A DNA stretch of 64,000 bases from positions 68,103,917 through 68,167,916 of the forward strand of contig CM049319.1 of the NCBI GenBank assembly GCA_026874595.1, written 5' to 3'. Below, piece by piece: positions 1-64,000 of the stretch (positions are counted from its first letter, which is position 1; each line of letters begins with the position of its first letter). The DNA is from Sipunculus nudus (Eukaryota; Annelida; Sipuncula; Golfingiida; Sipunculidae). The notes beneath the pieces were generated by a model, which was not told the origin of the DNA, searched no databases, and saw nothing but the letters and a program-made list of their open reading frames with translations. Position numbers and translations under genes: made by a program.

Positions 1-3000
1 AAGTGAACCTCGTATATGAACCGTTCAGCCATGTAGAGCATAGGAGAGTGAACCTCGTATGTGAACCGTGCCGCCGTGTAGAGCATAGGAGAGTGAACCT
101 CGTATGTGAACCGTGCCGCCGTGTAGAGGATATGAAAGTGAACCTCGTTGTTGAACCGTGCCACCGAGTAGAGGATATGAAAGTGAACCTCGTATGTGAA
201 CCGTGCCGCCGTGTAGAGGATATGAAAGTGAACCTCGTATATGAACCGTGCCACCGAGTAGAGCATAGGAAAGTGAATCTCGTTGTTGAACCGTGCCGCC
301 GTGTAGAGGATATGAAAGTGAACCTCGTATGTGAACCGTGCCACCGAGTAGAGCATAGGAAAGTCAATCTCGTTGTTGAACCGTGCCACCCTGTCGAGCA
401 TAGGAAAGTGAACCTCGTATATGAACCGTTCCGCCGAGTAGAGCATAGGAAAGTGAACCTCGTATATGAACCGTGCCACCGTGTAGAGCATAGAAAAGTG
501 AAAATCGTTGTTGAACCGTGCCACCGAGTAGAGGATATGAAAGTGAACCTCGTATTTGAACCGTGCCGCCGTGTAGAGGATATGAAAGTGAACCTCGCAT
601 GTGAACCGTGCCGCCGTGTAGAGGATATGAAAGTGAACCTCGTATATGAACCGTGCCACCGAGTAGAGCATAGGAAAGTGAACCTCGTATATGAACCGTT
701 CAGCCATGTAGAGCATAGGAGAGTGAACCTCGTATGTGAACCGTGCCGCCGTGTAGAGCATAGGAAAGTGAACCTCGTATATGAACCGTTCAGCCATGTA
801 GAGCATAGGAGGGTGAACCTCGTATGTGAACCGTGCCGCCGTGTAGAGCATAGGAAAGTGAACCTCGTTTTTGAACCGTGCCACCGTGTAGAGCAAAGGA
901 AAGTGAACCTCGTATATGAACCGTGCCACCGTGTAGAGCATAGGAAAGTGAACCTCGTATATGAACCGTGCCACCGTGTAGAGCATAGGAAAGTGAACCT
1001 CGTATATGAACCGTGCCACCCTGTAGAGCATAGGAAAGTGAACCTCGTATATGAACCGTGCCACCCTGTAGAGCATAGGAAAGTGAACCTCGTATATGAA
1101 CCGTTCCGCCGAGTAGAGCATAGGAAAGTGAACCTCGTATATGAACCGTGCCACCGTGTAGAGCATAGGAAAGTGAACCTCGTTGTTGAACCGTGCCACC
1201 GAGTAGAGCATAGGAAAGTGAACCTCGTTCTCAAACCATTCCGCCATGTAAGGGAGAGGACACTGAATCTGGTTGTCGAACCGTGCCACCGAGTGGAGCA
1301 TAGGAAAGTGAATCTCGTTGTTGAACAGTGCCGCCGTGTAGAGGATATGAAAGTGAACCTCGTATATGAACCGTGCCACCGAGTAGAGCATAGGAGAGTG
1401 AATCTCGTTGTTGAACCGTGCCGCCGTGTAGAGGATATGAAAGTGAACCTCGTATGTGAACCGTGCCGCCGTGTAGAGGATATGAAAGTGAACCTCGTAT
1501 ATGAACCGTGCCACCGAGTAGAGCATAGGAAAGTGAACCTCGTATATGAACCGTTCAGCCATGTAGAGCATAGGAGAGTGAACCTCGTATGTGAACCGTG
1601 CCGCCCTGTAGAGCATAGGAAAGTGAACCTCGTATATGAACCGTTCAGCCATGTTGAGCATAGGAGAGTGAACCTCGTATGTGAACCGTGCCGCCGTGTA
1701 GAGCTTAGGAAAGTGAACCTCGTATATGAACCGTTCAGCCATGAAGAGCATAGGAAAGTGAACCTCGTATATGAACAGTGCCGCCATGTGAATCATAGGA
1801 AAGTGAACCTCGTATATTAACCGTTTCGCCGAGTAGAGCATAGGAAAATCTCGTATATGAACCGTGCCACCGTGTAGAGCATAGGAAAGTGAACCTCGTT
1901 GTTGAACCGTGCCACCCTGTAGAGCATAGGAAAGTGAACCTCGTATATGAACCGTTCCGCCGAATAGAGCATAGGAAAGTGAACCTCGTATATGAACCCT
2001 GCCACCGTGTAGAGCATAGGAAAGTGAACCTCGTTGTTGAACCGTGCCACCCTGTAGAGCATAGGAAAGTGAACCTCGTTGTTGAACCGTGCCACCGTGT
2101 AGAGCATATGAAAGTGAACCTCGTATATGAACCGTGCCACCCTGTAGAGCATAGGAAAATGAACCTCGTATAAGAACCGTGCCACCGAGTAGAGCATAGG
2201 AAAGTGAACCTCGTATATGAACCGTTCAGCCATGTAGAGCATAGGAGAGTGAACCTCGTATGTGAACCGTGCCGCCGTGTAGAGCATAGGAAAGTGAACC
2301 TCGTATATGAACCGTTCAGCCATGTAGAGCATAGGAGAGTGAACCTCGTATATGAACCGTTCCGCCGGGTAGAGCATAGGAAAGTGAACCTCGTATATGA
2401 ACCGTGCCACCGTGTAGAGCATAGGAAAGTGAACCTCGTTGTTGAACCGTGCCACCGAGTAGAGCATAGGAAAGTGAACCTCGTTCTCAAACCATTCCGC
2501 CATGTAAGGCAGAGGACACTGAATCTGGTTGTCGAACTGTGCCACCGAGTGGAGCATGGGAAAGTGAATCTCGTTGTTGAACCGTGCCGCCGTGTAGAGG
2601 ATATGAAAGTGAACCTCGTATATGAAGCATGCCACCGAGTAGAGCATAGGAGAGTGAATCTCGTTGTTGAACCGTGCCGCCGTGTAGAGGATATGAAAGT
2701 GAATCTCGTTGTTGAACCGTGCCGCCGTGTAGAGCATAGGAAAGTCAATCTCGTTGTTGAACCGTGCCACCCTGTCGAGCATAGGAAAGTGAACCTCGTA
2801 TATGAACCGTTCCGCCGAGTAGAGCATAGGAAAGTGAACCTCGTATATGAACCGTGCCACCGTGTAGAGCATAGGAAAGTGAAAATCGTTGTTGAACCGT
2901 GCCACCGAGTAGAGGATATGAAAGTGAACCTCGTATGTGAACCGTGCCGCCGTGTAGAGGATATGAAAGTGAACCTCGCATGTGAACCGTGCCGCCGTGT

Positions 3001-6000
3001 AGAGGATATGAAAGTGAACCTCGTATATGAACCGTGCCACCGAGTAGAGCATAGGAAAGTGAACCTCGTATATGAACCGTTCAGCCATGTAGAGCATAGG
3101 AGAGTGAACCTCGTATGTGAACCGTGCCGCCGTGTAGAGCATAGGAAAGTGAACCTCGTATATGAACCGTTCAGCCATGTAGAGCATAGGAGGGTGAACC
3201 TCGTATGTGAACCGTGCCGCCGTGTAGAGCATAGGAAAGTGAACCTCGTATATGAACCGTTCAGCCATGTAGAGCATAGGAGAGTGAACCTCGTATGTGA
3301 ACCGTGCCGCCGTGTAGAGCATGGGAGAGTGAACCTCGTATGTAAACCGTGCCGCCGTGTAGAGCATGGGAGAGTGAACCTCGTTGTTGAACCGTGCCAC
3401 CCTGTAGAGCATAGGAAAGTTAACCTCGTATATGAACCGTTCCGCCGAGTAGAGCATAGGAAAGTGAACCTCGTATATGAACCGTGCCACCGTGTAGAGC
3501 ATAGGAAATTGAACCTCGTTTTTGAACCGTGCCACCGTGTAGAGCAAAGGAAAGTGAACCTCGTATATGAACCGTGCCACCGAGTAGAGCATAGGAAAGT
3601 GAACCTCGTATATGAACCGTGCCGCCGTGTAGAGCATAGGAAAGTGAACCTCGTATATGAACCGTGCCACCGAGTAGAGCATAGGAAAGTGAACCTCGTA
3701 TATGAACCGTGCCACCGAGTAGAGCATAGGAAAGTGAATCTCGTTGTTGAACCGTGCCGCCGTGTAGAGGATATGAAAGTGAACCTCGTATATGAACCGT
3801 GCCACCGAGTAGAGCATAGGAAAGTGAACCTCGTATATGAACCGTTCAGCCATGTAGAGCATAGGAGAGTGAACCTCGTATGTGAACCGTGCCGCCGTGT
3901 AGAGCATAGGAAAGTGAACCTCGTATATGAACCGTTCAGCCATGTAGAGCATAGGAGGGTGAACCTCGTATGTGAACCGTGCCGCCGTGTAGAGCATAGG
4001 AAAGTGAACCTCGTTTTTGAACCGTGCTACCGTGTAGAGCAAAGGAAAGTGAACCTCGTATATGAACCGTGCCACCGTGTAGAGCATAGGAAAGTGAACC
4101 TCGTATATGAACCGTGCCACCGTGTAGAGCATAGGAAAGTGAACCTCGTATATGAACCGTGCCACCCTGTAGAGCATAGGAAAGTGAACCTCGTATATGA
4201 ACCGTGCCACCCTGTAGAGCATAGGAAAGTGAACCTCGTATATGAACCGTTCCGCCGAGTAGAGCATAGGAAAGTGAACCTCGTATATGAACCGTGCCAC
4301 CGTGTAGAGCATAGGAAAGTGAACCTCGTTGTTGAACCGTGCCACCGAGTAGAGCATAGGAAAGTGAACCTCGTTCTCAAACCATTCCGCCATGTAAGGC
4401 AGAGGACACTGAATCTGGTTGTCGAACCGTGCCACCGAGTGGAGCATAGGAAAGTGAATCTCGTTGTTGAACAGTGCCGCCGTGTAGAGGATATGAAAGT
4501 GAACCTCGTATATGAACCGTGCCACCGAGTAGAGCATAGGAGAGTGAATCTCGTTGTTGAACCGTGCCGCCGTGTAGAGGATATGAAAGTGAACCTCGTA
4601 TGTGAACCGTGCCGCCGTGTAGAGGATATGAAAGTGAACCTCGTATATGAACCGTGCCACCGAGTAGAGCATAGGAAAGTGAACCTCGTATATGAACCGT
4701 TCAGCCATGTAGAGCATAGGAGAGTGAACCTCGTATGTGAACCGTGCCGCCCTGTAGAGCATAGGAAAGTGAACCTCGTATATGAACCGTTCAGCCATGT
4801 TGAGCATAGGAGAGTGAACCTCGTATGTGAACCGTGCCGCCGTGTAGAGCATAGGAAAGTGAACCTCGTATATGAACCGTTCAGCCATGAAGAGCACAGG
4901 AAAGTGAACCTCGTATATGAACAGTGCCGCCATGTGAATCATAGGAAAGTGAACCTCGTATATTAACCGTTTCGCCGAGTAGAGCATAGGAAAGTGAACC
5001 TCGTATATGAACCGTGCCACCGTGTAGAGCATAGGAAAGTGAACCTCGTTGTTGAACCGTGCCACCCTGTAGAGCATAGGAAAGTGAACCTCGTATATGA
5101 ACCGTTCCGCCGAATAGAGCATAGGAAAGTGAACCTCGTATATGAACCCTGCCACCGTGTAGAGCATAGGAAAGTGAACCTCGTTGTTGAACCGTGCCAC
5201 CCTGTAGAGCATAGGAAAGTGAACCTCGTTGTTGAACCGTGCCACCGTGTAGAGCATATGAAAGTGAACCTCGTATTTGAACCGTGCCACCCTGTAGAGC
5301 ATAGGAAAATGAACCTCGTATAAGAACCGTGCCACCGAGTAGAGCATAGGAAAGTGAACCTCGTATATGAACCGTTCAGCCATGTAGAGCATAGGAGAGT
5401 GAACCTCGTATGTGAACCGTGCCGCCGTGTAGAGCATAGGAAAGTGAACCTCGTATATGAACCGTTCAGCCATGTAGAGCATAGGAGAGTGAACCTCGTA
5501 TATGAACCGTTCCGCCGGGTAGAGCATAGGAAAGTGAACCTCGTATATGAACCGTGCCACCGTGTAGAGCATAGGAAAGTGAACCTCGTTGTTGAACCGT
5601 GCCACCGAGTAGAGCATAGGAAAGTGAACCTCGTTCTCAAACCATTCCGCCATGTAAGGCAGAGGACACTGAATCTGGTTGTCGAACTGTGCCACCGAGT
5701 GGAGCATGGGAAAGTGAATCTCGTTGTTGAACCGTGCCGCCGTGTAGAGGATATGAAAGTGAACCTCGTATATGAAGCGTGCCACCGAGTAGAGCATAGG
5801 AGAGTGAATCTCGTTGTTGAACCGTGCCGCCGTGTAGAGGATATGAAAGTGAATCTCGTTGTTGAACCGTGCCGCCGTGTAGAGCATAGGAAAGTCAATC
5901 TCGTTGTTGAACCGTGCCACCCTGTCGAGCATAGGAAAGTGAACCTCGTATATGAACCGTTCCGCCGAGTAGAGCATAGGAAAGTGAACCTCGTGTATGA

Positions 6001-8296
6001 ACCGTGCCACCGTGTAGAGCATAGGAAAGTGAAAATCGTTGTTGAACCGTGCCACCGAGTAGAGGATATGAAAGTGAACCTCGTATGTGAACCGTGCCGC
6101 CGTGTAGAGGATATGAAAGTGAACCTCGCATGTGAACCGTGCCGCCGTGTAGAGGATATGAAAGTGAACCTCGTATATTAACCGTGCCACCGAGTAGAGC
6201 ATAGGAAAGTGAACCTCGTATATGAACCGTTCAGCCATGTAGAGCATAGGAGAGTGAACCTCGTATGTGAACCGTGCCGCCGTGTAGAGCATAGGAAAGT
6301 GAACCTCGTATATGAACCGTTCAGCCATGTAGAGCATAGGAGGGTGAACCTCGTATGTGAACCGTGCCGCCGTGTAGAGCATAGGAAAGTGAACCTCGTA
6401 TATGAACCGTTCAGCCATGTAGAGCATAGGAGAGTGAACCTCGTATGTGAACCGTGCCGCCGTGTAGAGCATGGGAGAGTGAACCTCGTATGTAAACCGT
6501 GCCGCCGTGTAGAGCATGGGAGAGTGAACCTCGTTGTTGAACCGTGCCACCCTGTAGAGCATAGGAAAGTTAACCTCGTATATGAACCGTTCCGCCGAGT
6601 AGAGCATAGGAAAGTGAACCTCGTATATGAACCGTGCCACCGTGTAGAGCATAGGAAAGTGAACCTCGTATATGAACCGTGCCACCCTGTAGAGCATAGG
6701 AAAGTGAACCTCGTATATGAACCGTGCCAGCCTGTAGAGCATAGGAAAGTGAACCTCGTATATGAACCGTTCCGCCGAGTAGAGCATAGGAAAGTGAACC
6801 TCGTATATGAACCGTGCCACCGTGTAGAGCATAGGAAAGTGAACCTCGTTGTTGAACCGTGCCACCGAGTAGAGCATAGGAAAGTGAACCTCGTTCTCAA
6901 ACCATTCCGCCATGTAAGGCAGAGGACACTGAATCTGGTTGTCGAACCGTGCCACCGAGTGGAGCATAGGAAAGTGAATCTCGTTGTTGAACAGTGCCGC
7001 CGTGTAGAGGATATGAAAGTGAACCTCGTATATGAACCGTGCCACCGAGTAGAGCATAGGAGAGTGAATCTCGTTGTTGAACCGTGCCGCCGTGTAGAGG
7101 ATATGAAAGTGAACCTCGTATGTGAACCGTGCCGCCGTGTAGAGGATATGAAAGTGAACCTCGTATATGAACCGTGCCACCGAGTAGAGCATAGGAAAGT
7201 GAACCTCGTATATGAACCGTTCAGCCATGTAGAGCATAGGAGAGTGAACCTCGTATGTGAACCGTGCCGCCGTGTAGAGCATAGGAAAGTGAACCTCGTA
7301 TATGAACCGTTCACCAATGTAGAGCATAGGAGAGGGAACCTCGTATATGAACCGGGCCGCCATGTAGAGATTAGGAAAGTGAACCTCGTATATGAACCGT
7401 TCCGCCGAGTAGAGCATAGGAAAGTGAACCTCGTATATGAACCGTGCCACCGTGTAGAGCATAGGAAAGTGAACCTCGTATATGAACCGTGCCACCCTGT
7501 AGAGCATAGGAAAGTGAACCTCGTATATGAACCGTGCCACCCTGTAGAGCATAGGAAAGTGAACCTCGTATATGAACCGTTCCGCCGAGTAGAGCATAGG
7601 AAAGTGAACCTCGTATATGAACCGTGCCACCGTGTAGAGCATAGGAAAGTGAACCTCGTTGTTGAACCGTGCCACCGAGTAGAGCATAGGAAAGTGAACC
7701 TCGTTCTCAAACCATTCCGCCATGTAAGGCAAAGGACACTGATTCTGGTTGTCGAACCGTGCCACCGAGTGGAGCATAGGAAAGTGAATCTCGTTGTTGA
7801 ACCGTGCCGCCGTGTAGAGGATATGAAAGTGAACCTCGTATATGAACCGTGCCACCGAGTAGAGCATAGGAGAGTGAATCTCGTTGTTGAACCGTGCCGC
7901 CGTGTAGAGGATATGAAAGTGAACCTCGTATGTGAACCGTGCCGCCGTGTAGAGGATATGAAAGTGAACCTCGTATATGAACCGTGCCACCGAGTAGAGC
8001 ATAGGAAAGTGAACCTCGTATATGAACCGTTCAGCCATGTAGAGCATAGGAGAGTGAACCTCGTATGTGAACCGTGCCGCCGTGTAGAGCATAGGAAAGT
8101 GAACCTCGTATATGAACCGTTCAGCCATGTAGAGCATAGGAGAGTGAACCTCGTATGTGAACCGTGCCGCCGTGTAGAGCATAGGAAAGTGAACCTCGTA
8201 TATGAACCGTTCAGCCATGAAGAGCATAGGAGAGTGAACCTCGTATATGAACAGTGCCGCCATGTGAATCATAGGAAAGTGAACCTCGTATATTAA
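1..8296. repeat. Array segment X: 70-unit (3,150-bp) higher-order repeat
   Basis: Diagnostic variants recur at an offset of 3,150 bp, which is 70 units. Examples are marker units at 2483 and 5633, and the AAAGTCAATCTCG variant at about 2742 and 5892. Marker units at 1227 and 4373 are 3,146 apart because one unit near 1847 has lost 4 bp. Markers at 4373, 5633 and 6893 are spaced 1,260 bp, which is 28 units. The later copy lacks 14 units, since the next marker comes at 6893 and not at 7523. A fragment of the same type reappears as X' at 23187-26514. Confidence 0.85.
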
Positions 8297-9688
8297 CCGT
8301 TCCGCCGAGTAGAGCATAGGAAAGTGAACCTCGTATATGAACCGTGCCACCGTGTAGAGCATAGGAAAGTGAACCTCGTTGTTGAACCGTGCCACCCTGT
8401 AGAGCATAGGAAAGTGAACCTCGTATATGAACCGTTCCGCCGAATAGAGCATAGGAAAGTGAACCTCGTATATGAACCCTGCCACCGTGTAGAGCATAGG
8501 AAAGTGAACCTCGTTGTTGAACCGTGCCACCCTGTAGAGCATAGGAGAGTGAACCTCGTATGTGAACCTTGCCGCCGTGTAGAGCATAGGAAAGTGAACC
8601 TCGTTGTTGAACCGTGCCACCGTGTAGAGCATATGAAAGTGAACCTCGTATATGAACCGTGCCACCCTGTAGAGCATAGGAAAATGAACCTCGTATAAGA
8701 ACCGTGCCACCGAGTAGAGCATAGGAAAGTGAACCTCGTATATGAACCGTTCAGCCATGTAGAGCATAGGAGAGTGAACCTCGTATGTGAACCGTGCCGC
8801 CGTGTAGAGCATAGGAAAGTGAACCTCGTATATGAACCGTTCAGCCATGTAGAGCATAGGAGAGTGAACCTCGTATGTGAACCGTGCCGCCGTGTAGAGC
8901 ATAGGAAAGTGAACCTCGTATATGAACCGTTCAGCCATGTAGAGCATAGGAGAGTGAACCTTGTATATGAACCGTGCCGCCATGTAGAGATTAGGAAAGT
9001 GAACCTCGTATATGAACCGTTCCGCCGAGTAGAGCATAGGAAAGTGAACCTCGTATATGAACCGTGCCACCGAGTAGAGCATAGGAAAGTGAACCTCGTA
9101 TATGAACCGTGCCGCCGTGTAGAGCATAGGAAAGTGAACCTCGTATATGAACCGTGCCACCGAGTAGAGCATAGGAAAGTGAACCTCGTATATGAACCGT
9201 GCCACCGAGTAGAGCATAGGAAAGTGAATCTCGTTGTTGAACCGTGCCGCCGTGTAGAGGATATGAAAGTGAACCTCGTATATGAACCGTGCCGCCGTGT
9301 AGAGGATATGAAAGTGACTCGTATATGAACCGTGCCACCGAGTAGAGCATAGGAAAGTGAACCTCGTATATGAACCGTTCAGCCATGTAGAGCATAGGAG
9401 AGTGAACCTCGTATGTGAACCGTGCTGCCCTGTAGAGCATAGGAAAGTGAACCTCATATATGAACCGTTCAGCCATGTAGAGCATAGGAAAGTGAACCTC
9501 GTATATGAACCGTGCCACCCTGTAGAGCATAGGAAAGTGAACCTCGTATATGAACCGTTCCGCCGAGTAGAGCATAGGAAAGTGAACCTCGTATATGAAC
9601 CGTGCCACCGTGTAGAGCATAGGAAAGTGAACCTCGTTGTTGAACCGTGCCACCGAGTAGAGCATAGGAAAGTGAACCTCGTTCTCAA
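1817..9688 (-). other. Second-longest repeat-born open frame (2,623 codons), not called as a gene
   Basis: This reverse-strand reading consists almost wholly of 15-residue repeats of the type HFPMLYSVARFIYEV. It ends in a run of STRWHGSYTRFTFLC after the register change at the 4-bp deletion near 1847. It begins inside a marker unit, not at a unique upstream region, and nothing resembling a promoter or non-repeat N-terminus precedes it. It overlaps forward open frames over the same bases. I read it as a consequence of unit length and composition. Confidence 0.12.
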
Positions 9689-12600
9689 ACCATTCCGCCA
9701 TGTAAGGCAAAGGACACTGATTCTGGTTGTCGAACCGTGCCACCGAGTGGAGCATAGGAAAGTGAATCTCGTTGTTGAACCGTGCCGCCGTGTAGAGGAT
9801 ATGAAAGTGAACCTCGTATATGAACCGTGCCACCGAGTAGAGCATAGGAGAGTGAATCTCGTTGTTGAACCGTGCCGCCGTGTAGAGGATATGAAAGTGA
9901 ACCTCGTATGTGAACCGTGCCGCCGTGTAGAGGATATGAAAGTGAACCTCGTATATGAACCGTGCCACCGAGTAGAGCATAGGAAAGTGAACCTCGTATA
10001 TGAACCGTTCAGCCATGTAGAGCATAGGAGAGTGAACCTCGTATGTGAACCGTTCAGCCATGTAGAGCATAGGAGAGTGAACCTCGTATGTGAACCGTGC
10101 CGCCGTGTAGAGCATAGGAAAGTGAACCTCGTATATGAACCGTTCAGCCATGAAGAGCATAGGAGAGTGAACCTCGTATATGAACCGTGCCGCCATGTAG
10201 AGCATAGGAAAGTGAACCTCGTATATTAACCGTTCCGCCGAGTAGAGCATAGGAAAGTGAACCTCGTATATGAACCGTGCCACCGTGTAGAGCATAGGAA
10301 AGTGAACCTCGTTGTTGAACCGTGCCACCCTGTAGAGCATAGGAAAGTGAACCTCGTATATGAACCGTTCCGCCGAATAGAGCATAGGAAAGTGAACCTC
10401 GTATATGAACCGTGCCACCGTGTAGAGCATAGGAAAGTGAACCTCGTTGTTGAACCGTGCCACCCTGTAGAGCATAGGAAAGTGAACCTCGTATGTGAAC
10501 CTTTCCGCCGTGTAGAGCATAGGAAAGTGAACCTCGTATATGAACCGTTCACCAATGTAGAGCATAGGAGAGTGAACCTCGTATATGAACCGTGCCGCCA
10601 TGTAGAGATTAGGAAAGTGAACCTCGTATATGAACCGTTCCGCCGAGTAGAGCATAGGAAAGTGAACCTCGTATATGAACCGTGCCACCGTGTAGAGCAT
10701 AGGAAAGTGAACCTCGTATATGAACCGTGCCACCCTGTAGAGCATAGGAAAGTGAACCTCGTATATGAACCGTGCCACCCTGTAGAGCATAGGAAAGTGA
10801 ACCTCGTATATGAACCGTTCCGCCGAGTAGAGCATAGGAAAGTGAACCTCGTATATGAACCGTGCCACCGTGTAGAGCATAGGAAAGTGAACCTCGTTGT
10901 TGAACCGTGCCACCGAGTAGAGCATAGGAAAGTGAACCTCGTTCTCAAACCATTCCGCCATGTAAGGCAAAGGACACTGATTCTGGTTGTCGAACCGTGC
11001 CACCGAGTGGAGCATAGGAAAGTGAATCTCGTTGTTGAACCGTGCCGCCGTGTAGAGGATATGAAATTCCTCGTATATGAACCGTGCCACCGAGTAGAGC
11101 ATAGGAGAGTGAATCTCGTTGTTGAACCGTGCCGCCGTGTAGAGGATATGAAAGTGAACCTCGTATGTGAACCGTGCCGCCGTGTAGAGGATATGAAAGT
11201 GAACCTCGTATATGAACCGTGCCACCGAGTAGAGCATAGGAAAGTGAACCTCGTATATGAACCGTTCAGCCATGTAGAGCATAGGAGAGTGAACCTCGTA
11301 TGTGAACCGTGCCGCCCTGTAGAGCATAGGAAAGTGAACCTCGTATATGAACCGTTCAGCCATGTAGAGCATAGGAGAGTGAACCTCGTATGTGAACCGT
11401 GCCGCCGTGTAGAGCATAGGAAAGTGAACCTCGTATATGAACCGTTCAGCCATGAAGAGCATAGGAGAGTGAACTTCGTATATGAACCGTGCCGCCATGT
11501 AGAGCATAGGAAAATGAACCTCGTATATTAACCGTTCCGCCGAGTAGAGCATAGGAAAGTGAACCTCGTATATGAACCGTGCCACCGTGTAGAGCATAGG
11601 AAAGTGAACCTCGTTGTTGAACCGTGCCACCCTGTAGAGCATAGGAAAGTGAACCTCGTATATGAACCGTTCCGCCGAATAGAGCATAGGAAAGTGAACC
11701 TCGTATATGAACCGTGCCACCGTGTAGAGCATAGGAAAGTGAACCTCGTTGTTGAACCGTGCCACCCTGTAGAGCATAGGAAAGTGAACCTCGTATGTGA
11801 ACCTTTCCGCCGTGTAGAGCATAGGAAAGTGAACCTCGTTGTTGAACCGTGCCACCGTGTAGAGCATATGAAAGTGAACCTCGTATATGAACCGTGCCAC
11901 CCTGTAGAGCATAGGAAAATGAACCTCGTATAAGAACCGTGCCACCGAGTAGAGCATAGGAAAGTGAACCTCGTATATGAACCGTTCAGCCATGTAGAGC
12001 ATAGGAGAGTGAACCTCGTATGTGAACCGTGCCGCCGTGTAGAGCATAGGAAAGTGAACCTCGTATATGAACCGTTCAGCCATGTAGAGCATAGCAGAGT
12101 GAACCTCGTATGTGAACCGTGCCGCCGTGTAGAGCATAGGAAAGTGAACCTCGTTGTTGAACCGTGCCACCCTGTAGAGCATAGGAAAGTGAACCTCGTA
12201 TATGAACCGTTCCGCCGAGTAGAGCATAGGAAAGTGAACCTCGTATATGAACCGTGCCACCGAGTAGAGCATAGGAAAGTGAACCTCGTTGTTGAACCGT
12301 GCCACCGAGTAGAGCATAGGTAAGTGAACCTCGTTCTTAAACCATTCCGCCATGTAAGGCAGAGGACAGTGAATCTGGTTGTCGAACCGTGCCGCCGTGT
12401 AGAGCATAGGAAAGTGAATCTCGTTGTTGAACCGTGCCGCCGTGTAGAGGATATGAAAGTGAACCTCGTATATGAACCGTGCCACCGAGTAGAGCATAGG
12501 AGAGTGAATCTCGTTGTTGAACCGTGCCGCCGTGTAGAGGATATGAAAGTGAACCTCGTATGTGAACCGTGCCACCGTGTAGAGCATAGGAAAGTGAACC

Positions 12601-13826
12601 TCGTATATGAACCGTTCAGCCATGTAGAGCATAGGAGAGTGAACCTCGTATGTGAACCGTGCCACCATGTAGAGCATAGGAAAGTGAACCTCGTATATGA
12701 ACCGTTCAGCCATGAAGAGCATAGGAGAGTGAACCTCGTATATGAACAGTGCCGCCATGTAGAGCATAGGAAAGTGAACCTCGTATATTAACCGTTCCGC
12801 CGAGTAGAGCATAGGAAAGTGAACCTCGTATCTGAACCGTGCCACCGTGTAGAGCATAGGAAAGTGAACCTCGTTGTTGAACCGTGCCACCCTGTAGAGC
12901 ATAGGAAAGTGAACCTCGTATATGAACCGTTCCGCCGAATAGAGCATAGGAAAGTGAACCTCGTATATGAACCCTGCCACCGTGTAGAGCATAGGAAAGT
13001 GAACCTCGTTGTTGAACCGTGCCACCCTGTAGAGCATAGGAGAGTGAACCTCGTATGTGAACCTTGCCGCCGTGTAGAGCATAGGAAATTGAACCTCGTT
13101 GTTGAACCGTGCCACCGTGTAGAGCATAGGAAAGTGAACCTCTTATATGAACCGTGCCACCCTGTAGTGCATAGGAAAATGAACCTCGTATATGAACCGT
13201 GCCACCGAGTAGAGCATAGGAAAGTGAACCTCGTATATGAACCGTTCAGCCATGTAGAGCATAGGAGAGTGAACCTCGTATGTGAACCGTGCCGCCGTGT
13301 AGAGCATAGGAGAGTGAACCTCGTATGTGAACCGTGCCGCCGTGTAGAGGATATTAAAGTGAACCTCGTTGTTGAACCGTGCCACCGAGTAGAGGATATG
13401 AAAGTGAACCTCGTATGTGAACCGTGCCGCCGTGTAGAGGATATGAAAGTGAACCTCGTATATGAACCGTGCCACCGAGTAGAACATAGGAAAGTGAATC
13501 TCGTTGTTGAACCGTGCCGCCGTGTAGAGGATATGAAAGTGAACCTCGTATGTGAACCGTGCCACCGAGTAGAGCATAGGAAAGTCAATCTCGTTGTTGA
13601 ACCGTGCCACCCTGTCGAGCATAGGAAAGTGAACCTCGTATATGAACCGTTCCGCCGAGTAGAGCATAGGAAAGTGAACCTCCTATATGAACCGTGCCAC
13701 CGTGTAGAGCATAGGCAAGTGAACCCCGTATATGAACCGTTCAGCCATGAAGAGCATAGGAGAGTGAACCTCGTATATGAACAGTGCCGCCATGTAGAGC
13801 ATAGGAAAATGAACCTCGTATATTAA
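8297..13826. repeat. Array segment A (first of three copies)
   Basis: This is a block of ordered unit variants that recurs as A' (26515-33124) and A'' (33125-39194). Shared landmarks are a 2-bp deletion (GTGACTCG for GTGAACCTCG) at about 9315, a 3-bp deletion (GAAATTCCTCG) at about 11067, and marker units of the GGCAAAGGACACTGATTCTGG type at 9681 and 10941, followed by a GTTCTTAAACC marker at 12333. Corresponding landmarks lie 18,713 bp further on in A' and 25,368 bp further on in A''. A is shorter than A' and A'' at its start because several units are missing. Confidence 0.85.
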
Positions 13827-16370
13827 CCGTTCCGCCGAGTAGAGCATAGGAAAGTGAACCTCGTATCTGAACCGTGCCACCGTGTAGAGCATAGGAAAGT
13901 GAACCTCGTATATGAACCGTGCCACCCTGTAGAGCATAGGAAAGTGAACCTCGTATATGAACCGTTCCGCCGAATAGAGCATAGGAAAGTGAACCTCGTA
14001 TATGAACCCTGCCACCGTGTAAAGCATAGGAGAGTGAATCTCGTTGTTGAACCGTGCCGCCGTGTAGAGGATATGAAAGTGAACCTCGTATGTGAACCGT
14101 GCCACCCTGTAGAGCATAGGAAAGTGAACCTCGTATGTGAACCTTTCCGCCGTGTAGAGCATAGGAAAGTGAACCTCGTTGTTGAACCGTGCCACCGTGT
14201 AGAGCATATGAAAGTGAACCTCGTATATGAACCGTGCCACCCTGTAGAGCATAGGAAAATGAACCTCGTATAAGAACCGTGCCACCGAGTAGAGCATAGG
14301 AAAGTGAACCTCGTATATGAACCGTTCAGCCATGTAGAGCATAGGAGAGTGAACCTCGTATGTGAACCGTGCCGCCGTGTAGAGCATAGGAAAGTGAACC
14401 TCGTATATGAACCGTTCAGCCATGTAGAGCATAGCAGAGTGAACCTCGTATGTGAACCGTGCCGCCGTGTAGAGCATAGGAAAGTGAACCTCGTTGTTGA
14501 ACCGTGCCACCCTGTAGAGCATAGGAAAGTGAACCTCGTATATGAACCGTTCCGCCGAGTAGAGCATAGGAAAGTGAACCTCGTATATGAACCGTGCCAC
14601 CGAGTAGAGCATAGGAAAGTGAACCTCGTTGTTGAACCGTGCCACCGAGTAGAGCATAGGTAAGTGAACCTCGTTCTTAAACCATTCCGCCATGTAAGGC
14701 AGAGGACAGTGAATCTGGTTGTCGAACCGTGCCGCCGTGTAGAGCATAGGAAAGTGAATCTCGTTGTTGAACCGTGCCGCCGTGTAGAGGATATGAAAGT
14801 GAACCTCGTATATGAACCGTGCCACCGAGTAGAGCATAGGAGAGTGAATCTCGTTGTTGAACCGTGCTGCCGTGTAGAGGATATGAAAGTGAACCTCGTA
14901 TGTGAACCGTGCCACCGTGTAGAGCATAGGAAAGTGAACCTCGTATATGAACCGTTCAGCCATGTAGAGCATAGGAGAGTGAACCTCGTATGTGAACCGT
15001 GCCACCATGTAGAGCATAGGAAAGTGAACCTCGTATATGAACCGTTCAGCCATGAAGAGCATAGGAAAGTGAACCTCGTATATGAACAGTGCCGCCATGT
15101 AGAGCATAGGAAAGTGAACCTCGTATATTAACCGTTCCGCCGAGTAGAGCATAGGAAAGTGAACCTCGTATCTGAACCGTGCCACCGTGTAGAGCATAGG
15201 AAAGTGAACCTCGTTGTTGAACCGTGCCACCCTGTAGAGCATAGGAAAGTGAACCTCGTATATGAACCGTTCCGCCGAATAGAGCATAGGAAAGTGAACC
15301 TCGTATATGAACCCTGCCACCGTGTAGAGCATAGGAAAGTGAACCTCGTTGTTGAACCGTGCCACCCTGTAGAGCATAGGAGAGTGAACCTCGTATGTGA
15401 ACCTTGCCGCCGTGTAGAGCATAGGAAATTGAACCTCGTTGTTGAACCGTGCCACCGTGTAGAGCATAGGAAAGTGAACCTCTTATATGAACCGTGCCAC
15501 CCTGTAGTGCATAGGAAAATGAACCTCGTATATGAACCGTGCCACCGAGTAGAGCATAGGAAAGTGAACCTCGTATATGAACCGTTCAGCCATGTAGAGC
15601 ATAGGAGAGTGAACCTCGTATGTGAACCGTGCCGCCGTGTAGAGCATAGGAGAGTGAACCTCGTATGTGAACCGTGCCGCCGTGTAGAGGATATTAAAGT
15701 GAACCTCGTTGTTGAACCGTGCCACCGAGTAGAGGATATGAAAGTGAACCTCGTATGTGAACCGTGCCGCCGTGTAGAGGATATGAAAGTGAACCTCGTA
15801 TATGAACCGTGCCACCGAGTAGAACATAGGAAAGTGAATCTCGTTGTTGAACCGTGCCGCCGTGTAGAGGATATGAAAGTGAACCTCGTATGTGAACCGT
15901 GCCACCGAGTAGAGCATAGGAAAGTCAATCTCGTTGTTGAACCGTGCCACCCTGTCGAGCATAGGAAAGTGAACCTCGCATATGAACCGTTCCGCCGAGT
16001 AGAGCATAGGAAAGTGAACCTCCTATATGAACCGTGCCACCGTGTAGAGCATAGGCAAGTGAACCCCGTATATGAACCGTTCAGCCATGAAGAGCATAGG
16101 AGAGTGAACCTCGTATATGAACAGTGCCGCCATGTAGAGCATAGGAAAATGAACCTCGTATATTAACCGTTCCGCCGAGTAGAGCATAGGAAAGTGAACC
16201 TCGTATCTGAACCGTGCCACCGTGTAGAGCATAGGAAAGTGAACCTCGTATATGAACCGTGCCACCCTGTAGAGCATAGGAAAGTGAACCTCGTATATGA
16301 ACCGTTCCGCCGAATAGAGCATAGGAAAGTGAACCTCGTATATGAACCCTGCCACCGTGTAAAGCATAGG
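11760..16370. repeat. 2,340-bp (52-unit) recent tandem duplication inside the array
   Basis: The stretch from about 11760 to 14099 is repeated from about 14100 at an offset of 2,340 bp. Marker units at 12333 and 14673 and the TATATTAACC variants at about 12786/15126 and 13821/16161 all keep this spacing. Reading the two copies side by side gives only about one difference per several hundred bases, for example CTCGTATATG at 13636 against CTCGCATATG at 15976. This makes it one of the youngest events in the array. A'' carries a single copy at the matching place, so the duplication came after A and A'' separated, or one copy was lost in A''. Confidence 0.85.
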
Positions 16371-19300
16371 AAAGTGAACCTCGTTGTTGAACCGTGCCAC
16401 CCTGTAGAGCATAGGAGAGTAAACCTCGTATGTGAACCTTGCCGCCGTGTAGAGCATAGGAAAGTGAACCTCGTTGTTGAACCGTGCCACCCTGTAGAGC
16501 ATAGGAGAGTGAACCTCGTATGTGAACCTTGCCGCCGTGTAGAGCATAGGAAAGTGAACCTCGTTGTTGAACCGTGCCACCGTGTAGAGCATAGGAAAGT
16601 GAACCTCTTATATGAACCGTGCCACCCTGTAGAGCATAGGAAAATGAACCTCGTATATGAACCGTGCCACCGAGTAGAGCATAGGAAAGTGAACCTCGTA
16701 TATGAACCGTTCAGCCATGTAGAGCATAGGAGAGTGAACCTCGTATGTGAACCGTGCCGCCGTGTAGAGCATAGGAGAGTGAACCTCGTATGTGAACCGT
16801 GCCGCCGTGTAGAGGATATGAAAGTGAACCTCGTTGTTGAACCGTGCCACCGAGTAGAGGATATGAAAGTGAACCTCGTATGTGAACCGTGCCGCCGTGT
16901 AGAGGATATGAAAGTGAACCTCGTATATGAACCGTGCCACCGAGTAGAGCATAGGAAAGTGAATCTCGTTGTTGAACCGTGCCGCCGTGTAGAGGATATG
17001 AAAGTGAACCTCGTATGTGAACCGTGCCACCGAGTAGAGCATAGGAAAGTCAATCTCGTTGTTGAACCGTGCCACCCTGTCGAGCATAGGAAAGTGAACC
17101 TCGTATATGAACCGTTCCGCCGAGTAGAGCATAGGAAAGTGAACCTCGTATATGAACCGTGCCACCGTGTAGAGCATAGGAAAGTGAAAATCGTTGTTGA
17201 ACCGTGCCACCGAGAAGAGGATATGAAAGTGAACCTCGTATGTGAACCGTGCCGCCGTGTAGAGGATATGAAAGTGAACCTCGCATGTGAACCGTGCCGC
17301 CGTGTAGAGGATATGAAAGTGAACCTCGTATATGAACCGTGCCACCGAGTAGAGCATAGGAAAGTGAACCTCGTATATGAACCGTTCAGCCATGTAGAGC
17401 ATAGGAGAGTGAACCTCGTATGTGAACCGTGCCGCCGTGTAGAGCATAGGAAAGTGAACCTCGTATATGAACCGTTCAGCCATGTAGAGCATAGGAGGGT
17501 GAACCTCGTATGTGAACCGTGCCGCCGTGTAGAGCATAGGAAAGTGAACCTCGTATATGAACCGTTCAGCCATGTAGAGCATAGGAGAGTGAACCTCGTA
17601 TGTGAACCGTGCCGCCGTGTAGAGGATATGAAAGTGAACCTCGTATATGAACCGTGCCACCGAGTAGAGAATAGGAAAGTGAATCTCGTTGTTGAACCGT
17701 GCCGCCGTGTAGAGGATATGAAAGTGAACCTCGTATGTGAACCGTGCCACCGAGTAGAGCATAGGAAAGTCAATCTCGTTGTTGAACCGTGCCACCCTGT
17801 CGAGCATAGGAAAGTGAACCTCGTATATGAACCGTTCCGCCGAGTAGAGCATAGGAAAGTGAACCTCGTATATGAACCGTGCCACCGTGTAGAGCATAGG
17901 AAAGTGAAAATCGTTGTTGAACCGTGCCACCGAGTAGAGGATATGAAAGTGAACCTCGTATGTGAACCGTTCCGCCGTGTAGAGGATATGAAAGTGAACC
18001 TCGCATGTGAACCGTGCCGCCGTGTAGAGGATATGAAAGTGAACCTCGTATATGAACCGTGCCACCGAGTAGAGCATAGGAGAGTGAACCTCGTATATGA
18101 ACCGTTCAGCCATGTAGAGCATAGGAGAGTGAACCTCGTATGTGAACCGTGCCGCCGTGTAGAGCATAGGAAAGTGAACCTCGTATATGAACCATTCAGC
18201 CATGTAGAGCATAGGAGGGTGAACCTCGTATGTGAACCGTGCCGCCGTGTAGAGCATAGGAAAGTGAACCTCGTATATGAACCGTGCCACCGTGTAGAGC
18301 ATAGGAAAGTGAACCTCGTTGTTGAACCGTGCCACCGAGTAGAGCATAGGAAAGTGAACCTCGTTCTCAAACCATTCCGCCATGTAAGGCAGAGGACACT
18401 GAATCTGGTTGTCGAACCGTGCCACCGAGTGGAGCATAGGAAAGTGAATCTCGTTGTTGAACAGTGCCGCCGTGTAGAGGATATGAAAGTGAACCTCGTA
18501 TATGAACCGTGCCACCGAGTAGAGCATAGGAGAGTGAATCTCGTTGTTGAACCGTGCCGCCGTGTAGAGGATATGAAAGTGAACCTCGTATGTGAACCGT
18601 GCCGCCGTGTAGAGGATATGAAAGTGAACCTCGTATATGAACCGTGCCACCGAGTAGAGCATAGGAAAGTGAACCTCGTATATGAACCGTTCAGCCATGT
18701 AGAGCATAGGAGAGTGAACCTCGTATGTGAACCGTGCCGCCGTGTAGAGCATAGGAAAGTGAACCTCGTATATGAACCGTTCAGCCATGTAGAGCATAGG
18801 AGAGTGAACCTCGTATGTGAACCGTGCCGCCGTGTAGAGCATAGGAAAGTGAACCTCGTATATGAACCGTTCAGCCATGAAGAGCATAGGAGAGTGAACC
18901 TAGTATATGAACAGTGCCGCCATGTGAATCATAGGAAAGTGAACCTCGTATATTAACCGTTTCGCCGAGTAGAGCATAGGAAAGTGAACCTCGTATATGA
19001 ACCGTGCCACCGTGTAGAGCATAGGAAAGTGAACCTCGTTGTTGAACCGTGCCACCCTGTAGAGCATAGGAAAGTGAACCTCGTATATGAACCGTTCCGC
19101 CGAATAGAGCATAGGAAAGTGAACCTCGTATATGAACCCTGCCACCGTGTAGAGCATAGGAAAGTAAATCTCGTTGTTGAACAGTGCCGCCGTGTAGAGG
19201 ATATGAAAGTGAACCTCGTATATGAACCGTGCCACCGAGTAGAGCATAGGAGAGTGAACCTCGTTGTTGAACCGTGCCACCGTGTAGAGCATATGAAAGT

Positions 19301-22300
19301 GAACCTCGTATATGAACCGTGCCACCCTGTAGAGCATAGGAAAATGAACCTCGTATAAGAACCGTGCCACCGAGTAGAGCATAGGAAAGTGAACCTCGTA
19401 TATGAACCGTTCAGCCATGTAGAGCATAGGAGAGTGAACCTCGTATGTGAACCGTGCCGCCGTGTAGAGCATAGGAAAGTGAACCTCGTATATGAACCGT
19501 TCAGCCATGTAGAGCATAGGAGAGTGAACCTCGTATGTGAACCGTGCCGCCGTGTAGAGGATATGAAAGTGAACCTCGCATGTGAACCGTGCCGCCGTGT
19601 AGAGGATATGAAAGTGAACCTCGTATATGAACCGTGCCACCGAGTAGAGCATAGGAAAGTGAACCTCGTATATGAACCGTTCAGCCATGTAGAGCATAGG
19701 AGAGTGAACCTCGTATGTGAACCGTGCCGCCGTGTAGAGCATAGGAAAGTGAACCTCGTATATGAACCGTTCAGCCATGTAGAGCATAGGAGGGTGAACC
19801 TCGTATGTGAACCGTGCCGCCGTGTAGAGCATAGGAAAGTGAACCTCGTATATGAACCGTTCAGCCATGTAGAGCATAGGAGAGTGAACCTCGTATGTGA
19901 ACCGTGCCGCCGTGTAGAGGATATGAAAGTGAACCTCGTATATGAACCGTGCCACCGAGTAGAGCATAGGAAAGTGAATCTCGTTGTTGAACCGTGCCGC
20001 CGTGTAGAGGATATGAAAGTGAACCTCGTATGTGAACCGTGCCACCGAGTAGAGCATAGGAAAGTCAATCTCGTTGTTGAACCGTGCCACCCTGTCGAGC
20101 ATAGGAAAGTGAACCTCGTATATGAACCGTTCCGCCGAGTAGAGCATAGGAAAGTGAACCTCCTATATGAATCGTGCCACCGTGTAGAGCATAGGAAAGT
20201 GAAAATCGTTGTTGAACCGTGCCACCGAGTAGAGGATATGAAAGTGAACCTCGTATGTGAACCGTTCCGCCGTGTAGAGGATATGAAAGTGAACCTCGCA
20301 TGTGAACCGTGCCGCCGTGTAGAGGATATGAAAGTGAACCTCGTATATGAACCGTGCCACCGAGTAGAGCATAAGAAAGTGAACCTCGTATATGAACCCT
20401 TCAGCCATGTAGAGCATAGGAGAGTGAACCTCGTATGTGAACCGTGCCGCCGTGTAGAGCATAGGAAAGTGAACCTCGTATATGAACCGTTCAGCCATGT
20501 AGAGCATAGGAGGGTGAACCTCGTATGTGAACCGTGCCGCCGTGTAGAGCATAGGAAAGTGAACCTCGTATATGAACCGTGCCACCGTGTAGAGCATAGG
20601 AAAGTGAAAATCGTTGTTGAACCGTGCCACCGAGTGGAGCATAGGAAAGTGAATCTCGTTGTTGAACAGTGCCGCCGTGTAGAGGATATGAAAGTGAACC
20701 TCGTATATGAACCGTGCCACCGAGTAGAGCATAGGAGAGTGAATCTCGTTGTTGAACCGTGCCGCCGTGTAGAGGATATGAAAGTGAACCTCGTATGTGA
20801 ACCGTGCCGCCGTGTAGAGGATATGAAAGTGAACCTCGTATATGAACCGTGCCACCGAGTAGAGCATAGGAAAGTGAACCTCGTATATGAACCGTTCAGC
20901 CATGTAGAGCATAGGAGAGTGAACCTCGTATGTGAACCGTGCCGCCGTGTAGAGCATAGGAAAGTGAACCTCGTATATGAACCGTTCAGCCATGTAGAGC
21001 ATAGGAGAGTGAACCTCGTATGTGAACCGTGCCGCCGTGTAGAGCATAGGAAAGTGAACCTCGTATATGAACCGTTCAGCCATGAAGAGCATAGGAGAGT
21101 GAACCTCGTATATGAACAGTGCCGCCATGTGAATCATAGGAAAGTGAACCTCGTATATTAACCGTTTCGCCGAGTAGAGCATAGGAAAGTGAACCTCGTA
21201 TATGAACCGTGCCACCGTGTAGAGCATAGGAAAGTGAACCTCGTTGTTGAACCGTGCCACCCTGTAGAGCATAGGAAAGTGAACCTCGTATATGAACCGT
21301 TCCGCCGAATAGAGCATAGGAAAGTGAACCTCGTATATGAACCCTGCCACCGTGTAGAGCATAGGAAAGTAAATCTCGTTGTTGAACAGTGCCGCCGTGT
21401 AGAGGATATGAAAGTGAACCTCGTATATGAACCGTGCCACCGAGTAGAGCATAGGAGAGTGAACCTCGTTGTTGAACCGTGCCACCGTGTAGAGCATATG
21501 AAAGTGAACCTCGTATATGAACCGTGCCACCCTGTAGAGCATAGGAAAATGAACCTCGTATAAGAACCGTGCCACCGAGTAGAGCATAGGAAAGTGAACC
21601 TCGTATATGAACCGTTCAGCCATGTAGAGCATAGGAGAGTGAACCTCGTATGTGAACCGTGCCGCCGTGTAGAGCATAGGAAAGTGAACCTCGTATATGA
21701 ACCGTTCAGCCATGTAGAGCATAGGAGAGTGAACCTCGTATGTGAACCGTGCCGCCGTGTAGAGCATAGGAAAGTGAACCTCGTATGTGAACCGTTCAGC
21801 CATGTAGAGCATAGGAGAGTGAACCTCGTATATGAACCGTTCCGCCGGGTAGAGCATAGGAAAGTGAACCTCGTATATGAACCGTGCCACCGTGTAGAGC
21901 ATAGGAAAGTGAACCTCGTTGTTGAACCGTGCCACCGAGTAGAGCATAGGAAAGTGAACCTCGTTCTCAAACCATTCCGCCATGTAAGGCAGAGGACACT
22001 GAATCTGGTTGTCGAACCGTGCCACCGAGTGGAGCATGGGAAAGTGAATCTCGTTGTTGAACCGTGCCGCCGTGTAGAGGATATGAAAGTGAACCTCGTA
22101 TATGAACCGTGCCACCGAGTAGAGCATAGGAGAGTGAACCTCGTATGTGAACCTTGCCGCCGTGTAGAGCATAGGAAAGTGAACCTCGTTGTTGAACCGT
22201 GCCACCGTGTAGAGCATATGAAAGTGAACCTCGTATATGAACCGTGCCACCCTGTAGAGCATAGGAAAATGAACCTCGTATAAGAACCGTGCCACCGAGT

Positions 22301-23186
22301 AGAGCATAGGAAAGTGAACCTCGTATATGAACCGTTCAGCCATGTAGAGCATAGGAGAGTGAACCTCGTATGTGAACCGTGCCGCCGTGTAGAGCATAGG
22401 AAAGTGAACCTCGTATATGAACCGTTCAGCCATGTAGAGCATAGGAGAGTGAACCTCGTATGTGAACCGTGCCGCCGTGTAGAGCATAGGAAAGTGAACC
22501 TCGTATATGAACCGTTCAGCCATGTAGAGCATAGGAGAGTGAACCTTGTATATGAACCGTGCCGCCATGTAGAGATTAGGAAAGTGAACCTCGTATATGA
22601 ACCGTTCCGCCGAGTAGAGCATAGGAAAGTGAACCTCGTATATGAACCGGGCCACCGTGTAGAGCATAGGAAAGTGAACCTCGTTGTTGAACCGTGCCAC
22701 CCTGTAGAGCATAGGAAAGTGAACCTCGGATATGAACCGTTCCGCCGAGTAGAGCATAGGAAAGTGAACCTCGTATATGAACCGTGCCACCGAGTAGAGC
22801 ATAGGAAAGTGAACCTCGTATATGAACCGTTCAGCCATGTAGAGAATAGGAGAGTGAACCTCGTATGTGAACCGTGCCGCCGTGTAGAGCATAGGAAAGT
22901 GAACCTCGTTGTTGAACCGTGCCACCCTGTAGAGCATAGGAAAGTGAACCTCGTATATGAACCGTGCCACCGTGTAGAGCATAGGAAAGTGAACCTCGTA
23001 TATGAACCGTGCCACCGTGTAGAGCATAGGAAAGTGAACCTCGTATATGAACCGTGCCACCCTGTAGAGCATAGGAAAGTGAACCTCGTTATTGAACCGT
23101 GCCACCCTGTAGAGCATAGGAAAGTGAACCTCGTATATGAACCGTTCCGCCGAGTAGAGCATAGGAAAGTGAACCTCGTATATTAA
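16167..23186. repeat. Array segment Y
   Basis: This block carries marker units at 18363 and 21963 and repeated GTGAAAATCG variants at about 17185, 17905 and 20201. It recurs as Y' (39195-46979). The right part, 21161-22283, matches 45179-46301 at an offset of 24,018 bp. The left part is 945 bp (21 units) longer than in Y'. Within Y, the stretch around 17050-17286 is repeated at 17770-18006, an offset of 720 bp or 16 units. Confidence 0.8.
16194..18956 (+). other. Longest class of forward open frame in the array (920 codons), not called as a gene
   Basis: The only open forward frame translates each unit as VNLVYEPCHRVEHRK with variants at the Y, C-H-R and H-R positions. It is closed wherever a unit carries TATATTAACC (31 times in the array) or TATAAGAACC (22 times). 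Another 2,763-bp frame of equal length lies at 2204-4966. Most variant sites change the amino acid (Y/C/V, C/F, H/R/S, H/D, R/M), so there is no sign of selection for a protein. The stop variants were themselves copied with the blocks, which argues against coding use. Confidence 0.12.
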
Positions 23187-26100
23187 CCGTGCCACCGAGT
23201 AGAGCATAGGAAAGTGAACCTCGTTGTTGAACCGTGCCACCGAGTAGAGCATAGGAAAGTGAACCTCGTTCTTAAACCATTCCGCCATGTAAGGCAGAGG
23301 ACAGTGAATCTGGTTGTCGAACAGTGCCGCCGTGTAGAGCATAGGAAAGTGAACCTCGTATATGAACCGTTCCGCCGAGTAGAGCATAGGAAAGTGAACC
23401 TCGTATATGAACCGTGCCACCGAGTAGAGCATAGGAAAGTGAACCTCGTATATGAACGGTGCCACCGAGTAGAGCATAGGAAAGTGAACCTCGTATATGA
23501 ACCGTGCCGCCGTGTAGCGCATAGGAAAGTGAACCTCGTATATGAACCGTGCCACCGAGTAGAGCATAGGAAAGTGAACCTCGTATATGAACCGTGCCAC
23601 CGAGTAGAGCATAGGAAAGTGAATCTCGTTGTTGAACCGTGCCGCCGTGTAGAGGATATGAAAGTTAACCTCGTATGTGAACCGTGCCGCCGTGTAGAGG
23701 ATATGAAAGTGACTCGTATATGAACCGTGCCACCGAGTAGAGCATAGGAAAGTGAACCTCGTATATGAACCGTGCCACCGAGTAGAGCATAGGAAAGTGA
23801 ACCTCGTATATGAACCGTTCAGCCATGTAGAGCATAGGAGAGTGAACCTCGTATGTGAACCGTGCCGCCCTGTAGAGCATAGGAAAGTGAACCTCGTATA
23901 TGAACCGTTCAGCCATGTTGAGCATAGGAGAGTGAACCTCGTATGTGAACCGTGCCGCCGTGTAGAGCATAGGAAAGTGAACCTCGTATATGAACCGTTC
24001 AGCCATGAAGAGCATAGGAAAGTGAACCTCGTATATGAACAGTGCCGCCATGTGAATCATAGGAAAGTGAACCTCGTATATTAACCGTTTCGCCGAGTAG
24101 AGCATAGGAAAGTGAACCTCGTATATGAACCGTGCCACCGTGTAGAGCATAGGAAAGTGAACCTCGTTGTTGAACCGTGCCACCCTGTAGAGCATAGGAA
24201 AGTGAACCTCGTATATGAACCGTTCCGCCGAATAGAGCATAGGAAAGTGAACCTCGTATATGAACCGTGCCACCGTGTAGAGCATAGGAAAGTGAACCTC
24301 GTTGTTGAACCGTGCCACCCTGTAGAGCATAGGAAAGTGAACCTCGTTGTTGAACCGTGCCACCGTGTAGAGCATATGAAAGTGAACCTCGTATATGAAC
24401 CGTGCCACCCTGTAGAGCATAGGAAAGTGAACCTCGTTGTTGAACCGTGCCACCGTGTAGAGCATATGAAAATGAACCTCGTATAAGAACCGTGCCACCG
24501 AGTAGAGCATAGGAAAGTGAACCTCGTATATGAACCGTTCAGCCATGTAGAGCATAGGAGAGTGAACCTCGTATGTGAACCGTGCCGCCGTGTAGAGCAT
24601 AGGAAAGTGAACCTCGTATATGAACCGTTCAGCCATGTAGAGCATAGGAGAGTGAACCTCGTATATGAACCGTTCCGCCGGGTAGAGCATAGGAAAGTGA
24701 ACCTCGTATATGAACCGTGCCACCGTGTAGAGCATAGGAAAGTGAACCTCGTTGTTGAACCGTGCCACCGAGTAGAGCATAGGAAAGTGAACCTCGTTCT
24801 CAAACCATTCCGCCATGTAAGGCAGAGGACACTGAATCTGGTTGTCGAACTGTGCCACCGAGTGGAGCATGGGAAAGTGAATCTCGTTGTTGAACCGTGC
24901 CGCCGTGTAGAGGATATGAAAGTGAACCTCGTATATGAAGCGTGCCACCGAGTAGAGCATAGGAGAGTGAATCTCGTTGTTGAACCGTGCCGCCGTGTAG
25001 AGGATATGAAAGTGAATCTCGTTGTTGAACCGTGCCGCCGTGTAGAGCATAGGAAAGTCAATCTCGTTGTTGAACCGTGCCACCCTGTCGAGCATAGGAA
25101 AGTGAACCTCGTATATGAACCGTTCCGCCGAGTAGAGCATAGGAAAGTGAACCTCGTATATGAACCGTGCCACCGTGTAGAGCATAGGAAAGTGAAAATC
25201 GTTGTTGAACCGTGCCACCGAGTAGAGGATATGAAAGTGAACCTCGTATGTGAACCGTGCCGCCGTGTAGAGGATATGAAAGTGAACCTCGCATGTGAAC
25301 CGTGCCGCCGTGTAGAGGATATGAAAGTGAACCTCGTATATGAACCGTTCAGCCATGTAGAGCATAGGAGAGTGAACCTCGTCTGTGAACCGTGCCGCCG
25401 TGTAGAGCATGGGAGAGTGAACCTCGTATGTAAACCGTGCCGCCGTGTAGAGCATGGGAGAGTGAACCTCGTTGTTGAACCGTGCCACCCTGTAGAGCAT
25501 AGGAAAGTTAACCTCGTATATGAACCGTTCCGCCGAGTAGAGCATAGGAAAGTGAACCTCGTATATGAACCGTGCCACCGTGTAGAGCATAGGAAATTGA
25601 ACCTCGTTTTTGAACCGTGCCACCGTGTAGAGCAAAGGAAAGTGAACCTCGTATATGAACCGTGCCACCGTGTAGAGCATAGGAAAGTGAACCTCGTATA
25701 TGAACCGTGCCACCGTGTAGAGCATAGGAAAGTGAACCTCGTATATGAACTGTGCCACCCTGTAGAGCATAGGAAAGTGAACCTCGTATATGAACCGTGC
25801 CAGCCTGTAGAGCATAGGAAAGTGAACCTCGTATATGAACCGTTCCGCCGAGTAGAGCATAGGAAAGTGAACCTCGTATATGAACCGTGCCACCGTGTAG
25901 AGCATAGGAAAGTGAACCTCGTTGTTGAACCGTGCAACCGAGTAGAGCATAGGAAAGTGAACCTCGTTCTCAAACCATTCCGCCATGTAAGGCAGAGGAC
26001 ACTGAATCTGGTTGTCGAACCGTGCCACCGAGTGGAGCATAGGAAAGTGAATCTCGTTGTTGAACAGTGCCGCCGTGTAGAGGATATGAAAGTGAACCTC

Positions 26101-26514
26101 GTATATGAACCGTGCCACCGAGTAGAGCATAGGAGAGTGAATCTCGTTGTTGAACCGTGCCGCCGTGTAGAGGATATGAAAGTGAACCTCGTATATGAAC
26201 CGTGCCACCGAGTAGAGCATAGGAAAGTGAACCTCGTATATGAACCGTTCAGCCATGTAGAGCATAGGAGAGTGAACCTCGTATGTGAACCGTGCCGCCG
26301 TGTAGAGCATAGGAAAGTGAACCTCGTATATGAACCGTTCAGCCATGTAGAGCATAGGAGAGTGAACCTCGTATGTGAACCGTGCCGCCGTGTAGAGCAT
26401 AGGAAAGTGAACCTCGTATATGAACCGTTCAGCCATGAAGAGCATAGGAGAGTGAACCTCGTATATGAACAGTGCCGCCATGTGAATCATAGGAAAGTGA
26501 ACCTCGTATATTAA
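23187..26514. repeat. Array segment X' (partial copy of X)
   Basis: The order of variants matches segment X: marker units at 24796 and 25966, the AAAGTCAATCTCG variant at about 25055, two units with GCATGGGAGAG near 25407-25456, and a GAACCTCGTTTTTG unit near 25609. It combines features that are separate in X. The CCAGCCTG variant at about 25800 is seen at 6727, and the GGAAATTGAACC variant at about 25593 is seen at 3503. X' is therefore a recombinant and not a simple copy. A 2-bp deletion at about 23712 marks its left side. Confidence 0.75.
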
Positions 26515-29500
26515 CCGTTCCGCCGAGTAGAGCATAGGAAAGTGAACCTCGTATATGAACCGTGCCACCGTGTAGAGCATAGGAAAGTGAACCTCGTTGT
26601 TGAACCGTGCCACCCTGTAGAGCATAGGAAAGTGAACCTCGTATATGAACCGTTCCGCCGAATAGAGCATAGGAAAGTGAACCTCGTATATGAACCCTGC
26701 CACCGTGTAGAGCATAGGAAAGTGAACCTCGTTGTTGAACCGTGCCACCCTGTAGAGCATAGGAGAGTGAACCTCGTATGTGAAACTTGCCGCCGTGTAG
26801 AGCATAGGAAAGTGAACCTCGTTGTTGAACCGTGCCACCGTGTAGAGCATATGAAAGTGAACCTCGTATATGAACCGTGCCACCCTGTAGAGCATAGGAA
26901 AATGAACCTCGTATAAGAACCGTGCCACCGAGTAGAGCATAGGAAAGTGAACCTCGTATATGAACCGTTCAGCCATGTAGAGCATAGGAGAGTGAACCTC
27001 GTATGTGAACCGTGCCGCCGTGTAGAGCATAGGAAAGTGAACCTCGTATATGAACCGTTCAGCCATGTAGAGCATAGGAGAGTGAACCTCGTATGTGAAC
27101 CGTGCCGCCGTGTAGAGCATAGGAAAGTGAACCTCGTATATGAACCGTTCAGCCATGTAGAGCATAGGAGAGTGAACCTTGTATATGAACCGTGCCGCCA
27201 TGTAGAGATTAGGAAAGTGAACCTCGTATATGAACCGTTCCGCCGAGTAGAGCATAGGAAAGTGAACCTCGTATATGAACCGTGCCACCGAGTAGAGCAT
27301 AGGAAAGTGAACCTCGTATATGAACCGTGCCGCCGTGTAGAGCATAGGAAAGTGAACCTCGTATATGAACCGTGCCACCGAGTAGAGCATAGGAAAGTGA
27401 ACCTCGTATATGAACCGTGCCACCGAGTAGAGCATAGGAAAGTGAATCTCGTTGTTGAACCGTGCCGCCGTGTAGAGGATATGAAAGTGAACCTCGTATA
27501 TGAACCGTGCCGCCGTGTAGAGGATATGAAAGTGACTCGTATATGAACCGTGCCACCGAGTAGAGCATAGGAAAGTGAACCTCGTATATGAACCGTTCAG
27601 CCATGTAGAGCATAGGAGAGTGAACCTCGTATGTGAACCGTGCCGCCCTGTAGAGCATAGGAAAGTGAACCTCATATATGAACCGTTCAGCCATGTAGAG
27701 CATAGGAAAGTGAATCCCGTTGTTGAACCGTGCCGCCGTGTAGAGGATATGAAAGTGAACCTCGTATGTGAACCGTGCCGCCGCGTAGAGGATATGAAAG
27801 TGAACCTCGTATATGAACCGTGCCACCGAGTAGAGCATAGGAAAGTGAACCTCGTATATGAACCGTTCAGCCATGTAGAGCATAGGAGAGTGAACCTCGT
27901 ATGTGAACCGTGCCGCCGTGTAGAGCATAGGAAAGTGAACCTCGTATATGAACCGTTCACCAATGTAGAGCATAGGAGAGGGAACCTCGTATATGAACCG
28001 TGCCGCCATGTAGAGATTAGGAAAGTGAACCTCGTATATGAACCGTTCCGCCGAGTAGAGCATAGGAAAGTGAACCTCGTATATGAACCGTGCCACCGTG
28101 TAGAGCATAGGAAAGTGAACCTCGTATATGAACCGTGCCACCCTGTAGAGCATAGGAAAGTGAACCTCGTATATGAACCGTGCCACCCTGTAGAGCATAG
28201 GAAAGTGAACCTCGTATATGAACCGTTCCGCCGAGTAGAGCATAGGAAAGTGAACCTCGTATATGAACCGTGCCACCGTGTAGAGCATAGGAAAGTGAAC
28301 CTCGTTGTTGAACCGTGCCACCGAGTAGAGCATAGGAAAGTGAACCTCGTTCTCAAACCATTCCGCCATGTAAGGCAAAGGACACTGATTCTGGTTGTCG
28401 AACCGTGCCACCGAGTGGAGCATAGGAAAGTGAATCTCGTTGTTGAACCGTGCCGCCGTGTAGAGGATATGAAAGTGAACCTCGTATATGAACCGTGCCA
28501 CCGAGTAGAGCATAGGAGAGTGAATCTCGTTGTTGAACCGTGCCGCCGTGTAGAGGATATGAAAGTGAACCTCGTATGTGAACCGTGCCGCCGTGTAGAG
28601 GATATGAAAGTGAACCTCGTATATGAACCGTGCCACCGAGTAGAGCATAGGAAAGTGAACCTCGTATATGAACCGTTCAGCCATGTAGAGCATAGGAGAG
28701 TGAACCTCGTATGTGAACCGTTCAGCCATGTAGAGCATAGGAGAGTGAACCTCGTATGTGAACCGTACCGCCGTGTAGAGCATAGGAAAGTGAACCTCGT
28801 ATATGAACCGTTCAGCCATGAAGAGCATAGGAGAGTGAACCTCGTATATGAACCGTGCCGCCATGTAGAGCATAGGAAAGTGAACCTCGTATATTAACCG
28901 TTCCGCCGAGTAGAGCATAGGAAAGTGAACCTCGTATATGAACCGTGCCACCGTGTAGAGCATAGGAAAGTGAACCTCGTTGTTGAACCGTGCCACCCTG
29001 TAGAGCATAGGAAAGTGAACCTCGTATATGAACCGTTCCGCCGAATAGAGCATAGGAAAGTGAACCTCGTATATGAACCGTGCCACCGTGTAGAGCATAG
29101 GAAAGTGAACCTCGTTGTTGAACCGTGCCACCCTGTAGAGCATAGGAAAGTGAACCTCGTATGTGAACCTTTCCGCCGTGTAGAGCATAGGAAAGTGAAC
29201 CTCGTTGTTGAACCGTGCCACCGTGTAGAGCATAGGAAAGTGAACCTCGTATATGAACCGTTCACCAATGTAGAGCATAGGAGAGTGAACCTCGTATATG
29301 AACCGTGCCGCCATGTAGAGATTAGGAAAGTGAACCTCGTATATGAACCGTTCCGCCGAGTAGAGCATAGGAAAGTGAACCTCGTATATGAACCGTGCCA
29401 CCGTGTAGAGCATAGGAAAGTGAACCTCGTATATGAACCGTGCTACCCTGTAGAGCATAGGAAAGTGAACCTCGTATATGAACCGTGCCACCCTGTAGAG

Positions 29501-32500
29501 CATAGGAAAGTGAACCTCGTATATGAACCGTTCCGCCGAGTAGAGCATAGGAAAGTGAACCTCGTATATGAACCGTGCCACCGTGTAGAGCATAGGAAAG
29601 TGAACCTCGTTGTTGAACCGTGCCACCGAGTAGAGCATAGGAAAGTGAACCTCGTTCTCAAACCATTCCGCCATGTAAGGCAAAGGACACTGATTCTGGT
29701 TGTCGAACCGTGCCACCGAGTGGAGCATAGGAAATTGAATCTCGTTGTTGAACCGTGCCGCCGTGTAGAGGATATGAAATTCCTCGTATATGAACCGTGC
29801 CACCGAGTAGAGCATAGGAGAGTGAATCTCGTTGTTGAACCGTGCCGCCGTGTAGAGGATATGAAAGTGAACCTCGTATGTGAACCGTGCCGCCGTGTAG
29901 AGGATATGAAAGTGAACCTCGTATATGAACCGTGCCACCGAGTAGAGCATAGGAAAGTGAACCTCGTATATGAACCGTTCAGCCATGTAGAGCATAGGAG
30001 AGTGAACCTCGTATGTGAACCGTGCCGCCCTGTAGAGCATAGGAAAGTGAACCTCGTATATGAACCGTTCAGCCATGTAGAGCATAGGAGAGTGAACCTC
30101 GTATGTGAACCGTGCCGCCGTGTAGAGCATAGGAAAGTGAACCTCGTATATGAACCGTTCAGCCATGAAGAGCATAGGAGAGTGAACTTCGTATATGAAC
30201 ATTGCCGCCATGTAGAGCATAGGAAAATGAACCTCGTATATTAACCGTTCCGCCGAGTAGAGCATAGGAAAGTGAACCTCGTATATGAACCGTGCCACCG
30301 TGTAGAGCATAGGAAAGTGAACCTCGTTGTTGAACCGTGCCACCCTGTAGAGCATAGGAAAGTGAACCTCGTATATGAACCGTTCCGCCGAATAGAGCAT
30401 AGGAAAGTGAACCTCGTATATGAACCGTGCCACCGTGTAGAGCATAGGAAAGTGAACCTCGTTGTTGAACCGTGCCACCCTGTAGAGCATAGGAAAGTGA
30501 ACCTCGTATGTGAACCTTTCCGCCGTGTAGAGCATAGGAAAGTGAACCTCGTTGTTGAACCGTGCCACCGTGTAGAGCATATGAAAGTGAACCTCGTATA
30601 TGAACCGTGCCACCCTGTAGAGCATAGGAAAATGAACCTCGTATAAGAACCGTGCCACCGAGTAGAGCATAGGAAAGTGAACCTCGTATATGAACCGTTC
30701 AGCCATGTAGAGCATAGGAGAGTGAACCTCGTATGTGAACCGTGCCGCCGTGTAGAGCATAGGAAAGTGAACCTCGTATATGAACCGTTCAGCCATGTAG
30801 AGCATAGCAGAGTGAACCTCGTATGTGAACCGTGCCGCCGTGTAGAGCATAGGAAAGTGAACCTCGTTGTTGAACCGTGCCACCCTGTAGAGCATAGGAA
30901 AGTGAACCTCGTATATGAACCGTTCCGCCGAGTAGAGCATAGGAAAGTGAACCTCGTATATGAACCGTGCCACCGAGTAGAGCATAGGAAAGTGAACCTC
31001 GTTGTTGAACCGTGCCACCGAGTAGAGCATAGGTAAGTGAACCTCGTTCTTAAACCATTCCGCCATGTAAGGCAGAGGACAGTGAATCTGGTTGTCGAAC
31101 CGTGCCGCCGTGTAGAGCATAGGAAAGTGAATCTCGTTGTTGAACCGTGCCGCCGTGTAGAGGATATGAAAGTGAACCTCGTATATGAACCGTGCCACCG
31201 AGTAGAGCATAGGAGAGTGAATCTCGTTGTTGAACCGTGCCGCCGTGTAGAGGATATGAAAGTGAACCTCGTATGTGAACCGTGCCACCGTGTAGAGCAT
31301 AGGAAAGTGAACCTCGTATATGAACCGTTCAGCCATGTAGAGCATAGGAGAGTGAACCTCGTATGTGAACCGTGCCACCGTGTAGAGCATAGGAAAGTGA
31401 ACCTCGTATATGAACCGTTCAGCCATGAAGAGCATAGGAGAGTGAACCTCGTATATGAACAGTGCCGCCATGTAGAGCATAGGAAAGTGAACCTCGTATA
31501 TTAACCGTTCCGCCGAGTAGAGCATAGGAAAGTGAACCTCGTATCTGAACCGTGCCACCGTGTAGAGCATAGGAAAGTGAACCTCGTTGTTGAACCGTGC
31601 CACCCTGTAGAGCATAGGAAAGTGAACCTCGTATATGAACCGTTCCGCCGAATAGAGCATAGGAAAGTGATCCTCGTATATGAACCCTGCCACCGTGTAG
31701 AGCATAGGAAAGTGAACCTCGTTGTTGAACCGTGCCACCCTGTAGAGCATAGGAGAGTGAACCTCGTATGTGAACCTTGCCGCCGTGTAGAGCATAGGAA
31801 ATTGAACCTCGTTGTTGAACCGTGCCACCGTGTAGAGCATAGGAAAGTGAACCTCTTATATGAACCGTGCCCCCCTGTAGTGCATAGGAAAATGAACCTC
31901 GTATATGAACCGTGCCACCGAGTAGAGCATAGGAAAGTGAACCTCGTATATGAACCGTTCAGCCATGTAGAGCATAGGAGAGTGAACCTCGTATGTGAAC
32001 CGTGCCGCCGTGTAGAGCATAGGAGAGTGAACCTCGTATGTGAATCGTGCCGCCGTGTAGAGGATATTAAAGTGAACCTCGTTGTTGAACCGTGCCACCG
32101 AGTAGAGGATATGAAAGTGAACCTCGTATGTGAACCGTGCCGCCGTGTAGAGGATATGAAAGTGAACCTCGTATATGAACCGTGCCACCGAGTAGAGCAT
32201 AGGAAAGTGAATCTCGTTGTTGAACCGTGCCGCCGTGTAGAGGATATGAAAGTGAACCTCGTATGTGAACCGTGCCACCGAGTAGAGCATAGGAAAGTCA
32301 ATCTCGTTGTTGAACCGTGCCACCCTGTAGAGCATAGGAAAGTGAACCTCGTATATGAACCGTGCCAGCCTGTAGAGCATAGGAAAGTGAACCTCGTATA
32401 TGAACCGTTCCGCCGAGTAGAGCATAGGAAAGTGAACCTCGTATATGAACCGTGCCACCGTGTAGAGCATAGGAAAGTGAACCTCGTTGTTGAACCGTGC

Positions 32501-33124
32501 CACCGAGTAGAGCATAGGAAAGTGAACCTCGTTCTCAAACCATTCCGCCATGTAAGGCAGAGGACACTGAATCTGGTTGTCGAACCGTGCCACCGAGTGG
32601 AGCATAGGAAAGTGAATCTCGTTGTTGAACAGTGCCGCCGTGTAGAGGATATGAAAGTGAACCTCGTATATGAACCGTGCCACCGAGTAGAGCATAGGAG
32701 AGTGAATCTCGTTGTTGAACCGTGCCGCCGTGTAGAGGATATGAAAGTGAACCTCGTATGTGAACCGTGCCGCCGTGTAGAGGATATGAAAGTGAACCTC
32801 GTATATGAACCGTGCCACCGAGTAGAGCATAGGAAAGTGAACCTCGTATATGAACCGTTCAGCCATGTAGAGCATAGGAGAGTGAACCTCGTATGTGAAC
32901 CGTGCCGCCGTGTAGAGCATAGGAAAGTGAACCTCGTATATGAACCGTTCAGCCATGTAGAGCATAGGAGAGTGAACCTCGTATGTGAACCGTGCCGCCG
33001 TGTAGAGCATAGGAAAGTGAACCTCGTATATGAACCGTTCAGCCATGAAGAGCATAGGAGAGTGAACCTCGTATATGAACAGTGCCGCCATGTGAATCAT
33101 AGGAAAGTGAACCTCGTATATTAA
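26515..33124. repeat. Array segment A' (second copy of A)
   Basis: Landmarks match A'' at a fixed offset of 6,655 bp (148 units minus 5 bp). These are marker units at 28349, 29654 and 31046 against 35004, 36309 and 37701, and stop variants at about 28892, 30239 and 31499 against 35547, 36894 and 38154. The 2-bp deletion at about 27534 and the 3-bp deletion at about 29780 are both present again in A''. The end, about 32325-33124, was replaced by X-type units that include a marker at 32531, so A' is longer than A'' there. Confidence 0.85.
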
Positions 33125-36100
33125 CCGTTCCGCCGAGTAGAGCATAGGAAAGTGAACCTCGTATATGAACCGTGCCACCGTGTAGAGCATAGGAAAGTGA
33201 ACCTCGTTGTTGAACCGTGCCACCCTGTAGAGCATAGGAAAGTGAACCTCGTATATGAACCGTTCCGCCGAATAGAGCATAGGAAAGTGAACCTCGTATA
33301 TGAACCCTGCCACCGTGTAGAGCATAGGAAAGTGAACCTCGTTGTTGAACCGTGCCACCCTGTAGAGCATAGGAGAGTGAACCTCGTATGTGAACCTTGC
33401 CGCCGTGTAGAGCATAGGAAAGTGAACCTCGTTGTTGAACCGTGCCACCGTGTAGAGCATATGAAAGTGAACCTCGTATATGAACCGTGCCACCCTGTAG
33501 AGCATAGGAAAATGAACCTCGTATAAGAAAAGTGCCACCGAGTAGAGCATAGGAAAGTGAACCTCGTATATGAACCGTTCAGCCATGTAGAGCATAGGAG
33601 AGTGAACCTCGTATGTGAACCGTGCCGCCGTGTAGAGCATAGGAAAGTGAACCTCGTATATGAACCGTTCAGCCATGTAGAGCATAGGAGAGTGAACCTC
33701 GTATGTGAACCGTGCCGCCGTGTAGAGCATAGGAAAGTGAACCTCGTATATGAACCGTTCAGCCATGTAGAGCATAGGAGAGTGAACCTTGTATATGAAC
33801 CGTGCCGCCATGTAGAGATTAGGAAAGTGAACCTCGTATATGAACCGTTCCGCCGAGTAGAGCATAGGAAAGTGAACCTCGTATATGAACCGTGCCACCG
33901 AGTAGAGCATAGGAAAGTGAACCTCGTATATGAACCGTGCCGCCGTGTAGAGCATAGGAAAGTGAACCTCGTATATGAACCGTGCCACCGAGTAGAGCAT
34001 AGGAAAGTGAACCTCGTATATGAACCGTGCCACCGAGTAGAGCATAGGAAAGTGAACCTCGTATATGAACCGTGCCACCGAGTAGAGCATAGGAAAGTGA
34101 ATCTCGTTGTTGAACCGTGCCGCCGTGTAGAGGATATGAAAGTGAACCTCGTATATGAACCGTGCCGCCGTGTAGAGGATATGAAAGTGACTCGTATATG
34201 AACCGTGCCACCGAGTAGAGCATAGGAAAGTGAACCTCGTATATGAACCGTTCAGCCATGTAGAGCATAGGAGAGTGAACCTCGTATGTGAACCGTGCCG
34301 CCCTGTAGAGCATAGGAAAGTGAACCTCATATATGAACCGTTCAGCCATGTAGAGCATAGGAAAGTGAATCCCGTTGTTGAACCGTGCCGCCGTGTAGAG
34401 GATATGAAAGTGAACCTCGTATGTGAACCGTGCCGCCGCGTAGAGGATATGAAAGTGAACCTCGTATATGAACCGTGCCACCGAGTAGAGCATAGGAAAG
34501 TGAACCTCGTATATGAACCGTTCAGCCATGTAGAGCATAGGAGAGTGAACCTCGTATGTGAACCGTGCCGCCGTGTAGAGCATAGGAAAGTGAACCTCGT
34601 ATATGAACCGTTCACCAATGGAGAGCATAGGAGAGGGAACCTCGTATATGAACCGTGCCGCCATGTAGAGATTAGGAAAGTGAACCTCGTATATGAACCG
34701 TTCCGCCGAGTAGAGCATAGGAAAGTGAACCTCGTATATGAACCGTGCCACCGTGTAGAGCATAGGAAAGTGAACCTCGTATATGAACCGTGCCACCCTG
34801 TAGAGCATAGGAAAGTGAACCTCGTATATGAACCGTGCCACCCTGTAGAGCATAGGAAAGTGAACCTCGTATATGAACCGTTCCGCCGAGTAGAGCATAG
34901 GAAAGTGAACCTCGTATATGAACCGTGCCACCGTGTAGAGCATAGGAAAGTGAACCTCGTTGTTGAACCGTGCCACCGAGTAGAGCATAGGAAAGTGAAC
35001 CTCGTTCTCAAACCATTCCGCCATGTAAGGCAAAGGACACTGATTCTGGTTGTCGAACCGTGCCACCGAGTGGAGCATAGGAAAGTGAATCTCGTTGTTG
35101 AACCGTGCCGCCGTGTAGAGGATATGAAAGTGAACCTCGTATATGAACCGTGCCACCGAGTAGAGCATAGGAGAGTGAATCTCGTTGTTGAACCGTGCCG
35201 CCGTGTAGAGGATATGAAAGTGAACCTCGTATGTGAACCGTGCCGCCGTGTAGAGGATATGAAAGTGAACCTCGTATATGAACCGTGCCACCGAGTAGAG
35301 CATAGGAAAGTGAACCTCGTATATGAACCGTTCAGCCATGTAGAGCATAGGAGAGTGAACCTCGTATGTGAACCGTTCAGCCATGTAGAGCATAGGAGAG
35401 TGAACCTCGTATGTGAACCGTGCCGCCGTGTAGAGCATAGGAAAGTGAACCTCGTATATGAACCGTTCAGCCATGAAGAGCATAGGAGAGTGAACCTCGT
35501 ATATGAACCGTGCCGCCATGTAGAGCATAGGAAAGTGAACCTCGTATATTAACCGTTCCGCCGAGTAGAGCATAGGAAAGTGAACCTCGTATATGAACCG
35601 TGCCACCGTGTAGAGCATAGGAAAGTGAACCTCGTTGTTGAACCGTGCCACCCTGTAGAGCAAAGGAAAGTGAACCTCGTATATGAACCGTTCCGCCGAA
35701 TAGAGCATAGGAAAGTGAACCTCGTATATGAACCGTGCCACCGTGTAGAGCATAGGAAAGTGAACCTCGTTGTTGAACCGTGCCACCCTGTAGAGCATAG
35801 GAAAGTGAACCTCGCATGTGAACCTTTCCGCCGTGTAGAGCATAGGAAAGTGAACCTCGTTGTTGAACCGTGCCACCGTGTAGAGCATAGGAAAGTGAAC
35901 CTCGTATATGAACCGTTCACCAATGTAGAGCATAGGAGAGTGAACCTCGTATATGAACCGTGCCGCCATGTAGAGATTAGGAAAGTGAACCTCGTATATG
36001 AACCGTTCCGCCGAGTAGAGCATAGGAAAGTGAACCTCGTATATGAACCGTGCCACCGTGTAGAGCATAGGAAAGTGAACCTCGTATATGAACCGTGCCA

Positions 36101-39100
36101 CCCTGTAGAGCATAGGAAAGTGAACCTCGTATATGAACCGTGCCACCCTGTAGAGCATAGGAAAGTGAACCTCGTATATGAACCGTTCCGCCGAGTAGAG
36201 CATAGGAAAGTGAACCTCGTATATGAACCGTGCCACCGTGTAGAGCATAGGAAAGTGAACCTCGTTGTTGAACCGTGCCACCGAGTAGAGCATAGGAAAG
36301 TGAACCTCGTTCTCAAACCATTCCGCCATGTAAGGCAAAGGACACTGATTCTGGTTGTCGAACCGTGCCACCGAGTGGAGCATAGGAAAGTGAATCTCGT
36401 TGTTGAACCGTGCCGCCGTGTAGAGGATATGAAATTCCTCGTATATGAACCGTGCCACCGAGTAGAGCATAGGAGAGTGAATCTCGTTGTTGAACCGTGC
36501 CGCCGTGTAGAGGATATGAAAGTGAACCTCGTATGTGAACCGTGCCGCCGTGTAGAGGATATGAAAGTGAACCTCGTATATGAACCGTGCCACCGAGTAG
36601 AGCATAGGAAAGTGAACCTCGTATATGAACCGTTCAGCCATGTAGAGCATAGGAGAGTGAACCTCGTATGTGAACCGTGCCGCCCTGTAGAGCATAGGAA
36701 AGTGAACCTCGTATATGAACCGTTCAGCCATGTAGAGCATAGGAGAGTGAACCTCGTATGTGAACCGTGCCGCCGTGTAGAGCATAGGAAAGTGAACCTC
36801 GTATATGAACCGTTCAGCCATGAAGAGCATAGGAGAGTGAACTTCGTATATGAACCGTGCCGCCATGTAGAGCATAGGAAAATGAACCTCGTATATTAAC
36901 CGTTCCGCCGAGTAGAGCATAGGAAAGTGAACCTCGTATATGAACCGTGCCACCGTGTAGAGCATAGGAAAGTGAACCTCGTTGTTGAACCGTGCCACCC
37001 TGTAGAGCATAGGAAAGTGAACCTCGTATATGAACCGTTCCGCCGAATAGAGCATAGGAAAGTGAACCTCGTATATGAACCGTGCCACCGTGTAGAGCAT
37101 AGGAAAGTGAACCTCGTTGTTGAACCGTGCCACCCTGTAGAGCATAGGAAAGTGAACCTCGTATGTGAACCTTTCCGCCGTGTAGAGCATAGGAAAGTGA
37201 ACCTCGTTGTTGAACCGTGCCACCGTGTAGAGCATATGAAAGTGAACCTCGTATATGAACCGTGCCACCCTGTAGAGCATAGGAAAATGAACCTCGTATA
37301 AGAACCGTGCCACCGAGTAGAGCATAGGAAAGTGAACCTCGTATATGAACCGTTCAGCCATGTAGAGCATAGGAGAGTGAACCTCGTATGTGAACCGTGC
37401 CGCCGTGTAGAGCATAGGAAAGTGAACCTCGTATATGAACCGTTCAGCCATGTAGAGCATAGCAGAGTGAACCTCGTATGTGAACCGTGCCGCCGTGTAG
37501 AGCATAGGAAAGTGAACCTCGTTGTTGAACCGTGCCACCCTGTAGAGCATAGGAAAGTGAACCTCGTATATGAACCGTTCCGTCGAGTAGAGCATAGGAA
37601 AGTGAACCTCGTATATGAACCGTGCCACCGAGTAGAGCATAGGAAAGTGAACCTCGTTGTTGAACCGTGCCACCGAGTAGAGCATAGGTAAGTGAACCTC
37701 GTTCTTAAACCATTCCGCCATGTAAGGCAGAGGACAGTGAATCTGGTTGTCGAACCGTGCCGCCGTGTAGAGCATAGGAAAGTGAATCTCGTTGTTGAAC
37801 CGTGCCGCCGTGTAGAGGATATGAAAGTGAACCTCGTATATGAACCGTGCCACCGAGTAGAGCATAGGAGAGTGAATCTCGTTGTTGAACCGTGCCGCCG
37901 TGTAGAGGATATGAAAGTGAACCTCGTATGTGAACCGTGCCACCGTGTAGAGCATAGGAAAGTGAACCTCGTATATGAACCGTTCAGCCATGTAGAGCAT
38001 AGGAGAGTGAACCTCGTATGTGAACCGTGCCACCGTGTAGAGCATAGGAAAGTGAACCTCGTATATGAACCGTTCAGCCATGAAGAGCATAGGAGAGTGA
38101 ACCTCGTATATGAACAGTGCCGCCATGTAGAGCATAGGAAAGTGAACCTCGTATATTAACCGTTCCGCCGAGTAGAGCATAGGAAAGTGAACCTCGTATC
38201 TGAACCGTGCCACCGTGTAGAGCATAGGAAAGTGAACCTCGTTGTTGAACCGTGCCACCCTGTAGAGCATAGGAAAGTGAACCTCGTATATGAACCGTTC
38301 CGCCGAATAGAGCATAGGAAAGTGAACCTCGTATATGAACCCTGCCACCGTGTAGAGCATAGGAAAGTGAACCTCGTTGTTGAACCGTGCCACCCTGTAG
38401 AGCATAGGAGAGTGAACCTCGTATGTGAACCTTGCCGCCGTGTAGAGCATAGGAAATTGAACCTCGTTGTTGAACCGTGCCACCGTGTAGAGCATAGGAA
38501 AGTGAACCTCTTATATGAACCGTGCCCCCCTGTAGTGCATAGGAAAATGAACCTCGTATATGAACCGTGCCACCGAGTAGAGCATAGGAAAGTGAACCTC
38601 GTATATGAACCGTTCAGCCATGTAGAGCATAGGAGAGTGAACCTCGTATGTGAACCGTGCCGCCGTGTAGAGCATAGGAGAGTGAACCTCGTATGTGAAC
38701 CGTGCCGCCGTGTAGAGGATATTAAAGTGAACCTCGTTGTTGAACCGTGCCACCGAGTAGAGGATATGAAAGTGAACCTCGTATGTGAACCGTGCCGCCT
38801 TGTGGAGGATATGAAAGTGAACCTCGTATATGAACCGTGCCACCGAGTAGAGCATAGGAAAGTGAATCTCGTTGTTGAACCGTGCCGCCGTGTAGAGGAT
38901 ATGAAAGTGAACCTCGTATGTGAACCGTGCCACCGAGTAGAGCATAGGAAAGTCAATCTCGTTGTTGAACCGTGCCACCCTGTCGAGCATAGGAAAGTGA
39001 ACCTCGTATATGAACCGTTCCGCCGAGTAGAGCATAGGAAAGTGAACCTCGTAAATGAACCGTGCCACCGTGTAGAGCATAGGCAAGTGAACCCCGTATA

Positions 39101-39194
39101 TGAACCGTTCAGCCATGAAGAGCATAGGAGAGTGAACCTCGTATATGAACAGTGCCGCCATGTAGAGCATAGGAAAATGAACCTCGTATATTAA
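33125..39194. repeat. Array segment A'' (third copy of A)
   Basis: This is the tandem neighbour of A' at an offset of 6,655 bp. It has one extra 45-bp unit at about 34036-34080, which explains why the offset is 6,610 bp left of that point. It carries the 2-bp deletion at about 34189 and the 3-bp deletion at about 36434. Its last part, to 39194, aligns with the end of A (13826) at an offset of 25,368 bp. A few private changes are visible, such as CAATGGAGAGC at about 34616 and GTAAATGAACC at about 39051. Confidence 0.85.
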
Positions 39195-42100
39195 CCGTTC
39201 CGCCGAGTAGAGCATAGGAAAGTGAACCTCGTATCTGAACCGTGCCACCGTGTAGAGCATAGGAAAGTGAACCTCGTATATGAACCGTGCCACCCTGTAG
39301 AGCATAGGAAAGTGAACCTCGTATATGAACCGTTCCGCCGAATAGAGCATAGGAAAGTGAACCTCGTTGTTGAACCGTGCCACCGTGTAGAGCATAGGAA
39401 AGTGAACCTCTTATATGAACCGTGCCACCCTGTAGAGCATAGGAAAATGAACCTCGTATATGAACCGTGCCACCGAGTAGAGCATAGGAAAGTGAACCTC
39501 GTATATGAACCGTTCAGCCATGTAGAGCATAGGAGAGTGAACCTCGTATGTGAACCGTGCCGCCGTGTAGAGCATAGGAGACTGAACCTCGTATGTGAAC
39601 CGTGCCGCCGTGTAGAGGATATGAAAGTGAACCTCGTTGTTGAACCGTGCCACCGAGTAGAGGATATGAAAGTGAACCTCGTATGTGAACCGTGCCGCCG
39701 TGTAGAGGATATGAAAGTGAACCTCGTATATGAACCGTGCCACCGAGTAGAGCATAGGAAAGTGAATCTCGTTGTTGAACCGTGCCGCCGTGTAGAGGAT
39801 ATGAAAGTGAACCTCGTATGTGAACCGTGCCACCGAGTAGAGCATAGGAAAGTCAATCTCGTTGTTGAACCGTGCCACCCTGTCGAGCATAGGAAAGTGA
39901 ACCTCGTATATGAACCGTTCCGCCGAGTAGAGCATAGGAAAGTGAACCTCGTATATGAACCGTGCCACCGTGTAGAGCATAGGAAAGTGAAAATCGTTGT
40001 TGAACCGTGCCACCGAGTAGAGGATATGAAAGTGAACCTCGTATGTGAACCGTTCCGCCGTGTAGAGGATATGAAAGTGAACCTCGCATGTGAACCGTGC
40101 CGCCGTGTAGAGGATATGAAAGTGAACCTCGTATATGAACCGTGCCACCGAGTAGAGCATAGGAAAGTGAACCTCGTATATGAACCGTTCAGCCATGTAG
40201 AGCATAGGAGAGTGAACCTCGTATGTGAACCGTGCCGCCGTGTAGAGCATAGGAAAGTGAACCTCGTATATGAACCGTTCAGCCATGTAGAGCATAGGAG
40301 GGTGAACCTCGTATGTGAACCGTGCCGCCGTGTAGAGCATAGGAAAGTGAACCTCGTATATGAACCGTGCCACCGTGTAGAGCATAGGAAAGTGAACCTC
40401 GTTGTTGAACCGTGCCACCGAGTAGAGCATAGGAAAGTGAACCTCGTTCTCAAACCATTCCGCCATGTAAGGCAGAGGACACTGAATCTGGTTGTCGAAC
40501 CGTGCCACCGAGTGGAGCATAGGAAAGTGAATCTCGTTGTTGAACAGTGCCGCCGTGTAGAGGATATGAAAGTGAACCTCGTATATGAACCGTGCCACCG
40601 AGTAGAGCATAGGAGAGTGAATCTCGTTGTTGAACCGTGCCGCCGTGTAGAGGATATGAAAGTGAACCTCGTATGTGAACCGTGCCGCCGTGTAGAGGAT
40701 ATGAAAGTGAACCTCGTATATGAACCGTGCCACCGAGTAGAGCATAGGAAAGTGAACCTCGTATATGAACCGTTCAGCCATGTAGAGCATAGGAGAGTGA
40801 ACCTCGTATGTGAACCGTGCCGCCGTGTAGAGCATAGGAAAGTGAACCTCGTATATGAACCGTTCAGCCATGTAGAGCATAGGAGAGTGAACCTCGTATG
40901 TGAACCGTGCCGCCGTGTAGAGCATAGGAAAGTGAACCTCGTATATGAACCGTTCAGCCATGAAGAGCATAGGAGAGTGAACCTCGTATATGAACAGTGC
41001 CGCCATGTGAATCATACGAAAGTGAACCTCGTATATTAACCGTTTCGCCGAGTAGAGCATAGGAAAGTGAACCTCGTATATGAACCGTGCCACCGTGTAG
41101 AGCATAGGAAAGTGAACCTCGTTGTTGAACCGTGCCACCCTGTAGAGCATAGGAAAGTGAACCTCGTATATGAACCGTTCCGCCGAATAGAGCATAGGAA
41201 AGTGAACCTCGTATATGAACCCTGCCACCGTGTAGAGCATAGGAAAGTAAATCTCGTTGTTGAACAGTGCCGCCGTGTAGAGGATATGAAAGTGAACCTC
41301 GTATATGAACCGTGCCACCGAGTAGAGCATAGGAGAGTGAACCTCGTTGTTGAACCGTGCCACCGTGTAGAGCATATGAAAGTGAACCTCGTATATGAAC
41401 CGTGCCACCCTGTAGAGCATAGGAAAATGAACCTCGTATAAGAACCGTGCCACCGAGTAGAGCATAGGAAAGTGAACCTCGTATATGAACCGTTCAGCCA
41501 TGTAGAGCATAGGAGAGTGAACCTCGTATGTGAACCGTGCCGCCGTGTAGAGCATAGGAAAGTGAACCTCGTATATGAACCGTTCAGCCATGTAGAGCAT
41601 AGGAGAGTGAACCTCGTATGTGAACCGTGCCGCCGTGTAGAGGATATGAAAGTGAACCTCGCATGTGAACCGTGCCGCCGTGTAGAGGATATGAAAGTGA
41701 ACCTCGTATATGAACCGTGCCACCGAGTAGAGCATAGGAAAGTGAACCTCGTATATGAACCGTTCAGCCATGTAGAGCATAGGAGAGTGAACCTCGTATG
41801 TGAACCGTGCCGCCGTGTAGAGCATAGGAAAGTAAACCTCGTATATGAACCGTTCAGCCATGTAGAGCATAGGAGGGTGAACCTCGTATGTGAACCGTGC
41901 CGCCGTGTAGAGCATAGGAAAGTGAACCTCGTATATGAACCGTTCAGCCATGTAGAGCATAGGAGAGTGAACCTCGTATGTGAACCGTGCCGCCGTGTAG
42001 AGGATATGAAAGTGAACCTCGTATATGAACCGTGCCACCGAGTAGAGCATAGGAAAGTGAATCTCGTTGTTGAACCGTGCCGCCGTGTAGAGGATATGAA

Positions 42101-45100
42101 AGTGAACCTCGTATGTGAACCGTGCCACCGAGTAGAGCATAGGAAAGTCAATCTCGTTGTTGAACCGTGCCACCCTGTCGAGCATAGGAAAGTGAACCTC
42201 GTATATGAACCGTTCCGCCGAGTAGAGCATAGGAAAGTGAACCTCGTATATGAACCGTGCCACCGTGTAGAGCATAGGAAAGTGAAAATCGTTGTTGAAC
42301 CGTGCCACCGAGTAGAGGATATGAAAGTGAACCTCGTATGTGAACCGTTCCGCCGTGTAGAGGATATGAAAGTGAACCTCGCATGTGAACCGTGCCGCCG
42401 TGTAGAGGATATGAAAGTGAACCTCGTATATGAACCGTGCCACCGAGTAGAGCATAGGAAAGTGAACCTCGTATATGAACCGTTCAGCCATGTAGAGCAT
42501 AGGAGAGTGAACCTCGTATGTGAACCGTGCCGCCGTGTAGAGCATAGGAAAGTGAACCTCGTATATGAACCGTTCAGCCATGTAGAGCATAGGAGGGTGA
42601 ACCTCGTATGTGAACCGTGCCGCCGTGTAGAGCATAGGAAAGTGAACCTCGTATATGAACCGTGCCACCGTGTAGAGCATAGGAAAGTGAACCTCGTTGT
42701 TGAACCGTGCCACCGAGTAGAGCATAGGAAAGTGAACCTCGTTCTCAAACCATTCCGCCATGTAAGGCAGAGGACACTGAATCTGGTTGTCGAACCGTGC
42801 CACCGAGTGGAGCATAGGAAAGTGAATCTCGTTGTTGAACAGTGCCGCCGTGTAGAGGATATGAAAGTGAACCTCGTATATGAACCGTGCCACCGAGTAG
42901 AGCATAGGAGAGTGAATCTCGTTGTTGAACCGTGCCGCCGTGTAGAGGATATGAAAGTGAACCTCGTATGTGAACCGTTCCGCCGTGTAGAGGATATGAA
43001 AGTGAACCTCGTATATGAACCGTGCCACCGAGTAGAGCATAGGAAAGTGAACCTCGTATATGAACCGTTCAGCCATGTAGAGCATAGGAGAGTGAACCTC
43101 GTATGTGAACCGTGCCGCCGTGTAGAGCATAGGAAAGTGAACCTCGTATATGAACCGTTCAGCCATGTAGAGCATAGGAGAGTGAACCTCGTATGTGAAC
43201 CGTGCCGCCGTGTAGAGCATAGGAAAGTGAACCTCGTATATGAACCGTTCAGCCATGAAGAGCATAGGAGAGTGAACCTCGTATATGAACAGTGCCGCCA
43301 TGTGAATCATAGGAAAGTGAACCTCGTATATTAACCGTTTCGCCGAGTAGAGCATAGGAAAGTGAACCTCGTATATGAACCGTGCCACCGTGTAGAGCAT
43401 AGGAAAGTGAACCTCGTTGTTGAACCGTGCCACCCTGTAGAGCATAGGAAAGTGAACCTCGTATATGAACCGTTCCGCCGAATAGAGCATAGGAAAGTGA
43501 ACCTCGTATATGAACCCTGCCACCGTGTAGAGCATAGGAAAGTAAATCTCGTTGTTGAACAGTGCCGCCGTGTAGAGGATATGAAAGTGAACCTCGTATA
43601 TGAACCGTGCCACCGAGTAGAGCATAGGAGAGTGAACCTCGTTGTTGAACCGTGCCACCGTGTAGAGCATATGAAAGTGAACCTCGTATATGAACCGTGC
43701 CACCCTGTAGAGCATAGGAAAATGAACCTCGTATAAGAACCGTGCCACCGAGTAGAGCATAGGAAAGTGAACCTCGTATATGAACCGTTCAGCCATGTAG
43801 AGCATAGGAGAGTGAACCTCGTATGTGAACCGTGCCGCCGTGTAGAGCATAGGAAAGTGAACCTCGTATATGAACCGTTCAGCCATGTAGAGCATAGGAG
43901 AGTGAACCTCGTATGTGAACCGTGCCGCCGTGTAGAGCATAGGAAAGTGAACCTCGTATGTGAACCGTTCAGCCATGTAGAGCATAGGAGAGTGAACCTC
44001 GTATATGAACCGTTCCGCCGGGTAGAGCATAGGAAAGTGAACCTCGTATATGAACCGTGCCACCGTGTAGAGCATAGGAAAGTGAACCTCGTTGTTGAAC
44101 CGTGCCACCGAGTAGAGCATAGGAAAGTGAACCTCGTTCTCAAACCATTCCGCCATGTAAGGCAGAGGACACTGAATCTGGTTGTCGAACCGTGCCACCG
44201 AGTGGAGCATGGGAAAGTGAATCTCGTTGTTGAACCGTGCCGCCGTGTAGAGGATATGAAAGTGAACCTCGTATATGAACCGTGCCACCGAGTAGAGCAT
44301 AGGAAAGTGAACCTCGTATATGAACCGTTCAGCCATGTAGAGCATAGGAGAGTGAACCTCGTATGTGAACCGTGCCGCCGTGTAGAGCATAGGAAAGTGA
44401 ACCTCGTATATGAACCGTTCAGCCATGTAGAGCATAGGAGGGTGAACCTCGTATGTGAACCGTGCCGCCGTGTAGAGCATAGGAAAGTGAACCTCGTATA
44501 TGAACCGTGCCACCGTGTAGAGCATAGGAAAGTGAACCTCGTTGTTGAACCGTGCCACCGAGTAGAGCATAGGAAAGTGAACCTCGTTCTCAAACCATTC
44601 CGCCATGTAAGGCAGAGGACACTGAATCTGGTTGTCGAACCGTGCCACCGAGTGGAGCATAGGAAAGTGAATCTCGTTGTTGAACAGTGCCGCCGTGTAG
44701 AGGATATGAAAGTGTACCTCGTATATGAACCGTGCCACCGAGTAGAGCATAGGAGAGTGAATCTCGTTGTTGAACCGTGCCGCCGTGTAGAGGATATGAA
44801 AGTGAACCTCGTATGTGAACCGTTCCGCCGTGTAGAGGATATGAAAGTGAACCTCGTATATGAACCGTGCCACCGAGTAGAGCATAGGAAAGTGAACCTC
44901 GTATATGAACCGTTCAGCCATGTAGAGCATAGGAGAGTGAACCTCGTATGTGAACCGTGCCGCCGTGTAGAGCATAGGAAAGTGAACCTCGTATATGAAC
45001 CGTTCAGCCATGTAGAGCATAGGAGAGTGAACCTCGTATGTGAACCGTGCCGCCGTGTAGAGCATAGGAAAGTGAACCTCGTATATGAACCGTTCAGCCA

Positions 45101-46979
45101 TGAAGAGCATAGGAGAGTGAACCTCGTATATGAACAGTGCCGCCATGTGAATCATAGGAAAGTGAACCTCGTATATTAACCGTTTCGCCGAGTAGAGCAT
45201 AGGAAAGTGAACCTCGTATATGAACCGTGCCACCGTGTAGAGCATAGGAAAGTGAACCTCGTTGTTGAACCGTGCCACCCTGTAGAGCATAGGAAAGTGA
45301 ACCTCGTATATGAACCGTTCCGCCGAATAGAGCATAGGAAAGTGAACCTCGTATATGAACCCTGCCACCGTGTAGAGCATAGGAAAGTAAATCTCGTTGT
45401 TGAACAGTGCCGCCGTGTAGAGGATATGAAAGTGAACCTCGTATATGAACCGTGCCACCGAGTAGAGCATAGGAGAGTGAACCTCGTTGTTGAACCGTGC
45501 CACCGTGTAGAGCATATGAAAGTGAACCTCGTATATGAACCGTGCCACCCTGTAGAGCATAGGAAAATGAACCTCGTATAAGAACCGTGCCACCGAGTAG
45601 AGCATAGGAAAGTGAACCTCGTATATGAACCGTTCAGCCATGTAGAGCATAGGAGAGTGAACCTCGTATGTGAACCGTGCCGCCGTGTAGAGCATAGGAA
45701 AGTGAACCTCGTATATGAACCGTTCAGCCATGTAGAGCATAGGAGAGTGAACCTCGTATGTGAACCGTGCCGCCGTGTAGAGCATAGGAAAGTGAACCTC
45801 GTATGTGAACCGTTCAGCCATGTAGAGCATAGGAGAGTGAACCTCGTATATGAACCGTTCCGCCGGGTAGAGCATAGGAAAGTGAACCTCGTATATGAAC
45901 CGTGCCACCGTGTAGAGCATAGGAAAGTGAACCTCGTTGTTGAACCGTGCCACCGAGTAGAGCATAGGAAAGTGAACCTCGTTCTCAAACCATTCCGCCA
46001 TGTAAGGCAGAGGACACTGAATCTGGTTGTCGAACCGTGCCACCGAGTGGAGCATGGGAAAGTGAATCTCGTTGTTGAACCGTGCCGCCGTGTAGAGGAT
46101 ATGAAAGTGAACCTCGTATATGAACCGTGCCACCGAGTAGAGCATAGGAGAGTGAACCTCGTATGTGAACCTTGCCGCCGTGTAGAGCATAGGAAAGTGA
46201 ACCTCGTTGTTGAACCGTGCCACCGTGTAGAGCATATGAAAGTGAACCTCGTATATGAACCGTGCCACCCTGTAGAGCATAGGAAAATGAACCTCGTATA
46301 AGAACCGTGCCACCAAGTAAAGCATAGGAAAGTGAACCTCGTATATGAACCGTTCAGCCATGTAGAGCATAGGAGAGTGAACCTCGTATGTGAACCGTGC
46401 CGCCGTGTAGAGCATAGGAAAATGAACCTCGTATATGAACCGTTCAGCCATGTAGAGCATAGGAGAGTGAACCTTGTATATGAACCGTGCCGCCATGTAG
46501 AAATTAGGAAAGTGAACCTCGTATATGAACCGTTCCGCCGAGTAGAGCATAGGAAAGTGAACCTCGTATATGAACCGGGCCACCGTGTAGAGCATAGGAA
46601 AGTGAACCTCGTTGTTGAACCGTGCCACCCTGTAGAGCATAGGAAAGTGAACCTCGGATATGAACCGTTCCGCCGAGTAGAGCATAGGAAAGTGAACCTC
46701 GTATATGAACCGTGCCACCGAGTAGAGCATAGGAAAGTGAACCTCGTATATGAACCGTGCCACCGTGTAGAGCATAGGAAAGTGAACCTCGTATATGAAC
46801 CGTGCCACCGTGTAGAGCATAGGAAAGTGAACCTGGTATATGAACCGTGCCACCCTGTAGAGCATAGGAAAGTGAACCTCGTTATTGAACCGTGCCACCC
46901 TGTAGAGCATAGGAAAGTGAACCTCGTATATGAACCGTTCCGCCGAGTAGAGCATAGGAAAGTGAACCTCGTATATTAA
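39195..46979. repeat. Array segment Y' (second copy of Y)
   Basis: Variant order follows Y, but with an internal duplication. Marker units lie at 40446, 42741, 44136, 44586 and 45981. Stop variants lie at about 41034, 43329, 45174 and 46974, giving intervals of 2,295, 1,845 and 1,800 bp. The two markers at 44136 and 44586, only 10 units apart, show a junction where two higher-order repeats were joined out of register. The portion 45179-46301 is almost unchanged from 21161-22283. Confidence 0.8.
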
Positions 46980-47876
46980 CCGTGCCACCGAGTAGAGCAT
47001 AGGAAAGTGAACCTCGTTCTTAAACCATTCCGCCATGTAAGGCAGAGGACAGTGAATCTGGTTGTCGAACAGTGCCGCCGTGTAGAGCATAGGAAAGTGA
47101 ACCTCGTATATGAACCGTTCCGCCGAGTAGAGCATAGGAAAGTGAACCTCGTATATGAACCGTGCCACCGAGTAGAGCATAGGAAAGTGAACCTCGTATA
47201 TGAACGGTGCCACCGAGTAGAGCATAGGAAAGTGAACCTCGTATATGAACCGTACCGCCGTGTAGCGCATAGGAAAGTGAACCTCGTATATGAACCGTGC
47301 CACCGAGTAGAGCATAGGAAAGTGAACCTCGTATATGAACCGTGCCACCGAGTAGAGCATAGGAAAGTGAATCTCGTTGTTGAACCGTGCCGCCGTGTAG
47401 AGGATATGAAAGTTAACCTCGTATGTGAACCGTGCCGCCGTGTAGAGGATATGAAAGTGACTCGTATATGAACCGTGCCACCGAGTAGAGCATAGGAAAG
47501 TGAACCTCGTATATGAACCGTTCAGCCATGTAGAGCATAGGAGAGTGAACCTCGTATGTGAACCGTGCCGCCGTGTAGAGCATAGGAAAGTGAACCTCGT
47601 ATATGAACCGTTCAGCCATGTAGAGCATAGGAGAGTGAACCTCGTATGTGAACCGTGCCGCCGTGTAGAGCATAGGAAAGTGAACCTCGTATATGAACCG
47701 TTCAGCCATGTAGAGCATAGGAGAGTGAACCTCGTATGTGAACCGTTCCGCCGGGTAGAGCATAGGAAAGTGAACCTCGTATATGAACCGTGCCACCGTG
47801 TAGAGCATAGGAAAGTGAACCTCGTTGTTGAACCGTGCCACCGAGTAGAGCATAGGAAAGTGAACCTCGTTCTCAA
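39411..47876 (-). other. Longest repeat-born open frame (2,821 codons), not called as a gene
   Basis: This reverse-strand frame reads through 188 repeat units without a stop. It starts in the 15-residue register LCSTRWHGSYTRFTF and passes, at the 2-bp deletion, into the register MLYTVARFIYEVHFP. Both registers are open because the unit length is divisible by three and the common unit has no stop in any reverse frame. I see no signal peptide, known domain, splice structure or terminal unique exon. A frame that survives a frameshift because the next register is also open is what a stop-poor repeat gives by chance. The reverse frame is also closed elsewhere by copied changes such as CTTATATG (near 13142, 15482, 16611, 31855, 38510 and 39410). 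Transcription cannot be excluded from sequence alone. Confidence 0.15.
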
Positions 47877-50800
47877 ACCATTCCGCCATGTAAGGCAGAG
47901 GACACTGAATCTGGTTGTCGAACCGTGCCACCGAGTGGAGCATGGGAAAGTGAACCTCGTTGTTGAACCGTGCCACCGTGTAGAGCATATGAAAGTGAAC
48001 CTCGTATATGAACCGTGCCACCCTGTAGAGCATAGGAAAATGAACCTCGTATAAGAACCGTGCCACCGAGTAGAGCATAGGAAAGTGAACCTCGTATATG
48101 AACCGTTCAGCCATGTAGAGGATAGGAGAGTGAACCTCGTATGTGAACCGTGCCGCCGTGTAGAGCATAGGAAAGTGAACCTCGTATATGAACCGTTCAG
48201 CCATGTAGAGCATAGGAGAGTGAACCTCGTATGTGAACCGTGCCGCCGTGTAGAGCATAGGAAAGTGAACCTCGTATATGAACCGTTCAGCCATGTAGAG
48301 CATAGGAGAGTGAACCTTGTATATGAACCGTGCCGCCATGTAGAGATCAGGAAAGTGAACCTCGTATATGAACCGTTCCGCCGAGTAGAGCATAGGAAAG
48401 TGAACCTCGTATATGAACCGGGCCACCGTGTAGAGCATAGGAAAGTGAACCTCGTTGTTGAACCGTGCCACCCTGTAGAGCATAGGAAAGTGAACCTCGG
48501 ATATGAACCGTTCCGCCGAGTAGAGCATAGGAAAGTGAACCTCGTATATGAACCGTGCCACCGAGTAGAGCATAGGAAAGTGAACCTCGTATATGAACCG
48601 TGCCGCCATGTAGAGCATAGGAAAGTGAACCTCGTATATTAACCGTTCCGCCGAGTAGAGCATAGGAAAGTGAACCTCGTATATGAACCGTGCCACCGTG
48701 TAGAGCATAGGAAAGTGAACCTCGTTGTTGAACCGTGCCACCCTGTAGAGCATAGGAAAGTGAACCTCGTATATGAACCGTGCCACCGAGTAGAGCATAG
48801 GAAAGTGAACCTCGTATATGAACCGTGCCACCGAGTAGAGCATAGGAAAGTGAATCTCGTTGTTGAACCGTGCCGCCGTGTAGAGGATATGAAAGTTAAA
48901 CTCGTATTTGAACCGTGCCGCCGTGTAGAGGATATGAAAGTGACTCGTATATGAACCGTGCCACCGAGTAGAGCATAGGAAAGTGAACCTCGTATATGAA
49001 CCGTTCAGCCATGTAGAGCATAGGAGAGTGAACCTCGTATGTGAACCGTGCCGCCGTGTAGAGCATAGGAAAGTGAACCTCGTATATGAACCGTTCAGCC
49101 ATGTAGAGCATAGGAGAGTGAACCTCGTATGTGAACCGTGCCGCCGTGTAGAGCATAGGAAAGTGAACCTCGTATATGAACCGTTCAGCCATGTAGAGCA
49201 TAGGAGAGTGAACCTCGTATATGAACCGTTCCGCCGGGTAGAGCATAGGAAAGTGAACCTCGTATATGAACCGTGCCACCGTGTAGAGCATAGGAAAGTG
49301 AACCTCGTTGTTGAACCGTGCCACCGAGTAGAGCATAGGAAAGTGAACCTCGTTCTCAAACCATTCCGCCATGTAAGGCAGAGGACACTGAATCTGGTTG
49401 TCGAACCGTGCCACCGAGTGGAGCATGGGAAAGTGAATCTCGTTGTTGAACCGTGCCGCCGTGTAGAGGATATGAAAGTGAACCTCGTATATGAACTGTG
49501 CCACCGAGTAGAGCATAGGAGAGTGAACCTCGTATGTGAACCTTGCCGCCGTGTAGAGCATAGGAAAGTGAACCTCGTTGTTGAACCGTGCCACCGTGTA
49601 GAGCATATGAAAGTGAACCTCGTATATGAACCGTGCCACCCTGTAGAGCATAGGAAAATGAACCTCGTATAAGAACCGTGCCACCGAGTAGAGCATAGGA
49701 AAGTGAACCTCGTATATGAACCGTTCAGCCATGTAGAGCATAGGAGAGTGAACCTCGTATGTGAACCGTGCCGCCGTGTGGAGCATAGGAAAGTGAACCT
49801 CGTATATGAACCGTTCAGCCATGTAGAGCATAGGAGAGTGAACCTCGTATGTGAACCGTGCCGCCGTGTAGAGCATAGGAAAGTGAACCTCGTATATGAA
49901 CCGTTCAGCCATGTAGAGCATAGGAGAGTGAACCTTGTATATGAACCGTGCCGCCATGTAGAGATTAGGAAAGTGAACCTCGTATATGAACCGTTCCGCC
50001 GAGTAGAGCATAGGAAAGTGAACCTCGTATATGAACCGGGCCACCGTGTAGAGCATAGGAAAGTGAACCTCGTTGTTGAACCGTGCCACCCTGTAGAGCA
50101 TAGGAAAGTGAACCTCGGATATGAACCGTTCCGCCGAGTAGAGCATAGGAAAGTGAACCTCGTATATGAACCGTGCCACCGAGTAGAGCATAGGAAAGTG
50201 AACCTCGTATATGAACCGTTCAGCCATGTAGAGAATAGGAGAGTGAACCTCGTATGTGAACCGTGCCGCCGTGTAGAGCATAGGAAAGTGAACCTCGTTG
50301 TTGAACCGTGCCACCCTGTAGAGCATAGGAAAGTGAACCTCGTATATGAACCGTTCAGCCATGTAGAGCATAGGAGAGTGAACCTCGTATGTGAACCGTG
50401 CCGCCGTGTAGAGCATAGGAAAGTGAACCTCGTATATGAACCGTTCAGCCATGAAGAGCATAGGAGAGTGAACCTCGTATATGAACAGTGCCGCCATGTG
50501 AATCATAGGAAAGTGAACCTCGTATATTAACCGTTTCGCCGAGTAGAGCATAGGAAAGTGAACCTCGTATATGAACCGTGCCACCGTGTAGAGCATAGGA
50601 AAGTGAACCTCGTTGTTGAACCGTGCCACCCTGTAGAGCATAGGAAAGTGAACCTCGTATATGAACCGTTCCGCCGAATAGAGCATAGGAAAGTGAACCT
50701 CGTATATGAACCCTGCCACCGTGTAGAGCATAGGAAAGTGAATCTCGTTGTTGAACAGTGCCGCCGTGTAGAGGATATGAAAGTGAACCTCGTATATGAA

Positions 50801-53800
50801 CCGTGCCACCGAGTAGAGCATAGGAGAGTGAACCTCGTTGTTGAACCGTGCCACCGTGTAGAGCATATGAAAGTGAACCTCGTATATGAACCGTGCCACC
50901 CTGTAGAGCATAGGAAAATGAACCTCGTATAAGAACCGTGCCACCGAGTAGAGCATAGGAAAGTGAACCTCGTATATGAACCGTTCAGCCATGTAGAGCA
51001 TAGGAGAGTGAACCTCGTATGTGAACCGTGCCGCCGTGTAGAGCATAGGAAAGTGAACCTCGTATATGAACCGTTCAGCCATGTAGAGCATAGGAGAGTG
51101 AACCTCGTATGTGAACCGTGCCGCCGTGTAGAGCATAGGAAAGTGAACCTCGTATATGAACCGTTCAGCCATGTAGAGCATAGGAGAGTGAACCTCGTAT
51201 ATGAACCGTTCCGCCGGGTAGAGCATAGGAAAGTGAACCTCGTATATGAACCGTGCCACCGTGTAGAGCATAGGAAAGTGAACCTCGTTGTTGAACCGTG
51301 CCACCGAGTAGAGCATAGGAAAGTGAACCTCGTTCTCAAACCATTCCGCCATGTAAGGCAGAGGACACTGAATCTGGTTGTCGAACCGTGCCACCGAATG
51401 GAGCATGGGAAAGTGAATCTCGTTGTTGAACCGTGCCGCCGTGTAGAGGATATGAAAGTGAACCTCGTATATGAACCGTGCCACCGAGTAGAGCATAGGA
51501 GAGTGAACCTCGTATGTGAACCTTGCCGCCGTGTAGAGCATAGGAAAGTGAACCTCGTTGTTGAACCGTGCCACCGTGTAGAGCATATGAAAGTGAACCT
51601 CGTATATGAACCGTGCCACCCTGTAGAGCATAGGAAAATGAACCTCGTATAAGAACCGTGCCACCGAGTAGAGCATAGGAAAGTGAACCTCGTATATGAA
51701 CCGTTCAGCCATGTAGAGCATAGGAGAGTGAACCTCGTATGTGAACCGTGCCGCCGTGTAGAGCATAGGAAAGTGAACCTCGTATATGAACCGTTCAGCC
51801 ATGTAGAGCATAGGAGAGTGAACCTCGTATGTGAACCGTGCCGCCGTGTAGAGCATAGGAAAGTGAACCTCGTATATGAACCGTTCAGCCATGTAGAGCA
51901 TAGGAGAGTGAACCTTGTATATGATCCGTGCCGCCATGTAGAGATTAGGAAAGTGAACCTCGTATATGAACCGTTCCGCCGAGTAGAGCATAGGAAAGTG
52001 AACCTCGTATATGAACCGGGCCACCGTGTAGAGCATAGGAAAGTGAACCTCGTTGTTGAACCGTGCCACCCTGTAGAGCATAGGAAAGTGAACCTCGGAT
52101 ATGAACCGTTCCGCCGAGTAGAGCATAGGAAAGTGAACCTCGTATATGAACCGTGCCACCGAGTAGAGCATAGGAAAGTGAAGCTCGTATATGAACCGTT
52201 CAGCCATGTAGAGAATAGGAGAGTGAACCTCGTATGTGAACCGTGCCGCCGTGTAGAGCATAGGAAAGTGAACCTCGTTGTTGAACCGTGCCACCCTGTA
52301 GAGCATAGGAAAGTGAACCTCGTATATGAACCGTGCCACCGTGTAGAGCATAGGAAAGTGAACCTCGTATATGAACCGTGCCACCGTGTAGAGCATAGGA
52401 AAGTGAACCTCGTATATGAACCGTGCCACCCTGTAGAGCATAGGAAAGTGAACCTCGTTATTGAACCGTGCCACCCTGTAGAGCATAGGAAAGTGAACCT
52501 CGTATATGAACCGTTCCGCCGAGTAGAGCAAAGGAAAGTGAACCTCGTATATTAACCGTGCCACCGAGTAGAGCATAGGAAAGTGAACCTCGTTGTTGAA
52601 CCGTGCCACCGAGTAGAGCATAGGAAAGTGAACCTCGTTCTTAAACCATTCCGCCATGTAAGGCAGAGGACAGTGAATCTCGTTGTTGAACCGTGCCGCC
52701 GTGTAGAGGATATGAAAGTTAAACTCGTATGTGAACCGTGCCGCCGTGTAGAGGATATGAAAGTGACTCGTATATGAACCGTGCCACCGAGTAGAGCATA
52801 GGAAAGTGAACCTCGTATATGAACCGTTCAGCCATGTAGAGCATAGGAGAGTGAACCTCGTATGTGAACCGTGCCGCCGTGTAGAGCATAGGAAAGTGAA
52901 CCTCGTATATGAACCGTTCAGCCATGTAGAGCATAGGAGAGTGAACCTCGTATGTGAACCGTGCCGCCGTGTAGAGCATAGGAAAGTGAACCTCGTATAT
53001 GAACCGTTCAGCCATGTAGAGCATAGGAGAGTGAACCTCGTATATGAACCGTTCCGCCGGGTAGAGCATAGGAAAGTGAACCTCGTATATGAACCGTTCC
53101 GCCGTGTAGAGCATAGGAAAGTGAACCTCGTTGTTGAACCGTGCCACCGAGTAGAGCATAGGAAAGTGAACCTCGTTCTCAAACCATTCCGCCATGTAAG
53201 GCAGAGGACACTGAATCTGGTTGTCGAACCGTGCCACCGAGTGGAGCATGGGAAAGTGAATCTCGTTGTTGAACCGTGCCGCCGTGTAGAGGATATGAAA
53301 GTGAACCTCGTATATGAACCGTGCCACCGAGTAGAGCATAGGAGAGTGAACCTCGTATGTGAACCTTGCCGCCGTGTAGAGCATAGGAAAGTGAACCTCG
53401 TTGTTGAACCGTGCCACCGTGTAGAGCATATGAAAGTGAACCTCGTATATGAACCGTGCCACCCTGTAGAGCATAGGAAAATGAACCTCGTATAAGAACC
53501 GTGCCACCGAGTAGAGCATAGGAAAGTGAACCTCGTATATGAACCGTTCAGCCATGTAGAGCATAGGAGAGTGAACCTCGTATGTGAACCGTGCCGCCGT
53601 GTAGAGCATAGGAAAGTGAACCTCGTATATGAACCGTTCAGCCATGTAGAGCATAGGAGAGTGAACCTCGTATGTGAACCGTGCCGCCGTGTAGAGCATA
53701 GGAAAGTGAACCTCGTATATGAACCGTTCAGCCATGTAGAGCATAGGAGAGTGAACCTTGTATATGAACCGTGCCGCCATGTAGAGATTAGGAAAGTGAA

Positions 53801-54950
53801 CCTCGTATATGAACCGTTCCGCCGAGTAGAGCATAGGAAAGTGAACCTCGTATATGAACCGGGCCACCGTGTAGAGCATAGGAAAGTGAACCTCGTTGTT
53901 GAACCGTGCCACCCTGTAGAGCATAGGAAAGTGAACCTCGGATATGAACCGTTTCGCCGAGTAGAGCATAGGAAAGTGAACCTCGTATATGAACCGTGCC
54001 ACCGAGAAGAGCATAGGAAAGTGAACCTCGTATATGAACCGTTCAGCCATGTAGAGAATAGGAGAGTGAACCTCGTATGTGAACCGTGCCGCCGTGTAGA
54101 GCATAGGAAAGTGAACCTCATTGTTGAACCGTGCCACCCTGTAGAGCATAGGAAAGTGAACCTCGTATATGAACCGTGCCACCGTGTAGAGCATAGGAAA
54201 GTGAACCTCGTATATGAACCGTGCCACCGTGTAGAGCATAGGAAAGTGAACCTCGTATATGAACCGTGCCACCCTGTAGAGCATAGGAAAGTGAACCTCG
54301 TTATTGAACCGTGCCACCCTGTAGAGCATAGGAAAGTGAACCTCGTATATGAACCGTTCCGCCGAGTAGAGCATAGGAAAGTGAACCTCGTATATTAACC
54401 GTGCCACCGAGTAGAGCATAGGAAAGTGAACCTCGTTGTTGAACCGTGCCACCGAGTAGAGCATAGGAAAGTGAACCTCGTTCTTAAACCATTCCGCCAT
54501 GTAAGGCAGAGGACAGTGAATCTGGTTGTCGAACAGTGCCGCCGTGTAGAGCATAGGAAAGTGAACCTCGTATATGAACCGTTCCGCCGAGTAGAGCATA
54601 GGAAAGTGAACCTCGTATATGAACCGTGCCACCGAGTAGAGCATAGGAAAGTGAACCTCGTATATGAACGGTGCCACCGAGTAGAGCATAGGAAAGTGAA
54701 CCTCGTATATGAACCGTTCAGCCATGTAGAGCATAGGAGAGTTAACCTCGTATGTGAACCGTGCCGCCCTGTAGAGCATAGGAAAGTGAACCTCGTATAT
54801 GAACCGTTCAGCCATGTAGAGCATAGGAAAGTGAATCCCGTTGTTGAACCGTGCCGCCGTGTAGAGGATATGAAAGTGAACCTCGTATGTGAACCGTGCC
54901 GCCGCGTAGAGGATATGAAAGTGAACCTCGTATATGAACCGTGCCACCGA
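46980..54950. repeat. Array segment Z: 1.7-2.0-kb higher-order repeats
   Basis: TATATTAACC variants recur at about 48637, 50525, 52550 and 54393, spacings of 1,888, 2,025 and 1,843 bp. The 2-bp deletion (GTGACTCG) is present at about 47459, 48942 and 52766. Marker units lie at 47016, 47869, 49352, 51332, 52637, 53175 and 54480. The pairs 51332/52637 and 53175/54480 both show the 1,305-bp (29-unit) spacing also seen in Y and A. The units resemble the right part of Y, so Z looks like repeated local amplification of that part. Confidence 0.8.
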
Positions 54951-56225
54951 GTAGAGCATAGGAACGTGAACCTCGTATATGAACCGTTAAGCCATGTAGA
55001 GTATAGGAGTGAACCTCGTATGTGAACCGTGCCGCCGTGTAGAGCATAGGAAAGTGAACCTCGTATATGAACCGTTCAACAATGTAGAGCATAGGAGAGT
55101 GAACCTCGTATATGAACCGTGCCGCCATGTAGAGATTAGGAAAGTGAACCTCGTATATGAACCGTTCCGCCGAGTAGAGCATAGGAAAGTGAACCTCGTA
55201 TATGAACCGTGCCACCGTGTAGAGCATAGGAAAGTGAACCTCGTATATGAACCGTGCCACCCTGTAGAGCATAGGAAAGTGAACCTCGGATATGAAACGT
55301 TCCGCCGAGTAGAGCATAGGAAAGTGAACCTCGTATTTGAAACGTGCCACCGTGTAGAGCATAGGAAAGTGAACCTCGTTGTTGAACCGTGCCACCCTGT
55401 AGAGCATAGGAAAGTGAACCTCGTATATGAACCGTGCCACCGTGTAGAGCATAGGAAAGTGAACCTCGTTGTTGAACCGTGCCACCGAGTAGAGCATAGG
55501 AAAGTGAACCTCGTTCTTAAACCGTTCCGCCTTGTAAGGCAGAGGACAGTGAATCTGGTTGTCGAACCGTGCCGCCGTGTAGAGCATAGGAAAGTGAACC
55601 TCGTATATGAACCGTTCAGCCATGTAGAGCATAGGAGAGTGAACCTCGTATATGAACCGTGCCACCGAGTAGAGCATAGGAAAGTGAATCTCCTTGTTGA
55701 ACCGTGCCACCGAGTAGAGCATAGGAAAGTGAACCTCGTATATGAACCGTTCCGCCGAGTAGAGCATAGGAAAGTGAACCTCGTATATGAACCGTGCCGC
55801 CGTGTAGAGGATATGAAAGTGAACCTCGTATGTGAACCGTGCCGCCGTGTAGAGGATATGAAAGTGAACCTCGTATATGAACCGTGCCACCGAGTAGAGC
55901 ATAGGAAAGTGAACCTCGTATATGAACCGTTCAGCCATGTAGAGCATAGGAGAGTGAACCTCCTATGTGAACCGTGCCGCCCTGTAGAGCATAGGAAAGT
56001 GAACCTCGTATATGAACCGTTCCGCCGAGTAGAGCATAGGAAAGTGAACCTCGTATATGAACCGTGCCACCGTGTAGAGCATGGGAGAGTGAACCTCGTA
56101 TGTGAACCGTGCCGCCGTGTAGAGCATGGGAGAGTGAACCTCGTATGTAAACCGTGCCGCCGTGTAGAGCATAGGAAAGTGAACCTCGTTGATGAAACGT
56201 GCCGCCGTGTAGAACATAAAAAAGT
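54951..56225. repeat. Decayed right edge of the 45-bp array
   Basis: Units stay in 45-bp register, but private changes become frequent. Examples are GGAACGTGAACC (54961), GTTAAGCCATG (54986), a 2-bp loss at about 55007, GTTCAACAATG (55074), GAAACGTTCCGCC (55295), a TTCCGCCTTGTAAGG marker (55513), CTCCTTGTTG (55690) and GATGAAACG (56190). The last recognisable unit ends with AGAACATAAAAAAGTG, after which the repeat stops. Accumulation of private changes is expected at the edge of an array that is homogenised mainly in its interior. Confidence 0.85.
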
Positions 56226-57302
56226 GTGATTAGGTTTCCGGCGGAGGTATGATTGCTGGCTCAGATTACAGATCAGACGTTTTTAGTCATTGCAAACGCA
56301 TATTTGAACTATTTGTTTAATTAATAATATAACAAAATGTATTATAGTTCCTTGTTTTATGTGTATATCAATCGCATTCATGTAAAATGTCCATACATGA
56401 ACATAATATAGTTTATGTAATATGTTAAAGGAAAGGAAAAGTAAATGGTGAATATTAATAGTTAAGACTTACAATGTTCAGAGGTTAAATATTGCCCAAA
56501 TCCCATATGATGTCTGCGATCAGGAAAAGTAGATTATCCGTATTGTGTTTATCGATGTCGTTATAGTTCTCCACTGTAACTGGGGTGATTTCAGGATTTA
56601 GGAAAAGGAAGGGTCCAACCCAGGGACAAATGACACGACCTAAAAAAGGTCCCAAGGTTCATAAAAGGGAGGGGGTCAAGGCCGCAGATAATTGGTCCAA
56701 AAAAAGGTGCGGCGGCCAAAAAAAAGGGGGCGGGGGTCTGGACCCCTGGACCAGTTTGTGCCTTTAACAGTGTCTGCTGAAAATAAGAGTAAAGAATCTA
56801 AGAGGTAATTAGCCCTCCTTTACCGTGAGCGGGATGTCGACGGGAGACAGGTGAAACACGCAGGTAAAGACAGGTATTAAGTGGAACTTGTGTCGATACT
56901 TCATCGTCATCACGACATGATAAGCCTGAAGAGGCGAAATGTAATATATGGCCGAGGAGAGCGACATGCATATACTAACAGACCTACGGTGAGCGCGCTA
57001 CGGTGAATGTCTGTCATACATTTGCCAGATATAATATTTTACTGTCGGTTTGTCTGTCAGATTTATGTATAAAAGTAATTAACAGAATATGTTGAAATTA
57101 TATAGAGATTTAGGAAAACAACTAAGAAAAAATCAACGAAATTTAAGAGGAAATCTGATTCACCACATGTTTGTTTAATGGCTACTCTCCCATTATGACA
57201 TTTCATTTCATTAATAAAGTCTGTTGATATTTATTACATAGCGCTTTATTCTGGAGGTGGCCTGGGATAGGGTTGTTGACCCATTACAACATTATGTGAC
57301 TG
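56226..57302. other. AT-rich flank next to the array, no gene seen
   Basis: Base composition changes abruptly to AT-rich right after the last unit. A GGCGGAGGT motif lies 12 bp past the array edge, in TTTCCGGCGGAGGTATG at 56236-56252, and resembles the terminal motif of the dispersed element further right. A purine-rich stretch (about 56590-56740) with runs of A and G gives a 60-codon Lys/Gly-rich forward frame that I consider accidental. No splice-bounded exon or known domain was recognised. Confidence 0.6.
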
Positions 57303-57359
57303 CTGGCGGAGGTTTGATGTCTTCAACAACATCTTGTTTTTATTTATTACCTCCGCCAG
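57303..57359. repeat. 11-bp perfect inverted repeat (CTGGCGGAGGT / ACCTCCGCCAG)
   Basis: CTGGCGGAGGT at 57303-57313 and ACCTCCGCCAG at 57349-57359 are exact reverse complements separated by 35 bp. The right arm is also the head of the dispersed element copy at 57349. The left arm looks like the tail motif of another copy, so the pair may be two element ends lying side by side, not a functional hairpin. Confidence 0.75.
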
Positions 57360-57615
57360 GAGGCTATGCTTTCATCCTCGTTCGTTTGTGTGTGTGTGTG
57401 TTTGAACGGAATCTCATGAAATTTTCAGGGCATTTCTAGGATAGGCATACACAGATTGGATTAGATTTTGGAGTTAATACAGAATATGCCCCGGGATCAT
57501 AAACGTCATCAAGGAAATTCACAAATGCACAGTCAATTTTATGCACGTTACAGCACGTATGAACCTGGAAATAAGGGTCGAGGAAGTGAATGCGAACCCC
57601 CGAAATGGCAGAGGC
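57349..57615 (+). mobile_element. Dispersed non-autonomous element of about 270 bp, copy 1
   Basis: The head ACCTCCGCCAGGAGGCTATG is followed by CTTTCATCC, a short (TG)7 run (57387-57400), ATGAAATTTTCAGGGCAT, AACGTCATCAAGGAA, a segment with ACAGTCAATTTTATG, GAAGTGAATGCGAAC, and the tail GGCAGAGGCTT. The tail is the inverted complement of the head motif with one mismatch. Copy 2 at 58034 shows the same blocks in the same order. There is no coding capacity and no clear target-site duplication. The class is uncertain: a MITE-like element or a Helitron-related fragment are both possible. Confidence 0.65.
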
Positions 57616-58033
57616 TTACATTTCTTAGAATGTAGATTTCTAGTCAATAAATACTGCTGCTTGCATTCAATGATGCTTGCAAACTTTGATTTTTTTATTT
57701 ATTTTTGTTTTGTTCGCGAGGATTTACAAGATAATCGCGAATATAAAACCTTCATTGTGCCACGTGTGCACAATTGAATCTCACATATATTGCGCCGGTA
57801 GTGTCAGTATTAGCATGTATGTACTTGCTTTATTTGATATGTGAATAGAGGCGCCCCTCTGGTGGGTTTTTTCTACATTTTCATGGAATTTTAATTTTAT
57901 GATGGAGGCTTGCAAATAACAATAACCGTGTGAATTACTCAGCTATGTTTTCAGGTTTTGTTATGTATATATGTATATTGCTAATGAGAGTTTCTTCAGC
58001 TGAACCAGACTGGTGGCGCAACCTGTATTTATT
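57616..58033. other. Spacer between the two element copies, no gene seen
   Basis: This stretch is AT-rich. A GC-rich string, GCGCCCCTCTGGTGG at 57851-57865, resembles a CTCF core on one strand. GATGGAGGCTTGC at 57902-57914 resembles the dispersed element's tail. GGTGGCGCAACCT at 58012-58024 is identical to a motif in the tandem repeats near 60758. A forward frame at 57541-57777 lies mostly inside element copy 1 and its flank and shows no protein features. Confidence 0.55.
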
Positions 58034-58305
58034 GCCTCCGCCAGGAGGGTACGCTTTCATCCCGTGCATGTGTTTGTGTGTGTGTGTATGAATTGTTCAC
58101 AACATAACCCACGCCAACTTGAACAGAATCTCATAGGTTTGTCAGGGCATGGTGCGGCACATGGCTCGGGTTCAGGAACGTCATCAGGAATATAAAAAAT
58201 GTACAGTCACTTTTGTATTGATGAATAGGAATATGGGGCGAATAAGTGAATGCGAACACGATTTATGGAGCAACCCACAAAAGGCACCAACCATAATGCG
58301 GAGGC
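58034..58305 (+). mobile_element. Dispersed non-autonomous element of about 270 bp, copy 2
   Basis: GCCTCCGC at 58034-58041 and GCGGAGGC at 58298-58305 are exact inverted ends. Internal blocks shared with copy 1 are CCAGGAGG with ACGCTTTCATCC, a TG run (58075-58087), AACGTCATCAGGAA, ACAGTCACTTTTGTATTG and AAGTGAATGCGAAC. It is about 272 bp long and in the same orientation as copy 1, 685 bp downstream. The copies have diverged considerably, so these are old insertions or fragments. Confidence 0.65.
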
Positions 58306-60310
58306 TTGTATTCCATAGATTTCGAGTTTCATTTATTTTTTTGCGCCTTTTTTTAAGTTCCAGCAATCTGAGCAACATAAAATCCGGCCTGAGTATGTGT
58401 AGTATATGCTTACTCATTGTTATAACATTATTGTTTTAAATATTGCTGTAGGATATATACTGTGCTTTATGCAAATGGTATAAATCTTGTTATACATATT
58501 TAAAAAGGTATCATTATACCGAGTGAAATACGATCACTTTTATGTGTTAATTTTTTTGTAACATATTTGTATACACTTGTTATACATTTTTATACACCTT
58601 CATCATCCATCTTTATGAGAACGTTAAGGTTGGCTTAATCCTTTCAGATGAAAAATTCTATGGAAACTATTCACAAAAACTAATATATATATATCTTCTA
58701 AGGGATACATACTCCTCAGTGAACATTATGATTTGACGTATAATAAAAGCTTCCTTTTATAAGTCTACATATATAGCTTTTAGCTTATATTTACTCATAT
58801 GAGTTGTTTACAACCGTTTTTTTTACACACACTCCAAATTGAACTGGAACCGCGAAAAAGTGGTGGTTATTTTGAGGTGGTCCGTAAACAGAGTTTTTTG
58901 TTAGGCGAGGTTTGAACACATAGTGCACTTATAGTTTTATAAGATTGCTTTGTGAATAAAATAACATTCAAATAAAACAGCGAACAGCCCGGTCAGTTTT
59001 GTTCAAACAAAAAGGGAGCAAACCCGTTTCCTTTGCTTGTTGAAAGACAAACAACAAGCAGTTTCCAGCACACGAGGGAGTGGGCTATGTGTACCCTTCC
59101 GCCAGAGTTTATTACTTCTCGAAACGAAACTCTTCTGTTTGGGCATTGTGGGACGGCCGGGACTTCTTGTCCCAACTGTCAAATTTTAAAAGCAAAATTT
59201 GTTACAATTCAAGGAAACACCTGTTAACATTCCACATGCGTAAGCTTACATAAAATATTACTTATTCTGTTATGTCCTTAACACAAAAAACACAATGTTT
59301 TTAGCCATTAAATAATTCTTATCCAACACACTTGAACGAACTACATTGCCCTCTTCATTTCATTTATACATACGGGGCTTGTGTATTTAGAAGGCCGGTG
59401 CAATTTAGGGTTAGGTTTTTTCTTCAACAATCATTAAACAGCAGAGCAGTACTGTTGAGAGCCCGAGTCCGCGCAGTGTATAATCTATGTGGGGCGGGGC
59501 TTTGTCCAGTGTGTAGGTGACGGTCTTCGTCCTCAACATAGGATACAGATGAAACGAAATGGAAAAGTTGTCAGTCGGTCACCACACCACGGTGTAAAAC
59601 ATTCTAATACTGGTTGAGAAACCCTAGGAAAAATTTATTGCGGGCGTAATTGCCTAAAATGGCATAGAGAAGTATTCGCTATCTGATGATGTATAAACTC
59701 GTTCGCGTCACTGGCACCGGAGTTTAATGATTACGACAAGGACACCCGCGGATCAGCCCAGCAGGATTTACTTTTGCCCTAGACCAATGAATGGTTAAAT
59801 ATTATTTTTTTTACTAGACGGCAGCACCTATTAGTAACCCTTCCAAACAATATCGACAAGCGCAACTAGCTTCATTCACGGAACGTCACGGTTTATTACA
59901 AAGAATTTAAAGTTCGATCCTGGAGTGTACGTTTATTTACATTTTTGTGGCATATCTAATTATTTACGGCCTTGTAGGTGTAGTGGACTGCGTAAAATTA
60001 GGATATTTAGAGTAAATATGGATATAAGTAATTACCATAATTCTCAGTCCATTCATAGCTTTTGAATTGTGGATGGCAGGTTTGACTTAGTTTGAAAATA
60101 AGGTCGAGTGTACTGGTCTGAACTTTGACTTGTGCTGCCACCTGATGGTGAAACCCAGCACTCCCTGGTGAAGCAAGTAGTGGTTAAGAATGTAGCGTGT
60201 ATCCAAGCGGTTTCATTCCATTTAAATGGCCCATTCATATACCAGATATGGTACATATACGTGAAACATAGTGTGTTCTCCTTAAAATATTATGGTATCT
60301 TCAGATATTT
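58306..60310. other. AT-rich spacer, no gene seen
   Basis: This is about 2 kb without a recognisable gene, RNA or large repeat. Small items seen are an 8-bp stem-loop (GCTTGTTG 59035-59042 with CAACAAGC 59052-59059), a GC box-like GGGGCGGGGC at 59491-59500 with TATAATC upstream at about 59479, and several AATAAA strings. Short frames at 58149-58439, 58993-59227, 59332-59520 and 60053-60344 have no domain, no convincing start context and overlapping competitors on the other strand. Confidence 0.5.
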
Positions 60311-60351
60311 GTATCCGCCAGTTTGGCGAATACTATGTTTTTGACCGGGTT

Positions 60352-60375
60352 CCGCCGCCGCCGCCGCCGCCGCCG
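60352..60375 (+). repeat. (CCG)8 microsatellite
   Basis: Eight perfect CCG triplets follow GACCGGGTT and are followed by CGTTCC. The run sits just inside the head of the Helitron-like element. It produces a proline or glycine run in overlapping short frames that I do not regard as genes. Confidence 0.95.
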
Positions 60376-60536
60376 CGTTCCTTTCCGGAGAACTCCTCTG
60401 AGGCTACTGGACTGATTTTTCCTAAACTTACACCAATTATCGGGTCACATGTGAACTGGTGCCTAAACAATTGGCGTTGACCTCTGACCTTTCCTCTCTG
60501 CCCAGCGTCCATTTGTGCGCCTGTTTTCACACATAA

Positions 60537-61860
60537 ACCCACATATCTCGGGAACCGTTTGACCAATCAGGAAAAATGTTTTGTACAAATATAGCCCTTG
60601 GATAGCTTTATAACATACACAAAAATGGTGGCGCCACCTGCAACCATTTTTGCATTTTTTGGGGATAAAATCACTCATATCTCGGCAGTGGTTTGACATA
60701 TCTGCCTAAAATTTTGCAGGTTTATACATCCTGGACAGCTTTCTTGATTTTATTACAGGTGGCGCAACCTACGTTCTAGTTTACGCTGCAGACATCAAAG
60801 CTCATATCTCGGGAATCGTTTGACCGATTAGGCCAAAATTTTCCATGTGTATAGATCTCACATAGCTCTTTATCATACACAAAACTGGAGGGGCAACCTG
60901 CAACCATTTTTGCACAGCGTCTGTCTGTTTGTCTGCCGTGGGCTAAAATCACTCATATCTCAGTAGTGGTTTTATCATGCACAAAACTGGAGGGGCAACC
61001 TGCAACCATTTTTGCACAGCGTCTGTCTGTTTGTCTGCCGTGGGCTAAAATCACTCATATCTCAGTAGTGGTTTTATCATGCACAAAACTGGAGGGGCCA
61101 CCTGCAACTATTTTTGCACAGCGTCCGTCTGTTTGTCTGCCGTGGGATAAAACCACTCATATCTCGGCAGTGGTTTGACATATCTGCATAACATTTTGCA
61201 GGTTTATACATCCTGGACAGCTTTCTCGATTTTATTACAAGTGGCGCCACCTACGTTCTAGTTAACGCTGCAGACATCCAAGCTCATATCTCGGGAACCA
61301 TTTGACCGATTGGGCCAAAATTGTGCATGTGTATAGGTCTGACATAGCTCTTTATCATACACAAAACTGGAGGGGCAACCTGCAACCAATTTTGCACAGC
61401 GTCTGTCTGTTTGTCTGCCGTGGGCTAAAATCACTCATATCTCAGTAGTGGTTTGACTTATCTGCCTAAAATTTTGCAGGTTTATACATCTTGGATAGCT
61501 TTCTCGACTTTTTGGCAGGTGGCGCCACCTACATTTTATGTTTATGCTGCAGACATTCAGGCTTATATTCAGGACTGGTTTGACATATCCCCCTGAAATT
61601 TTGCATTTATACAGATCTCACATAGCTCTTAATTATACACAAAATTGGTGGCGCTACCTGCCACCATTTTTGCACAAGTCCTTCTGTTTATCTGCTGTGG
61701 GATAAAATCACTCATATACATTTAGTGGTTTGACTTATCTGCCTAAAATTTTGCGTATGTATACAACTTGGACAGCTTTCTGGATTTTGTGGTAGGTGGC
61801 GCAACCTACATTCACATTTCTGCTGCAGACATCCATGCTAATATGCAACACACCTCACAC
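60537..61860 (+). repeat. Tandem repeats of about 278 bp, each a dimer of related half-units
   Basis: ACTCATATCTC-type starts occur at 60673, 60951, 61155, 61433 and 61710. Spacings of 278 bp (60673-60951 and 61155-61433) and 277 bp (61433-61710) show the full unit. Each unit contains two related halves of about 129 and 149 bp. Both have CTCATATCTCGG, then GTTTGAC, then AAAATTTTGC, then TATA, then a GGTGGCGCNACCT-like string. A partial unit precedes at about 60537. The palindrome AGGTGGCGCCACCT is perfect at 61517-61530. This is the body of the Helitron-like element. Confidence 0.9.
60871..61176 (+). repeat. Three copies of a 102-bp sub-repeat within the 278-bp array
   Basis: TATCATRCACAAAACTGG recurs at 60871, 60973 and 61075, exactly 102 bp apart. 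The copies are nearly identical; the third has CACCTGCAACTA for CAACCTGCAACCA. The join reads CAGTAGTGGTTTTATCATG. It links the GTTT of one half-unit start to the TTTATCAT inside the next half-unit, leaving out the bases between. This explains why one interval between full-unit starts (60673 to 61155) is 482 bp, that is 278 plus two times 102. Confidence 0.9.
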
Positions 61861-61926
61861 TATTTCCCCTTGCCACTCAATCCATGCCTCACTTTACCCG
61901 TTCCACTCTGATTTTGGCCGATACAC

Positions 61927-61957
61927 GTAGTCGCTTGTCGACTACCCGTATTCTAGT
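61927..61957 (+). other. Helitron-type 3' terminus: hairpin plus CTAGT
   Basis: The perfect stem GTAGTCG/CGACTAC with loop CTTGT (61927-61945) is followed after CCGTATT by CTAGT and then T. Known Helitrons end CTRRT, have a hairpin about 10 nt upstream, and insert between A and T. The right neighbour here is T, as that model predicts. Confidence 0.65.
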
Positions 61958-63588
61958 TAGTTATAAAATTGTTTGGTTACTCGATCGTTGGCGCTAAACA
62001 TAAACAGCTGGCATTCGCAACTTCACATATCAAAATATATCCAAGATTGAAATCAGTTTTTCCTCTGTGTTTCTTTTTTTTCATTTTTTTTCTCCTTGTC
62101 TAGGAGTTATCGCGCATGCTCAAGGATTGACCTCTTTTCACGCAGTCTTGTTTTGGTAAACAAACACATGTATACATTATTTATAAATTCACAGAACCAT
62201 AAGAACGTGTAAAACAGGTGAATTGGAAATACTAGGTCTGCGTGCCATGGTGGTTTCCTGAGAAAGTTTATAATTCAGCAAAAATAAACATAAAGTGTCG
62301 AAATTATACACATAATATTTGTAAAGGATTATGTATCTTTAACAACGGGAAAGTTATTTCAAGGAGTTTTGAGCGGATGACGGCATATCTTATGAGGATA
62401 GGAATTCAAGCAAGAAACACCAATAAAATTAACGATATCCTACCCCGGGGGTTTGCAATAGTTTCCATTGATGCCAGTAATGTCGCAAACCTGGAGAATA
62501 TCCTTTGTCAAGTGCTTGTGAGCCAAGTACTTAAAACTTGGAAATAGTACTTGAAAAAAGCCGGAGAATCAACTGAGTATATGTACACGTACCCACGCCG
62601 ATGTATCAGTAACCAGCTGGCCCCATCTGTTGGTGGACCTTCAAGCTGTAATATAAATTCTTTTTATGCCTCCTCAGGAATCGATCGTTTGTTACTTGAT
62701 CGGCTTGTCTGTTTGCAACGTCATGGAAAAAGTTCTAAACATATTTCAATGAAATTTTGAGATTGCTAGGATGACATCAAAGGACCTTTCCATTAAATTA
62801 TAATATGTAGAGTGATTTTAGAGTGAATGTGGATCACTATTTTATATTTTTAATTCAGAGATTTCTATACAGGCTATTGTGAGAAAGAATAGTTTCTTTG
62901 TCCCGATCGAGGGCGAGTGCCTTTTATTTGTATTAGGGCTTGGTTCTATAAGGTTGGTGTGTGATAGACAAACATTTCCTGTTTAGCTACATGTACATAG
63001 CAGAGGTGTGATTAGGATCCTTGCAAAATTTGGGGTCTTAAAATATTAATGATTTCCGATTTCAATGGATTTATTTGGAGCTTTGCACTCATGCTTTGTG
63101 TTACACCATCTAACATTTTCTGCTTATATTTTCATTTTGTAATACCAGGGTTACTTTACATTGAAACTCGTCTCGAACTCCACCACTCAGAAAGTTGTTG
63201 GCAAAATATGCATTCATTTTCTTATCAATTTCCAACAAGGCACAAGAAAATGCTCGAAAATGATAAAGACACGTCTTCTCCAAAGCGACTATACAGTAGT
63301 CGGGAAACTAATACCTGTATGGGCTCAAATAAACGAAATCATTCAACTCACCACAGAGCCAAGGTCTGACTTTATATCAAGGTAGCTTGATACCTCCACA
63401 GCACGATAAGGAGGGTAGTGCTGTCAAATTGTGGTATCAGTTTTGTGGTAATGATCGTTTTGCATCAGACGCTTGACCGTTCGAGCAGGAAAATGATAAA
63501 GGGAAAAGGGTAACTAAAATATAAATATCATGGCTTCTTATCAAACAATCTATTTAATGAAGATATATCTGGAGAGGTCTTAACAACC

Positions 63589-63591
<3 letters not shown>
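61958..63591. other. AT-rich spacer with one weak exon candidate, no confirmed gene
   Basis: A pyrimidine-rich tract (about 62056-62100) ends in GTCTAG at 62098-62103. It is followed by 52 bp open in two frames and then G|GTAAAC at 62155-62161, the layout of a small internal exon (62104-62155). Further right are forward frames at 62242-62547 (101 codons), 62551-62760, 63049-63369 and 63161-63385 in overlapping registers, none with a recognisable family. An 8-bp inverted repeat, CAAGTACT (62524-62531) and AGTACTTG (62546-62553), spans the end of the 101-codon frame. Nothing else was identified. Confidence 0.45.

Positions 63592-63649
<58 letters not shown>
63592..63649. repeat. (TA)29 microsatellite
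   Basis: This is an uninterrupted TA dinucleotide run of 58 bp, self-complementary and length-unstable. Its length may vary between individuals or be misjudged by sequencing. Confidence 0.97.
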
Positions 63650-63653
<4 letters not shown>

Positions 63654-63778
63654 AAAACACATTTCTGGAAAATTTAGATGTCCGTTCCAATAAACATATC
63701 TCGATTTTTATTTCCTATTAAACATTTAAATGTTCGCTCTAACTTTCAACCTTGACCGTCAAATTAGATATGCTGATG

Positions 63779-63780
<2 letters not shown>

Positions 63781-63825
<45 letters not shown>
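63781..63825. repeat. (AT)22 microsatellite
   Basis: This is a second pure AT run of 45 bp, about 130 bp right of the first. The stretch between the two runs (63650-63780) shows no gene or other repeat. The 175 bp after the second run to the window end are AT-rich without recognised features. Confidence 0.97.
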
Positions 63826-63826
<1 letters not shown>

Positions 63827-64000
63827 TGGACCTATTTATAATGTATATTATCACTGATTGGGTCTAATGTTACCTTAATGAATTAAAATGGGCAGCGAGG
63901 TATTTTTGAATTTAGACAGTTTTCTTGTGGATTTGCTGGATAATACTTTAATAAATATTTACTTTGTATAAATAGAAAAGAGAAGGTTCTAGTGACAGCA

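Follow-up and report, generated by a model that had tools for sequence, protein, structure and literature searches.

The window, i.e. the whole 64,000-nucleotide stretch analysed here (C14:68,103,917-68,167,916 of an assembly of 1.43 Gb in 153 contigs, 17 of them chromosome-sized), carries part of a long array of a 45-bp unit. This array is most probably a neutral subtelomeric satellite that lies in a copied chromosome-end block, has undergone a large recent burst of duplications and has no indicated function. Its repeats are nested at several scales, but nested offsets alone do not prove a higher-order satellite, since random tandem duplication yields them too. The main interest of the C14 array lies in the natural series of array lengths to which it belongs.

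Extent and unit composition of the array

Tandem Repeats Finder reported a single unbroken head-to-tail array with a period of 45, 1,250 copies and an 86% match over positions 1-56226 of the window, confirming the 45-bp array that an earlier sequence-only reading had placed at 1-56225. The full array occupies C14:67,947,747-68,160,142 (212,396 bp), so that the window carries its distal last quarter, and the 224 kb of joined sequence around it contain no N. The features at this level are as follows.

Positions 1..56226, plus strand: the 56 kb at the distal side of the 212-kb array, with unit AAGTGAACCTCGTATATGAACCGTGCCGCCGTGTAGAGCATAGGA; on the left the array goes on to C14:67,947,747.
Positions 56177..56221, plus strand: right-edge unit, which ends in AAAA and not in AGGA; it has a counterpart in the same register at both C4 loci and on C6, C10 and C15.

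The C14 array was decomposed into 4,722 units and a terminal piece of 5 bases, with 354 distinct unit strings and a G+C content of the unit of 49%. The unit length was strict, as 4,680 of the 4,722 units measured exactly 45 bp and the other 42 measured 41-44 bp, none being longer. The C14 sequence is a long head-to-tail array of a short unit, and its units are about 13% different, their mean pairwise identity over the array being 0.86-0.87. The share of units occurring no more than twice in the array was 21-30% among the first 500 units, 13-39% among the last 222 and 0-13% among those between. Thus, the ends of the array are richer in rare units, as unequal exchange predicts.

The window contains long open reading frames, the longest reaching 2,821 codons on the minus and 920 on the plus strand, which could be taken to mean that the array encodes a giant repeat protein. 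However, the unit consensus is free of stops in several frames, so that long frames come for free, and the listed open frames overlap on both strands. Moreover, variable columns fall at all codon positions, and units of 41 and 43 bp shift the frame. We regard a coding array as scarcely credible.

Nested duplications within the array

The structure of the array was read from the unit decomposition, exact-unit offset profiles, word dot plots and shuffles, and segment pairs were found by unit-level matching. The following features are given in window coordinates.

Positions 631..3506, plus strand: segment duplicated at 3777-6656; offset 3,146, i.e. 70 units shortened by one 41-bp unit.
Positions 10525..13986, plus strand: segment duplicated at 35893-39354; offset 25,368.
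Positions 10525..13311, plus strand: segment duplicated at 29238-32024; offset 18,713.
Positions 11782..14031, plus strand: segment duplicated at 14122-16371; offset 2,340.
Positions 27350..32024, plus strand: segment duplicated at 34005-38679; offset 6,655; 99.79% identical.
Positions 1216..1305, plus strand: example, seen in the sequence, of a diverged marker pair, in which a CACTGAATCTGGTTGTC unit comes after a GTAAGG unit.

The sequence-only reading had described this stretch as a five-level higher-order satellite. The offsets it had named, 2,340, ~3,150, 6,655, 18,713 and 25,368 bp, were all recovered by unit-level matching, and the long offsets 6,655, 18,713, 24,828 and 25,368 were among the best of their bands in the window. 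Its two shortest levels were borne out as well: identity in the window peaked at offsets of 45 and 90 bp, and against 100 shuffles of the unit order of the whole array the two-unit offset (90 bp) stood out with z = 22, a dimer signal that is real but small. Offsets of 25-28 units reached z = 6-13. The level proposed at 1,260/1,305 bp survived as an irregular marker pair without a fixed period, the GTAAGG marker unit being present in 113 copies in the full array at an irregular spacing of 10-229 units with a mode of 28. Extending the comparison to the left neighbour of the window, as that reading had suggested, brought out an additional level of 43-46 kb, which extends over units 1302 to ~3770 of the full array and for which the window is too short. 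However, the best local period keeps changing: in windows of 250 units it varied from 3 to 119 units along the array, and the highest exact-unit identity was 0.52.

The copies inside the array were far more alike than its units. Sixteen duplicate pairs that we examined were 99.79-99.99% identical, and the largest copies in the full array were two tandem pairs, one of 12.2 kb with 1 difference and one of 12.5 kb with 2; a segment of 15.9 kb had a copy 89 kb distant with 9 differences. When the array was divided into consecutive blocks of 900 bp (20 units), 185 of 236 blocks had another copy at ≥99.5% identity and only 3 at 99.0-99.5%, while for 48 the best copy was below 99%; after shuffling of the unit order the best block identity never exceeded 0.928 (40 blocks). 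This two-phase distribution of identity was observed directly. The non-redundant content of the array amounts to ~31-85 kb, varying with block size and threshold. In addition, identical neighbouring units were rarer than chance (0.014 vs 0.031, z = -7), which indicates that the recent growth did not proceed by unit-by-unit slippage.

The C14 array most likely formed in two phases. An old and diverse array with units ~13% apart was enlarged by a recent burst in which segments of ~1 kb to ~45 kb were duplicated in tandem. The copies left by this burst are 99.8-99.99% alike, and the nested offsets record these events rather than a homogenised higher-order unit. The duplications may have arisen by unequal exchange or by break-induced replication between misaligned sister chromatids.

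With respect to a higher-order organization of the alpha-satellite type, the units of the C14 array have the divergence expected inside a multimer (70-90% identity; mean 0.86-0.87), but over the whole array we found no multimer of one fixed length reiterated at >95% identity. As the array lacks an n-unit block that is repeated throughout its length, the alpha-like higher-order reading is unsupported; of the five-level satellite, the multi-scale repetition beyond chance stands and the constant reiterated multimer does not.

To model the array, tandem duplications of segments of 1-1000 units were simulated, with a quarter of the events being deletions and with rare unit mutation. Simulations from a two-unit starting array greatly overshot the identity at every offset, and for this reason a diverse starting array of 100 distinct units was adopted, from which 4,723 units were reached in ~69 events (12 runs). 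The simulated ranges included the observed values for 9 of 10 statistics, the dimer signal lying outside the model. The missed statistic concerns offsets of 1300-2500 units, for which the highest exact identity was 0.156 in the array and at most 0.153 in the simulation. Three settings with a longer minimum segment and a maximum of 1000 units covered it and produced almost no identical neighbours, as did a fourth with more mutation; overall, the six settings other than the main one fitted more poorly. The simulation was hand-tuned and demonstrates sufficiency, not proof. In this modelled sense, the nested offsets would be explicable by random tandem duplication and deletion without a higher-order unit.

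Alternatively, the array might have grown through rolling-circle replication of excised circles and their reinsertion rather than through unequal exchange in place. Near-identical segments 33-89 kb apart would easily be made by reinsertion, and satellite-derived circles are reported in plants in passages of PMC2543021. However, a reinserted multimer would leave a uniform tandem run, whereas the segments of ≥200 units were present at just two or four places, some of them 33-89 kb apart, and in the simulation distant copies also arose from nested duplications in place. Growth through circles is a possibility to which we give rather little credit.

The chromosome-end block and its sister loci

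Duplication in place, as favoured here, concerns the array on C14, but the sequence around it is shared with other chromosome ends. Both flanks of the C14 array recur on C4 (two places), C6, C10 and C15, 86-95% identical in pieces, and the right flank alone also recurs at two C16 places. The block is thus copied to at least six chromosome ends (C4, C6, C10, C14, C15, C16), and beyond the distal end of the C14 array it continues for at least 10.5 kb. Its part in the window is as follows.

Positions 56388..58286, plus strand: distal flank, paralogous block; 89-95% identical in pieces to C4 (two), C6, C10, C15 and C16 (two).
Positions 58287..61824, no strand: 3.5-kb stretch missing from the two C4 block copies, from the comparison with C4.
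Positions 61825..64000, plus strand: paralogous block resumes and runs past the window; ~92% identical to C4.

In the flank searches 40 of 3,149 and 40 of 88 candidates were scored, so that the block-copy counts are a minimum and further copies may exist. All copies found lay ≤1.25 Mb from a scaffold end and shared one orientation with respect to it; the array is accordingly located near chromosome ends, on a duplicated block shared by non-homologous ends. The remaining flank matches among the candidates scored were scattered, short and weaker (at 66-85%, or covering no more than some tens of bases), which indicates that the flank also includes common repeats. One right-flank frame (plus strand, stops as X) matched 0 Pfam families. 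By eye, a C14 sample at 67,850,917, ~97 kb to the proximal side of the array, resembled a C15 sample at 63,850,000.

The number of units differs strongly between the block copies. We counted 4,722 units on C14, ~147 and ~209 at the two C4 loci (arrays of 6,620 and 9,390 bp), ~72 on C10 and 2 each on C6 and C15, leaving out the short end piece, with which each count would be one higher. A 29-base unit pattern gave 3,766 matches in the genome (3,520 forward and 246 reverse), distributed as 3,489 on C14, 94 and 152 at the C4 loci, 29 on C10 and 1 each on C15 and C6, and zero outside these six block loci. Exact and degenerate patterns were used and their totals were checked against counts in the sequence. 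As the 29-base pattern detects 3,489 of the 4,722 units on C14 and 29 of ~72 on C10, strongly diverged copies elsewhere could be missed.

The shared register of the right-edge unit suggests that the tandem repeat was probably already present when the block spread and that its length changed inside the edges. According to the explanation we prefer, a 45-bp tandem repeat is part of a block that has spread among the ends of six or more chromosomes, possibly by ectopic exchange between them, and the array has changed in length independently at each copy while its right edge stayed recognisable. Ideas on how satellites arise mostly have to be drawn from arrays that are already complete. In this one genome, a single locus with a shared right-edge unit is found at 2, ~72, ~147, ~209 and 4,722 units. 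This natural length series makes growth, contraction and the step from unit to segment duplication readable from sequence. An unrooted tree built from the left flank showed two groups, one of C14 and C10 (95% identical) and one of C4, C6 and C15 (94%), so that long and short arrays occur in both. The alignment for this tree comprised 1,349 gap-free columns of 4,677 and includes poorly aligned stretches, the between-group identity being 76-78% in it vs 78-95% in the C14-C4 BLAST pieces.

The unit consensus was identical in C14, C10 and both C4 arrays despite a flank divergence of ~5% between C14 and C10 and of 5-23% between C14 and C4, which could reflect a constraint on the unit. Together with the multi-scale repetition and the strict unit length, this would be in line with a true higher-order satellite that, like alpha satellite, has a selected role, for example in a centromere or as a structural element of chromosome ends. 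However, a constant multimer is absent, and of the five chromosomes on which a block locus contains the unit, two have just 2 units. The loci to which the matches of the 29-base pattern are confined lie near scaffold ends, and for the C14 array this position speaks against a centromere role. Moreover, a two-unit strand folded no better than its shuffles under a hairpin model. A selected role of this kind appears very unlikely to us, and the neutral satellite, for which a selected function would be absent, is preferred.

The C14 array ends ~35 kb proximal of a TTAGGG tract (~C14:68,195,2xx-68,195,57x) and 108 kb from the scaffold end. On the chromosome-size scaffolds we located 68 starts of TTAGGG tracts, all ≤1.1 Mb from an end and 58 of them in the orientation appropriate to that end; a 69th start was on C147. 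The sequence goes on past the C14 tract, and a telomere array was absent from the scaffold starts and the C14 end that were sampled. Therefore, some of the scaffold ends probably result from misjoins or include internal tracts, and the distances to ends given here are those of the assembly.

This bears on another explanation, namely that the length of the array and its largest duplications were inflated by an assembler that copied near-identical segments or joined haplotypes. The two tandem 12-kb pairs, with 1 and 2 base differences over 12.2 and 12.5 kb, could indeed be assembly errors. The end of C4 is also doubtful, as its two copies of the locus have flanks 99.86-99.87% identical and a TTAGGG tract at 766.8 kb lies between them, which would be expected of a misplaced haplotig; the two C4 loci are perhaps alleles. 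However, the longest exact repeats, 8,405 bp in the whole array and 1,707 bp in the window, are shorter than usual HiFi reads, so that a HiFi assembly could walk through them, and the joined sequence is free of N. We consider inflation by the assembler unlikely, and the burst of real duplications remains our preferred reading.

Related satellites and a neighbouring 14-bp repeat

The closest described system is the great-ape subterminal satellite pCht, and we class the C14 array as a subtelomeric satellite on segmental duplications. Passages of PMC12758386 describe pCht (StSat) as a 32-bp subterminal satellite with higher-order blocks, segmental duplications and lineage bursts, and the two systems are alike in being short-unit chromosome-end satellites on duplications common to non-homologous ends. 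However, pCht comprises millions of units at many ends with duplicated spacers of 32-34 kb between the arrays (according to the same passages), whereas the loci counted here hold ~5,150 units, 92% of them on one end, and the array lies inside the block. The unit length of 45 bp, as opposed to 32 bp, also sets the C14 array apart. Similarly to primate alpha satellite, diverged units are combined into longer near-identical copies, but there is no reiterated multimer with counterpart units >95% identical, by which alpha satellite is characterized in parts of PMC5615363.

Among invertebrates, higher-order satellites are described in beetles and other insects (in parts of PMC5615363), and Tribolium madens has one that, in the portion available of PMC13081366, amplifies composite units over large parts of the genome, whereas irregular nesting at one chromosome end is seen here. 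Arrays of the Pacific oyster reach ~40 kb at most in the satellite credited with the longest ones (passages of PMC8268682). The novelty claimed in the sequence-only reading is narrowed by the invertebrate examples. For the unit itself, no case of a 45-bp satellite was found in the open-access literature searched, a search in which the unit length was rarely used as a term.

Human D4Z4 is a variable-length tandem array in a paralogous block common to the 4q and 10q ends, with a unit of 3.3 kb that encodes DUX4. The C14 array resembles it in being of variable length in a block common to chromosome ends and differs in its unit of 45 bp vs 3.3 kb. The human minisatellite arrays CEB1, CEB25 and HRAS1 are far shorter than the C14 array. 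These are likewise subtelomeric tandem arrays prone to rearrangement, and their instability in yeast has been tied to G-quadruplexes or Cdc13 (passages of PMC3486850), unlike which the 45-bp unit folds no better than shuffles under the hairpin model.

An unrelated 14-bp satellite (CCCTGTATGACAGA-like) lies on the proximal side of the 45-bp array, from which its last motif, at 67,943,417, is 4.3 kb away. On C14, samples were positive from 67,863,417 and negative at 67,860,917, so that it spans ~80 kb if continuous between samples. Repeat search and samples gave 2.1 kb of it at the C4 170-kb locus, 3-6 kb on C10 and C6 and ~10-21 kb on C15, a comparison that covers one of the two C4 loci together with C6, C10, C14 and C15. 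Both satellites are thus longest on C14 among the block copies examined, with the spacer between them having stayed single-copy, which hints at a regional cause. It is tentatively conceivable, though doubtful, that the C14 end is in a regional state that drives the expansion of tandem repeats whatever their sequence; if so, the sister loci, with 2 to 4,722 units, would be a natural experiment on the birth and growth of satellites. However, C15 carries 2 units of the 45-bp repeat yet 10-21 kb of the 14-bp repeat, which indicates that the two satellites can vary apart and argues against a simple coupling.

Consensus and open frames of the 45-bp array

The consensus of the 45-bp unit was the same in four arrays, those of the chromosome-size scaffolds C14 and C10 and both of C4, despite the fact that the flanks of the C14, C10 and C4 arrays diverge by about 5% or more. 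Retention of the ancestral state by the consensus is the one account offered for this identity. The array also contains open frames of up to 2,821 codons (window 1-56226), chiefly on the minus strand, which arise because the 45-bp unit lacks stops in several frames. As far as can be judged from sequence, no sign of coding was apparent in these frames.

Duplicate locus on C4 and telomere-type tracts

Two copies of the locus lie on one scaffold, and some TTAGGG tracts are set back from the scaffold ends by hundreds of kilobases.

C4:158-170 kb and 876-890 kb, the two locus copies
C2:404 kb, C4:767 kb, C9:693 kb, C17:1.10 Mb and others, internal TTAGGG tracts

The flanks of the C4 copies were 99.86-99.87% identical, yet their arrays measured 6,620 and 9,390 bp, and the TTAGGG tract at 766.8 kb is situated between them. 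Perhaps the pair represents two alleles, one of which was put in the wrong place by the assembly. The position of the tracts far inside the ends, together with the wrong orientation of 10 of the 68 tract starts, suggests misjoined scaffold ends or internal telomere tracts.

Sequences bordering the array

C14:about 67,863,400-67,943,417, 14-bp satellite (~80 kb), a short way proximal to the 45-bp array
C16:63,343,700-63,346,100, partial copy of the subtelomeric block, beginning at or very near the right edge of the array
Window 60869-61844, within the distal flank, a 102/278-bp tandem repeat separate from the array

In the C16 copy, other sequence takes the place of the array and left flank, as if the right edge of the array were a recombination breakpoint. 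Sampled stretches of the C14 14-bp satellite displayed local periods of 28, 56, 70 and 84 bp, and this satellite was shorter at the other block copies examined. The 102/278-bp repeat, except for its final 20 bases, falls within the 3.5-kb stretch (window 58287-61824) that is missing from C4.
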